A stretch of 64,000 nt of DNA from Tubulanus polymorphus (Eukaryota > Nemertea > Palaeonemertea > Tubulaniformes > Tubulanidae), in assembly GCF_964204645.1 (NCBI RefSeq), contig NC_134033.1, positions 2,291,631 to 2,355,630 of the forward strand, given 5' to 3'. Within the stretch, counting starts at the first letter, position 1. Each line of letters starts with the position of its first letter. Positions 1 to 64,000 of the stretch are shown in pieces. The translations under genes were made by a program, and so were the position numbers. The notes below the pieces were generated by a model, which searched no databases, was not told the origin of the DNA, and was given only the letters and a program-made list of their open reading frames with translations.

Positions 1-144
1 GCAGCAGCAGCAGCAGCAGTATCGGGATCTCCTCCGCAATCATCAGCATCAACAGCCGCCAGTCTCATCTTGCGTTCTCAATCGCTAGGCGTCACAAATT
101 CCTTCACGTTCCAGTCTCTCCTAACATCATCAGCCGCTTATTAG
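1..144 (+). CDS. possible 3' end of a gene cut by the window edge
   Basis: Frame 1 is open from the first base to a TAG at 142-144. It encodes six alanines from the GCA repeat, then a Ser/Thr/Ala-rich stretch ending in FQSLLTSSAAY. Low-complexity C-termini like this are common in transcriptional regulators, but no domain is visible. Frame 2 would read the repeat as polyglutamine and stops earlier. The open frame could be chance, because a trinucleotide repeat is open in all frames. Function unknown. Confidence 0.25.
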   Translation, partial: AAAAAAVSGSPPQSSASTAASLILRSQSLGVTNSFTFQSLLTSSAAY

Positions 145-1088
145 TAGGTTGTTTGCTTGAAGCCACACGTTCTTCACGCCTTGTTGCAGAGCTCTTCATC
201 ACTGGACATCGGTTCTCGGACTGGCACCGGGCGGCTCGAACCGCGCTTCTTATACCTACGTCAACCAATCAACGACGGTGCATCATCGATGCGACCGGAA
301 TGGATCAATCAGAAAGCTCGATCGCGCATTCCTGTGACAGACCCGAGTCCGTGACGCTAATCCGAAAGAACTATTCAATTCGTGCCAAACATTTTCAATG
401 GGGCCTACAGGTCATCGAGTTTAATTCGACTATTCATAGAGGCACATATTGTTTAAGATAGAAATATCGAATGCTACGATTTTTGCCTAAAATTGTAAGC
501 TGAAATTTTATCTAAACTATCCAACAAACTTTAGTGTAGATTTCCCTTCTATTTACGTCTGGTTTTGAACTATAATACCGGCTCAATTTTACTATTTTCG
601 AGTTTTGCTTTAGGATATCGAAGTTTGCTTAAGGGTTTGTGCAGTGACGCGGCACTATTGTGTAGTAGAGCGTATGGCAGGTCTCCAGTGAGTGATTCTC
701 TATTGGATAGAGTCGTTTTGAATCCGAATTTATACACAAGTTCACCAGACATCGCCGCGTACACATCTTCTTTAACCGAAATCTGGTGAAGTTAAAAAAA
801 TTATCAAAGTTTTATCATCAGTTGAGAAAGAACTGTGATTGATCACCGCGCGCTGCTTGCACCGAATAGTCGCTTGGATTTCTTCAGTTCGAGGAATTGA
901 ATAAATATAAAAAAATTTCCCAAACCCTCACCACTAAACTTAAAATAACAAACTAATATTGTAAAAAAGTCGAAGGTCCCTGGGGGAATTACTCCGCAAC
1001 CTGGACCGGTATTGTGGGATAAATAAATAATTCAGCCAGAAACGACTGAATTAAACATAATTTACCCCACACCAGTTATTTTGTAGGA
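145..1088. other. stretch without recognisable gene
   Basis: Low-complexity, AT-leaning DNA. Only short open frames occur, without splice signals or domain similarity. Nothing else is supported. Confidence 0.5.
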
Positions 1089-1249
1089 CTCACGCATTAG
1101 CAACCTCATTCCAGGGAGGACAGTACTCTCGACTCGCCCGCTTACCGGAGATCATTTGCCACATCCTGACCCGCCTCCTCCGAGACTCGAACCCGGGCCA
1201 CAGCGGTGACACGCTAGTCGCCGACCGACTAAGCCATCCGGTCCGCCCG
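1089..1249 (-). repeat. tRNA-derived SINE-like sequence
   Basis: On the minus strand the first 77 bases (1248 to about 1172) look like a tRNA. An A-box-like segment (TGGCTTAGTCGG) is followed about 40 bases later by a B box (GGTTCGAGTCT). A non-tRNA body follows down to about 1089. The anticodon region does not fold cleanly, so a SINE head is likelier than a working tRNA gene. Confidence 0.55.
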
Positions 1250-1289
1250 ATTGTGATAGGAAAACATTCTAACATGTAACTACGTGTAA

Positions 1290-1324
1290 CCATGTTACAT
1301 GTACATGTACCATGTACATGTAAC
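1290..1324. repeat. short perfect palindrome
   Basis: The arms GTTACATGTACATG and CATGTACATGTAAC are 14-bp perfect inverted repeats around a very short centre, in ACATGT-rich DNA. It is probably a microsatellite-derived hairpin. Confidence 0.6.
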
Positions 1325-2307
1325 CATCGATTTCAAATTTGATTCATGCAACTGATTTCATGATGCTGTATTTTGTCGAGATACATTTGGTTGACGAAAA
1401 GTGGCTTAATTACATCAGCAAACTGCAGAATTTCTTTTCTATTGCGTCTGGCAAATCCGGTAAAATCCACCGAATTACTCATTAATTCGTTTAATTTGTA
1501 TTTATCTCGGATTTAGCTTTAACTCACAACTGTGCCACCGGGTCCGGCATGTTTATCCCCGTATCAACGCGGTGAACCCTTCGTTTCGGGATTCGAACCC
1601 AACGGCAGAGTAGAAATTTTGAATTATTTCTGTATAGGAAATTAAGGTTAGGTTAGGTTTAAGCTTAGTCGAACAGATGACGGACCCTAGTTATAGCAAA
1701 CTGAAAAACAATAGACTCAATCGTAACTCGAATCGATTGTGATCTCAGTGATTTGTGTTTGAATTCCAATTAAACAACGGCAATCTGATTGCCAGCATCG
1801 AATGTAAGTATTCCAATATTTGTTTTCGGAGTTTCAATGCTTATTCGACTTGAAGAGATTCGAGTTACGAGTAATCTAACGATTTATCAGATATAAACAA
1901 TCGGAAACATTTGCTTCATTGCATATTGGGTCATACAATCCACATCGTATATGTTGTAACCCGCTTTAATCGTCTGAGACTAAAACCATTCTAGATTCTA
2001 TATTTAGACGCGAGACAAATATGAAAATTATTGAGAAATAACTAAAATTGTTGCTTTGTCACCTGACACTCAATAACACAAAACTTTTGCAGGGATTTAC
2101 TGAAACTGAAGTGTCCGTTCAAACTTTTAAATTGGCTTTAAGTGCAAAATATAAAACCAATTCTAAACACATTTGACCTGGTCCTGAGTTGATACGGGCA
2201 ATTCGGCAGTATAGGAAGGTGGGCTAGACTATAACGGGCACCGAGGAGTCGAGTAAAGGTTTGTGAAAGGTTGCCAATATATATATATATATATTTGAAT
2301 GAAGTGT
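1325..2307. other. stretch without recognisable gene
   Basis: AT-rich sequence with only chance open frames. A short (TA)n run lies at about 2279-2293. Around 1600 a GGATTCGAACCC motif resembles a tRNA B box, but no tRNA fold accompanies it. Confidence 0.5.
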
Positions 2308-4655
2308 GGGTTTGACTATTTCACGGAATGGCTTCTTATTGTAATAATGTTATAAATGTGTAAGTCACCGGTTCCGCAGATTGTGGTTCTAAACAACGCA
2401 ACAGATGTCGCCTTCGCTAATTTACACTTGTCGTAGAGTTTTCTCAGGAGACTCAGGAGGTTAGCTCGGTGGGCACAGGACGGCGCTCCGGCCCACAGAC
2501 TGATGAAGGTTAGAAACTGACTTTCACTGTGATGGGTATTGCGCTTTGCGTCCTGTCAGCGGTCAATTTCGCCTCACAAATCCTCAAACTCGTGCCACTA
2601 ATTTCCCTATTAACTGAATTACTGTAGAGATTGATTTAAAAGTTGAAATAATGTGCCTTTAACTGGTATCTGGCTGATGAATGGAGATGTCATCAACTTT
2701 AGCAAGCAGAGCCTCATCAGAAATGATTTTGTCCCAGAAACCGTTTTTACATTCGAATAAACTTTGTACAATTTTGAATAAAAGTCATGTAGGAATCAAG
2801 GTTTCAAATTTGTCATTTTATTTAAATCTGCAACAAGTGTAAATTACGAGTCTCCTTTATTTTGATAATTCTTGCTCAGTCACACGTATACCAATAAACC
2901 AAATACAATACATTGAAATAGTAAAGCTGATCTTTGAGTGTATACCTGGCTTAGTTGAATAAAAAGTTTTATAATCAGTTTATTATCTTCGGTTATAAAT
3001 ATATCCGAAAAATGACATCTGTTGCGTTTTCTAAGAACCACCCGGTAGAGTTTGGATGCTGTAACGACGCTTTGCTCATATGCTGGTGCTGTATAAGGAC
3101 TTCTCTCCGCTGCTGGTTCAAGGTTCCGATAACGATATACATTTGACAATGTCGCGTTCCTCTAGGTAAGTGAAGTGTTTAGCGATTTGAAATAGTCAAA
3201 ACCAAGATAGAAACTTTCGAAATAATGCATTTATTAATAACCATTTCGAATTCTCTTGAACTTCGAGCGTTTGGTGTGTTGACGAAACCCATTATTTCGG
3301 TATTTCTATGAAAAGTTCTTAAACCCGACCTAAATTGCAGAAATCGAATTCTTTATTTCAAACACTTTATTTTCATTGAACACACACGCAATGAATTTCA
3401 GTATTTACACCTCGCATATCTTCAGGTATTCCACCTCCTCACAGCGTTATTCACTTATACTACGACACCCTACAAAACATATAGCATCAACATTTTATGA
3501 AAAGATGGTTGTGGTTGTTAGGCTTTAGACACGTCAGTGATACCTTTTCAACGTGTATTTCTAACTCAAATTCGTTTTAACAGTGTCTTAATCTCTAAAC
3601 CTAACCCTAAGCAGAACGCCGTCCCCAAATATGTGGAACTGCATCACGAAACGGCCTAGATAGTGGAAAGCGATGGAGGGAGACGTGTTCGCGCCGGTGG
3701 AGGGAGACTCCGACTATTTCGTGTTCACTCAAGGAACAACTCGAAAAAACTTTGTATCAATTGCATCGGGTCAATTTCAGCTCCACTTCAATGTATTTTA
3801 CTGTTTTTATACGTGTGACTGAGCAAGAACAATAAGAGAATAAGTAATTTACACTTGTCGCAGATTCAACCAAAATTACAAACTTAAAACAGAACACAAT
3901 AACATGATATGATTTATTTTTCACTTAAAGATAACAATGAAATAAAGAATGCCGAGTTAACACCAATAAGTGAGGGTGCAGTCACAGAGCTCACAGGCTG
4001 TAACAACTTTGGACCAAGCCAAGTGGTTTCCACAAATGTTTTCCACGGTCATTTTATTCAAAATCTGCCATCATTTTTTCTAAGAATACTCTCACTAGCT
4101 TTATTTACTTGCAGAAGCCGATTCGTCGCTGGAGACCAGAAAGGGCCATCACAAAATAGCTATGTCTTCATTCATTCGGCTCGGAGAAAGTACAGTCAAC
4201 ATCGCTTAAGTCTTCTTTAGTTGGGAGAATCGTTAAGATGATGACTTACCGAAAGAACGTATTACAAATTACTCCAGAGAATTGTAAATACAAATACTGA
4301 TGTAGTGTGATGACTTATCTGATAATGACTTAAGCGAGGTTGACTGTAGTGGCAAGGTGTCCAGTCTGGTTAACGAGGGGATCATCTGTTGGTCGGAAAT
4401 TGCAAAAACCATTTTAGTAAAAAAGTCTATTTCTGTCATGAATTGGCCGGTGGGCCGAGCGCCGTCCTGTGCCCACCGAGCTAACCTCCTCGGTCTCCTG
4501 AGAAAACTCTACGACAAGTGTAAATTAACCGAAGGCGACATCTGTTGCATTTTTCAGAACCACTCTTCGTAGTAACCGCGATCTCCGGACCCGGAAAATT
4601 ACATATTTATACGCATTATTACAATACGAAGCCATTCCGTGAAATAGTCAAACCC
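2308..4655. mobile_element. 2.35-kb element with long terminal inverted repeats, no transposase
   Basis: The left end (from GGGTTTGACTATTTCACGG at 2308) recurs as its reverse complement at the right end (ending 4655). Similarity extends inward for about 190 bases on each arm, including the shared stretch CTCAGGAG/CTCCTGAG and a TTTACACTTGTCG block. Smaller nested inverted blocks recur inside, for example near 2830-2890 and 3815-3870. The interior has no long open frame and no recognisable transposase. This fits a non-autonomous foldback-type DNA transposon. No clear target duplication was seen, so the family is unassigned. Confidence 0.6.
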
Positions 4656-6971
4656 GAAATTCATATGACTATTAAATCTACTCGTTATAACCGGATTAAT
4701 CGTCCTTGACTGATCAGAGATTCCATTCTTAAATCCAGGCAAGCAGACGATCAAAACTAATTTGAATCAATGATTTAGAACAAAATTGCGATATATGTTT
4801 GATAAATGCGACCACCTTCCCAAGCCTATAGCTCGACTACTCTCAGGTGCTGTATAAATGTCTCGGACGATTGAACCGGTTACAAGTCGGTTTTACAAGT
4901 AATATTTCATTATCCAGTTTATGGAATAAATTTCAAGATTGCTTTATCTGATAAATTGTTTTACATAGGACTCCTCTTAACTCAAATTTGTCAAAACCGG
5001 CAAGTGGAATTATCATTTCAAACTTTAATACAAATAATTTAGAACCATTACAACAAAAGAATATCAAGAATATCAATCAGGTTTTTCTAACATCTCAAAC
5101 ATTAATCACTGGTCAGAAATTAATTCAAGTTAAGAGGAATGTTAGGAGTCTAATGTATCTGAAATTGCTGTAACGAGGACCAATCTGTTTGATAGATAGG
5201 CTTAAACCCGACCTAACCTAAGTTTCCTATACGAAAAACTATTAGAAATTCTACTCACCAATTCATGGATTACTTCGATCAGTTATCTGTTTGTTGCTTA
5301 GAAGATATGACATCCAAGCAGGCTACAACATTCTGCTGGTCTGTTGGTCCAGGTTGGTAAAGTCCAGCACGCAGACAGCAATCGGGTCTGGAGTAATCGA
5401 GGAAAGTCTGAAGTCCACTTATGTATTCGTTGATTTAGTCCGCAGCAGGTATTGACAGCAAACAGGTCCCGAGTAAGAGAAGAAGGCCTGAAGTCCACTG
5501 TGTATTTGTTGATTAAGTCCAGCACGCATTGACAGCAATCAGAGGAAGTAGAGCTTCTCTGAAAAAAAACGTAATGATCACCGTTATGATTTTTAATTTG
5601 ACTCCATACAATCCGTTATATCCAGTATAAAAAAACCTACAAATCTACTCACCACCAATTCAATTCTGTGTGGAGAATCATAGCTTATTTTGAAAACAGC
5701 GTTGGTTTAGTCAGCCCCGCGGTATTGGAAGCAATGAGGTCCTTAATGAGGAATGGCTGATCTGAAAAAGAAAACAATTTCATATTTTACAGGTTTCAAT
5801 TCTGACTGATGAATCAATATTCAAGTAAAGAAGCCCGAGCCCTTTTAGCTTATAGATTTACAAAATCCCGTTTAAGATTCAACTCACCTAACCTCACGTA
5901 AGGACTGGACATATATGCGCGTGTAGTGAATTCAACGTATCTTAAGAACTAATCCACAGAATTGGCTAAATTCAAATCGAACACGTATTACATGATTTCA
6001 AAGACCGAGGACAATAACAGGACACGATATGAACTGAGTTTGTCATAATGCGGTTCAATGGACACGAGCACCACTGGCTACAAAATACCACTGAACTACA
6101 AACGCGTGGTTCTATGATTATACCAGGCTGACCCTGTATATTCTAACAAAATCAAATGTATTCATCTTAAATATAAGAAGTGGACCAGTGGGTATCAATA
6201 ATTCATTAGCTGGAGGACACATCGGTCAAATATAAGAAGTGGACCAGTCCTCATTAGAATCCACAAGAAATATCTTAGAACAGTTCGCACTACATTGGCA
6301 GTGGTCTGAACAGTTTCTTTCACCAGCGACCAGTTCTTAATATTGTCAAATCAAATCCCCTAAAAGATGACGAATAATCTGCGACATGTTTCAAATTAAA
6401 CAAAAAAGAAAACGATTTGTTTTCGAGCACAATTTCTGACAGGTCATTTATTCAGTTTTTTAGGACCCTCCTCCACAGGTTCAGCTCGGTTTGAAATAGG
6501 AATTTTCTCTTATTTATTTGATTGATTTGATGTGAATCGTTTTGACGCTGTTTTGGTGCCCCTTGCAGACCCACCGGCCACACGCATCGTGAAAGAAATT
6601 TTAAGAAAGGGATTTTATTTTGGACATCGGAAATCGAAGTATAGATAATTAAACAAGATCTTTTTGTTAAATAGAATCACATAAACATGGAAATTTCGGT
6701 TCTGGTTCGATGGTTTAACCCTACAATCAAATTCTTATTGGTAACCGTGGAACTGGATCCAGGTGTCTTGAAGATTCCAAGAAATAAATCCAACGACTAA
6801 TTCATTTGAATGAATGAATTTATTTTTATTTTTCAAATTTTATTCATTTCATTTTGCTTCTAAAGATTGCAGTCAATTTTCAAGTAAATCATTTTGCATC
6901 GTTTCTTAAAGAGTTTAATAAGTAAATTTCGATTATTCAATTATCGTTATCCTTTTTTTTGCGCCAATTAC
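4656..6971. other. gene-free stretch with minor local duplications
   Basis: No exon could be supported. Two roughly 80-bp imperfect direct repeats lie at about 5400-5550, and a short motif, ATATAAGAAGTGGACCAGT, is duplicated at about 6173-6251. The minus-strand polyadenylation signal AATAAA for the gene at 6972-8299 may lie within the TTTATT motifs near 6820-6835. Confidence 0.45.
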
Positions 6972-8299
6972 TTATTTGGCGCCGGATGGTTCTTGGTGAT
7001 CCGGGTCGCAGGATAAATAGTACAGCGTAGCGGGCGCGTCTCGCAGCGACGGATCGGAACCTTCGATGCACCGACATTTCGTACCACTGTCTGTTATGTA
7101 GGTTTCGAACGGCTCCAAGAATTCTCCTTTGTGTCCGCGGCAACCTTCAAAATACATGATTGAAAAAATACCATTCAGAATTTGATCTTTGATCTTTAAA
7201 TCAAACCATCAGCAGGGCTCCACAGTCGCCTGTGGCAATGAGGACTTCGAGCCACCAGCTATCCCGCTAGATGGCGTGCGTAGCAGTGCGACAACCCCGT
7301 CAAAATCTAGTTCACTTTCGATGAACTTTCATCTAGATTTTTAGCTTCCCTCGTCAGAAATTAGGCAAATTACTCCTCTTGATAAACTCAGAAGATCTTA
7401 AGGTTCATATTTAAGGTGGTTTATACTGATCACCATTCAAAGAATTTGAGAAATTTTGGACAGACTTTAATCGAATATGTGAAGAAATCCGCGAGTTGTT
7501 GTCTGAGTGCACACTAGCGAACCTGGTGAATCCTCGCTTGCCACAAGCGGAATCCTCGATTGCCACAGTCGAACGTTGAGTCCTCAAAGAGGATTCCACT
7601 CGTGGTAAGTGTGAATCCACTTCCCACATTTTCCGCATATTTTGCTTACCCAGAAGTTTACAGTGCGCGAATGCCGGAAGCGGGACTTCTGGCAGAGGGT
7701 AAATCTCATGAAGCCAGGTGTATTTTAGTTGTATATCGCGGGTGCAATAGCACCTGGACACCGCGCCATCTGAGCTTCTCTGCCACGAGCTGCCAACGTC
7801 GTGTTTGGTTCCATCTTTTTCTTTACATTCTTGAAAAACAAAGATCACAATTAGAAAAATAGATCGTGACCTCTAGCAATGATCATAACTAAAAACGTTC
7901 TGCCCGCATAAAAATACAAGATAGAATTGCTGGATTCGAACCGAACCATGGAACAAAGAACTAAAGCAGTAAAACAGGAAAGGCTAGGATTCGAACCTCG
8001 CGCACAATCGAGCAAACTTCATGCGAGGAATCGACTATTGAAGTCAATTTTCACAGAATCAGACGTTAAGACGATTTGACGGCTCATTACGGTTATCACA
8101 ACTAAGCGTCGTTCCCGAAACCATAATATATGTTAATTTATGTTAAAACATTCTAATTTATGTATAATCTGTTTGTTACCTGTTGGGCAGTTGATAGCGG
8201 TAAAACAGTCCTGCTGAACTTGGTGTCCTGCTATTTCGCATAGATCTAAGTAAGGGTTGAGGCGATCGAGGTTATCTGGTGTATCCAGTCGCACAATCG
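6972..8299 (-). CDS. cysteine-rich, VWC-like secreted protein, last three exons
   Basis: Three minus-strand exons were joined by eye: 8299-8180, 7829-7650 and 7144-6972 (stop TAA at 6974-6972). All introns are phase 1, have GT-AG ends and keep one open frame. This is typical of modular extracellular proteins. The product carries repeated units with first-cysteine motifs (ECKEKDG, GCRGHKG), then a C-x-C pair (RCYC, KCRC) about 25 residues later and a closing cysteine (AHCK, LSCDP). The spacing resembles von Willebrand factor type C modules, but the match is loose. The first exon here starts in phase 1, so signal peptide and N-terminus must lie further up, not identified. An insertion of a tRNA-ended element lies just upstream at 8357-8687. 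Partner and role unknown. Confidence 0.55.
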
Positions 8300-8356
8300 C
8301 TGGAAGCATCGGCAAAAAGATTAATTCAATAAACCCTTTAATAACCATTTGTATAC

Positions 8357-8687
8357 CATCCTCCCTCTGCAGGGACTCGAACCTGATGGCATCGCTACAC
8401 TCAGCCACGGCACGAACCCCTGCATCAGTAGACCGGGTGCGCAGGTACATGCGCAGCTTTCCGAACGAAAACTGGCGGCACCAATCAGATTGCTCGTTGT
8501 ATAATCGTTGAGGCAAATTTCAAGGAAGAACTATAAATGGGAAAACCCGGGCTAAAATAAAACTGATTGGCTAAAAATCACATCATCTGAACTGCGCATG
8601 TATCTGCGCACACGGTCGATTATGGCAGGGTTTCGTGCCGTGGCAATCTCGATGCCATCAGGTTCGAATCCCTGCCGGGGGAGGATG
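8357..8687. mobile_element. 331-bp element with inverted tRNA-like ends (copy A)
   Basis: Both ends resemble a tRNA/SINE head facing inward to outward. The right end has a plus-strand B box (GGTTCGAATCC) ending in GGAGGATG. The left end is its reverse complement, starting CATCCTCC. The centre contains a CCCGGGCTAAAATAAAACTGATTGGC block. The whole unit recurs reversed at 28662-28989, so the inverted pair moves or is copied as one unit. It is neither a simple SINE nor a plain MITE. Confidence 0.65.
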
Positions 8688-9472
8688 TTTCTATACGAGC
8701 TCTATTTCTTATATTTAAAAAAAAAATCACAATTAGCTGGTTACGTCATTGGGGGAATATATCTTCAAAACATATACAAATTGTGAGAATTCAAAATAAA
8801 ATTTGGAGTCGAAGATGAAAAATTTTGTGTGGTTTATTCAAGGGCAAGTTTGAAAAGAACGTGACATTTCAAGTCTTGATGATTGAATTGGCGTTATCTT
8901 TGATATCACGAAGTGTCAGTCAGTTTGAATGGAATTCCGCAAAGTGATTCTAACATCAAATACAAGCTGTTACTTTTCACTATTTTTCAACATTCAGCCG
9001 CTGTGATTTGAAAACATTGATTTGTGAGTGAAACGACGGTCGGACAACATGTGGTCAGATTAGCGACAATGTCGGTACGACAGGGCAGTGTGACGAAATG
9101 CAAGATTGAATGATATCGCTTTCCGAAAAAAGAAAACAGGGAGAACTAAATCCGGGATACAACTCAGTCCTCTATAGGCTTACCTTAGTATCTAAGACCG
9201 TTTACTCGGAATTATCACTGATATCGAAGAGATATCTTTTCCAATATATAATAGATTTTCAACCAATTTAATGGTCAACTCCGATTTCCAAGACCTAGAT
9301 GTCATTGATCACGTTGATGGATGGTAACAGTTTTACTGTATGTGATGTAATATACATAGTTAGAATTCCGACAACGAAAATGATTTTCTTTTTCATAATT
9401 TAGCGAAAAAGGTCAAATAATTTGAACAAACAACTTTCGTATAACTTATTCGTATTAGCTAAAAGGTACTTA
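8688..9472. other. stretch without recognisable gene
   Basis: AT-rich sequence with no supported exon, RNA gene or repeat family. Confidence 0.4.
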
Positions 9473-9662
9473 GGCCACTTCTTTTGAAAGAATGCCCAGA
9501 CGACGCGGCCGCCTGTTTACCCCGTACATCACTTCTCTAAATCACGATCGAACTAAACCATTACAGACCCTGCAGCTATATAAATGAACTTATTACAAAT
9601 TTTATTGCATTTTACAAAATGAACCGGCTGATTAGGAGAAACAATGTCAATTTTGTTTAGCC
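9473..9662 (-). mobile_element. diverged PIF/Harbinger-like MITE (copy 1)
   Basis: A decayed relative of the MITEs at 10629, 24064 and 30115, oriented like the 24064 copy. It keeps the GCGGCCGCCTGTTTACCCC block, the ATCACGATCGA core and the right end TCAATTTTGTTTAGCC. The left end is degraded. Confidence 0.55.
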
Positions 9663-9804
9663 TGACCAAAATTATTGTGGCTGAGCCGGGCATTGTCGTA
9701 AGGGCGCAAACATTATGTTAACTTGGAACTTCAATGTTCGTCGTCGCATTTAGCAATAGATATCATGATATTTGGCGCAATGAATAAATACGAAGATCAC
9801 TTAC

Positions 9805-9860
9805 CAGCTCCGCAGAAAGATTCGGAGCAGCTTCCAGCGCGAACCCGCTTGCTCCGCCAT
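9805..9860 (-). CDS. possible first coding exon
   Basis: On the minus strand an ATG at 9860 opens MAEQAGSRWKLLRIFLRS and runs into a strong donor (CTG|GTAAGTG) at 9805, ending in phase 2. The codons are CG-rich like the other exons of this window. It could start the cysteine-rich gene downstream, but that gene's visible exons begin in phase 1, so at least one more exon would be needed. No hydrophobic signal peptide is evident. Weak evidence. Confidence 0.25.
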
Positions 9861-10412
9861 CAATATAGTTAATTTGCATTGAATTTTACCTTACAGTGCT
9901 GCCACCATCATAAAATTTCAATTCGGCCCGGAAAATTGTTTGATATCGATATTGCAACTTCGGTTGTTGAATCTTGATCAATTTGACAAATGTGATAATT
10001 TCCCCGTGAATCCATCTCGAAGGAGCCGTACAATGCGAAATTACCGCCATCTTGTTAATTTGTAAACTACGTGGCATCGATTGTATGGCGTGTAATTGTC
10101 AAATTTGAACCATCAAACGCGGCCAGCAAATATCAAACCCTCGAGTTTTTAAGTGAAATAAAAAAAAAACGTAAATCTTTATATTTTCAGTTACAAACAA
10201 GTTCTTTATTCAACTAAATGTAACATGAATATTTCAGGATTACAGTAAATACTAGAATACATTATGTCAAGAAGGACCCAGGCGAAGGAGGCATAAACTT
10301 AAAAATCAAATAAATAAAGGGCCCCTAAATAAAAGACAAATCTACATGATTCATGGAATATTGAAACATGATAATAAATCATTGATTCGAGAATGTAATA
10401 ATATCATTATTA

Positions 10413-10570
10413 CAGTGTCCAACCTCGTTATAGCGAACTCTGATCGGATATAACAAATGTAGAATATCATCTCGAGTAAGAAAATTTATTTCATACTGGA
10501 TATAACGAACTATAGGTTTCACGAACAGATTTTCTGGTCCAGCGACGTTCGTTGTAACGAGGTTCCGCTG
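10413..10570 (+). mobile_element. pogo/Tigger-like MITE (copy 1)
   Basis: Inverted ends CAGTGTCCAACCTCGTTATA and TGTAACGAGGTTCCGCTG are flanked by TA on both sides, the target of Tc1/mariner-pogo transposases. The interior matches the 15673-15859 copy (TTTCATACTGGATATAACG). No coding capacity. Confidence 0.65.
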
Positions 10571-10628
10571 TAAAACTATCACAGACAATGCTTGCTTAAC
10601 CCGGTACATTTACGATAAGCCTAGTTAA

Positions 10629-10849
10629 GGCTAAACAAAAATGATACCTCGTTTCTCCGCAGCGGCCGGGTCATTTTTGTAAAATATGATAAAATTTATA
10701 AACAGTTCATTTCTATAGCGGCCGGGTCTGTTATGGTAAAATTGATCACGATTTAAAAAAAAAAGTAATGTATAGGGTAGATAGGCGGCCGGCCGGGTCA
10801 ACATTTAAGCTCAGCAGAGCGGAGAAACAAGGTATCAATTTTTTTAGCC
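10629..10849 (+). mobile_element. PIF/Harbinger-like MITE (copy 2)
   Basis: A 221-bp unit with inverted ends GGCTAAACAAAAATGATACC and GGTATCAATTTTTTTAGCC, flanked by a 3-bp TAA duplication on each side. TWA duplications are the signature of PIF/Harbinger elements. It contains several GCGGCCGGGTC motifs. No open frame. Confidence 0.75.
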
Positions 10850-11219
10850 TAATGCATTTACTAATACAATCACTATCAGACTTTTTTTATACAGTTAACC
10901 CTGCTTCCATTGATTACTAATTCCATTGGTCCCAGATGATTAGAATATATGGTTTGGTTCAACCATCCTCTATCCTACAGTATTATGTCAACATTGTTTA
11001 TTTTTAGAATCAGTCAAATGTAATCTGTTATCCCATGGGCTTGATTGTATGATCGCGACTTCAGTCCGAAAATTGGCTTAAATCTGTGAGACCAGTCTTC
11101 GGACAAAAAAACATCTACATGTAATACACAAATGTGGCATTCATTAGAGTTTGGTCCCCTTCAGACATTGACCATTTGAGTGTTAAGCGTGAACGCTCAG
11201 TTTTCGAAAGTGTGCCGAT

Positions 11220-12690
11220 AAAAGTCTCAAGTTTATAGTTCATTTTCAATTAAAAATGTCTCAGGTAAAGTTTTGAACACATGTGAAGTGTGGACGATCA
11301 GTTTTTGAAAGTGTGCTGATAAAATGTCTAATATCTGGTGTTTGTAGTTCATTTTCAATTAAAAATGTCTCAGGTGAAGCACTGAACATATGTGAAGTGT
11401 GGACGATCAGTTTTTGAAAGTGTGCTGATAAAATGTCTAATGTCTGGTGTTTGTAGTTTATTTTCAATTAGAAATGTCTCAGGTGAAGCACTGAACACAT
11501 GTGAAGTGTGGACAATCAGTTTTTGAAAGTGTGCTGATAAAATGTCTAATGTCTGGTGTTTGTAGTTTATTTTCAATTAGAAATGTCTCAGGTGAAGCAC
11601 TGAACACATGTGAAGTGTGGACGATCAGTTTTTGAAAGTGTGCTGATAAAATGTCTAATGTCTGGTGTTTGTAGTTTATTTTCAATTAGAAATGTCTCAG
11701 GTGAAGCACTGAACACATGTGAAGTGTGGACGATCAGTTTTTGAAAGTGTGCTGATAAAATGTCTAATATCTGGTGTTAGTAGTTTATTTTCAATTAGAA
11801 ATGTCTCAGGTGAAGCACTGAACACATGTGAAGTGTGGATGATCAGTTTTTGAGTGTGCTGTTAAAATGTCTAATGTCTGGTGTTTGTAGTTTATTTTCA
11901 ATTAGAAATGTCTCAGGTGAAGCACTGAACGCATGTGAAGTGTGGACGATCAGTTTTTGAAAGTGTGCTGATAAAATGTCTAATGTCTGGTGTTTGTAGT
12001 TCATTTTCAATTAAAAATGTCTCAGGTGAAGCACTGAACACCTGTGAAGTGTGGACGATCAGTTTTTGAAAGTGCGCTGATAAAATGTCTGGTGTTTGTA
12101 GTTCATTTTCAATTAAAAATGTCTCAGGTGAAGCACTGAGCACATGTGAAGTGTGGACGATCAGTTTTTGAAAGTGTGCTGATAAAATGTCTGGTGTTTG
12201 TAGTTCATTTTCAATTAGAAATGTCTCAGGTGAAGCACTGAACACCTGTGAAGTGTGGACGATCAGTTTTTGAAAGTGCGCTGATAAAATGTCTGGTGTT
12301 TGTAGTTCATTTTCAATTAAAAATGTCTCAGGTGAAGCACTGAACACCTGTGAAGTGTGGACGATCAGTTTTTGAAAGTGCGCTGATAAAATGTCTGGTG
12401 TTTGTAGTTTATTTTCAATTAGAAATGTCTCAGGTGAAGCACTGAACACATGTGAAGTGTGGACGATCAGTTTTTGAAAGTGTGCTGATAAAATGTCTAA
12501 TGTCTGGTGTTTGTAGTTTATTTTCAATTAGAAATGTCTCAGGTAAAGTTTTGAACGCATGTAAAGTGTGGACGATCAGCTTTTGAAAGTTTGCTGATAA
12601 AATGTCTAATGTTTGGTATTTGTTGTTCATTTTCAATTAGAAATGTCTCAGGTGAAGCACTGAACACATGTGAATTGTGGACGATCGATG
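11220..12690. repeat. 109-bp tandem satellite with a 98-bp variant
   Basis: About 13 head-to-tail units with the recurring landmarks GTCTCAGGTGAAGCACTGAAC and GTTTTTGAAAGTGTGCTGAT. Units at 11.26-12.0 kb and at the end are about 109 bp. Four consecutive units at about 12.05-12.42 kb lack the 11 bases around TAATGTC and are about 98 bp, showing local array homogenisation. It is open in some frames only because the unit lacks stops there, so it is not coding. Confidence 0.9.
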
Positions 12691-12776
12691 TCAAACTTGA
12701 TGATCAAAAATTGTAACTAGGAGTCAAGAGTTGTAAGAGTCAAGTCAATTTTCGGACTGTTGGTTGATTGACTAAT

Positions 12777-13420
12777 CTACTGGAAACTCTTTTTCAAGAA
12801 TTCCACGCAATGACTGTAACACCTTTCACCCGATTTGATAAACGTGCGCGAAAAAACGTCTCCGTGATAACTGAATTTACCCATATAAAGTTCGACGTCG
12901 ACGCCCGCTTTGCGCAGCCGACCGACGTACAAGATCCCCTCGTCGCGGAGGCAATCGTGTTGGGCGACGGCCACGTACGCAGGCGGCAGTCCGTCGAGAC
13001 GCTTCTGCATCAGCGGCGAAAAATACGGATCGACGACGAAATCGGCGACGTCGTCCGAAAGCGCGCGGTCGCCATCTCGGACGGCGTCGGAGACGAAACC
13101 GTCGCGAATTTCGACGGGTAAATCACGATAATCGACGTAGCGGGAATAGTCGCGTTTCAGGGATTGCGTCGTGTGATTGTTGCGTAGGAAATGCGACGCG
13201 TATTTCGGGTCGATGCCCATATACTGCAGGTGAACGAAGGCGACTCCGCGCGCAGACGAGATGATCGGGTGGTCACGCGTGCGCACGTGCGACGGTAGCT
13301 GGAAATCGAACGCTTGCAGCACCGGGTGTAGGAGAACTTGCAGACGGATTTCGGGAACGTTTGTTTCGTGTCTCATTTTCTGAGCGACGGCGGCGGCTAA
13401 GTTACCCCCGGCGCTATCTC
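12777..13420 (-). CDS. AADAC-like esterase: terminal exon A (GDSAGG, intact triad)
   Basis: This is the farthest of three alternative terminal exons. After a TTTCCAG acceptor it starts in phase 1 and completes the Gly of GDSAGG, whose Ser is the nucleophile of the hormone-sensitive-lipase-like hydrolases. The acid is expected at HDCLRDEG and the base His at SYHGDV near the C-terminus. Joined to exons 1-5 it gives 400 residues, close to vertebrate AADAC (about 400). The first 50 bases are nearly identical to exon B, so A and B are the younger duplicates. A downstream start would make no sense because the fold's first half (HGGG oxyanion motif) lies in the shared exons. Confidence 0.85.
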
Positions 13421-14109
13421 CTGGAAATATAAATGAGATCATAAATGTCGTATCCTAAACGGAGTCCAGTTCAAATGCGCTGCAAATTTGGTATAACCTC
13501 AGCATAACTCTATTCGATGTATCAGTCATCTCTCCCTAGGGAGAAGTTACATCGGGGAAGCAACTAAGCGCTTGGAGTCATCTATCAGGCCGGGTACCCG
13601 TCTACTCCTGGGCGATGAGAGGCAATGAGGATAAGTGTCGTGCCCGAGGACACATTAGTTCATTTTCAATGTTTTAAACACTACAATCTAAATCTTATTT
13701 CGATCTTGAAATAGGGATTGCATCCGATTCATTTTGGTTGAAAGATTTGGTTTAATTCGTTTTGTTTTGGTGTCCCTTACAAACCCACCACCTCTGCCGG
13801 AAACGAAACAGGGGCTTTGATTTTGAAGATAGTTGTGTGATCAAATTTACAGAAACCAGTTATTTAAATCAAAGTAATTGGAAATTTCGGTTCCGGTTCG
13901 TTCGAACGATCTTCCAACCAATCTGAACCGGCAAGCGTAACTGAACCGTAGAACTGGAATAGCGTGCAAATAGCTAAATGAATCTAAGCGCTTTATTTAA
14001 ATCATATTTCTAACAGAATACTGAATCTTGAAATCGAAGTTTCTTAATAAAGGAATCCGACACCGAGCCACAAAAAATTGTCTTCTTACTCTAAATATCG
14101 CGCGATCGA
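13421..14109. other. spacer between terminal exons A and B
   Basis: No shared-exon copies occur here, so exon B is not a separate gene end followed by a new 5' part. It contains repeat-like DNA, including ATTAGTTCATTTTCAATG at 13654-13671. Confidence 0.6.
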
Positions 14110-14771
14110 TTACTGAAGTGTTTTTCTGAGAAAGTTGATGATATGCTCGATGCCTCGCGCCCCCGGTCGATTCAAATACCACGTCAGTACGTCGTCGTGA
14201 AACCCGACGCGATCGTAATAAACCTCCGTCTGGACGCCGGCTCGACGCAGACGATCGGCGTATAGCAACGCGTCGTCGCGGAGAACGTCGTAACCGGCAG
14301 ACGACACGTACGCAGGCGGCAAGTCGGCGAGTCCGTCCTCATCGGGTAACAACAGCGGACTAAACCTGGCGTCGAGAACGAATCCTTCCGAGTCCGCGTC
14401 GAATTCCGAATCTTCGTTTTCGCTCGCGTTGACGGGATCCGAATCGACGTCTCGCCGGAAGTCAGCCGGTAGATTTCGCGGGTCGACGTATCGCGAGTAT
14501 CGTTCGCGAGACGGTTTCGAAACGTGTCGATTTCGACGGAATTTCTCGGCGACGTTGCGGCCCTTCCCCGCGTACAACGAAGAGTACCGCGCGGCGACCT
14601 CAATCGAAGTGACGATCGCGTATTTATCGTTCTCGAGGTACGACGGTAACTGGAAATCGAACGCTTGCAGCACCGCGTGGATGAGAACTTGCAGACGGAT
14701 TTCGGGAACGTTTTTTTCGTGTCTCATTTTCTGAGCGACCGCGGCGGCTAAGTTACCCCCGGCGCTATCTC
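14110..14771 (-). CDS. AADAC-like esterase: terminal exon B (GDSAGG, acidic insert)
   Basis: Second terminal exon, same phase-1 acceptor (TTTCCAG|GA). It carries GDSAGG, then the acid motif YDVLRDD and the base motif GFHDDV, so the Ser-Asp-His triad is complete. With exons 1-5 it gives 406 residues. It differs from A and C by a strongly acidic segment (ENEDSEFDADSEG region) and a second acidic patch (LLLPDEDGLAD) near the lid side of the substrate pocket. This could alter specificity, an inference only. Residues around the N-terminal half of the exon are almost the same as in A. Confidence 0.85.
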
Positions 14772-14834
14772 CTGGAAATAAAAACAAAATACCCAGATAA
14801 TCGGTACGAGCTAGAATTTGAATGCAAGCAATCT

Positions 14835-15465
14835 TTTCCTGTCGAAATTCGATTTCTTTTTTTGATGATATTTGAAAAATCCTTCAGACCAGATTCTGTA
14901 GCAAACTGACAAAATGTCCGAGTAATCAGTCAGTGCTACAATCTAAATCCAATTCAGTCCTTTCCTGTCGAAATTCGATTTCTTTTTTGGTGAAATTTGA
15001 AAAATCCTTCAGACCAGATTCTGTAGCAAACTGACAAAATGTCCGAGTAATCAGTCAGTGCTACAATCTAAATCCAATTCAGTCCTTTCCTGTCGAAATT
15101 CGATTTCTTTTTTGGTGAAATTTGAAAAATCCTTCAGACCAGATTCTGTAGCAAACTGACAAAATGTCCGAGTAATCAGTCAGTGCTACAATCTAAATCC
15201 AATTCAGTCTTTTCCTGTCGAAATTCGATTTCTTTTTTGGTGAAATTTGAAAAATCCTTCAGACCAGATTCTGTAGCAAAATGACAAAATGTCCGAGTAA
15301 TCAGTCAGTGCTACAATCTAAATCCAATTCAGTCCTTTCCTGTCGAAATTCGATTTCTTTTTTGGTGAAATTTGAAAAATCCTTCAGACCAGATTCTGTA
15401 GCAAACTGACAAAATGTCCGAGTAATCAGTCAATGTTACAATCTAAATCCAATTCAGTCTTTTCC
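14835..15465. repeat. 125-bp tandem repeat
   Basis: About five direct copies with period 125 (TTTCCTGTCGAAATTCG recurs at 14961, 15086, 15211 and 15336), fading at 15.47 kb. It lies in the intron between terminal exons B and C. Confidence 0.9.
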
Positions 15466-15672
15466 TGGCGAATTCGATTTGTTTTTTTTTTGTGTTATTC
15501 AAAAATCCAAAGTAATCAATCAGTACATCGAATTCAGTCTATTCCCGTCAAATTCTTTAATGAAAGAATATTTTCGATGAGTACTCTCAATACCGGTCAA
15601 TCCTTTACTTAGAACTCTCGAAACCAGAACAATGTAACCGGGCTAAAAATTTTACAGGTGGAAATGTAAATA

Positions 15673-15859
15673 CAGTGGAACCTCGTTATAACGAACTCGG
15701 ATATAAACGAACGATTCATCGGATACAGCGAATATAGATGTGGTCCCAAGTAAGACCATGTCCATTTGGTTAATTTCATACTGGACATAACAGTGAACTA
15801 TTGGTTATAACGAATATATTTTCTGGTCCCCTGAAGTTCGCTGTAACGAGGTTCCACTG
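15673..15859 (+). mobile_element. pogo/Tigger-like MITE (copy 2)
   Basis: A 187-bp unit with matching inverted ends (CAGTGGAACCTCGTTATAACGAAC-type left end, GTAACGAGGTTCCACTG right end) and TA on both sides. It is the best preserved copy. A fragment of the same right end lies at about 20919-20957. Confidence 0.75.
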
Positions 15860-16371
15860 TACAGTTCAAGTCCTTTATAACGCCACTCACTGTTGGAACC
15901 AACCGAAAGTATGGCGTTATGAAGAGAATATATTTTCATTGAATTCGATTAAGATTTTTTCTCTGAAAAATCTTGGCCTTGAAGTGAGTTGTGGCATTAG
16001 AAAGGATGGCAGCCTAATAACAGACTCAGTGAAAAACCCATCAAAGATAATTCCTCGCAGAAGAGAATGAACGAATCGAGCATCTCAAATCGAGCATGAA
16101 AACCACTGAATAAAACTCTACTCATTTCTTTATTCGTTATATAAAACTTTTGATCAAAATTCACACATTTTAATAATATGTACATGATTTGCATATATGT
16201 TAATCAATAACTGGCAGACGGTAATTACCGTTCTAACATCATCGGAATGTAACGATGTGAAATACTGATTTTATGATTATTTTCATGATTCAGCAACAAA
16301 ATCTCGGGATTATTCTCATAATATCTCGGGACAATTCATACATTTACAGAAGACTTCTCTGATTCTCAACT

Positions 16372-17117
16372 CAGATATCACTCTCAAGTCAAAAGATCCG
16401 ACTTGATCAGAGTCTACTGTACCATCGAACTCAGATACTGTTTTAAATCAGAAGATCTGCCTTGAGCGGAGTCTACTGTACCATCCAACTCAGATATCAC
16501 TCTCAAGTCAAAAGATCAGACTCTTGAGTGGAGTGTACTGTACCATCCAACTCAGATATCACTCTCAAGTCAAAAGATCCGACTTGATCAGAGTCTACTG
16601 TACCATCGAACTCAGATACTGTTTTAAATCAGAAGATCAGACTTGAGCGGAGTCTACTGTACCATCCAACTCACATATCACTCACAAGTCAAAAGATCCG
16701 ACTTGAGCGGAGTATACTGTACCATCCCACTCGCATGTCACTCACAAGTCAAAAGATCAGACTTGAGCGGAGTTTACTGTACCATCCAACTCACATGTCA
16801 CTCACAAGTCAAAAGATCAGACTTGAGCGGAGTCTACTGTACCATCCAACTCAGATATCACTCACAAGTCAAAAGATCAGACTTGAGCGGAGTCTACTGT
16901 ACTATCCAACTCAGATATCACTCTCAAGTCAAAAGATCTGACTTGATCAGAGTCTACTGTATTATCCAACTCAGATATAACTCTCAAGTCAAAAGATCAG
17001 ACTTGAGCTGAGTCTACTGTACCATCCAACTCAGATATCACTCTCAAGTCAAAAGATCAGACTTGAGCGGAGTCTGCTGTATCATCCAACTCAGATATCA
17101 CTCTCAAGTCAAAAGAT
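16372..17117. repeat. 60-bp tandem repeat
   Basis: About 12 units of 60 bp carrying AAGTCAAAAGATC and TCTACTGTACCATCCAACTC. The unit is a multiple of three, which explains the open frames across it. There are no spacers and no CRISPR character. Confidence 0.9.
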
Positions 17118-17214
17118 TTGACTTCAAAGTCCAAAATGGAGTTACTTTAGCAGCAAATGTCTACTGTATACGAACATTGTATAAAGTCACTCGTAAATTT
17201 CTAAGAATATTTCA

Positions 17215-17888
17215 TTAAGACTTTTCAGTTTTCATCTCAAACATCTGCTTCAAAAATGCGATCAAATCGTTGAATGTTCTCGCGCCGGCCGCAAAATTAC
17301 CGAACCGCAAAACGTCTTGATGAAACCCGCGTTCGTAGTATTTCAAGGTCGTCACGACGCCGTCTTTGCGCAGACGCCGCGCGTATATAACGGCGTCGTC
17401 CGCGACGACGTCGTAGCCCGCGGCGACCACGTACGCCGGCGGCAATCCCTTCAACGTTTTCTGCATCAACGGCGCGAAATACGGATGCAACACGAAATTC
17501 TGCATCGCGTCCGACAGAGTCTCGTCGCCGGCGTCGACGATGCCGACGCGGTCGCGCGCGTAATCGCGTCGATGCGCCGGAGGCAGAATCGCGAAATCGA
17601 CCAGGTACGAGTACGTCGTTTTCAGGTATCGCGACGTGTGGTTGTTGCGCGCGAAGAACCACGCGATCGCCGGGTCCTTGCGCATGTATCCGAGCCAGGC
17701 GCGCGCCACGCCGCGCGTCGACGCGCCGACAGGTCGGCGTTCGTTGCGCGCGTACGACGGCAGACGGAAATCGAACGCTTGCAGCATCGGCGTCAGCAAC
17801 ACTTGTAACCGCAGCGACGGCAGTCCGCGCGGCGTGCGCATGAATTTCTGCGCGACGGCGGCCGCCAGGTTTCCGCCGGCGTCGTCAC
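17215..17888 (-). CDS. AADAC-like esterase: terminal exon C, catalytic Ser replaced by Asp
   Basis: This terminal exon is nearest the shared exons. The acceptor TTATTGCAG is followed by GTGACGACGCCGGCGG. Joined to exon 5 this reads GDDAGG where the family has GDSAGG. The nucleophile position is thus Asp (GAC), two base changes away from the AGC seen in A and B. The other triad positions look kept (GYDVVADD, GFHQDV), and the frame is open to MKTEKS-stop. With exons 1-5 it gives 410 residues. The high GC of the exon and the clean frame argue against a decaying pseudogene. A catalytically inactive binding or regulatory isoform is possible. Confidence 0.85.
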
Positions 17889-18139
17889 CTGCAATAAAAG
17901 ACGGCAGACGGATTTCGGATCGGAGGCGTCGAGAAAACGTCGGCAATACCGACGGTCGAAATGCGACAAAAGCATGCGCAGCGTGAAATACTCAAAACAA
18001 TCCTCAACAAATGAAATCAATTTTCTCGTAAAAATATCAAATCCTCCAAGTGAGTTATAAGAGGCAGATAGGAGACGATATCCGGTTTATGGGGAGTCGA
18101 AATTGATTTTCATAAGGAGCTGAGCCAGTTACACAGTCT

Positions 18140-18350
18140 GATCAAAGTGACATAAGATCTTAAGACTGGTCTTGAATCTTAAGACTGGCTGTATAGTAGA
18201 ACCACCGGTAAGATGACCGTAAGACTGGTGTTAAATTGTTTGATCGGTTATACAACTAAAATCAGCTAAGACTGCTGGTCTTAAGTTGTTAGATTGGCTA
18301 TAGAACCAAAATGAGCTCAGCCTGGTCTTAAATTTTAAGAACAGTCTTAG
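18140..18350. repeat. degenerate GACTGGTCTTAA minisatellite
   Basis: Several imperfect units with TTAAGACTGGTC and GATTGGCTATAGAACCAA. The same unit family forms the regular array at 43955-44390 and a third cluster at 48460-48650. Confidence 0.7.
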
Positions 18351-18475
18351 ACTGGCGCCGATGGCTAATCTCGATGGTAAATCTACTAAATCCAAAACGG
18401 ATTAAAGATTTGTCGCGAGCGGCATTTATTTTCAAGCGTAATTACGCGAAGCTACGTTCGAATTCAAAAACTTAC

Positions 18476-21400
18476 CCATAACGACGATTTTCGACGGATC
18501 GATTTTGAACTGCGAGCCGAATTCCAATAGGTGGCGCGTCACGGCGAAACAGTCGTCGAACGGAGCCGGAAACGGGTGTTCAGGAGCCAAACGATAACTG
18601 AAAAGATTAAACGGTGAAAGATATCGTATAACCACAGGCACACGTTGCAGTCATCAGGACCTGCATCAACGAGCCGTCGGTTAGAGATTGGACTCGGTAG
18701 ATTTCAAATAAGTTCATTTCTGACGTTTCTACTGTAGAGTCAAATCTTAATTCTAGAGTAGAACTAAATCCAGCTAATCTAACTCGAATCCAACTAATCT
18801 AACTCGAATCCAACTAATCTAACTCGAATCCAGCTAATCTAACTCGAATCCAACTAATCTAACTCGAATCCAACTAATCTAACTCGAATCCAACTAATCT
18901 AACTCGAATCCAGCTAATCTAACTCGAATCCAGCTAACCTAACTCGAATCCAACTAATCTAACTCGAATCCAGCTAATCTAACTCGAATCCAAGATTTTG
19001 ATCGCCCTCTGATCAGTCAGTTTTATGTAATCGAAATCATCATTTTCAATTTTTCAAATGGATTTTTTTCGAACCCACGAAAAATATCGATGTTATCAAA
19101 CATTCAAGTCTCAAAAAAAGATTCGGTTTCGTTCTCCCAGTTTTTTTGGAATTAGTTAATTTCAACTCCTCTTAATCTAACAAACTTTCAGTGGAACCAT
19201 TTCCTTGCTTTCAGTGTACTATTAGGATTTCTGATGAACCTGATAAACCGTTTGTCCGCGTCTGGAACCGAAATTTATATTCTATGATAAAGATAAATTC
19301 ACTTACTCGACTGATATGACGGTGAATTGAGTACGTCTGGCCAGTTCTCTAGTGAATTCATCGTGAGTATCTGAAAAATATTTATGAAATCAACTTCATT
19401 TTCGGCGTTATCCGCAACAGGTTTTAGCGGGGCAGCTGCCCCTTTCATTTTTACATCCACCCCTCTGTCAATCAGCCACTCCTTATAAAATATCTGCTGC
19501 CCCTACCAGAGTTGATGTCAATATCCTCTCAATGCTGATGATTGCTTTGAAATGTATTGGCCAGTTTTATATATATCGCAACTGTGTTTCCCGAAACAGG
19601 TTTTAGAGGGGCGGCCATTCATTTTACATCGACCGCGCTCTGAAAATCAGCCAACCCTAATGAAACATCTGTCAATATGTGGATGTCAATATTCTCTCAA
19701 TGCTGATGGAAAATATTGCATTCAATGGGACAAATAGATGGATATTACACCAAAATTAAGCTTTAAAAATCTATACTTTTTGTGGGATCGAAGCCTTGCT
19801 ACTTCAGCAGCCGCGATGTCATACACTTAACAAATGGATGCAGCACGACTTTAAAATTCCAGCATTTGGACTGAACACTGTTTTTTTTATTAACTTTATT
19901 AACTTTCAGCGCGTCTACACCACAGTGCGGTGTATGAATCGGTGATGGATTTTGCTAGTACACCGCACTGCAGTGTATTGGTGTAATGAGTAATTAGTTT
20001 TTATCTCTATTGAAAGATGGCAGCACCTGTCAAACATAGTGAAATATTAGTAACTAACGATACACCGCACCGCGGTGTAGACGCACTTTAGCGGTATTCC
20101 CGTTATTAAACACACAAGGGCTGAATTTTTCAAAATTTTCAAATTATCTCCAGCACTATAGGGTATTGATAAGTCAGCACTGAAAGGGTTAAGAAGGCGA
20201 GGTTTTTGTTTTACGTACCGATACTCATAATGGTCCAGCCTCCGCCGTGGAAGTAAACGATCGCTGGGCCGTACGCGCTGCCTTTCACCGGTTCATAGAT
20301 GCGAACTCTTACGCCTTCGATTTCCGTCGTCTTTATCTGAAATACGAAACGAAAAATGTTCATCGAAACGACAATATCGTCTCTCACATCGGTCGGCAGA
20401 CGTTCAAGGACGATGACTTTTAGAGCCCATTACAAGATATTCAAGGCCTTAAAATTGGCCCATCCCCGTTCGAGGACTCTTCAGGACGTCCACGAACCAC
20501 GATGCAGGGTCCGATCTAAGCGCTCGTCCGATTGCCCGGGACAAGTATATTCTTATCAGGGCAAGTAGGTTTACCATTATCACTTGTCCCCCGGGCTAGC
20601 GCGATTTGATGTCAGAAAACTTTTTTCCCACTCGTTACAACGGATGATAGTGCCATCAATCAAACTGCCGGTGTAGGATAAGTAGTTTTTGGAGGGGGCA
20701 AGCAAAATTTTCAGATATGCTTGCCCCCAGGGCAAGTGGCTTTCGTTCCTTACATCGGACCCTGCGATGGCTCAAGTCTGTTAACTAACAGAAGTTAACA
20801 GCTTATATTTAAGATAAGTCTAAGACCGACTAAGGAAAGATTAATTTGTTTTCAAAACCTAGAATTTTGTACCCGATGTGACGATTCTAGAAATTTCAAC
20901 TGCGTACAACTAACAGATTTTCAGGTCCCCTATGGTTTGTTGTTACGAGGTTCCACAGATTCTGAAGTCACTCGAACCACTTATTTTGTTACGAGCTTCA
21001 GTGACTTAATTTTATAGTCTATCTAACAAATAAAGATTTCAAACTGGTCTATAATAATAGCAAAAATAAATAAAGAGGATATTTCAAGATACTCCTGACT
21101 TGACCGTACAACTGATCCCAGCAGTTTTTACAGATAAACCACAAAGAAAAGTTGAAATTTTTTTAAAGAAAGTTGGTCGTCTGGCAGCAGTTTTTTCTAT
21201 GTCAGAAGGCTTCAACCCGATCACTTATCTTAGCTAAACTTTTTTCTCCAAATCTAAGAAACGCCGATAGGAAAATAACGAAAGTTCTAAAAGGAAAATG
21301 AAACGGTGCTTACGTTTAGGTCGGGGTCGTCGATTTTCATACCGGCCACGTACGCCGTATTCAGTATCCATCTCATCGTCTCGTGCTCGGTCGCTATTCC

Positions 21401-22804
21401 TAACTTAGAGCTGGCGAATGCCTGAAAAATATAAAAGAAAGCGTCAATTTCAGTGAGGGTTCTTTCACCACTTGATCATTCCATTATTTTACTATTATTT
21501 TGGTCTTTCTTCGAAATCTTATTTTTTTGGAAAATTCCAGTGAGGGATTTGTGGTCCTGACACCAGGGTTCTTATAGATCAGGGAATCCAAAAATAACTT
21601 GATATTTCCCTGACACTTGACCAAAAATTCCCTGATTAAATTATAAGATATCCTCAGTGAGGGCTGTTTCTTATTAAGAGGTACCTTGTGTCACTCGTCA
21701 CCAGCAAGAACAACAAGACACCAAAAATTCAAATTCCCCGATTAAATCATAAGATATCCTCAGTGAGGGCTGTTTCTTATCAAGAGGTTCCTTGTGTCAC
21801 TCGTCACCAGCAAGAACAACAAGATACCAAAAATTCAAATTCCCTGATTGAATTATAAAATATCCTCAATGAGGGCTCTTTGTTATCGTGAGGTTCATTG
21901 TGTCACTCGTCACCAGCAAAAACAACAAGACACGAAAAATCTAAACTCCCTGATTACATTATAGGATATCCTCAGTGAGGGCTGTTTCTTATCAAGAGGT
22001 TCCTCGTGTCACTCGTCACCAGCAAGAACAACAAGACACCAAAAATTCAAATTCCCCGATTAAATCATAAGATATCCTCAGTGAGGGCTGTTTCTTATCA
22101 AGAGGTTCCTTGTGTCACTCGTCACCAGCAAGAACAACAAGATACCAAAAATTCAAATTCCCTGATTGAATTATAAAATATCCTCAATGAGGGCTCTTTG
22201 TTATCGTGAGGTTCATTGTGTCACTCGTCACCAGCAAAAACAACAAGACACGAAAAATCTAAACTCCCTGATTACATTATAGGATATCCTCAGTGAGGGC
22301 TGTTTCTTATCAAGAGGTTCCTCGTGTCACTCGTCACCAGCAAGAACAACAAGACACCAAAAATTCAAATTTCTTGACTTTTTTGGGAATTTCAAGAAAG
22401 GAGCTTAGAACACTAAACTGGAATTCCTTTGGTTTCCTAGATCTGTAAAACGATATTGAACGATATTGTTCTACCATCCATCCAGGATCCATTCAGAATA
22501 GTTCTGTCAAGTTCCAAATTTCTTGACTTAGGAACTTTTTGGGACTTTCCAAAAGTTCAAGTTTCTGACATTTTGGATAAATTAAAATAATGAGTAGTTG
22601 CCATACTTAATGGACGGCTGACAAGAGCGAAAATGGATTTCTTAAAAGTACACCTACTATATGGCCGGTAAATTTCAGTCCTGCTAATAGCAATCGGACT
22701 TTCCACGGTTCTTCCAGATCGTCGGGTAAAGGATGGTACATGTAATAAGCGATAATTCCAGTCCATAGCGCCAACAACAACACTGAATGCTTCAAAACCG
22801 ACAT
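18476..22804 (-). CDS. AADAC-like esterase: shared exons 1-5
   Basis: The shared exons are 22804-22658, 21421-21314, 20336-20219, 19370-19307 and 18597-18476. Phases are compatible throughout (0, 0, 1, 2, 1). Exon 1 encodes a short N-terminus, one hydrophobic signal-anchor helix and [17 protein letters not shown], a very close match to the start of vertebrate arylacetamide deacetylase. That enzyme is a type II ER-membrane hydrolase of lipids and xenobiotic esters or amides. Exon 3 carries the oxyanion-hole motif FHGGGW. Exons 4-5 carry [17 protein letters not shown]. The nucleophile elbow is split by the last intron, just after VVMG. An acceptor TTTCAG at 22817 suggests a non-coding 5' exon upstream. 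All three terminal exons (A, B, C) continue the same frame to exact stops. Confidence 0.88.
18768..18990. repeat. 20-bp minisatellite
   Basis: About 11 direct copies of AACTCGAATCCAACTAATCT with A/G variation at one position. It lies in intron 4 of the AADAC-like gene. Confidence 0.92.
19418..19710. repeat. 165-bp direct duplication
   Basis: Two diverged copies start at ACAGGTTTTAG (about 19420 and 19597) and end near CTCTCAATGCTGATGG. They lie in intron 3. Nothing suggests coding. Confidence 0.6.
19903..20188 (+). mobile_element. piggyBac-like MITE in intron 3 of the esterase gene
   Basis: Flanked by TTAA on both sides, with right end GCACTGAAAGGG and left end CTTTCAGC (degraded from CCCTTTCAGTGC). 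It contains GATGGCAGCACCTGTCAAACA and ACACCGCACCGCGGTGTAGA. It starts only about 30 bp beyond the exon 3 donor. Confidence 0.7.
21595..22370. repeat. ~105-bp tandem repeat with a three-unit higher order
   Basis: Seven units with GATATCCTCAGTGAGGGCTG and CACTCGTCACCAGCAAGAAC. A variant (CAATGAGGGCTCTTTGTTATCG) recurs 320 bp apart at 21.85 and 22.17 kb, so sets of three units were copied together. It lies in intron 1 of the esterase gene. Confidence 0.85.
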
Positions 22805-22816
22805 CGTCAGCGATAC

Positions 22817-24063
22817 CTGAAATACGAGTCCGCATCCGCATTTTAATCACAACCAGGAACCGGCATAGTTCTGTTCGGGTTTAAAACTTGTCTTAATTTA
22901 AAATATGCATTTTCTAAACTTTAAATACATCAGAAATTTTAATTCCACCCTCTTTAACATGATGACAACATTTTCTGCGAAAAATATGATCGTTTTAAAT
23001 TCTTTTCTCGATAGTTACCTAACCAACCGGAAGTGTAGACTTTGTTCGGTCGGCTGAAAACACGGACACGGATTGCTTTAGATCGCTAGCTGGCAACCAG
23101 TCTAGTTCCAATAAAACACGGATACGGGCTATGCTTACCAGGGCTGGAATCGATTTGCAAAAAGCACGGATTTGGATGCCTTTAACCTAGACTCGAACCC
23201 TATAAGAATTGTCTTTATTTCGGGTCTTGATCAGCGTAAAAAACGTAAAGAAACGATTCCGGCCCGACGATACATTGTGCACTGACCTCGCGCCTAATGG
23301 GGTACCCGCGAAACCAGCTATACCACCAGATGGCGCGACAAGCAGTAGGTCGTGTGTTGTCAAAATTAGTTCATTTTCAATGACATTTGAACTGGATTTT
23401 TGAACTCCTCAATCTATATACTACCAATATACAATACTTTCATTCTTCTAATCGGATATCGGTAAAGTTTCCAAAAATGATTCATTCATTTAAGAGAAAA
23501 GTTAATTTAGGTTTAATTGAAATGTAGACGAAATCGAACGTGGACGACCAACTATCTACTAGCGACACCTGGCGGATCCTCGCCTGCCATACGTGGAATC
23601 CTCGATTGCCACAGTAGCACTGCGGGTACCCCATTAGATCTACAAGTAGAGCCCCGCGTCAGAACAGATGATCTTAGGGCATCCAGCAGAGTCGGGATCC
23701 AGGGAAATCGGCCCTGGGAAGAAAAAGGCATTCTGTCGGATCCAGCCCACTGTCCAGTCGCCACATGGTAGGGGACCCGGCGAACCTCCTTCGGTTTTCG
23801 TTATTTTTGAAGAAATGAATCGCGAACCCGTAGTAGTGAAAAGGCAGGGGACCCGCGAGACCACTAACCCGTTAGATCCGTTCCTGACCCATATCACATA
23901 TCACAAGGACTCAGCGAAACGAATATGAAACCAGCGCCGGTATAAGAAAACATACACTTTAAATCCACTCATTTAGTGTTTACAAATATACCATTTTTTC
24001 ACTTACGCAAATAATTTTTAAGTTTACTGCATGATTTGTTTAGGAATAAAAATGAAAGCATTA
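22817..24063. other. intergenic sequence between esterase and zinc-finger gene, upstream part
   Basis: No exon is supported. A small inverted-repeat unit lies at about 23293-23634 (CCTAATGGGGTACCCGC against its reverse complement). The block GGAATCCTCGATTGCCACAGT near 23600 is shared with about 7550. Confidence 0.5.
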
Positions 24064-24282
24064 GGCTAAAAAAATTGATACCTTGTTTCTCCGCTCTGCT
24101 GAGCTTAAATGTTGAACCGGCCGGCCGCCTATCTACCCTATACATTACTTTTTTTAAAATCGTGATCAATTTTACCATAACAGACCCGGCCGCTATGGAA
24201 ATGAACTGTTAACAAATTTTATCAAATTTTACAAAAATGACCCGGCCGCTGCGGAGAAACAAGGTATCATTTTTGTTTAGCC
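24064..24282 (-). mobile_element. PIF/Harbinger-like MITE (copy 3)
   Basis: A 219-bp unit in reverse orientation relative to 10629, with TTA duplications at 24061-24063 and 24283-24285. Both inverted ends and the paired GGCCGGCCGCC blocks are intact. Confidence 0.78.
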
Positions 24283-24841
24283 TTATAGGTAAAAAACATG
24301 CAGTTAACTCAGAAAGCATAACCCCAGTGAGTAGGCCTTACGTCTGTGGTTTAGTTTCACGATCAGTTATTTTCACCACACAAGCCCATCCGATTATAAA
24401 AGCTACACCAACGATTAGGTATCTAACCGCAACCCGAGTTCAAGGGAGTAGTAGATTAAAGACGGGGGTTATGTCTAAAAGAATTCACCTACGACAGGTC
24501 TATTTTCTATTGAACGACGTGCTTAAAACAAGATTGAGATTCACATTTTGAAGAGTTTTTTCTTTTTTAAATCGAGAGATCTAAAAGTAGCATTTGATCA
24601 TTCGGGAACTCATTTGAACATTTTGAACACCCTTTCTTCTCAAGTCAGTCAACCCGCCAGATGGCGGTGTAGGTCAGGACAAGGCGTCTTTCTAAGATAC
24701 GCTCCAACGCCGTGGCAGTATAGCGAACTTCATTCTTACGACATACAGATAAAACTCCAGAGGTCTTTAAGATTATTTGTGCGCATCGGTTTTTGATGTC
24801 AAGTAGCGACGGTAACCTTGACCTTCGGTAGTATCATCCGG

Positions 24842-25209
24842 TCATTTAATGTGAATATTTTTGATATGCCGTTTAACATCAGAGGACTGACCGAACTGCC
24901 GATCGCAATACGGACATCGATAATTTTTCTGTTTGAGATGCACGTTTTTGTGGTGACGCGACAGCGTGTACGCGTTCGTCAAGACGGCGTTACAGACGTT
25001 GCAGACGAATTTCTCGGCGGAGGAAGCGGTTGTCGAAGCGTTCGGATTCATGGGTACACCGATCAGCGGCGGTACGTAGTAGCGCGATGTCTGCTGGGAT
25101 GTATTTCGCGTCGGGTGACGATGGGCCGAATTCCCCCACGATGCATTGCCGGTCGTCTGCCAAATGTCGCCACCACCGGAACTGCCGCCATGATAGTAAC
25201 TTCGGTTTC
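24842..25209 (-). CDS. zinc-finger gene: terminal exon T10 (two C2H2 fingers)
   Basis: This is the most distal terminal exon found. The acceptor TATTTTCAG|GA is in phase 1; joined to the common exons it gives 359 residues. The first part is Gly/Ser/Thr/Gln-rich linker (YYHGGSSGGG). Two C2H2 fingers follow (CNVC...HHKNVH and CPYC...HIKNIH), each C-x2-C-x12-H-x4-H, joined by LKQKNYR instead of the usual TGEKP linker. The stop follows two residues after the last His, so the fingers form the extreme C-terminus. Confidence 0.85.
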
Positions 25210-25384
25210 CTGAAAATATACATGTTAAATCTAAATGAATTATTCGAATATTTTCGATTAGATTGAGTGGAAGTCACTCGATTATGGCAGGTTTTGATTG
25301 GTCTCTGCCGATTACGAAATTCTCTTCTGGTGCGTTCGTTTCAACCAGAATACGCTCTAACTATTCCGGAATAGTAAAATGTCT

Positions 25385-25768
25385 AAACCTGATTGGTGCG
25401 GCCGGTAGAGAGTTTGTAATCTGTAAACCTGATAGAAGCGGCCGGTAGAGAGTTTGTAATCTGTAAACCCGATAGAAGCGGCCGGTAGAGAGTTTGTAAT
25501 CTGTAAACCCGATAGAAGTGGTCGGTAGAGCGTTAGTAATCTGTACACCCGATAGAAGCGGCCGGTAGAGAGTTTGTAATCTGTAAACCTGATAGAAGCG
25601 GCCGGTAGAGAGTTTGTAATCTGTACACCCGATAGAAGCGGCCGGTAGAGAGTTTGTAATCTGTAAACCCGATAGAAGCGGCCGGTAGAGAGTTTGTAAT
25701 CTGTAAACCTGATAGAAGCGGCCGGTAGAGAGTTTGTAATCTGTAAACCCGATAGAAGCGGCCGGAAT
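25385..25768. repeat. 40-bp minisatellite
   Basis: About ten copies of GATAGAAGCGGCCGGTAGAG plus AGTTTGTAATCTGTAAACC. It lies between terminal exons T10 and T9. Confidence 0.92.
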
Positions 25769-26882
25769 CAGGAATGCGATTCAAAGTGGAATATATTCCA
25801 CCGAAACATCATTGGGTTGTTATTCTTGCGAAACGCAGTATCATCTCTACATATAGAAATCAGCCAACAGAATACCACTTCTAAATATTTGTCAAGATTT
25901 ATTTTTGATATTGATGACGATGATGAATTTTCAAACATTTACACGCAGTTATAATGAACATAATTTATTTATACATAATATATACATATATGTACTGTAT
26001 GCACTAATGTACTCATATTTACCCTGTATCGACATAGAGACCATAAAATGCGTCACAGACTTAACAGGAGATACGATACACTGAACACGGGGCGTGGGGG
26101 TCTTTACAGGGGGAGGGGGAGGGGGTTAAATGAACTCTTAAATGATCGATTCTAGAGCGCACGGTTATACACGTGGTTACGGGGGAGTTGGACGTATCTA
26201 TAGTTTTAAGTTAGAAATATGTTTCGAAGTAAGTAAATGTCCGTAAAAAACTAAAACTTTCATTTAACGAAAACGAAAAGTCAGCGACTCGTGACTTCTA
26301 TTGGCAGCCACAACTAAAATTCGTTATAAGAATTCACGCCACGACGTAGTACCACAGCGAGAAGAGAGCGCCTTCTGCCGCACATATATTTACAATTACA
26401 CGATGTACAAGGTATTAAAACGTCAGAAAATTGAAAAATCAAAGATAGAACTTCGTTCCTGAATCGCGAAACTTGTAAAGGTCGGGGTCGCTTGAAGGTC
26501 GTCGCTTAACCCATTTTGTCTCGGAAATTTTTTCACACGATTCGTAACTTATGAACACAATGATCGTCCGAAGTCAACAGTTAAATCATATTTTGAAAAA
26601 ACTCCACGGTACAGTTTCTGTTGAAAATAACGAGAAATTTACTAAAACAAATCGTGGCGAACAAAACGCTGCACGAAACAGGATTACCGTAACAAAATAA
26701 TCGAGCGAATTCGACGAAACAAAGGACAGGATTTTTCGCAACGAAAAAGAGCGAACACTTTCCAAAAACACATTGAAATTATTACTGAGTCCCTTCCGAA
26801 CGCGGATGGATTGTTTTCACACGTAAGTCACAAAATTGACGGCGATTCCTATATTTTCGAATATTTCATCAGTAACCGACGA
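25769..26882. other. gene-free stretch downstream of T9
   Basis: Probably 3' untranslated and intergenic sequence of exon T9. It contains a G-rich tract (GGGGGAGGGGGAGGGGG at about 26109). No exon seen. Confidence 0.4.
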
Positions 26883-27151
26883 TCAACCAGGTTGCTGCTG
26901 CTGCTGCTGCTGTTGTTGTTGCTGGTGCTGTCTTTGATGGACGTGCAGCAGATGCGATTGCAAGTGGAAATTGTGCCCGAATCTGCGGAAGCACAGCGGA
27001 CACTGGAAATCTCTGATGTTTAAATGCACGGTTTTCTGGTGTCGTTTCAACGTCTGCTTAGTCCGGTAGCCGCGGCCGCACGCCGGGCAGATGTAGTCCC
27101 CGTAGCTGGTTCGTTCGTCGGTCCGCTGGTAGTAGGTCGCCGTCGTAACCG
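26883..27151 (-). CDS. zinc-finger gene: terminal exon T9 (two fingers, polyglutamine tail)
   Basis: The acceptor TATTTTGCAG|CG is in phase 1. The exon has no internal start codon before the fingers, so it only makes sense spliced. It encodes VTTATYYQRTDERTSYGDY, then fingers CPAC...HQKTVH and CPLC...HLLHVH with linker LNIRDFQ. It ends in a run of glutamines from a CAG/CAA repeat and PG-stop. The full isoform would be 326 residues. The repeat is a likely site of length variation. Confidence 0.85.
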
Positions 27152-27439
27152 CTGCAAAATACGAGCAAAAATACTCCGCTAATTCGTTTGAAACTCTAGA
27201 AATTGAAATAGAACGCGCTTAATTCAATCTTGAGGTTTTTTAGTATCCTTTGATATTCCCGAATGGAAGATGGCCGATGAACGTAATTTGGCTACATGTG
27301 CTTATTTCTACTACTACTTCTTGACCGAATTTTAGAAATGTAATTCAAAACGTAAAATAAAAGTTCATGAAAGTTACAATAGTCTTGAGGTTTGCGTGTA
27401 AAGGCGCGTCAAAACGCGCAAGCTAATATCAGTCAGTCG

Positions 27440-27518
27440 TCGAATTCGGGATTCGAACTACGGATCGCACGTGTACCAGCCGGGGCAGTGCTCTAACTAA
27501 TTGACCCATCAGGGCGAG
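27440..27518 (-). repeat. tRNA-like SINE head
   Basis: The minus strand reads GGGTCAATTAGTTAGAGC (A box) and, about 35 bases on, AGTTCGAATCCC (B box). No clean anticodon stem is visible, so it is a tRNA-derived SINE fragment rather than a tRNA gene. Confidence 0.5.
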
Positions 27519-28090
27519 TAATAAAGTGACACTTGAAAATGATAAAACCAAGTACCACGGCTGATAACTGAAAATATATGAGCTTAAATTGAAGAAATTA
27601 ATAGCGAATTTTTTTCTAAAGCAGTAAAATCTTTCTCGCGATAAACCGATGAATAACAAGAAAAGCGATGGCGCCAAACAAAACAGACAGGAGACTAGTC
27701 GAAACTTGTGCTTTTCATCAATTTATCTTGGAAAAAAATATTCACCACTGCTTTTCAGAGACAAGCGACTGTCGTCTGATTCGGGTGAAGAATGCAAAGC
27801 CACCATCGAAGAAAAAAGGGTCAGAGTAATCTAACGTTTCAACTCAAGCGAGCCATTTTCAAAAAAGCTGAAATAATGAATTTTCGAAAAATCGAAGTTG
27901 AAACGCTAAGCTCTATCGAGCCAAACGCAGACGGCGCTGAGAAACCCGGAAACAGAGACGACGGAAATATATTTCCGAGCGATTCCCTGCGCGCGTCGGG
28001 CTGAACACTTTTTCTTCGATTGTATATTGATATTATATTCTTCAGATAGATTCAGTACTCATCCAGATAATCGAAACGATATCTTACGTC

Positions 28091-28467
28091 TCATAGCGAG
28101 AACAGCGTGTCCGTCGAGTCGGTCGTTTTGTTTTTGTCTTTGCGCACTATTTTATGTATGGCGAACATGTGTTTCTCGGCGGCGGTTTTCTGCGCGAACA
28201 GTCTCCGGCAAATCGGGCAGGAGAACTCGCGTATTTTCAAGTGTACAGTGCGCTGGTGTCGTTGCAGGTTGGCCATGCTCGAGTACGACTCGCCGCACGT
28301 GTTGCACGGGTGCTGTTTGGCGGACGAACGCGACAGACGCCGGCGCCGAGGAGTTTTGGGCCGGTGGTGGCCGGTTGTGTTGGTGGTGGCGGCGGGCGCC
28401 GGCGGCGGCGAGGGGAAGTCCGGAAACGGCGGCGGAAAACGCATCAGCGGAAAGTGAGGTCGCCAGC
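28091..28467 (-). CDS. zinc-finger gene: terminal exon T8 (two fingers)
   Basis: Acceptor GTCGTTGCAG|GC, phase 1; full isoform 362 residues. A Pro-rich segment (RFPPPFPDFPSPPPAPAA) and a basic patch (PRRRRLSRSS) precede fingers CNTC...HQRTVH and CPIC...HMFAIH. The linker is LKIREFS. About 20 Lys/Thr/Asp-rich residues follow before the stop. The basic patch could act as a nuclear signal. Confidence 0.85.
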
Positions 28468-28661
28468 CTGCAACGACACAAAAACAAGAAGACCACGATT
28501 TAAAATTTCAGTTCAGCTAGCTTGATACGAGGTTAAGAAATAATTTTGGAGACGAAAAAATTGTCTTTTTCGTATTAAGGACAGAGAATATGTATGATAT
28601 ATATTATGAGTGAATAAACGAAACGGATAGTACTTTATTGGTTAACTTGTTTTTGAAGAAC

Positions 28662-28989
28662 CATCCTCCCCCGGCAGGGATTCGAACCTGATCGCATCGA
28701 GACTCGCCACGGTACGAAACCCTGCCATTCTAGACGGGTGCGTAGGTACATGCGCAGCTTAGGTGATGTCATTATTAGCCAATCAGAAATCCTGTTTTAT
28801 TTTAGCCCGGGTTTTTCCATTTAAAGTTCTTCTTTGAAATTTACCTCAGCAATTATACAACGAGCGATCTGATTGCTGGGGCAAGTTTTCGCTCTGCAAA
28901 CCTGCGCACCCGGTCTGGTGTGGCAGGCGTTCGTGCCGTGGCTGAGTGTAGCGATGCCATCAGGTTCGAGTCCCAGCCGAGGAAGGATG
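28662..28989. mobile_element. 328-bp element with inverted tRNA-like ends (copy B)
   Basis: The reverse-oriented second copy of the 8357-8687 unit. The left end CATCCTCCCCCGGCAGGGA mirrors the right end containing GGTTCGAGTCCCAGCC. The central CAATCAGAAATCCTG...CCCGGG block is the reverse complement of copy A's centre. Confidence 0.65.
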
Positions 28990-30114
28990 GAGCTTTCGCT
29001 ATTAGCTTGTACAATAGCTTCATCTGATGAACGAAGCTACCATACATTAATATATAAAGTCTGCACCAGGTCAACGCGGCTCATCTACGAATCTTCTCAT
29101 CGTGAAAAGTTTCAGAAAAATTACATAAGACACTGTTTTGAAAATACACCTCCCGGAAAGGAAAAAGACCGTATGCCCGGTTGAAGAAATATATAATGCG
29201 TCGTGATAGGCTGTCCGGAGCGAGGGGTTTCAGAGTTTAACACCGATATATGATTCGCGTAAACGTAATCAATTTGATAGAAAAGAAAAAGTCGATCGCC
29301 AATGCAAAACTACGTACATAACCGACACCAGACTATATTTCATCGAACATTCATCAGACAGGGTTTCGTGGAGTAGCGATCGACTGCTTCGGGTGAAGAT
29401 TAAAACCGACAGTAGAAAAAAAACAAACCGTAAGACGATGTCGAATGTTACTATTAAGAGAAATCCAACGACGGAATGACATTTCACCACGCGGTTTACG
29501 AATCGTTTCAACACAGCCAGCAACGCCGCTAACCAAACAAAAACTGACTGAATCGAATAATTTGAATATAAAACGTATTTATTTTCATCATTATCTTTAC
29601 TTTGCACATCTCCCTCTTAATTGAGAAGATTAAAATACAGTTTAAACTTGTGACTACTCGCCTGGAAATCGGTGGAAAGTCAGGGGATTTTATTTCTTTT
29701 CTAAAGTCGAATTTTGTAAAGAAGCTAGAAACCACGGAAAATGTAGGAAAATTTGTTGAGATTGCAGAGTTACCATTCATGTCTTACATATTTGACCGCA
29801 TATATTGATTGGATTCTTAGTAGTCCAAGTCAGGGAAAACGACGTGAATAACTCAGTAACAACCCGTCGCTGTACGAAACGAAGATAATCTATTGTTTTT
29901 TGTTGTTGTTGTCGTTGTAGATCTCGAGAGGAAGATTTCGTTTCGAACGAGTCGCGAGGAATTAATTCGTAAAGGAGTATTAAAAGAGAATTACGACGCC
30001 GATCAAATCGAGCAACAGGAATCACCGTCATTGATTCGTCAGCGTGAATTAGGTATGTTGTGATTCATACAGTTAACTTCGCTTAACTCGGACTTTAAAT
30101 TAGACTAGAACTTA
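28990..30114. other. intergenic or intronic stretch without recognisable gene
   Basis: AT-rich, with chance open frames only. Confidence 0.4.
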
Positions 30115-30333
30115 GGCTAAACAAAAATGATACCTTGTTTCTCCGCAGCGGCCGGGTCATTTTTGTAAAATATGATAAAATTTATAAACAGTTCATTTCT
30201 ATAGCGGCCGGGTCTGTTATGGTGAAATTGATCACGATTTTAAAAAAAGTAATGCATAGGGTAGATAGGCGGCCGGCCGGGTCAACATTTAAGCTCAGCA
30301 GAGCGGAGAAACAAGGTATCAATTTTTTTGGCC
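30115..30333 (+). mobile_element. PIF/Harbinger-like MITE (copy 4)
   Basis: A 219-bp unit with TTA duplications at 30112-30114 and 30334-30336. It is very close to the copies at 10629 and 24064, which points to fairly recent amplification. Confidence 0.78.
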
Positions 30334-31109
30334 TTATATAACAGCGTAAACCTACCGTTTACAACTAAATTCATCGATTATTTCAAAATGATAATTTTCA
30401 ACTAAAAAGATTCATCATAGCTATGAAAAGAAAAACTCGCTTTTTTAATCACGATGCAACAATTACCTTATCATAATCAAAACTGCTTTCTCTGAATGAA
30501 TGATTGAAAAAATTATTTGTAAATTTGCGAAACTTGATGAAAAATGTTTGCGGACGTTCCGTTCGTTGAGTAGAGTTTAATGTCTGCAGGTTATGAAAAA
30601 GAGTCTGCGATTACGTTAAAAAAATTACTGATTTTCATCCTTAAAATGCAATGTCAATAAACAATAAAATGTAGCCGAATCGATCTCCTTTTCGCGACAG
30701 CATCCACTGAAAGCTGATGACTGAATGATGAACTTTTGGTGCACCAAGGTCGCTAGGTCTTTGCTAAATCGACCTTGACATTACAGTTAAGTTGCAGAAA
30801 GAAACGTTCCCGGAAGATCTGGCGAGGAAAATTCAGGATCCAGTTCTACAGTCATGAGTTAGAGTTAACTCTGAGTTGAAATTAGTTCATTTTCAATGAG
30901 TTAACTCTGGGTCGAATCTGAAACTCACAACTGTGGAACTGGGTCCAGATGTTTAACCACGAAAATTCTGGCAACCACAAAGACATCCATTCGATACAGC
31001 AGAATAGACATGTTTAATATTCACAGGTGCGTGCTATAAGACCAACTCTTAAACTTGTACAATTTACATATTCACATGACTGCACATGTTTCTGGATACA
31101 TGTATCACT
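30334..31109. other. stretch without recognisable gene
   Basis: No exon is supported. It contains ATTAGTTCATTTTCAATG at 30881-30898, one of three exact copies in the window. Confidence 0.4.
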
Positions 31110-31254
31110 AACACATGGTAATTCCCCCATTCACATGTGCACCACATGTAAATGTATCCCACCTTTACATGCACATGTATCACACCAAAATTTGTTTATA
31201 TATCCCACTCACATGCTTAACTGTATTGCACCCACATGTACAATTATTCCACCT

Positions 31255-31390
31255 TAAAGCTGATGTATCCCACCCACCACATGTATCCCACCCACCATAT
31301 GTAGCCCACCCACCACATGTATCCCACCCGCCACATGTATCCCACCCACCACACGTATCCCACCCACCACATGTATCCCACCCGCATGTT
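31255..31390. repeat. 17-bp minisatellite
   Basis: About eight direct copies of CACCACATGTATCCCAC, preceded by looser ACATGT-rich DNA from about 31030. Confidence 0.85.
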
Positions 31391-31500
31391 ATACTGTATT
31401 ACATTAAGTACAAGCACATACTATTGATTATATTTGCTCATTTACTGAGATATATCCCCCGTTTGATTGTTATGATTGTGGACTATAGGGGGCGTTGTAT

Positions 31501-31994
31501 TCAGTTATTAGTGGGTAACCGCGCGTGTACTGACACGTCCTCTGTAACGTTATGCACGCGCACCAGGTGGCGCTGTAGCTGTATCGGCTGGCCGTAACGC
31601 TCGCTACAGAACAGACACTTATAGCGACGGATTCCGAGGTGGATGATTTTCATGTGTCGTTTCAGATTGTAAACGTATTTGAACGATTTGCCGCAAATCG
31701 AGCACGTCGCTCCGACTGTCGCCGGCGACACGGTCGGAGCGATCGGCTGCGCCGGAGCCACGGAGCCGTCCATTCGATTCATTAGCGCGTCGACGTCGTC
31801 GATATCCTCGTACGGGTTCGAGATTTGATCCCGCGCGTGGAGCAGGTCATCGTCGTCGTCATCGTCGGCGGTATCGACGATGCGAGATCGCCCTCCTCGT
31901 CTGCGGCGGCCGCGTTCGGACCACGGCGAGGACGAGAATCGACACGAATCACCGACCGTCGCGCGATTCCGCGCCGACACGACCGCGACCATTC
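31501..31994 (-). CDS. zinc-finger gene: terminal exon T7 (two fingers)
   Basis: Acceptor TATTTTGCAG|GA, phase 1; full isoform 401 residues. A long linker has an Arg-rich part (RGRRRRGGRSR), an acidic run (DTADDDDDDD) and a Pro/Ala part. Fingers CSIC...HMKIIH and CLFC...HLVRVH follow with linker LGIRRYK. About 17 residues follow (NVTEDV...LPTNN). T7 shares its second-finger pattern (G-x3-QL-x-RHL-x2-VH) with T5, T6 and the relic exon at 35036-35202, marking a local subfamily. Confidence 0.85.
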
Positions 31995-32847
31995 CTGCAA
32001 AATATAGAGCCACAAACGAAACATCAGTAACGTCTTCCAAATTAGATTTTCACACGAGTATCAGGGGCATCGCTTAAAATATCGAAAAATCTCAAAATAT
32101 CTTCATCGCAAAATCTCATTTTCAGCAGCAATCTTTCGTAAGACAATCTAGATTTACTCGTCAACTGTGACATTCGATGACATTCGAAATTCCATTCCTT
32201 TATTTGTATCTTAAAACACAATTTTCTGGTACACAGAATGATGAATAATCAGCTTCAATACATGTACAGTTAGTACACTCGGTACTCTGCGCTCAAGTTT
32301 GTGTATTTTACCGAAACAAAAATTTGTAAACCTTTAAATTCCCTCATTCTCGACTCGGTGAAACGTCTGAAGCAGTCTTGAAAACAAAGTTATTTTGAAT
32401 TGTTCTTGAATGTGAGAAAATGTCGTAAGGTCACGTGACAGCGGCGGGACGACAGAACGATGCGCGCGTGTAAAAGGCCTTTTCAATATGGCGTCGGTGT
32501 TAGTAATCTGGTTTAGTGAGGTCCGAGGACGATCTCATCACAACAAGGCTAGAAGACTCACAATCGTACCGTTACGAAATGAATCATCGGATTTCTAATT
32601 TTCGACAATTCCGCTTCGCGGGGACCTATCCACAAATGACAGCCATTACGAACGTCGTCTTCACAGAAATTTTCTTTGACGATTCTCAACTCTCAGTAAC
32701 CGTTGAACTCGAGGCAGTATTTACATCCCAAATGTTACCGACTTATGACAGTCTACTGAAATAAATATACCGGGGTGGTCGCTGCCGAGGATTCGAGCAA
32801 AAAAAGCAATTTACTGTTCGTACGAAAAGCATCCGTCTTAATGTCAT

Positions 32848-33248
32848 CTAATACGTCGTGTTCGTGATTCTATGAACTTTGATTAGGTGGCGCGTCAGTT
32901 GCATGGAATAGCCGAACGACTCCGGGCAGAATCGACACGAATGCCGTTTGATTCCCATGTGTACGTAACTCGTGTGTCGGTTCAAACTGTACAGATGTTT
33001 GAAACGTTTTTCGCAGACGTTGCAAACGAATTCCGTCGTCTGCCGAAAAGTTCCGTCGTCTGTCGCAGCGCCGCTGCCGCCGCGCTCGGCGACACCCGCT
33101 AGATCGCCGTGGTAATATGAAGCGTCGCTGTTGTCTCGGTCGTCAACCAGGTGACGCTGATGGTCTCCATGCGCGCGTTGATTGGTTGCTGTCGCTGACG
33201 ACGATTGATAATTAACGTAATGATAGTCTCCGTAGCCTCCGGCCAGTC
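32848..33248 (-). CDS. zinc-finger gene: terminal exon T6 (two fingers)
   Basis: Acceptor TTTTTGTAG|GA, phase 1; full isoform 370 residues. It has no usable start codon of its own ahead of the fingers. A Tyr/Ser/Gln/His-rich linker (GYGDYHYVNYQSSS) leads to fingers CNVC...HTSYVH and CRFC...HLIKVH, linker MGIKRHS, and the tail RITNTTY. A piggyBac-like MITE sits only 43 bp upstream of the acceptor and may have displaced the branch-point region. Confidence 0.85.
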
Positions 33249-33291
33249 CTACAAAAATGCAATTTGAAATCGGTCAAACGACTGTGTTCAA

Positions 33292-33579
33292 CCCTTTCAG
33301 TGTGTCTACATCACAGTGCGGTGTATAAATCCGTGATGGACTATGCTAGTACATCGCATCGCGATGTATTGATGAATTCAGTTTTTATCTCCAATGAAAG
33401 ATGGCAGCACCTGTCAAACATTGTTAAATATTTGTAAACTAACAATTCAGGGCAGAGCAGTGTAGCACCGCGGTGCAGACGCATTATAGCGCTATGCCTG
33501 TTATTCAACGCAATTTTTTAGAGACTTAACATTATCTCCAGCACTTAAATAGGACATTAATGAGTCGGCACTGAAAGGG
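33292..33579 (+). mobile_element. piggyBac-like MITE next to exon T6
   Basis: Ends CCCTTTCAGTG and CACTGAAAGGG, with the family's internal GATGGCAGCACCTGTCAAACA. The left target site has drifted (TTCA), the right reads TTTT, so this is an older copy. Confidence 0.65.
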
Positions 33580-34561
33580 TTTTAAATGGTTGGAATTAAT
33601 TAGGTTTGCTAGTCGCGTCTACTATTTCAAATAGTAGACCATTCACCCGGTAAGCGTTAGCTATGAAATTCGATCTCTGCGGTTGTCAGATTTTAGCACC
33701 ATCGTCGCGCTGGGTACAGGTTGGAACACGTAGGACTGATTTCGATAAAACGAAATGACAAAATGTCAAAACGTTTTGTAAATGAAATGAACGCGCGATA
33801 CAAATTCAGCAGACGGATTTTAAGATATGTTTACAGCTGTTTGGCGCTTAAAATACTCTAGGCTGAGCTCGACAGTGAAGACTTGCGGTACCAGAGACTT
33901 TGATCATTTTGGTCTCTGAACAAAAACCCGTCTAAAAACTAATTTGAAAACTAATCTTACATGTTAAAAAAAAGACTTAAACCTCACTTGAGACTTAAAT
34001 ATGACCGAAAACATCGGACATCTTGGACGATAAAACAAACAATAACAACAGATTTGTAATAATTAAAGTCTGGTCTGAACGATTGGAACCGGGCTGAAGC
34101 TAACTTAGGATAAATCGAGGACGACCATGTCAACTCGGGAAAAGTTGTCGATTTCAATTAATGAACCGCATGCTGTAGAGGTGTTAGTCATTACTGTCTC
34201 TCAGGACTGTTTATAACACAGTAGACTCCGCCTGCCTTGGATCTTGTGGGGTGGATAGATTCTTTCCGAGGAGCGTGTATTTCGGGACAGACGGAGCAGG
34301 GATGGGCTGTCATCACGGCGAGTTGTGGAGTGAGAAAATGTCCAACATATTGTCAGTCAGAGCGCGAGAAAATGTCTAACACATTGTCAGTCAGAGCGCG
34401 AGAAAACCGATGCAATCGCCTCCGGGGTCAATGGAGTCCAGAGCACTTGATCTGATTCTAGAGGCAATCGTTTCTGGAGTCAATGGAGCATGTGATAATC
34501 CGAGGAAATCGACTTCGTGGTGAACGCAGTCAACTGTATGCCAGGACTCCAGAAACGATTT
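33580..34561. other. spacer between T6 and T5
   Basis: No exon is supported. A short duplicated stretch (GAGAAAATGTC...CATTGTCAGTCAGAGCGCGA) lies at about 34330-34405. Confidence 0.4.
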
Positions 34562-34893
34562 TCAATAACCATCATGGCGGCGCAGCCGAGACTGCGCCAT
34601 CACGTTGTTTCGTATCTGATGAACTTTCTCCAGGTGGCGCATGAGTTGCGTTTGGTATCCGTATTTCTCGTCGCAGAACGCGCACTCGTAACGCCGCGCG
34701 TTCAAATGCACGATTTGAACGTGATTTCGAACGTTCGTCGAATTCTTGAAGTTCTTCGCGCAATACGAACACGAGAACGACGACGTCTGCGGTTGATTGC
34801 CGCATGTCTGCTCGATTGCCTCGTAGCGCCCCCACGTGGCGGAATTTTCCCCGGACGGCGGGTATCCGTAATAGAAGGTATCAGCGTCCATGC
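34562..34893 (-). CDS. zinc-finger gene: terminal exon T5 (two fingers)
   Basis: Acceptor ATATTTTGCAG|GC, phase 1; full isoform 347 residues. The short linker (DADTFYYGYPPSGE...) precedes fingers CSYC...HVQIVH and CAFC...HLEKVH with linker LNARRYE, then QIRNNVMAQ and a short Arg/His tail. It is the closest intact relative of the relic exon immediately upstream. Confidence 0.87.
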
Positions 34894-35035
34894 CTGCAAA
34901 ATATCCAGAACACTTTGATTACCACCGGGAATGAAAGCTCAATCGGGAATGAAAGGTCAATCGGGCGACATCAGTGTCGAGGTCACGACCTCAATGTTAA
35001 GGTCACGCATGAAGGAGCCGAATCACGAGCGATTT

Positions 35036-35202
35036 CGTGAACCCCCACTAGGTGGAGCTGTAGCTTCTGTCCGTTCGAAGCGTCGGCCGCAAACTCCGAA
35101 CATTTGAAACCAAAATTCATCCTTTTCGGTGACAGACCAAGTACAGCAACGCATCAGACAAAGCCTTCCCCTTGCATTCCGTGGAGTAAATAGCTTCCAT
35201 CG
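35036..35202 (-). pseudogene. decayed zinc-finger terminal exon
   Basis: A CAG|CG junction at 35202 keeps the family's phase and opens CG-ATG-GAA-GCT, like exon T5 (GC-ATG-GAC-GCT). The frame hits TGA after about 29 codons. In another frame a second-finger ghost follows: FKCSEF...LQLHLVGVH. Its Cys, Leu, His, Leu, Val and His fall at exactly the spacing of the intact exons, but the second zinc Cys is Phe. Stop, frameshift and lost ligand together mark a dead copy. Confidence 0.65.
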
Positions 35203-36169
35203 CTGATTATAGATGGCGCTATCCTTCGGCAACTGTTGAAGACATGTCCTCGATCATCGTTTGCTAAATCACGTTCCCTCGGAAGCTATTGTAGTTTGCA
35301 ACAAGCAGACGGTCGAGATGTGGACATTGTCAGACCAGTCCTAGAGAACACAGGCTCCATAGCAGTTACAGTCAGCATTTTTTCTGAATCCAAAGACCAG
35401 TTTCCTGTATTTTCCTGAATCAACACTTCAATTCGCACGTTAAGCCGCAGAGGCCCGCATAAAATTCGTCAATAGAAATTGTAAGCAATCTCAGGAGTTT
35501 ACCTCAAAAATAGGCCGTATCTTTGGCTTGTTATAATTTTTCCCCCAAAAGTCGGCACTTTTCAGAATACACTAGACTCGCTTCAAACTCGCGAAACAGC
35601 AGAGCGAGGCTCTTGACTAACAGCAACGATCTCACAAAATTCACCGAGCTTAGAAATATAACCTAAGCCCGAATATTCTGGTACGACAACATAATCGTCA
35701 GATCTACATATCCGTCATTCGTTGGAACCATTGGAAATTAGGTCTCATATTTGGGTTACCAAATTTTGAGACTTCGGTCTCCATCTCGGGGTTTGTAGGT
35801 CTCAAGTTTCGATCAAGTCCACCCTCTTAACGTGCGTCATGTCCAGTGTGAACTTAACTTAAGTGAACTTAAGTATTTTCCTCTTGGTAAAAATCGAGAA
35901 CCTAAAATAAACAGTTTTCCATCGAAGGTTTGGATAGGATTATGAATTTGTATATCCCCGTGTAATGAGTAGATCTATTGAGGAGGCGCTCCGCGTGGAA
36001 CTCGGTGAATGGAGCCGTCCTTTCAATTTACTCCAATAAACCGAGAAGACATCGAAGGGATTAACTATTCCATCAGATGAAAAAGAACGAAAAGACTTGG
36101 GTGAAATGTGTTGACGAGAAAATTTATTTACACTTTCAAAACAAGGGTGAATTCGACACTAACACAAAA
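35203..36169. other. spacer without recognisable gene
   Basis: AT-rich intronic or intergenic sequence. No splice-supported exon. Confidence 0.4.
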
Positions 36170-36174
36170 TTACA

Positions 36175-36264
<90 letters not shown>
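36170..36264. repeat. (TA)n microsatellite
   Basis: An almost pure TA repeat of about 95 bp. A second run of about 60 bp is at 36428-36490. Confidence 0.95.
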
Positions 36265-36268
<4 letters not shown>

Positions 36269-36423
36269 CTTAATTCGGATCACGGACTTACAAAATTCAT
36301 CCATTTTTTTTGTGGAAAATCTGGAATTAGTCATTTTCTTGTATATTAGCGAACGAATGGACTGCAAATATTGTCCGGATTAAGACCAAAATGCAAATCG
36401 AGCCGATCCGGATTAAGAGGGTT

Positions 36424-36427
<4 letters not shown>

Positions 36428-36490
<63 letters not shown>
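36428..36490. repeat. (TA)n microsatellite
   Basis: A pure TA run, separated from the one at 36170 by about 160 bp of AT-rich DNA. Confidence 0.95.
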
Positions 36491-36491
<1 letters not shown>

Positions 36492-36987
36492 CCAATTACA
36501 ATTGGGATCACGATTTACAATCGAGATGAACGAACTTCGCCGTCAAAATCCTATCAAAAATAGTCTAAACCCCGCGAACGGTTTCGAATACAAACGATAC
36601 AATAACGATAATTCAGAGAAATCTTTTTAGGAAATCCATTTTCTATTTCTTTTTCTAAATGTGTGTGTGCGAAGCGCTGAATAAAAAAATGTAAATAGCG
36701 TTTAAATGCGTCGGTCGTCCGAATATTTGTACAATAACCTGTTTTTTTTTTTCTAGCGCTAGCAAAATTACGAAATCATTTCATTTACGAATTGCGAACA
36801 TAAAACATCGTTAAATTCAATTAATATCTTAATTCGTATATCATTTTTTAATAATAATATTAGAATATATTCATTTATTCTCATTTCATATAAGTATCAT
36901 ACATAACGTTTAACTATAAATGGAACCGTAACCGAACGACCAAACTCGACCAGTCCTCCGTCAAACCCACACACTTTCAAACCTCCA

Positions 36988-37328
36988 AAATGCTGGAGAT
37001 AATTTGAAAATTTCACCCCGGCGCATTTTATAACGGGTATATTGCATCTACCTTGCTGTGCGGTGTATAATGGACGTACTGATATATTGGATATATTGTG
37101 CCGACCTCCCGGTGTTATGAAAAAACGAAATACGCATATGTTGCATCTACCCCGCAGTGCGGCGTATCGTTTATCAGTATTTCATAATATCTGACAGATG
37201 CTGCCATCTTTCAATAGACAATTTAACTAATCAATATATACATGGATGCACCGCACTATGGGGAAGGTACTATGAAAGGTGGCTGGATTAATACACCGCA
37301 TAGCGAGGTAAATGCGCTGAAAAAGGTT
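36988..37328 (-). mobile_element. piggyBac-like MITE relative, reverse and rearranged
   Basis: Starts with TGCTGGAGATAATTTGAAAA, the reverse complement of the family's right part. It contains two ATATTGCATCTACC segments and the reversed CAGATGCTGCCATCTTTCAAT block. An internal duplication makes it longer than the 260-290-bp copies. Confidence 0.55.
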
Positions 37329-37918
37329 GGTTTGACTCCCGAGTCCGACTGTAGAGTCATTACCAACCAATGACCGGCAGAAACTGGGTCGATTTTTAAT
37401 CATCTTTTTTTCAACAATACCAAGTAATATTATTATCTTACATATGTCATCGATATTTACAAAATTAATGGGCACTAACGAAAATAACAAATTCATCAAA
37501 ATATCAAACCGCTAATATAACAAACTCCTCAAAATATCGATCTGCTCTCCGTACAAAAGAAATTAAATTAGTTAACGAAAGTCGACCGCGTTCGGCATTT
37601 TCCTGGTAAAATTCTGCATTAGGCCTGGTCCCCTAAATCTAGATTACGCAAAATTAATTGACAATACGAAACCAACTCAAAATATAACAACAATCGCGCA
37701 AAAACCGGCTCCGAATACAGAAAACGTCGCCTAACTCGGTACAAGTTGGGACCGCACTTAAATTGGTGGAGTAAAACTAAAATCCGAGTTGAGGATTGGA
37801 AAATATGTAAACAAGTCAGAAAATAAGTCGGGAATCAAATTTGTTTCTATCAGAGTTGTCAAAAGCCGAAATTTGCAAGAATGAGTTGGACGGGAAAATT
37901 TAATTAAGAATTGATTTG
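37329..37918. other. stretch downstream of T4
   Basis: Probably 3' untranslated sequence of T4 and spacer. Nothing else recognised. Confidence 0.4.
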
Positions 37919-39336
37919 TTAGTGGTCGATATTTTCATCGATCATCGCGCGTTCGTTCCGTTTATGTTTCTCCGACGCGTAGTGAGACTCGAGATCCTGC
38001 AGCGTACCGATCGACTCGTCGCACACCGCACACTCGAACGGTCCCTGCTGCTCGTGCGCGACGGCCATGTGTCGCATCAGATCGCGACCAGTCGTGAAAC
38101 CCTCGCCGCACGTGCCGCATTCGTAGATCATCTGAACGGCGCTCGCGTCGACCGGCGGGATCGGTAGCGTATCCGCGGCGCCGCCGAGAATGACGTGTCC
38201 GTGCGCGTCCGATTTGTGCGCGTCGAGAAGAGTCTGCCGCGTGAAATGAACGTTGCATTTGTCGCAGGAGAAAACGCGATTCAGATTTGCAAGTAATCCG
38301 TCTGCCGGAACAACAGCGTCTGCTCGTACTAATCCGTCTGCCGAGACAACAGTGTCTGCTCGTACTAATCTGTCTGCTTGTACTAATCCGTCTGCCGAGA
38401 CAACAGCCTCTGTTCGTACTAATCCGTCTGCCGAAACAACAGAGTCTGCTCGTACTAATCCGTCTGCCGAGACAACAGCGTCTGCTCGTACTAATCCGTC
38501 TGCTGAGACAACAGCGTCTGCTCGTACTAATCCACCTGCTTGTCGCGTGGGAACCTCATCCTCGCCAATACGGTTTACCGAGCTCAGTCTATGGCAGTGT
38601 TTATCGTGCTGTCGGTATTTCTCGAGCGTTTCGAACTGTTGCGCGCACGCGCGACACGAGAACGGCAACGGATCGAGCGCCGACTTCGAATGAACAAACT
38701 GAACGTGGCGTTGCAACGACACGCGATCGGTGAACGGCTTCGCGCAGATATCGCACGGCCAGATTTTCACCTTCAATCGCCCGCTGTACCGCTCGGCGTG
38801 CACGACCACCAGGTGGCGCTTCAGGTCGTATTCGCGTTGGAATTTACGCGCGCACTCCGGGCAGGCGAAGCGACGCGCGCGTTCGTGTATCCCGGCGACG
38901 TGTCGGTACGCATTCGGGCAGTGTTTGAATTCCGCGCGACAAAGGCGGCAGACGTACGAACGAACGCCGGTTACCGGGTCGACGATCGTTTCGATTTGAT
39001 CCTTCGTCGTTTGCGTGTAGGCCGTCGATTTTTTACGATCGCCGCACGACGACGACGGAATCAACGTCGCCAGATCGGTCGTCGAAGCTTTCCGATATTT
39101 TCCGTCGCATGCGTACATGACCGTTTTCTCGCGCGTCAATTTCGACGACGACGGATTCCGCGACACGTGAACGTCGTGCGCGGCGGTCAGGTGATCCTTC
39201 AAGGCGCCGCGCGATACGAAATAATCGCGACACAGCGGACACCGTACACTGATCCGCGTCGTCGATCCGTTCGCCGAACCCTCGTCACCGGAACCGTCCG
39301 TTTCGTTTCCATGTCGTTTCGAAGGCTCAACGGAAC
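37919..39336 (-). CDS. zinc-finger gene: terminal exon T4 (8 fingers, coding minisatellite)
   Basis: Acceptor CTGTCATTTCAG|GT, phase 1; full isoform 709 residues. Eight C2H2 fingers can be read: CPLC, CRLC, CPEC, CDIC and CRAC; then, after a gap, CDKC, CGTC and CAVC. Between fingers 5 and 6 lies a 12-residue tandem repeat (about seven copies of ADGLVRADAVVS and variants), encoded by a 36-bp minisatellite at about 38294-38545. The linkers between fingers are not TGEKP-like. Spacing of the last finger is H-x5-H. Regulation would be by choice of this exon over the other nine. Confidence 0.83.
38294..38545. repeat. 36-bp in-frame minisatellite inside exon T4
   Basis: About seven copies of CTGCTCGTACTAATCCGTC plus TGCCGAGACAACAGCGT on the plus strand, with one 18-bp partial copy. 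The period is a multiple of three, so copy-number change would not break the protein. Confidence 0.9.
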
Positions 39337-39692
39337 CTGAAATGACAGGAAACTAGAAAATAAATATCACGGTTCGCACCAACGCAATGTGTATAGCTTT
39401 ATAGCCTCAAAATGGCTGCCAGGCAGTGACAAGGGTTTTAACCGTGTGACGAGGGTTTTCTAAATAATCTAAAAATTTCAATAAAAGCCAACTTAAGTTT
39501 TTTAATTACATATTCTAACTTTCTTTAAAATTATTAGACCAATGCACCATTTATAACTACTATTCCTCGATGAGGGGAAAATTTCAAGTTCGCCGGGAAA
39601 AATTTTTTCAATTTTGACTGAAAAGGAATGACTGAACTGATCGCGATCGAAAAATCCCGAGCTCGTTAAAAACAGTCACCGCACCTGATGAC

Positions 39693-41029
39693 TTACTCCT
39701 GATCGCCTGGCGACGGTTCCACTGGCTGCTCACAGATGGAGCCGTCGTCTTGCTGCATGACGTAAATAATCTGCGGTTGTTGCTGATTCGGGTCGGTCTG
39801 CTCAGAGATTGCGGTTGCGTCGGCAACGTTGCCGCCGTTATTAACCTCGTCCAGCTGCACGGCCGACGCAATAATCGACAGCAACTGCTGCTTGGCGTCG
39901 TCGTCGATATCCATATCCTCGGTCGCCGCGGCCGAGATCGTCTCGATACCGTCGCCGCCGTCCTCCGACTTCACGTAACCGACGGAAACCGGTTCGAAGT
40001 GGTGCATCTTCAACAGCTCGTCCTGCGTCAGCGGCTCGTCGCTCGTCTTCGACGTCACCGTCTGGTGCCGCGCGCTCAACAGGTGGCGCTTCAGGTCGTG
40101 TTTCTGCGCGAACGTCTTGCCGCACACGTAGCACATGAAATGGCGTTTGCCCTCGTGTACGTTGCGTTTGTGGCGCGTCAGGTTCGTTTCGGCGTTGAAC
40201 ACCTTTTCGCACTGGTCGCACGCGAACTTCTCCGAGTCCTCGACGTGCTGTCGCAGGATGTGCGACTTCAGGTCGTCCTCGCGCGAGTACTCCTTACCGC
40301 AATGGCCGCACACGAAGTCGCGTATATCCGTGTGTATCGACTTGTTGTGGCGTTCGAGGTTGCGTTTCGAGTAGAACGTCTGCAGACAGATGCCGCACGC
40401 GTAAACCTTGGCCGTGCCGTCCGCGTTGTGCGTGTTCTTCAAATGCCGGTTGAGGTCTTCGTTGCGTTTGAACGACTTGTTGCAGTCGGCGCGCGGGCAC
40501 GGGTAGTTGCGCTCCTGCTGGTGAACGGTGGACATGTGGCGCTGGACGTTGCGCGGCGAGTGGAACAACTTGCCGCAAACGTCGCACGGGTGATCGGCGA
40601 CGCGCGTCGCGCCGTCGACCGGGTGGCAGTTTTTGCGATGCGCCGTCAGGTAGTCGGAACGCAGGAACGTTTTCGCACAGATGTCGCACATCAACGAGTA
40701 CGTCTTCTCGTGGAAGCCCTCGACGTGACGAATCAACGAACGCTTCAACTTGAACGTGCGGTCGCAGCCCTCGTACGTGCACGACCAGAACTCGTCGGGC
40801 ACCGGCGCGACGCCGTGCGCCGTCTCGCGGTGTTTAACGTACGCGGCGCGATCGGTGAACCGCTCGTCGCAGTCGGCGCAACGCAAGTCGACGTTGTGGT
40901 CGATTTTGATGTGCGTTTCGAGCGATTGCTCGAGCGTGAATTTTTTCGGACACTCGGGACAGTAGTGCGTCGACAACGCGGCGAGCACGCGCTGCTTTAC
41001 TTGTTTGTCTTTCTCTTCGCGGCTCAGCT
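39693..41029 (-). CDS. zinc-finger gene: terminal exon T3 (10 fingers)
   Basis: Acceptor TGTCTTTACAG|AG, phase 1 (junction residue Glu, the one non-Gly/Ala case); full isoform 682 residues. A short charged helix (LSREEKDKQVKQRVLAAL) precedes ten C2H2 fingers. Fingers 3 and 6 are of the C-x4-C type (CTYEGC, CPRADC). An acidic/Gln-rich tail follows (EDMDIDDDAKQQ, QTDPNQQQPQ). An ATG lies 22 bases upstream in the intron, but it is not needed if the exon is spliced. It could instead be a separate gene with its own start; the matching phase argues against this. Confidence 0.82.
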
Positions 41030-42207
41030 CTGTAAAGACACAGTAGAACCTCATGTTAGTAAATTATGATATCAATAATCAGATCATTTTTATCAATCGG
41101 GAACTGATTAGGTTTGACCCGACTACTTTGTAGCTTTCCCCGGAAAAGAGAGTAAATTTACATCAAAAATCGTAGTCTTATAGCAAATGAACTAGAAATC
41201 ATTCTGATTTTGAGAGTATTTTGGAAGTCTTGGGAGTGAATGACTTTTCAGCCTTCATACTCAATGTGCAATCATTAATTTTTCCTTTATTCAATTTTTT
41301 CATGTCAATCACAATTAATCAATCAATCAATCAATTTCAGGGTTAAGTTCAGAATCGGGGCATTAATTTGGGCGACACACATTTCAACCTTTTAGATATC
41401 GCGGTCAACCAAAAATATGTGTCGGCATAAAACATGAGGTTCTACCATATCTCGTAAACCATTCGTAGTAATCAACTTCACGCCGATAGGAAAAAAAAAA
41501 ATATATATATATCTCATTAACGGATAATTCTGAATTTCTAAACGCAGACCGATACTTTGTAAACGTTGATACTCGTAAAAACACACAATCTAAAAAAAAA
41601 CTCGAAATCATTCTGACGAACAAGAAATCAAAATTATGAATATGAAACTAGAAATCTTGACTAAAATCTGTACACATCAAATTCATAACTGTCAAACTGC
41701 AAATATGTATATTGAAAAAAAGGGGGAAAAAAAAAACTCGAAATCTTGTCAAACCTTGACAAAAACTAAATAAATTCTGCAAATCTAGATTATATACGCG
41801 TCAAAACTCGAACTCTACGTCATCAACGGTCTTTCGAAACATTAAGTAGACATGTTCATTACTCTACAGTCAGTTGTATCTCATCATTCTCTATTCATTA
41901 GCGCCAGGAAAACTGCGTCCGCGTCTGCGGCGCGCCGGGGACCGTTGCGCAAACAACTTAAGCCTGTTTTTACTGACGAGTTTATTTTGATAACGGCGCT
42001 GAAAATGAATTCCTCGATATCCGGGAAATCCGGACCCAATAATTGGCAAAAAAAAATAATCTGGAATTCTGAAGAAATCCGGCGATGTGGTAACTGTGTG
42101 AAAATCTAGCTCGCGAAATTTTCTTCTCGGAAGCCTTGTTGTCTTTAGCCTTACTCACTTTCAAAGTTATTTTCGTCGCCGCTTTTACAAAAATGAATCC
42201 ACGAGTT

Positions 42208-43532
42208 CTACTTCGTGTCGACAATTTGCCGTACGATCTGCTGTATATTCTCCGCCGCCTGCTCCTCGTCCATTTCCTCCTCCTCCACCGCCACCTCGTC
42301 GTCGTCCTCGATCTCCTGCTTCGGCGTGCGAACGTAAATGACCTTCGGCTTGTGTTTCTTGCGGTAGTGCGTCTGCAGCTGGTCGGTGCGGTTGAAATTC
42401 TCGCCGCACGCGTCGCAGATCAGCTGCCGCGCGCCCTCGTGTATCGTCGCCAGGTGGCGCTCTAAACCGCGCGTCGACGAGAACTCCTTGTCGCAGATGT
42501 AGCAGACGGGCCGGTCGGAGGTGTCGTCGTACTCCAACGCCTCGTCGGCGTAATCGACCGGCGCTCCCGGTTCGAGGTGCTCGTTCAGGAAATGCCGGTT
42601 CAACGCGATCGGGTCGCCGTACGCCTGCTGGCATTCCGCGCAGTTGTGCTCGGCGTCGTTAGCGCTCTTGTGTTCGGCGTACAGATGCTTCAACGCGTCG
42701 TCGATCTTCGAGAACGCGAGACCGCAGATTTTACAGATGACCGTGCAGTCGTCGGTGAACACGGACGTCGCGTACGCGAAATCGTCGCCGAACAATTTCT
42801 TCAAGTGTTCCTCCGAGCGCAGATGCGCAAGGAGTATGTCGCGCGTGAGGAACCCGACGCGACACAACGTGCAGCCGAGCACCTTCTGGTGCGTCGCCTC
42901 GTGCGCGTCGAGCTCGGCCTGCGTGCCGAACCGGTGCCGGCAACTCGCGAAGTTACACGCGAACTTGAAATCCTCGGAGAAGCTGCGCTTGGCGCCGGGG
43001 AACACGCCGACCGACTCGTCGTTGTCGTGTTGCGCGGCGAGATGCCGCATCAGCTGCGGCTTACGACGGAACGCGATGCCGCAGCTGCGACAGCCGTACG
43101 GCCGCACCTGCAGGTGTTTCTCCATCACGTGGCGGTCCTTGTTCGTCGCGTTGTCGTAGATCTTGCCGCAGAACTCGCACGTGCACCGCGTCACCGAGCG
43201 GTACTCGCCGACCGGCGCGCGTTTACGCCTGACGATCTTCTCGCCGGCGAGCGTGTCCTCCTCGTGCGCGGCGAGCAGGTGCTCGACGAGGTATTCCTTG
43301 CGTTTGAACGACATCGCGCAGTGCTCGCAGTCGTACGCCGGCGTCGCCGCCGGTTCGTGTACCTCGCGCACGTGGCGTTTACAATTGAACAGCGTCGTGA
43401 ACGTTTTCTCGCAGTACGTGCACTTCGTGGTCGTGTTGCGTCGCGACGGCACGGTCGGAGTCCGAGGCGGAGTCCGCGTCGCCGAGTCACCCGATGACGA
43501 ACGTAGTTTCATTAGGATTTTTTGCGTAAGAC
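42208..43532 (-). CDS. zinc-finger gene: terminal exon T2 (10 fingers)
   Basis: Acceptor CTGTCTTTCCAG|GT, phase 1, followed by LTQKILMKLRSSSGDS; full isoform 678 residues. Ten C2H2 fingers follow a Thr/Pro/Arg-rich start: CTYC, CEHC, CEFC, CRSC, CNFASC (C-x4-C), CTLC, CKIC, CAEC, CYIC and CDAC. The C-terminus is acidic (EIEDDDEVAVEEEEMDEEQ). The exon has strong CG bias, which creates long open frames on the opposite strand. An internal start MKLRSS is possible, but the exon reads through from the acceptor. Confidence 0.82.
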
Positions 43533-43954
43533 CTGGAAAGACAGGGAAGAGCGTTTGTTTTTAGTTTTTTTTTCTTTTTGCACCGATTTTGTGTTTCTCT
43601 TAAAATCCCGAAATATAAATCGGGCGTGTAATTTTTTCGCGGGGGACGTGGACCGAATCGAAACCCGAGACGGCGGGAAATATTTCGGGGGATTTTTCTC
43701 ATTTCAATATCTAAATTTTCGAACAAAGTTTACTCTTCACCTGTCGTTTCCAGGAACGAAAAAAAAAGAAGACGAAGTCAGCTGAAATTTTGAAAGTCAC
43801 GAACGCCGGGTCGACTCGCTGAATACGGGTCATCACGGATTTACGCAGTTGTGATAAATCTTACCCACGAGAAATTTCTCATCATAACCGGAAAAAAGAT
43901 GATGTTTGATGCGCTCCGACTTGGAAAATGATTTATATCTTGGCATCCCGGAAA
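43533..43954. other. intronic spacer upstream of T2
   Basis: No exon is supported here. Confidence 0.4.
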
Positions 43955-44390
43955 ATGGTCTTAGATCTTAAGACTGGTCGTAAGCTGTTTGATTGGCTAT
44001 AGAACCAAGATGAACTTAAGACTAGTCGTAAGCTGTTTGATTGGCTATAGAACCAAGATGAACTTAGACTGGTCGTAAGCTGTTTGATTGGCTATAGAAC
44101 CAAGATGAACTTAAGACTGGTCGTAAGCTGTTTGATTGGCTATAGAACCAAGATGAACTTAAGACTGGTCGTAAGCTGTTTGATTGGCTATAGAACCAAG
44201 ATGAACTTAGACTGGTCGTAAGCTGTTTGATTGGCTATAGAACCAAGATGAACTTAAGACTGGTCGTAAGCTGTTTGATTGGCTATAGAACCAAGATGAA
44301 CTTAAGACTGGTCGTAAGCTTTTTGATTGGCTATAGAACCAAGATGAACTTAAGTCTGGTCTTAAGTTGTTAGATTGGCTATGATTGCCA
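43955..44390. repeat. 48-bp minisatellite array
   Basis: About nine copies of GACTGGTCGTAAGCTGTTTG plus ATTGGCTATAGAACCAAGATGAACTTAA, two of them two bases short. Degenerate relatives continue to about 44510, partly inverted. The same unit family occurs at 18140-18350 and 48460-48650. Confidence 0.92.
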
Positions 44391-44510
44391 AGGTTTTACA
44401 GTCTTAACAACTCAAGACTAGTCTCAACTCATTTTGGTTCTATAGCTACCGCTTTGGAACCAAAATGAGTTAAGACTGGTCTTAAGTTGTTTAGGCTGTA
44501 AAACCTCAAT

Positions 44511-45574
44511 CATTTTAAAATAGTCTCAAATCCAGCGCCGGGAGGCTCAGTTGCAGTCAGGACTTCCAAAGCCTAAGTACGGTCTTTCATTTAACTGCTA
44601 CACGTAGAGATTGGCTAAAGAACCACGTTAGACACGGTTTTAAATCTTAGCCAGTCGCTGCGCTAACTGAATCCAGGAATCGCAACAAATATCAATCATC
44701 GGGAATCACGACTTTTCTCGTTAAGACAGAGTTAACCATAGATTCAAATAGATATTGCGCACACGCGGGTAAACATTTTTATATTTTTAAGTACACTTTT
44801 TTATTTTCCTGTAAATGATTCTTTTTTTTTTGTTACATTCGAGAATAAATCGAACTCGGTCGGTCGATCCGGAACTACTATATATAAGACATGCAAAAAA
44901 TGCAAAAATTGCTCTCTCGCTCTGTTCTGTCCAGCCCGCCCGCCCTCCCTCCTCGTAAAATAAATAAATAGTGACAACATGTATACAAAAGATATTCAGG
45001 ACTAGCGTTCATAAAAATGATATGATTAAAATGGAGCTCGTTGCTGCTACGGGGGCCAAGTGCTCAAATTGTTCGTGGCTTTCATCGACATTTCACGATT
45101 AAAATTGAATCAAATTGTTTTTGACATCGAGTAAATGATCAGTCAGCAATTTTAACACCGACCAAATATTAAGAGTAAAGTTTTTTCACTCTATTTGGAT
45201 TCGCATTTCAAAGTTGATCACCGAGGTTCATATGAAAATTGGGGCTACATTTGCTCAAAAAATGGTTCGAGTCCGAACGTCGACGTAGCGACAATTCGAA
45301 GTTCATCGTTATTACGACATTCATTCGTCGTTTATCTCGAGTCGATGAGCCCCCGATTCCGATGGAAAAAATCACGACGCCATCTGGTGACGGACCGCCC
45401 GAATCGTAACAAGCCCCATTTTCAACGCAGGGAATAAAAACATTGAATTCAATTCGAACACGAGATGAAGACGAAAATCGTTTTGAGAACGAGACAAAAA
45501 ATGCGGCTAAAATTTTCCGAAAAGTTTTTCTTTTTTTATCCGAGAAAATCTTCGCGATAACCTCTGCGGGGATC
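44511..45574. other. stretch downstream of T1
   Basis: Likely the 3' untranslated region of T1 and spacer. It contains a CT-rich tract at about 44912-44957. No exon seen. Confidence 0.4.
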
Positions 45575-46116
45575 CTACGACTGGGCCAACATCAGATCGA
45601 TGTGCGGATCGAAATCCGGTGGCGGGAGATTCTCATTCGAGAAAACCATCGCGGCTGCGGCATTAGACGTAGGTGGTGGCGCCACCGAGCGAGTAATGGC
45701 AGACGTACCGTCCGTCTGCTGGTGCGCGATCAGAGCGGACGGCGACGCGACGACCGCCGGCGCCGACGTCGTTACGCCGAGCGCGCTGCCCGAACAATGT
45801 CTCGACTGGTGGCGTTTCAGATTGAACGACTGGCCGAAGCTCTTTCCGCAGCCGTTACAATGGAACTTACGCACGCCGACGTGCACGGTCATGTGATGTC
45901 GGCGCATCGTGTGTAAATGCATGAACGACTGTCCGCAGTGATTGCAGTAGTAAAGCGACGCCGGGTCGACGCCACGTTTCGCAGCGATGCCGCGTTTCGT
46001 CGCCGATTTACGCGGCGTCGTCGTCTGGCCGCGGACGCCGCCGTCTGCTGCTGCCGTCAATAGCCGACCGTCGCCGCCGCCCTGGTGGTGGTAGTAACGT
46101 GCCATCGGATCGGCCC
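45575..46116 (-). CDS. zinc-finger gene: terminal exon T1 (two fingers)
   Basis: This terminal exon is nearest the common part. Acceptor CTCTACTTGCAG|GG, phase 1, reading ADPMARYYHHQGGG; full isoform 417 residues. Fingers CNHC...HHMTVH and CNGC...HQSRH (the second H-x3-H) are joined by VGVRKFH. Unlike the other pair exons, a long tail of about 85 Ser/Ala/Thr/Pro-rich residues follows the fingers, ending in PHIDLMLAQS. The tail could be an activation or interaction surface (inference). Confidence 0.86.
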
Positions 46117-47314
46117 CTGCAAGTAGAGGCAAGAGACGAACGATCAGATCAGTTGACACAAACACGGGCAGCAGACGAGCGTGGTCAGCCAGCAGACGGA
46201 CTGGTTAACGGGCAGACGGGCTGGTCAGCTGGCAGACGACAGGACCATTCAATTCCAAGAGCAGACGGACTTGGCTTAAAAAAGCCGGTGGACCGCTCGG
46301 CAGACGCATTACCCGAAGAAATAGTCCAAGCTTAGAAATCTCAGACCGGGAACAGCTACTGAACCCGCCAGCACATTAGGCCTATAAATTAGTCAAAAGG
46401 GAAGACTGACCGGCCAACGACCAGTCGACTTACAACGAAGTCCCAAGAAATTCCTTCTTAAATTGAGACAAGATTTCGAATTCATCTTAAACCGCCGCGC
46501 GGCGAAATCGAATTCCATTTCGGATTCGAAATTCCGATGACCGAAAGAAACTTCAAAATATTCGGGAAAAAAAAAAACGGAAATATTTCCCGGCGCCCAC
46601 TCGAAAATCATTACGAAAACCGACGACGACGAAAACGTTATTTCCGAACCTGGAAACTTTTAAAATGACAGGATTTTTCTCCGTTTTGAGTTCGAAACTT
46701 TTTATCCATTTTACACAGGTTGACATATACACAAAATACAAAATCGAAAGCAGTATTTTTTACTTTGAGTGTCATCTAGAAAATGATCCTAGGGTCCCTG
46801 ATATGCCAAATGAAACTACAACCCTCAACCTGAGAATGAGTTCTGAACAAATTTCGTATCCAAAGAATCAAAGTTGAAGAGAATTGGCCGCATTTTTTAG
46901 TAGTTTGAACTTTCGAGTTCGGCAAAAATACTGCTTCGGAATAGAATATGCTCAGAAATTTCACATTGCGGTTTGAATGAAGACTTTAGGAGCGGAGGAC
47001 AGTTTTATGATAAATTCGATTCTCTTCATGACTTTCCGATGACCTTCCAGCATTTGAACACGATTCTTCCGAAACTGAACTCTCAGGTAGGAAGTCGGAC
47101 AGAGGAGTAGACGGGTGGGGAGAGGAGGCTCATTAAGAGAGGAGAGGGAAAAAAATGAGAGGGAAACAGAGAGTTCAAATGAAACTTTCGTTTTCGAATT
47201 CAAATTTTGTCTAATTTTTCGAGAACAAACTGGTCGTAAAATTTCCGAGCATTTTTTAAAAGAAGACTTTACGAGAAGATTTTTTATTTTGGTAAAAAGT
47301 TATCGAGTACGCAC
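46117..47314. other. intron between common exon 3 and T1
   Basis: No further exon is supported. A CAGACGG-rich patch lies at about 46170-46310. Confidence 0.45.
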
Positions 47315-47857
47315 CTGCTAGATTGTGACTGGTTCCGGGCTGCGGTTCCTGACTGTCGCTCCACGACGACTGCGTGTCCAAACCGGTCTGCTCCAACGCG
47401 GCGAAACTGTTATCAGCGGTCGTCACGGCCGACGCGTACGTCGACACGTCCGCCGTCTGCATAGCAACGCGTCGACGCTGCGGCGTCTGCTGATACGCGG
47501 TCGGCGTCATCGCGTTGCTGCCCGACGTTTTGCGTTTGCGGCCGCCGCGCGACACGGCGGCTGCCGCCGATTTTTGTCCGCGCGTCATCAGTTTTTGTTG
47601 CTCGGCGCCCGACGGTTCGTTTTTGATATTTTGCACGATGCGGTTGACGATGTTGTCCTTTTTATTGTTCGTCGTCGACGACGATTCGCCTACGCTGAAT
47701 TCGCCTTCCTGCCACGCGATGTCGCCCTCCTCGGCGGCACCCGGGTATTCCGGTTTAGTCGTGTATTCGTGGTCCTGGCTCTGATTTTCGAGGTCCATCA
47801 CCTCGTTGATGGCGGTTTGCGCCGTCGCCTGAAATTCTTCGTTGTCATATTCCTCGC
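47315..47857 (-). CDS. zinc-finger gene: common exon 3 (linker and nuclear signals)
   Basis: Acceptor ATTTTTCCAG|GC and donor CTAGCAG|GTGCGT; 543 bp, phase 1 at both ends. It codes residues 58-237 of every isoform. The N-terminal part is acidic (EEYDNEEF, EEGDIAWQEGEF). The motif IKNEP at about 134-138 fits a SUMO-attachment consensus. Basic patches GGRKRK (about 161-166) and QRRR (about 183-186) could be nuclear signals. The rest is Ser/Thr/Gln-rich and probably disordered. There are no zinc fingers, so DNA binding depends wholly on the terminal exon chosen. The donor leaves a single G, completed to Gly, Ala or Glu by each terminal exon. Confidence 0.85.
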
Positions 47858-48459
47858 CTGGAAAAATAATTTTCGACCGAATCGAAAATTTAACAAAATC
47901 TTCAAACCACTTATTCATGAGGCTTTTAATCAATTTTATTGATTATTCTATATTTTACGTTATGTTATACAATTGTAAATACTTCTTGATGTCCCTCTGT
48001 ATACCTCTCATCGAGGTGATGAGTGTAAATAAATTTCAATTTCAATTTCAATTCATTAACAAAGGTCTGGGCTTCAAATCGTTCATTCTCGGAGTTTTAA
48101 AGGAGAAAATTTCAAGAAAGTGTAGGCATCACTTTCATATTCTCAATTACTGTAGACTACTCCTAAATCGGTACTGTTTATCTCAGTTAACCGTTAATTC
48201 GGTGATTTTTGTAAGCAAATTTCTATTCTATTCATTACCTTAACCCGGTTTCTAATTCGGTAAGAAAAAAAAAATCCGCTCGCGATTGTATCAATTTACG
48301 GGTAGCTTCTAAACAGCTAAAAACTGGACAAGAATTCCTACTTATTTCTCTCAAAATTGGAGGAGTTTCGGGCATTTTGCTCAAATCAAAAGAGTTTCAA
48401 GCACCTATTAAATTTTTGATTTATTAGAAGGAAACCAGGGGACAGTCGTGACTTAAGTA
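47858..48459. other. intron between common exons 2 and 3
   Basis: AT-rich; short TTTCAA repeats at about 48030-48050. No exon. Confidence 0.5.
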
Positions 48460-48650
48460 CAAAAGTGGTCTTGGTTAGATTAGCTATAGAACTAAGTTGG
48501 TCTTAGACTGGTCTTAAGTCTAAGCCATGACTATGCAACTGGCCCTGAAGTCCGAAAGTGGTCTTCATTCTTAAGACTGGTCTTAAGTTGTGAGATTGGC
48601 TATCGAACTAAGTTTGTCATATAGAACTAAGCCATGACTATGCAACCTGC
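48460..48650. repeat. degenerate GACTGGTCTTAAG minisatellite
   Basis: Imperfect copies of the unit seen at 43955-44390, with TAGACTGGTCTTAAG and GATTGGCTAT landmarks. It lies in intron 2 of the zinc-finger gene. Confidence 0.65.
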
Positions 48651-48724
48651 CACTGAAGTTATAGCGGCCCGAGTCACGACCCCACAACTGGGGCGCGGCA
48701 CTGCGTCACTCGACAAATACTGAC

Positions 48725-48865
48725 CGTCGCTGGTGCAAGATCGACGCGATTTCGAACGTTCTTCCTGCCATTCGTGCCACGTTTCGTCGTCCGCCGATAA
48801 AACGATACTATCCAATAATCCTTTATGATTCCAGATGCACTCGATCAGCGTTCCTTCCGGAATAT
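48725..48865 (-). CDS. zinc-finger gene: common exon 2
   Basis: Acceptor GTAATTGTAG|AT and donor GCGACG|GTCAGT; 141 bp, phase 1 at both ends. It codes residues 10-57, including IPEGTLIECIWNHKG and SADDETWHEWQEERS. The Trp/acidic pattern does not match BTB, KRAB, SCAN, ZAD or other N-terminal domains I know from zinc-finger proteins. It may be a small protein-interaction module. If the donor were skipped, the frame stays open for some distance, so the exact donor deserves checking. Confidence 0.7.
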
Positions 48866-49005
48866 CTACAATTACATACAACACAATACACATATATACC
48901 CTATTCAAAGATTTAGACTTCTTCGTCATCCTACAATATAGTGCAAAATGGATTAAAAAACCTATGTCTTAGATCTGTATAATATACCTTTACTGGTCCT
49001 ATTAA

Positions 49006-49080
49006 CCCTTTCAGTGCGTCTACACCGCAGTGCGTTGTATAAATCAGTGATTGACTTTGCTAGTACACCCCATTGCACAT
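49006..49080 (+). mobile_element. truncated piggyBac-like MITE
   Basis: Left end CCCTTTCAGTGCGTCTACACC after TTAA at 49002-49005. It breaks off after about 75 bp. It lies in intron 1 of the zinc-finger gene. Confidence 0.6.
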
Positions 49081-49131
49081 TTCAAATACATTTACATAAA
49101 ACAAACAGGGGAAATTCCGGTAGAGGTTTAA

Positions 49132-49406
49132 CCCTTTCAGTGCTTCTTCACCGCAATGCATAAATCAAAGATAGATTTTGCTAGTACGCCGCACTTAGGT
49201 GCATTGATGTAATTAGTTATCTCTTTCGAAAAATGGCAGCACCTGTCAAACATAGTGAAATACTAGTCACTAACGATACGCCGCACCGTGGTGTAGATGC
49301 ACTATAGAGGTATTCCCGTTATTCAACACACTAGGGTGGAATTTTTTTAAATTTTCAAAATTATCTCCAGCACTATAGGGTATTGATTAGTCAACACTGA
49401 AAGTGT
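49132..49406 (+). mobile_element. piggyBac-like MITE in intron 1
   Basis: Preceded by TTAA (49128-49131), with left end CCCTTTCAGTGC. The interior GGCAGCACCTGTCAAACATAG is shared with the other copies; the right end is degraded (CACTGAAAGTG). Confidence 0.7.
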
Positions 49407-49550
49407 GAAGACCTATATCATAAGGTAAATAATACCAAACCTGACTGGGCTAGGCCAACTGATATATGCTCTCGAGCTACGTTGAAATTCAGCGCAAGTT
49501 GTGCAATTGAGAAATGTTACCCTGCAACCTTCGAAGCATTTCGAACTTAC

Positions 49551-49634
49551 CTAACGTTAAATTCGATAATACGACCATTTTTTATTCGATGTTTTATACG
49601 TTCGCAGCTCGCGTGAAAAACTAAACCAAATCCT
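49551..49634 (-). CDS. zinc-finger gene: first coding exon
   Basis: A poly-T/CAG acceptor at 49635 opens the exon. An ATG at 49578 in good context (AAAAATGG) starts MVVLSNLTL, then donor TTAG|GTAAGTTC at 49551 leaves one base (phase 1). The codon two before the ATG is TAA, in frame, so this transcript form cannot carry an upstream domain such as BTB. Only nine full codons are encoded. At least one non-coding 5' exon must lie upstream of 49634. Another promoter splicing straight to exon 2 cannot be excluded. Confidence 0.6.
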
Positions 49635-49767
49635 CTGAAAAAAAAAAAAAACATTTTCAGTTATACCGAGAAACACTTTTTCTACAGGGGGCCAATTTTG
49701 ACTTGCTTATTCCGTAACATGAACGTGATTTTCCCCGACTTGATCTGCTAAGAATCCAATCAATTAA

Positions 49768-50026
49768 CCCTTTCAGTGCAACCCTTTCGGTGATTGATTT
49801 TGCTAGTACACCGCACTGCGGTGTATTGATGTAATTAGTAATTATCTCTCTTGTAAAATGGCAGCACCTGTCAAAAATAGTGGAATACTAGTAACTAACG
49901 ATACACCGCACCGCGGTGTAGATGCACGATAGTGCTATTCACGTTATTCAACAGACTAGGGTGGAATTTTTTAGAATTTTCAAATTATCTCCAGCACTTA
50001 AGGGTATTTAGTCAGCACTGAAAGGG
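49768..50026 (+). mobile_element. piggyBac-like MITE (best preserved)
   Basis: A 259-bp unit with perfect TTAA on both sides (49764-49767, 50027-50030). Inverted ends are CCCTTTCAGTGC and GCACTGAAAGGG. The palindromic ACACCGCACCGCGGTGTAGA lies inside. No open frame. It lies just upstream of the zinc-finger gene's first coding exon. Confidence 0.82.
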
Positions 50027-50280
50027 TTAACAGTCAAATACGCAAGACATGAAAACCGTTTGATTTTACAAAGTGGCTATAATTACGGCTTCGTCAATTC
50101 GACACTTACGACGGTTTTATATTGAATTTAGAATAACGGTTTTGAGAGGAGAGGATTAGTGTCAAGAGGGTGAGAAGAGGGTCCACTGGGTTAGGGGTAA
50201 GGGTCCGTTTTACCCCCTAGGGATAGGATTAGGGTAAGGTGAGGCTATATGTAGTTAAAACATTCGGTTGGTTTTCAGCG

Positions 50281-50349
50281 AGCCTGGTGGTCTAGTGGTA
50301 TGATGCTGCCCTAGTAATTTACTCGCCCGGGTTCGCGTCTCGCTCTATT
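50281..50349 (+). repeat. tRNA-like relic
   Basis: An AGCGAG...CTCGCT pairing could be an acceptor stem. TGGTCTAGTGGTATGATGC fits an A box; the B box is damaged (GGTTCGCGTCT). The anticodon arm does not fold. A decayed tRNA or SINE head. Confidence 0.4.
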
Positions 50350-52192
50350 TTCTCTTAACTCTATTCTCCACACTTGCCATGAATTTTCTAAGTCGCGCAC
50401 CTCAGTGCGCGTGCGCAACGTGAATAAGCCAATCAGAATAAAAACGTCTTAAGTAAAGCTATGATCATCGGTCTATGGCGTCATAAATATAGCCCGAGCT
50501 AAATCGGACGAGTAGTTGCTGAGTACTGAGTGGTTAAAGTGCCGACTGAGCGCCAGTCGGCAATTTCGACGTAAAATAACGACTACGTGACTGGGTGGTT
50601 CACGCGAGCTCTTTAGTATAGGCAGTATACGGAGCTCCGCGAACCGGCCATTCTCAGGACTCGGTGAACTATTATACAAACCCAAAATTCTCTGGTTGTT
50701 TAAGAACATAAAATACCCTAACTCTTCCCTGTGTTATACAGTTAGTGGCCACCCAGTACTAACAAAATGATGAAATTTTTATCTTACTTTTTCAGGAGTC
50801 AGATCAAACATAGACAAATTGATAATATAATTTTCCTAAAATCTGAAATTTCTAGACAAGGTTGAAACTTAAGGAAAAAAATGTTAAGATTTACACGAAC
50901 AACAGTCAACTTTTTACAGCACATTCAACCAAAAAAATCTATAGCAAATTGGAAATTGAAACACTGGATTGATTCCAAACAAGCAAGACGCGGTATTCGT
51001 GGCGCCATCTACAAGTAGAACGCGTCACCACAAAGGAAAATGGACGCCATTAATTTGCAACATTTTAAATCTTGTTTATCGGTTGAAATAAAGCGATTTA
51101 ATTCACCTAAACTATCCGTTCGGCTGCTCCGAACTTTACTTCATCTCAAGACACCCGATCCGCGGTTAATGTCGCTTGAATTGCGCTCGATTTGAGGTTG
51201 TTTTCCGTTGCAAATTTGCCCGCTTCGGCTCAAGTTGATAACGCGCTCAGCGCCGCCTATCCGTTTGAATTGCGCTGTTGTCGAAAATGGGTTGGCTCCG
51301 AGATTATACGGATCGGGGTAGACATTCGCGTCGAGCCTCCGATATCCGTTGTCGGTACAGAGTTCGTTTGTTAGCGCCGTTACGTCGGTTCCGATCCTGG
51401 TTTCCAAAGGCTGAGTTGCTCATTCAGCATTCAGCACCACTTGAAACGATTGCAGAACCTCGCTTATTTGTCAGTCGACCCGAATTGCTAAATTTCCATC
51501 GCGCGTCCCCACCCGCCAGTTCCACTAGTCAATGACTTGAAGTTTGGAAACATCATCAAAATAACTTTAAGTTTGTAAACATCATGAAAATGAAACACGC
51601 AATATTCCAGCCAAACAGTCATCCGAGATTCCATGTGATGTCGGCTGTCCAGAAAACCAGAATTCGTCTTGGAAATTCAAGATCCGAACGACGTAAAAGC
51701 AGTGAGGCCTATATCAGTTTTGAATGATTTACAGTTTACTAGAATTTGAGTTTTTTATTCTCGACTTTCAATGTATATTTTGTGGGGTATAACGGTCAAA
51801 ACAGGGGTTGTCCCGAATACAATACCCGTATAGTTTGAGTTTTTGTTATGGCTTCATCGTAGGGTAAGTCTACGAAACCGTGAAGATCCGAACGTGAAGC
51901 AAAATACACTTAAACAATAAATTCTATCGCATAAGAATCAATAGAGGAACTTTTAGATTATTTACAGTTGATACGGGTCAGAATATTTTATCAATCATTG
52001 GCTTGTATATCAAGCGTATGGTATCAATACAAGCGACGCCCTAAAAACAATACTATTGTTTGGGTTTGCCAACGAAAGGGAACCTTTCTTGCGCAATAAT
52101 TTTAATATACCACGACATTCATCATTTACCCGCTGTAGCTGCATTTTCATATAAGTTAGGGATGGGTACACACGTATCTATGGATTTTATTG
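50350..52192. other. stretch without recognisable gene
   Basis: The only notable open frame (minus, about 51141-51407) has no domain and no convincing splice acceptor, so it is not called. Otherwise AT-rich spacer before the GPCR array. Confidence 0.4.
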
Positions 52193-53134
52193 TTACAATC
52201 TACAGCGGATTTTTGCGCAGAAATATTCGCGAATTTCTCGTCCCAGTAAAAGATATATGTAGAAATTCACCACATAGTTACAAAGATGGAATTGTGTTGA
52301 AAAATCGAATAGAAATTCTCTTCGTCCAGAAGTTATCGGTAACAATGACGTAATTGTTGTTGGAAGTGTAAATATTGCGAACGCCAGTGAAACTGTTACG
52401 AGCATTATTGTCGTACGTTTTGATTTGGTAGTTTTCTGATCGGACGAAACCATTTTTGAACCTCTGAATAAATGAATGACTATAACAGAATTCGACGTGA
52501 GAATCATGGTTAAAGGTATGACGTGATTGTGGATGACAATTGTGGCAAAAAATGTATATTGGTCGATTAATTCATAGTAACATCCGAATAGCTGGTCGTT
52601 AAAATGTATCGACAAAGCAGGCGTGAGATACATAAACAATACATTCACTGCGGTAATTATCAATGTGGCAAATCTAGCGAATCTCGGTGTACATATCAAA
52701 CGAGATGTGAACGGGAAGAGCACAACTGCCCCTCGTTCTAGAGATATCGCTACTACCAACCACGAACTTATACAGGATGCAAGCGCCATTACAAATTCAT
52801 AGATTTTACAACCAATCAGTGAATTCATCATGTATATAGGATCAGTGTTCAGATTCAAGAGAACAAACTGTAAAACAGGCATCAGCGTGTAGTTGAAGCA
52901 GAACGTGAAATCACTGAGAGACAAAACGATCAGATAGTTAGCGTAAGACAAACCGCGGAATCTGCGACTTATCATTATCAGGAAAGTAGCCGAATTTCCG
53001 AAAGCTCCCAACAGGAACAGGACAGGCAGAACGACCAGTGACACAGTACGGTAGATTCCAGATCTGGTCATCATTGACATGAGAACGATGTAACCGTTGT
53101 AAGTTCGACCAATTTGCATCTTAGTTGAATTCAT
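52193..53134 (-). CDS. class-A GPCR, array member 1
   Basis: Intronless, 313 residues. Seven hydrophobic helices lie at about 30-55, 64-90, 107-133, 152-174, 193-220, 242-265 and 280-298. Landmarks: N-glycosylation site NST at 2-4; GN in helix 1 (46-47); LSLSD in helix 2 (D75); disulfide partners Cys109 and Cys185; SLER (131-134) in place of the DRY motif; and NFYIY (290-294) in place of NPxxY. The VVNFYIY ending recalls FMRFamide/peptide-type receptors, but the ligand is unknown. The start MNSTKMQIG is shared with its paralogues. It should act at the plasma membrane through G proteins. Confidence 0.88.
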   Translation of the reverse strand: MNSTKMQIGRTYNGYIVLMSMMTRSGIYRTVSLVVLPVLFLLGAFGNSATFLIMISRRFRGLSYANYLIVLSLSDFTFCFNYTLMPVLQFVLLNLNTDPIYMMNSLIGCKIYEFVMALASCISSWLVVAISLERGAVVLFPFTSRLICTPRFARFATLIITAVNVLFMYLTPALSIHFNDQLFGCYYELIDQYTFFATIVIHNHVIPLTMILTSNSVIVIHLFRGSKMVSSDQKTTKSKRTTIMLVTVSLAFAIFTLPTTITSLLPITSGRREFLFDFSTQFHLCNYVVNFYIYLLLGREIREYFCAKIRCRL

Positions 53135-53390
53135 GATTCAGACGATAATCAAGCATTGAAGGTGTGGACTGACAGTCTCAATAGATTGACGCTAATGAAA
53201 CTCACAATTTATTGTTGGGATCAAATGAAAAATCGATTCTCAGAAACCGAACACAATCGACTCCGATTTACGAAAGTATGTTATTTGTATAAAGATACAA
53301 ATTCATCTAGATTAAAGATCCATATTTGTTGTACACGAATTCATCGTAAATGGTGAAATATTGATGACGGGGTCTAATACTAAAACATCT

Positions 53391-53502
53391 GGGCCCGGCT
53401 TTATAGACTGGTATTTACTATAACCCGGTAGTTAACTTGACTGAAAATGATTTGAGTTAGCCCCCCGGGTTAAAGATAATACCAGTCCATAAAACTGAGC
53501 CC
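53391..53502. mobile_element. 112-bp inverted-repeat element
   Basis: Imperfect inverted arms of about 37 bp: GGGCCCGGCTTTATAGACTG at the left against the reverse of CAGTCCATAAAACTGAGCCC at the right, with inner ends AACCCGG/CCGGGTT. A small MITE of unknown family. Confidence 0.55.
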
Positions 53503-54181
53503 TGATCAGGTATAGAAAATGTCTATCAGTTCTAAGCAGGAAAATAGCTTTAGTAGTTCATTATTCATACAACGTAACAATACCCGCTATTATTAATTTG
53601 AAAACAACGATATAATAACAATGACATTGACATGAATTTTCAAGGAGTCTCAGTTCATAATTGTAGTTCAAAGGATTTTCAATTTTGCAATATGAGCGAA
53701 ACAAGAACTTGATTACAACAACATCAAAAACAACAGCAATATTGACTGGAATTTTCAAGGGATAGGAATTGAAAACATGAGAAAACAATGAATTAACTGC
53801 TGGAAGATACCAGTCGGTCATAACGGGATCCAAGTCGAAGGGAGGGAGGGGGCTTGTCCGTGGGGGTCAGGACACCTCAATATAATTTTGAGGGTCCCTT
53901 AGAAATTCCATACTGAGTATTTTCTGGGGGAAAATCAAAACTTCACTTATCAAATATCCGGATCCTAAAGGAAGCGAAATTTCGAATTTTTGATGATAGT
54001 TGATATCAGCAACGAAATGCATGGCGAAGCTTCGGAAAAGGCCCTAAAGTTCTGAAGTTGACACCCCTTCCTGAGTTGTACGGTGGCTGAATCTGGCCAC
54101 ATTGAAAAAAGATGACACTCGATCTCCATCAACTTTTTGCTTAATACAACGATAACCACACTCAAACGTGGTGAACGGATA

Positions 54182-54327
54182 ATAAGATAAAAACCCACTA
54201 TCGTCAGGTCACACCTGACGATGATCTCTAAGCTGAGATCGAAACGTCGTGTATTCTACATATTTTAGATTGAATAAATTCTTGTTTTTAAATTCTTTTA
54301 ATCTGTAGATAGTGGGTTTCTATCTTA
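54182..54327. mobile_element. 146-bp inverted-repeat element
   Basis: Ends AAGATAAAAACCCACTATC and GATAGTGGGTTTCTATCTT are inverted. The interior GATCTCTAAGCTGAGATCGAAACG contains a hairpin. Non-coding. Confidence 0.55.
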
Positions 54328-54402
54328 CTTTTTGCTTTATTACACGCCACGTTAAAACCAGTTTTTTCTACTCAACCACACGTTGAAGACTGATGTTTAG
54401 GC

Positions 54403-54475
54403 GCCTCCGTAGCCTAATGGATATGGCATCGGCCTCCTAAGCCGGGGGTTGCGGGTTCGAGTCCCGCCGGGGGTA
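54403..54475 (+). tRNA. tRNA-Arg (anticodon CCT)
   Basis: 73 nt. Acceptor GCCTCCG pairs with CGGGGGT, with G-T pairs at two positions. The D arm is GCCTAATGGATATGGC; the anticodon loop CTCCTAA gives CCT, reading AGG. The T arm is GCGGG-TTCGAGT-CCCGC. No intron. A TTTT terminator follows within a few bases. An identical gene lies at 56660-56732. Confidence 0.95.
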
Positions 54476-54773
54476 CATTTTACTTCCTTCTTCACTCCCG
54501 GCAGGTGTGGTGGTATTTTCTAAAGGTCAAGAGTTCTTAAGTGGCATTGAAGATGATTGATTAAGTGGCATAGCATAAATATTAAAAAAGAAAACGCGGT
54601 GCTCGAATATGTCATATTTCATTTTAAGTTGTGACCCGAATAATAAAATTGTGTATGTCAAATCCCTGCATGTAATTCAACTAGATGTAGTCGACTCGGA
54701 TTTGTCGAACCGTTAGCTCGTATGAACGGAAACCATTACTAGTCTAGCGTTGAACAAAATTCAACGGTTGAAA

Positions 54774-55727
54774 TCAATGGTTATTTGTCTGAATATTTCT
54801 ACAGCGAATTTTCGCACGGAAATATTCGCGAATTTCTCGTCCCAGTAAAAGATATATGTAGAAATTGACGACGTAGTTACAAACGTGGAATAGCGTGAAA
54901 ATGTCGAGTAGAAAATCTCTCCGTCCAGACGATATTGGTAAAAATACGATTATAGTAGTTGGAAGTGTAAATATTGCGAATGCGAGTGAAACTGTTACGA
55001 GCATTATTGTCGTACGTTTTGATTTGGTAGTTTTCTGATCGGACGAAACCATTTTTGAGCCTCTGAATAACTGAACTATTATAACAGAATTCGATGTTAT
55101 GATCAAAGATAAAGGTATTAAGTGAATGTGGATGACGATGATGGAGAAATGTCTTATTTGGTCAGATAGTTCATAGTAACATCCGAAGAACTTTTCGGAA
55201 AACTGAATCGACAAAGCAGGCGTGAGATAAATAAGCAGTACATTCACTGCGGTAATTATCAGTGTGGTAAATCTAGCGAATCTCGGTGTACATATCAAAC
55301 GAGATGTGAACGGGAAGAGCACAACTGCCGCACGTTCTAGAGATATCGCTACTATAAACCATGAACTGATGCAGGACGTCAGACTCATCACAAATTCATA
55401 GATTTTGCAACCGATCAGTGAATTGATAATGAATATTGGACCGTTGTTAAGATGCGAGCGAACAAACTGTAAAACAGGCATCAGCGTGTAGTTGACGCAG
55501 AACGTAAAATCACTGAGAGACAAAACGATCAGATAGTTAGCGTAAGATAAACCGCGGAATCGGCGACTTATCATTATCAGGAAAGTAGCCGAATTGCCGA
55601 TGGCTCCTAAGAGGAACACGACAGGCAGAACGACCAGTGACACAGCACGGTAGATTCCAGATCTGTGCACAACAGACATGATGACAATGTTACTAACATA
55701 ACTTCGACCAATTTGAGTTGAATTCAT
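54774..55727 (-). CDS. class-A GPCR, array member 2
   Basis: Intronless, 317 residues, the most diverged minus-strand member. It keeps the family landmarks: MNSTQIG start, GNSATFLIM, LSLSD, SLERAAVVLFPF and the invariant third loop GSKMVSSDQKTTKSKRTT. It ends VVNFYIYLLLGREIREYF. It differs mainly in the second extracellular loop and the top of helix 5 (EKFFGCYYELSDQIRHF) and has a longer C-tail (IQTNNH). It sits between the two tRNA-Arg copies. Confidence 0.87.
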   Translation of the reverse strand: MNSTQIGRSYVSNIVIMSVVHRSGIYRAVSLVVLPVVFLLGAIGNSATFLIMISRRFRGLSYANYLIVLSLSDFTFCVNYTLMPVLQFVRSHLNNGPIFIINSLIGCKIYEFVMSLTSCISSWFIVAISLERAAVVLFPFTSRLICTPRFARFTTLIITAVNVLLIYLTPALSIQFSEKFFGCYYELSDQIRHFSIIVIHIHLIPLSLIITSNSVIIVQLFRGSKMVSSDQKTTKSKRTTIMLVTVSLAFAIFTLPTTIIVFLPISSGRRDFLLDIFTLFHVCNYVVNFYIYLLLGREIREYFRAKIRCRNIQTNNH

Positions 55728-56068
55728 GATTAACTTAAATCAAGCATTGAAGGCGTGGACCGTCAGTCTCAATAGATCGACGCTAATGAAACTCACAATT
55801 TATTGTTCGGATCAAATGAAAAATCAATTCTCGGAAACATAACACAATTTACTCAGGTTTAGGAAAGTTTATTCTTTGTGTAAAGATGTAAATCTGTCTG
55901 GGTTAAAATCAATGTTCGTCGTACAAGAATTCACGTTTAAGATGGTAGAATATCGATAAACGAGGTAATATATACATATATCGTAACGGGTTGGAAAATT
56001 TGTATCGCTTCTATACAGGAAAATCTAGCTTTAGCTATCATTATTCAACTACATGGTATAGTATAGTC

Positions 56069-56094
56069 AGGGAAGTGTCATCACACTTCCCTGG
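56069..56094. repeat. short hairpin
   Basis: CAGGGAAGTGT and ACACTTCCCTG are perfect 11-bp arms around CATC, inside TATAGTATAG repeats. It may be the remnant of an inverted-repeat element. No terminator role is proposed in this eukaryotic setting. Confidence 0.5.
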
Positions 56095-56659
56095 TATAGT
56101 ATAGTATCAGTATACAATTCAGTGCAGTGCAGTGCAGTGTAGTGCGGTATCAGTGCAGTGCAGAGCATAGCATAACATTGCAAAGAATATCATAGCACAG
56201 CATGTATATCACAGTTGTACAAACTGGTCTCAGATCGGATGGAAAATGCTACGTAGGTTCAAAGGCAATAGTAGCCGCTATCACTCTTTGATTACAGCAC
56301 CATCAAAAACACTGACCGGGATTTTCATAAGTGCAGTTCTTTATTAGTTCCAATTAAGGGTAATTCCTGATGATGTCATTGTAGGAAAAACAAGAACTTA
56401 GGTATAGCTGAAGATACGGATATTGAAAACATGAGAAATCATTTGAATCATTACTCCAAGCTGGAACCTACTTGAGGGTCTCGTGAAAATTGCAGACTTA
56501 GTATTTTCTGGAGATCTAAGCTCAAAATTGAATTTCTGAACGACCCGCTAAAATATCGTGATATACATGAAAGCGAATCGCTTTTCGTTTAAACGCCACG
56601 TTAAAACCAGTTTTCGTTCTAGTACGACCTTCACTTCATACGACCTTCACTTCATCGGC

Positions 56660-56732
56660 GCCTCCGTAGCCTAATGGATATGGCATCGGCCTCCTAAGCC
56701 GGGGGTTGCGGGTTCGAGTCCCGCCGGGGGTA
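56660..56732 (+). tRNA. tRNA-Arg (anticodon CCT), second copy
   Basis: Identical over all 73 nt to the gene at 54403-54475, with the same 3' ACATTTTAC. Upstream DNA also shares CGCCACGTTAAAACCAGTTTT, so the tRNA was copied with its flank as part of the GPCR-region duplication. Confidence 0.95.
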
Positions 56733-57249
56733 CATTTTACCAATCCCTAGAACAGGAGAACAGTCTCAAAATCCCTACAATCAAAGCAAACTTTTTAACG
56801 CCACAATGAAGCCAACTTTTCTTGAGTGGCATTCAAACGAAAAAGACCACGTTGAAGCGAAATTTTTTGTTTAAACATGCTGTTGAATGAAACAAAACAA
56901 AAGGTAAAATATCTTTTAATAGAAAATGGTGGAGCTTGAATGTCACATTTTTCAATGTAGCCCGAATTAGCCACTATAGATTTGTGTATGCTACAGGCTT
57001 AGGGAATAGTGTCATTTTTCTACACGTGTTTCAACTAGAATGTACTTCATTCGTATTCGGAATGTCAAACCGTCAGTTCAATCTACGTATGAACGCACAA
57101 AAATATTTTCCACTCCACAAACGACAAGTTCCACAAACTCTCACAGAGTATAGCTTTCACCAAACGACAAGCCGTGCAGATAATGATAGGGCTTGTTTCG
57201 ACTGTTCGTCTAGATCGTAGGGTTCACGCCCGGCGTCTGAAATATCATC

Positions 57250-58239
57250 ATGGAACGCATTCAATGGTTCAACGAATCGGTTGCTCAGAAATGTTTCCCT
57301 ACAAGACGCGTTGTATGGAATCTGGTTTCGGTTATTATGATCGGTACAATAGGATGGTGCGGTATCTTCGCTAACACCGTCACTATCTTCGTCTTGTACC
57401 GTTTACATAAACTGAACCAGCCCGCCACTTCATATTTCATACTAATGTTACTCGCCCTCTTTGACGATATAGCTAGCGTGGCAACCGTTATGTACAATCA
57501 GTTGACTTGGGTGTTGAAAATCAGCCGTCACGGAAAAATGGGATTGTTTTTAGACAGTTCAAAAGCGGCCCCTGAACTTTACATAGCGGGTAACTTGCTC
57601 TTAAAATGGACATCTTACACTCGTAACAGTTTAACGGTACTAGTGACGATCGACCGCGCGTTTAACATTTGTTTTCCATTTAAAGCTAAAAGACTTTGGA
57701 AGTTAAAGCAATGTAACGTCGTTTTTACGGCATTCTTTATCGTGTGGACGGCGCTGTTTTGTTTTCGCGCCCAAGACAGGGTTATCGTGTACATCATTAA
57801 CGAATGCACGTTCGGCAGGCGTATGCTCGGTGTCAAAACTATCTATAATCAACACAGGACAGTAAGTCTTCTGCAAAATATCTTCTCGACTTACATACCC
57901 GTTGCGCTCGTACCGATGTTGAACTTAATTATGGTCCTAAGTTTAAAGAGACACGGCGAGGATCGTAATAAACTAACTGGTCCCAGAACTGATAATCAAA
58001 ATAAACAGACCAGCGGAGCTTCGAGAATGGTGTTTATAGCGTCTGCTATATTCGTGGTTTTGAATCTGCCCGATATAGTTTACAATATACTGAATCTTAT
58101 GCCGAATCTAGTTATATGGCCTTTATTGCTTACAAACGACGTTTGTCAAGCGCTGAACTCCAGTGTCAACGGTATTTTCTATTTCATTTACAGCCCGAAA
58201 TTCAAACAAGAACTGAAATCTCTATGGGGTAGCTACTAG
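57250..58239 (+). CDS. class-A GPCR of a different subfamily
   Basis: Intronless, 329 residues, on the strand opposite to the array. N-glycosylation NES at 8-10. Helix 1 carries FANTV (N42), helix 2 LLALFDD. Helix 3 ends TIDRAFNICFPF, a proper D-R motif. A long helix 5-6 loop is rich in Lys/Asn/Gln. Helix 7 reads LNSSVNGIFYFIYSPKFKQEL. The LNSSVN...IY signature is typical of invertebrate peptide receptors related to FMRFamide and myosuppressin receptors. The start ATG at 57250 has good context (CATCATGG). The ligand cannot be named. Confidence 0.87.
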   Translation: MERIQWFNESVAQKCFPTRRVVWNLVSVIMIGTIGWCGIFANTVTIFVLYRLHKLNQPATSYFILMLLALFDDIASVATVMYNQLTWVLKISRHGKMGLFLDSSKAAPELYIAGNLLLKWTSYTRNSLTVLVTIDRAFNICFPFKAKRLWKLKQCNVVFTAFFIVWTALFCFRAQDRVIVYIINECTFGRRMLGVKTIYNQHRTVSLLQNIFSTYIPVALVPMLNLIMVLSLKRHGEDRNKLTGPRTDNQNKQTSGASRMVFIASAIFVVLNLPDIVYNILNLMPNLVIWPLLLTNDVCQALNSSVNGIFYFIYSPKFKQELKSLWGSY

Positions 58240-59061
58240 TTCGGAATGACTGTAGAACGATAGCCCCCCCCTCACCTCGGAATTGTCCCCGATATTATAA
58301 CCTCCCCACGGTCAAATAGACTTCACCGTACCTGATCCTGGGGGTTTGGGTGGTGGTGTCCGTGGAGGTCAGGACACCACACTAAAATCTCGAGGCGGTC
58401 CCTTATAAATTCCAGACTGAATATATTTCTTAAATGAGACTTCTTCAAACATTTTTTTCTAAATTCGTTCTTATTCATGCAATATTGACACGAATGAGAA
58501 ATGTTTTATTCATTTATCAATGTTTATTTATATATTTATTTGGTAACAAACTCTCAACTTGGGTCGCCCTAAATACAATATCTTGTGATGTGTCACAAAA
58601 ATCGAAAGATTTTAAGAGTGTTGCATAATCAGTTTAATCTCACAGCGTGAACAATATTCATTATTTACCCACTGATAGTTACAGGTTTTATAGAAGTTTA
58701 TATTTTGATCAATCCCAATTTTCATTACGCATAATTAGCGGCATGAACATATTAAGTTTCTCTACACTGGGACATCTATATCAATATTGTAGATTTCTAT
58801 TGACCAATTCACTGCATGCAGCTTCAGCGTCACATGAGTGACTTGCTCAGTTCAAATCACTTCTCACTGCCATCTCTAAGCTGTTTTTATCTTTAAAAAT
58901 GCTTCTACCTTCATCTTTTTCTACCGCATCAATTTTAGTCAACATCGACGAGATTATGACCAATGCTAGTTTTTGAAAACAGAAAGATATTTTTATTTGC
59001 TTTAATTTCATGTCGGGTAAAGTTGCGCGTTGAGTGAAGAACCAAACTTAAACATCAATGG
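58240..59061. repeat. 3' flank of the GPCR repeat unit, first copy
   Basis: Homologous to 60660-61329 and 62940-63543 (shared TCGCCCTAAATACAATATC, GATGTGTCACAAAAA and CTCACTGCCATCTCTAAGC). It marks the left boundary of the tandem unit containing array members 3 and 4. The GTGTCCGTGGAGGTCAGGAC block occurs here and in each later copy. Open frames in it are not conserved and not coding. Confidence 0.7.
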
Positions 59062-60012
59062 TTATTTGACTGGATTTCTACAGCGGATTTTTCTACAAAA
59101 ATATTCGCGAATTTCTCGTCCCAGTAAAAGATATATGTAGAAATTTACCACATAGTTACACTGGTGGAACATACTAAAAATGTCGTATAGAAAATCTATC
59201 TGTTCCGGTGAACCTGGTAAAAATGTAGTAATAGTGGATGGAAGTGTGAATATTGCGAACGCCAGTGAAACTGTTACGAGCATTATTGTCGTACGTTTTG
59301 ATTTTGTAGTTTTCTGATCGGACGAAACCATTTTTGAACCTCTGAATAACTGAATTATTATAACAGAATTTGATGTCATGATCAACGTTAAAGGTAGCAT
59401 AAACGTATAGATGACAATTACAATGAAATATCTTATTTGATCAAAGAATTTATAGTAACATCCAAAAGACTGGTTGGTTAAATGTATCGACAAAGCAGGT
59501 GTGATATACATAAGCAGTACATTCACTGCAGTAATTATCAGCATACTAAATCTAGCGAATCTCGGTGTACATATCAAACGAGATGTGAACGGGAAGAGCA
59601 CAACTGCCCCTCGTTCTAGAGATATCGCTACTATCAACCATGAACTAGTACAGGATGCAAGTACCATAACAAATTCATACATTTTACAACTGATCAGAGA
59701 ATTCATCATGTATATAGGATCAGTGTTCAGATTCAAGAGAACAAACTGTAAAACAGGCATCAGTGTAAAGTTGATGCAGAACACGAAATCACTGAGAGAC
59801 AAAACGATCAGATAGTTAGCGTAAGATAAACTGCGGAATCTGCGACTTATCATTATCAGGAAAGTAGCCGAATTGCCGAAGGCTCCCAAGAGGAACACGG
59901 TAGGTAAAACGACCAGTGACATAGTACGGTAGATACCAGACTTGTTCTGTATAGACATGAGAATGATGTAACTGTTGTAAGTTCGACCAATTTGCATCTT
60001 AGTTGAATTCAT
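59062..60012 (-). CDS. class-A GPCR, array member 3
   Basis: Intronless, 316 residues. Same architecture and landmarks as member 1 (MNSTKMQIG, LSLSD, SLERGAVVLFPF, NFYIY). The second extracellular loop reads NQSFGCYYKFFDQIRYF. It is closest to members 4 and 5 and part of a 2.2-2.3-kb tandem unit (starts of the coding regions are 2268 bp apart). Its 5' flank shares CAGTCTCAATAGATCGACGC with the other members, suggesting a duplicated promoter. Confidence 0.88.
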   Translation of the reverse strand: MNSTKMQIGRTYNSYIILMSIQNKSGIYRTMSLVVLPTVFLLGAFGNSATFLIMISRRFRSLSYANYLIVLSLSDFVFCINFTLMPVLQFVLLNLNTDPIYMMNSLISCKMYEFVMVLASCTSSWLIVAISLERGAVVLFPFTSRLICTPRFARFSMLIITAVNVLLMYITPALSIHLTNQSFGCYYKFFDQIRYFIVIVIYTFMLPLTLIMTSNSVIIIQLFRGSKMVSSDQKTTKSKRTTIMLVTVSLAFAIFTLPSTITTFLPGSPEQIDFLYDIFSMFHQCNYVVNFYIYLLLGREIREYFCRKIRCRNPVK

Positions 60013-61329
60013 GATTGGCGATAATCAACTCGTGAAGGTGTGGACTGACAGTCTCAATAGATCGACGCTAATGAAGCTCTAAAACCTATTGTTCGGATCA
60101 AATGAAAAATCAATTCTAAGAAACCGAACACAATTTACTCAGATTTAGGAAAGTTTATTATTTGTAAAAGATATAAATATATCTAGATTGAAAGGAAATA
60201 TTCGTCGTACAAGAATTCACTGTAAATGGTGAAATACTGATGACGGGGTCAAATATTAGAATATCTTAACGGGTTGGACAATGTCTATCAGTTTTATACG
60301 GGTGAAATAGCTTTAGTAGTTCATAATCAAAACACACAGTAAAGTAAATATTCATTACTCATTACAGTTGTACAAACTGGACTGATTGGAAATACAAGGT
60401 CCAAAGGTAATCATCCTTTCATTACAACTACAACAACATTGCCACGAATTTTGAAGGGCAGTTCTTTACTTTATAAGTTCCGAATAAAGGGAATTTGCCG
60501 CAAGAACTTGAATATAGCTGCAAAGCATAGCTACATCCTTCACATTCGAACTGAAGAGATGAAAGTTGTATACATGAAAACAATGTATCAACTGTTGAAA
60601 GATATCCGTATATACCAGTTCGCTAAACTGGATTCACGTCGAATCCCTGCAGTGGCGGATCCAGGGGGAATGCGGTGGTGGTGTCCGTGGAGGTCAGGAC
60701 ACCTCACTAAATTCTCGAATAAAATATGAATCTTTTATCTTCATTTGTTCTTATCCACGCAATATTGACACGAATGAGAAATGTTTCTATTCATTTATCA
60801 ATGCTTATGCATATTTTTGGTAACAACGTCTCAATTTGGGTCGCCCTAAATACAATATCTTGTGATGTGTCACAAAAAAAACGAAACATTTTAAGAGTGT
60901 TGCATAATCAGTTTAATCTCACAGCTTGAAAAATATTCATTATTTACCCACTGATAGTTACAGGTTTTATAGAAGTTTATGTTTTAATCAATCCCAATTT
61001 TCATTACTGCATAAGATGACTACCATGATTCTCTTTACCGGGACATCTATATCAATTGTAGATTTCTATTGACCAATTCACTCCATGCAGCTTCAGCGTC
61101 ACCTGAGTGCCTTGATCAGTTCAAATCTCTTCTCACTGCCATCTCTAAGCAGTTTTTATCTTAAAAAATGCTTCTACCTTTATCTTTTTCTACCGCATCA
61201 CTTTTAGTCAACATCAACGAGAATATGACTAATGCTAGTTTTTGAAAACGGGAAGATATTTTCCTTTGCTTTAATTTCATGTCGGGTAAAGTTGCGTGCT
61301 AAGTGAAGAATCAATCTTTACATCAATGG
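60013..61329. repeat. spacer of the tandem GPCR unit
   Basis: Repeats at 62281-63543 with small indels. It includes the conserved 5' flank (first 230 bp), a TTTGAAGGGCAGTTCTTTAC block, and the CAGTGGCGGATCCAGGGGG motif common in invertebrate transposon ends. The open frame at 60439-60729 is broken differently in the other copy and is not a gene. Confidence 0.7.
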
Positions 61330-62280
61330 TTATTTGACTGAATTTCTACAGCGAATTTTTGTACAAAAATATTCGCGAATTTCTCGTCCGAGTAAAAGAT
61401 ATATGTAGAAATTTACCACATAGTTACACTGGTGGAACATGCTAAAAATGTCGTATAGAAAATCTATCTGTTCCTGTGAACCTGGTAAAAATGTAGCAAT
61501 AGTGGATGGAAGTGTGAATATTGCGAACGCCAGTGAAACTGTTACAAGCATTATTGTTGTACGTTTTGATTTTGTAGTTTTCTGATCGGACGAAATCATG
61601 TTTGAACCTCTGAATAACTGAATTATTATTACAGAATTTGATGTCATGATTAACGTTAAAGGTAGCATATACGCATAGATGCAAAATACAATGAAATATA
61701 TTATTTGATCAAATAATTCATAGTAACATCCAAAAGACTGGTCGGTAAAATATATCGACAAAGTAGGCGTGAGATAATTAAACAATACGCTCACTGCAAT
61801 AATTATCAGGATACTAAATCTAGCGAATCTCGGTGTACATATCAAACGAGATGTGAACGGGAAGAGAACAACTGCCGCACGTTCTAGAGATATCGCTACT
61901 ACCAACCACGAACTAGTACAGGATGCAATTACCATAACAAACTCATACATTTTACAACTGATCAGTGAATTCATGATGAACATTGGACCGATGTTAGTGT
62001 GCAAGAGAACAAACTGTAAAACAGGCATCAGTGTAATGTTGATACAGAACACGAAATCACAGAGAGACAAAACGATCAGATAGTTAGCGTAAGATAAACT
62101 GCGGAATCTGCGACTTATCATTATCAGGAAAGTAGCCGAATTGCCGAAGGCTCCCAGGAGGAACACGACAGGCAGAACGACCAGTGACACAGTACGGTAG
62201 ATACCAGACTTGTTCTGTATAGACATGATAATGATGTAGCTGTTGTAAGTTCGACCAATTTGCATCTGAGTTGAATTCAT
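61330..62280 (-). CDS. class-A GPCR, array member 4
   Basis: Intronless, 316 residues. It is very similar to member 3, with changes clustered in extracellular and outer-helix parts (DQSFGCYYELFDQIIYF, helix 5 FCIYAYMLPLTLIM) and helix 4. The third-loop motif is slightly altered (GSNMISSDQKTTKS), and SLCD replaces SLSD in helix 2. The frame is intact. Confidence 0.88.
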   Translation of the reverse strand: MNSTQMQIGRTYNSYIIIMSIQNKSGIYRTVSLVVLPVVFLLGAFGNSATFLIMISRRFRSLSYANYLIVLSLCDFVFCINITLMPVLQFVLLHTNIGPMFIMNSLISCKMYEFVMVIASCTSSWLVVAISLERAAVVLFPFTSRLICTPRFARFSILIIIAVSVLFNYLTPTLSIYFTDQSFGCYYELFDQIIYFIVFCIYAYMLPLTLIMTSNSVIIIQLFRGSNMISSDQKTTKSKRTTIMLVTVSLAFAIFTLPSTIATFLPGSQEQIDFLYDIFSMFHQCNYVVNFYIYLLLGREIREYFCTKIRCRNSVK

Positions 62281-63543
62281 GATTGGCGATAATCAACTCG
62301 TGAATGTGTGGACCGTCAGTCTCAATAGATCGACGCTAATGAAACTCACAATCTATTGTTCGGATCAAATGAAAAATCATTTCTAAGAAACCGAACACAA
62401 TTTACTCAGATTTAGGAAAGTTTATTATTTGTAAAAGATATAAATATATCTAGATTGAAAAGAAATATTCGTCGTACAAGAATTCACTATAAATGGTGAA
62501 ATACTGATGACGGGGTCAAATATTAAAATATCTTAACGGGTTGGACAATGTCTATCAGTTCTATACAGGTAAAATAGCTTTAGTAGTTCATAATCAAAAC
62601 ACACAGTAAAGTAAATATTCATTACTCATTACAGTTGTACAAACTGGACTGATTGGAAATATAAGGTCCAAAGATAATCATCCTTTCATTACAACAACAA
62701 CAACATTGCCACGAATTTTGAAGGGCAGTTCTTTACTTTATAAGTTCCGATTTAGGGGAATTTGCCAATGTCATCCTTTTAGGGAACGCAAGAACTTGAA
62801 TATAGCTGCAAAGCATAGCTACATCCTTCACATTCGAACTGTAGAGATGAAAGTTGTAAACATGAAAACAATGTATCAACTGTTGAAAGATATCCGTACC
62901 AGTGGGTTGGTCATAACTGGATTCACGTCGAATCCCTGCAGTGGCGGATCCAGGGGGAATGTGGTGGTGGTGTCCGTTGAGGTCAGGACACCTCACTGAA
63001 TTCTCGAATAAAATATGAATATTTTATCTTCATTTGTTCTTATCCATGCAATATCGACACGAATGAGAATGTTTTATTCATTTATATATGTTTATTCATA
63101 TTTTTGGTAACAATGTCTCAACATGGGTCGCCCTAAATACAATGTCTTGTGATGTGTCACAAAAAAACGAAAGATTTTAAGAGTGTTGCATAATCAGTTT
63201 AATCTCACAGCGTGAACAACATTCATTATTTACCCACTGATAGTTACAGGTTTTATAGAAGTAGCGGCATAGGATGACTACCATGCTTCTCTTTACTGGG
63301 ACATCTATATCAATTGTAGATTTCCATTGACCAATTCAAATATATTCTCACTGCCATCTCTAAGCAGTTTTGATCTTAAAAAATGCTTCTAATTTTATCT
63401 ACTTCTACCGCATCACTTTTAGTCAACATCAACGAGATTATGACTAATGCTAGTTTTGGAAAAAAAAAGATATATTTTTTTTGCTTTGATTTCGTGTCGG
63501 GTAAAGTTGTATGAAATGAAGAATCAAACTTAAACATCAATGG
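62281..63543. repeat. spacer of the tandem GPCR unit, second copy
   Basis: Homologous to 60013-61329 throughout, with deletions near 63.26 kb and 63.34 kb and an insertion near 62.77 kb. No gene. Confidence 0.7.
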
Positions 63544-64000
63544 TTATTTGACTGAATTTCTACAGCGGATTTTTGTACAAAAATATTCGCGAATTTCTCG
63601 TCCCAGTAAAAGATATATGTAGAAATTTACCACATAGTTACACTGGTGGAACATGCTAAAAATGTCGTATAGAAAATCACTCTGTTCCGGTGAGATTGGT
63701 AAAAATGTAGTAATAGTGGTTGGAAGTGTGAATATTGCGAATGCGAGTGAAACTGTTACGAGCATTATTGTTGTACGTTTTGATTTTGTCGTTTTCTGAT
63801 CGGACGACACCATTTTTGAACCTTTGAATAACTGAATTATTATAACAGAATTTGATGTCATGATCAACGTTAAAGGTAGCATAAACGCATAGATGACACC
63901 TACGCTAAAGTATATCATTTGGTCAAATAATTCATAGTAACATCCAAAAGACTGGTCGGTAAAACGTATCGACAAAGCAGGCGTGAGATACATAAACAAT
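63544..64000 (-). CDS. class-A GPCR, array member 5 (partial, runs off the window)
   Basis: The C-terminal 151 residues, from late helix 4 to the stop. The N-terminal half lies beyond 64000. It carries DQSFGCYYELFDQMIYF, GSKMVSSDQKTTKSKRTT and VVNFYIYLLLGREIREYF. The spacing to member 4 (2214 bp) continues the tandem array. Confidence 0.85.
   Translation of the reverse strand, partial: LFMYLTPALSIRFTDQSFGCYYELFDQMIYFSVGVIYAFMLPLTLIMTSNSVIIIQLFKGSKMVSSDQKTTKSKRTTIMLVTVSLAFAIFTLPTTITTFLPISPEQSDFLYDIFSMFHQCNYVVNFYIYLLLGREIREYFCTKIRCRNSVK

What the first reader, a model, noticed from the sequence alone, without database searches (positions are those of the whole stretch)
24842..49578. lola-like zinc-finger gene with ten phase-matched alternative terminal exons
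Three common exons (712 coding bases, leaving one base over) are followed on the same strand by ten exons. Each begins after an AG acceptor with two bases completing that codon, and each ends in its own stop. Adding 712 to each exon length (542, 1325, 1337, 1418, 332, 401, 494, 377, 269, 368) always gives a multiple of three. Exons T6 and T9 have no start codon before their fingers, so they must be spliced to something upstream. Known parallel: the insect BTB genes lola, Broad and mod(mdg4). That the common exons join all ten is inference.
Basis: partly seen in the sequence, partly recalled or inferred. Interest (0 to 1): 0.9.

Follow-up and report, generated by a model that had tools for sequence, protein, structure and literature searches.

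The report
One gene, ten swappable zinc-finger ends
An animal gene appears built so that one shared front end can be spliced to any of ten different DNA-binding zinc-finger endings, as in the insect gene lola, but without a sign of the BTB domain that defines the insect genes.

Summary
In detail: three common exons (28+141+543=712 nt) and ten downstream exons, all open in the predicted phase, each ending in its own stop. In 10 of 10 exons the best-scoring acceptor in the permissible interval is the phase-matched one; 17 of 275 control ORFs reach that strength and phase. The exon-3 donor is the best of 32 GTs. T3, T4, T6 and T9 have no in-exon ATG before their fingers; for T4, T6 and T9 the whole open frame has none. 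T1 and T5-T10 form a two-finger exon family; T2-T4 carry 10, 10 and 8 fingers by pattern. Most likely: one transcription-factor gene choosing among ten alternative last exons.

"Lola-like" holds for the working principle, not for membership: the common 237 aa have no Pfam match, in-frame stops precede the ATG, no BTB was found in six frames of the window, and no relative of the common part was found. New variant of a known kind.

The parts
49635..49651 (-). strong acceptor (14 T, then CAG) before exon 1; implies an upstream untranslated exon or a spliced-leader site
   Evidence: score 10.4, top 0.06% of 3146 minus-strand AGs; sequence
49551..49634 (-). exon 1: 56 nt 5'UTR with three in-frame stops, ATG at 49578, 28 coding nt
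   Evidence: donor in the top 0.11% of minus-strand GTs
48725..48865 (-). common exon 2, 141 nt, symmetric phase 1-1
   Evidence: acceptor (score 2.0, top 10%) and donor (2.5, top 2%) only moderate; single-sequence model beta-beta-alpha, low confidence
47315..47857 (-). common exon 3, 543 nt, symmetric phase 1-1; donor at 47315 for all terminal exons
   Evidence: donor best of 32 GTs, 5.8 against 2.8 for the next; acceptor moderate (3.2, top 5.7%); mostly low-confidence model
45575..46116 (-). T1 terminal exon, two C2H2 fingers
42208..43532 (-). T2 terminal exon, ten C2H2 fingers by pattern
39693..41029 (-). T3 terminal exon, ten C2H2 fingers by pattern; no in-exon ATG before the fingers
37919..39336 (-). 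T4 terminal exon, eight C2H2 fingers by pattern; in-frame minisatellite; no ATG before the fingers
34562..34893 (-). T5 terminal exon, two fingers
32848..33248 (-). T6 terminal exon, two fingers; no ATG before the fingers
31501..31994 (-). T7 terminal exon, two fingers
28091..28467 (-). T8 terminal exon, two fingers
26883..27151 (-). T9 terminal exon, two fingers, poly-Q tail; no ATG before the fingers
24842..25209 (-). T10 terminal exon, two fingers; last of the array
   Evidence: not given to Pfam

Best explanation
A single animal gene on the minus strand encodes a family of C2H2 zinc-finger transcription factors. Shown from sequence: a common 237-residue N-terminal part (three exons, every junction phase 1) and ten terminal exons, each with a strong phase-1-compatible acceptor, a zinc-finger array and its own stop. 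Inferred: the donor at 47315 is spliced in cis to one acceptor at a time; choosing one terminal exon means using its own cleavage and polyadenylation site, while the exons passed over are skipped as intron. All isoforms would then share the partner-binding or effector surface of the N-terminus (low-complexity, rich in A/S/T/E/Q, possibly with a small folded piece from exon 2) and differ in DNA target. The seven two-finger exons probably arose by local exon duplication; the three 8-10-finger exons are a second, more distant group.
For: Phase match in 10 of 10 with the best acceptor against 17 of 275 controls; open joined frames; donor best of 32; no ATG in the open frame before the fingers of T4, T6, T9, and none inside the exon for T3; GC3 0.59-0.86 in the ten exons against GC 0.32-0.54 in their 300-nt flanks; conserved zinc ligands and a linker of constant length in T1 and T5-T10, T5/T6/T7 most alike (46-52%); helix residues -1,2,3,6 different for each of the seven two-finger exons; no further module in the window; composition of the common part.
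Against: No RNA. No orthologue with isoforms was found. The acceptors of common exons 2 and 3 (2.0 and 3.2) are weaker than all ten terminal acceptors, and the exon-2 donor is only moderate. T4 and T9 have close second acceptors in another phase. AATAAA/ATTAAA within 1500 nt of the stop in 8 of 10 exons is no more than chance (0.848 of random windows). T2 and T3 hold fairly good internal GT sites (score 5.0 each); that of T3 at 40298 is phase 1, so T3 could also be spliced on to a later exon. T1, T2, T5, T7, T8 and T10 have an ATG before their fingers and could have starts of their own.
Confidence: 0.78

Rival explanations
1. A tandem cluster of separate zinc-finger genes, each with its own promoter and an unfound short first exon; the common exons belong to one of them (for instance T1).
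For: C2H2 genes commonly lie in tandem clusters (general knowledge); T2-T4 are long and could be whole proteins; six of ten exons have an ATG before the fingers.
Against: Ten of ten share one splice phase with strong acceptors; T4, T6, T9 have no ATG in the open frame before the fingers, T3 none within the exon. A first exon for each of these, all ending in phase 1, would be needed; I did not search for such exons systematically.
Confidence: 0.08
2. Same isoform set, but terminal exons are transcribed from promoters of their own and joined to the common exons by trans-splicing, as reported for mod(mdg4) and lola.
For: The architecture is the one in which trans-splicing is documented (PMC4667647 and PMC11426971, passages); the ten acceptors are spread over 20.9 kb, which leaves room for internal promoters.
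Against: All ten exons lie on one strand downstream of the donor, so cis-splicing suffices; PMC4667647 (passages) describes cis-spliced mod(mdg4)-like homologues in Daphnia, beetles and Hymenoptera.
Confidence: 0.06
3. Only some of the ten (for instance the seven two-finger exons) belong to the gene; T2-T4 are inserted multi-finger genes whose phase matches by chance.
For: T2-T4 have 8-10 fingers and stand apart from the two-finger family; T4's acceptor has a close rival in another phase.
Against: T2 and T3 have acceptors scoring 9.0 and 6.2, T4 4.7, all phase-matched; T4 has no ATG before its fingers.
Confidence: 0.08

Closest known systems
lola (longitudinals lacking), Drosophila
   Same: Common N-terminal exons joined to one of many C-terminal exons, most with zinc fingers; about 20 isoforms (PMC1947980, passages read).
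   Different: lola's common part carries a BTB domain and some of its fingers are C2HC; here no BTB, the seven pairs are C2H2-C2H2, and three exons carry 8-10 fingers. Three finger-less isoforms are known in lola; none was recognised here.
fruitless, Broad-complex, tramtrack (insect BTB-ZF genes)
   Same: Shared N-terminus with alternative two-finger C-termini (fruitless: PMC7027472, passages; Broad and tramtrack recalled).
   Different: BTB domain present in those; fewer alternative finger exons (recalled).
mod(mdg4)
   Same: Common 5' exons and many alternative 3' exons (PMC4667647, passages).
   Different: FLYWCH instead of C2H2 arrays, BTB present, some exons on the other strand, trans-splicing.
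ZFP64 (vertebrate)
   Same: Recalled only: alternative terminal exons with different finger arrays.
   Different: Recalled: few alternatives. Of the 20 papers listed only one holds the word ZFP64, and it was not opened.

Membership tests
lola / insect BTB-ZF genes | N-terminal BTB domain in the common exons | tested here: not met
   Pfam: 0 families in the 237 aa; in-frame stops upstream of the ATG; scan of 1570 six-frame ORFs (>=25 aa) with a profile of three fish ZBTB14 and one recalled lola BTB, best E 0.38, and with each singly, best E 1.5. A BTB exon beyond the window spliced straight to exon 2 is not excluded.
lola / insect BTB-ZF genes | Common 5' exons followed by many phase-compatible alternative terminal exons | tested here: met
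   (sequence only, no RNA)
lola / insect BTB-ZF genes | C-terminal zinc-finger pairs | tested here: met
   7 of 10 exons carry two fingers, 3 of 10 carry 8-10
lola / insect BTB-ZF genes | Sequence orthology to lola | tested here: inconclusive
   No match of common+T5, nor of common residues 1-100, in the protein collection, whose search needs shared 5-residue words; no lola protein was aligned directly
lola / mod(mdg4) | Trans-splicing | not testable with these tools
   needs phased transcripts
mod(mdg4) | FLYWCH domains in the variable exons | tested here: not met
   Pfam on T1-T9, 9 of 10 exons: no FLYWCH among the families listed (at most the best 25 per protein). T10 was not given to Pfam.

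The most novel reading that the evidence does not exclude
The 'one common N-terminus, many interchangeable DNA-binding C-termini' gene design evolved independently of the BTB domain, in an animal outside the arthropods, with a previously undescribed N-terminal domain doing the partnering and with both two-finger and ten-finger modules as alternatives.
Probability: 0.4. Interest if true: 0.78.

Novelty: new variant of a known kind. Interest (0 to 1): 0.6.

Why it matters
In the papers whose passages I saw, the lola/fruitless/mod(mdg4) design is treated together with its BTB domain, and the TTK-type BTB of that group was reported only from Arthropoda (PMC11426971, passages). A BTB-free gene with the same design would show that exon-switching of DNA-binding modules does not depend on BTB, and would give an independent system for asking how one donor chooses among ten last exons.

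Tried and rejected
Relatives: the 5.8-billion-protein collection was searched with common+T5 (1013 candidates, none at E<=0.001), with common+T7 limited to residues 1-100 (50 candidates, none at E<=10), and with T3 (103 of 3796 candidates at E<=0.001; where named they are multi-finger proteins, mostly of animals, two of fungi; best local identity 25-39%). Of those 103 I read three in full; none looked like an orthologue, and the rest were judged by name and identity alone. PDB by sequence: common part none at E<=1; two-finger profile 165 matches, the 60 shown being known or designed C2H2 proteins by name.

Structure: exon 2 alone gave a beta-beta-alpha model, mean pLDDT 72.9, pTM 0.32; Foldseek found no PDB match at E<=0.001, best E 1.3, so no fold is claimed. 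Exon 3: mean pLDDT 55.8, 150 of 180 residues below 70. Both were folded without an alignment.

Poly(A) signals were considered as support and dropped as uninformative. Extra terminal exons without fingers: among 47 AGs scoring >=4 between 47314 and 20000, 12 open a matching-phase frame of >=50 aa; ten are T1-T10, the other two lie inside the 40-bp tandem repeat at 25.4-25.8 kb with GC3 0.46, rejected. Shorter exons were not looked for.

Literature: search listings only (4 of 4 listed; 9 of 9; 0; 2 of 2; 20 of 55; 20 of 260; 20 of 25; 10 of 10; 6 of 6); by titles and abstract starts none is about such a gene outside arthropods. Passages were read of PMC11426971, PMC1947980, PMC7027472 and PMC4667647 only. 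The library lacks most subscription papers.
Full report
WHAT IS THERE. On the minus strand the common exons are 49578-49551 (28 nt), 48865-48725 (141 nt) and 47857-47315 (543 nt). Their 712 nt encode 237 residues and leave one base. Ten downstream exons, T1-T10, each supply two bases after an AG and then an open frame that runs to its own stop; all ten joined frames have a single terminal stop. After 28, 169 and 712 nt one base is always left over, so all three junctions are phase 1 and exons 2 and 3 are symmetric.

IS IT MORE THAN CHANCE. For each terminal exon I listed every AG between the in-frame stop upstream and the first finger (2 to 14 per exon) and scored it with a generic acceptor score written from general knowledge. 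The phase-matched AG ranked first in 10 of 10; scores run from 4.3 to 9.2. Two runners-up are close and in another phase: T4 (4.2 against 4.7) and T9 (6.1 against 7.7). Among 275 control ORFs of at least 60 aa (both strands, minus-strand ORFs that overlap a terminal exon left out) 67 have a best acceptor of at least 4.3, split 26/24/17 over the phases, so 17 of 275 would pass both tests. A scan between donor and array end, without reference to fingers (score >=4, ORF >=80 aa), gives 11 matching-phase AGs, of which 10 are the ten exons; the other phases give 4 and 4, the antisense strand 3, 1 and 4. Looser settings discriminate less: at score >=4 and >=50 aa the totals are 12, 11, 9 and on the other strand 6, 6, 6; at score >=3 and >=80 aa they are 12, 5, 5 and 7, 3, 9. 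At score >=5 and >=80 aa they are 7, 2, 0 and 1, 0, 1, but only seven of the ten exons pass. Thresholds were set with the ten in view. The exon-3 donor is the best of 32 GTs in its open frame, 5.8 against 2.8. The acceptors of exons 2 and 3 (2.0 and 3.2) are weaker than those of the ten.

START CODONS. T3, T4, T6 and T9 have no ATG inside the exon before the first finger. For T4, T6 and T9 the open frame upstream of the acceptor has none either; T3 has one on the intron side. They need an upstream exon (if non-ATG starts are left aside); together with the common phase this is the best sequence argument that they belong to the common exons.

THE TERMINAL EXONS. By pattern they carry 2, 10, 10, 8, 2, 2, 2, 2, 2 and 2 fingers, 42 in all. 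T1 and T5-T10 align as one family with conserved zinc ligands and seven residues between the last H of finger 1 and the first C of finger 2, mostly of the type L-x-I-R-x-(F/Y)-x rather than the classical TGEKP linker (recalled). Identity of the finger pairs is highest among the neighbours T5/T6/T7 (46-52%); T8/T9 have 42%, equalled by T7/T9, and the other pairs 25-40%. This fits local exon duplication without proving it. T2, T3 and T4 resemble one another at 23-38% in local alignments, which for C2H2 arrays says little. Predicted contact residues (-1, 2, 3, 6) differ in each of the seven two-finger exons, so the alternatives should differ in DNA target (inference from the known C2H2 recognition geometry). 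GC3 of the ten exons is 0.59-0.86, their 300-nt flanks have GC 0.32-0.54. T4 holds an in-frame minisatellite. A profile of the two-finger module found the ten exons and nothing else of note (next E 0.23) in 1570 six-frame ORFs of the window, so the array appears complete. T2 and T3 contain internal GT sites scoring 5.0; the one in T3 (40298) is phase 1 and could in principle be joined to a later terminal exon, so the isoform set may be larger than ten.

THE COMMON PART. Pfam finds no family, the PDB has no sequence match, and two protein-collection searches found no relative. Exon 1 begins 56 nt upstream of the ATG at a very strong acceptor, with three in-frame stops in those 56 nt. Translation through this exon therefore starts at 49578 and no domain can be added upstream in that transcript. 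A BTB search of 1570 six-frame ORFs of the window, with three fish ZBTB14 domains and one recalled lola domain, gave nothing (best E 0.38); a profile of four sequences is not very sensitive. Exon 2 alone is modelled as beta-beta-alpha at modest confidence without significant PDB matches; exon 3 is mostly low-confidence apart from helical stretches.

HOW IT MOST LIKELY WORKS. One pre-mRNA; the donor at 47315 is joined to one of ten acceptors, and the choice is coupled to use of the poly(A) site after that exon. Shown: exon structure, phase, open frames, fingers. Inferred: that the splices occur, that the choice is regulated, that isoforms differ in DNA target and share an effector surface. Poly(A) hexamers do not help: 8 of 10 exons have one within 1500 nt, as do 85% of random windows.

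WHAT IT WORKS LIKE AND WHAT IT IS. It works like lola (common exons plus about 20 C-terminal alternatives; PMC1947980, passages) and fruitless (two fingers unique to each isoform; PMC7027472, passages). It is not shown to be a member: the BTB domain was tested and not met. The TTK-type BTB of that group was reported not to occur outside Arthropoda (PMC11426971, passages). The genome of origin could not be searched.

On rereading the calls I lowered the best explanation from 0.82 to 0.78 and trimmed two rivals, because I had left out the phase-1 internal donor in T3 and the close second acceptors of T4 and T9, and because the odds summed to more than one. The linker length was corrected from six to seven residues and the spread of acceptors from 22.5 to 20.9 kb.

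Noticed in passing
52193-53137, 54774-55739, 59062-60024, 61330-62292 (-): Four apparently intronless rhodopsin-family receptor ORFs (7tm_1) in tandem; by eye similar to each other, not aligned.
   Followed up: partly
57241-58239 (+): A further receptor-like ORF matching 7TM_GPCR_Srw, on the opposite strand inside that cluster.
   Followed up: partly
12777-13454, 14110-14883, 17215-17991 (-): Three alpha/beta-hydrolase ORFs (Abhydrolase_3), possibly last exons of a tandem gene cluster (inference).
   Followed up: partly
7411-7872 (-): An ORF with a weak match to fibronectin type I (E 0.00066, below Pfam's cut-off).
   Followed up: no
54403-54476 and 56660-56733 (+): Two tRNA-Arg(CCT) genes about 2.3 kb apart.
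   Followed up: no
38294-38540 (-): Coding minisatellite (36/54/90-bp periods) inside T4, kept in frame between two groups of fingers.
   Followed up: no
43967-44382 and 25384-25765: Tandem arrays of 48-bp and 40-bp units in the predicted introns before T2 and T10.
   Followed up: no
49635-49651 (-): Acceptor with 14 T directly upstream of the first coding exon; could be a spliced-leader site rather than a normal intron end.
   Followed up: no
40298 (-): Internal GT site in T3 (GCG|GTAAGG, score 5.0) in phase 1, compatible with the later terminal exons.
   Followed up: no
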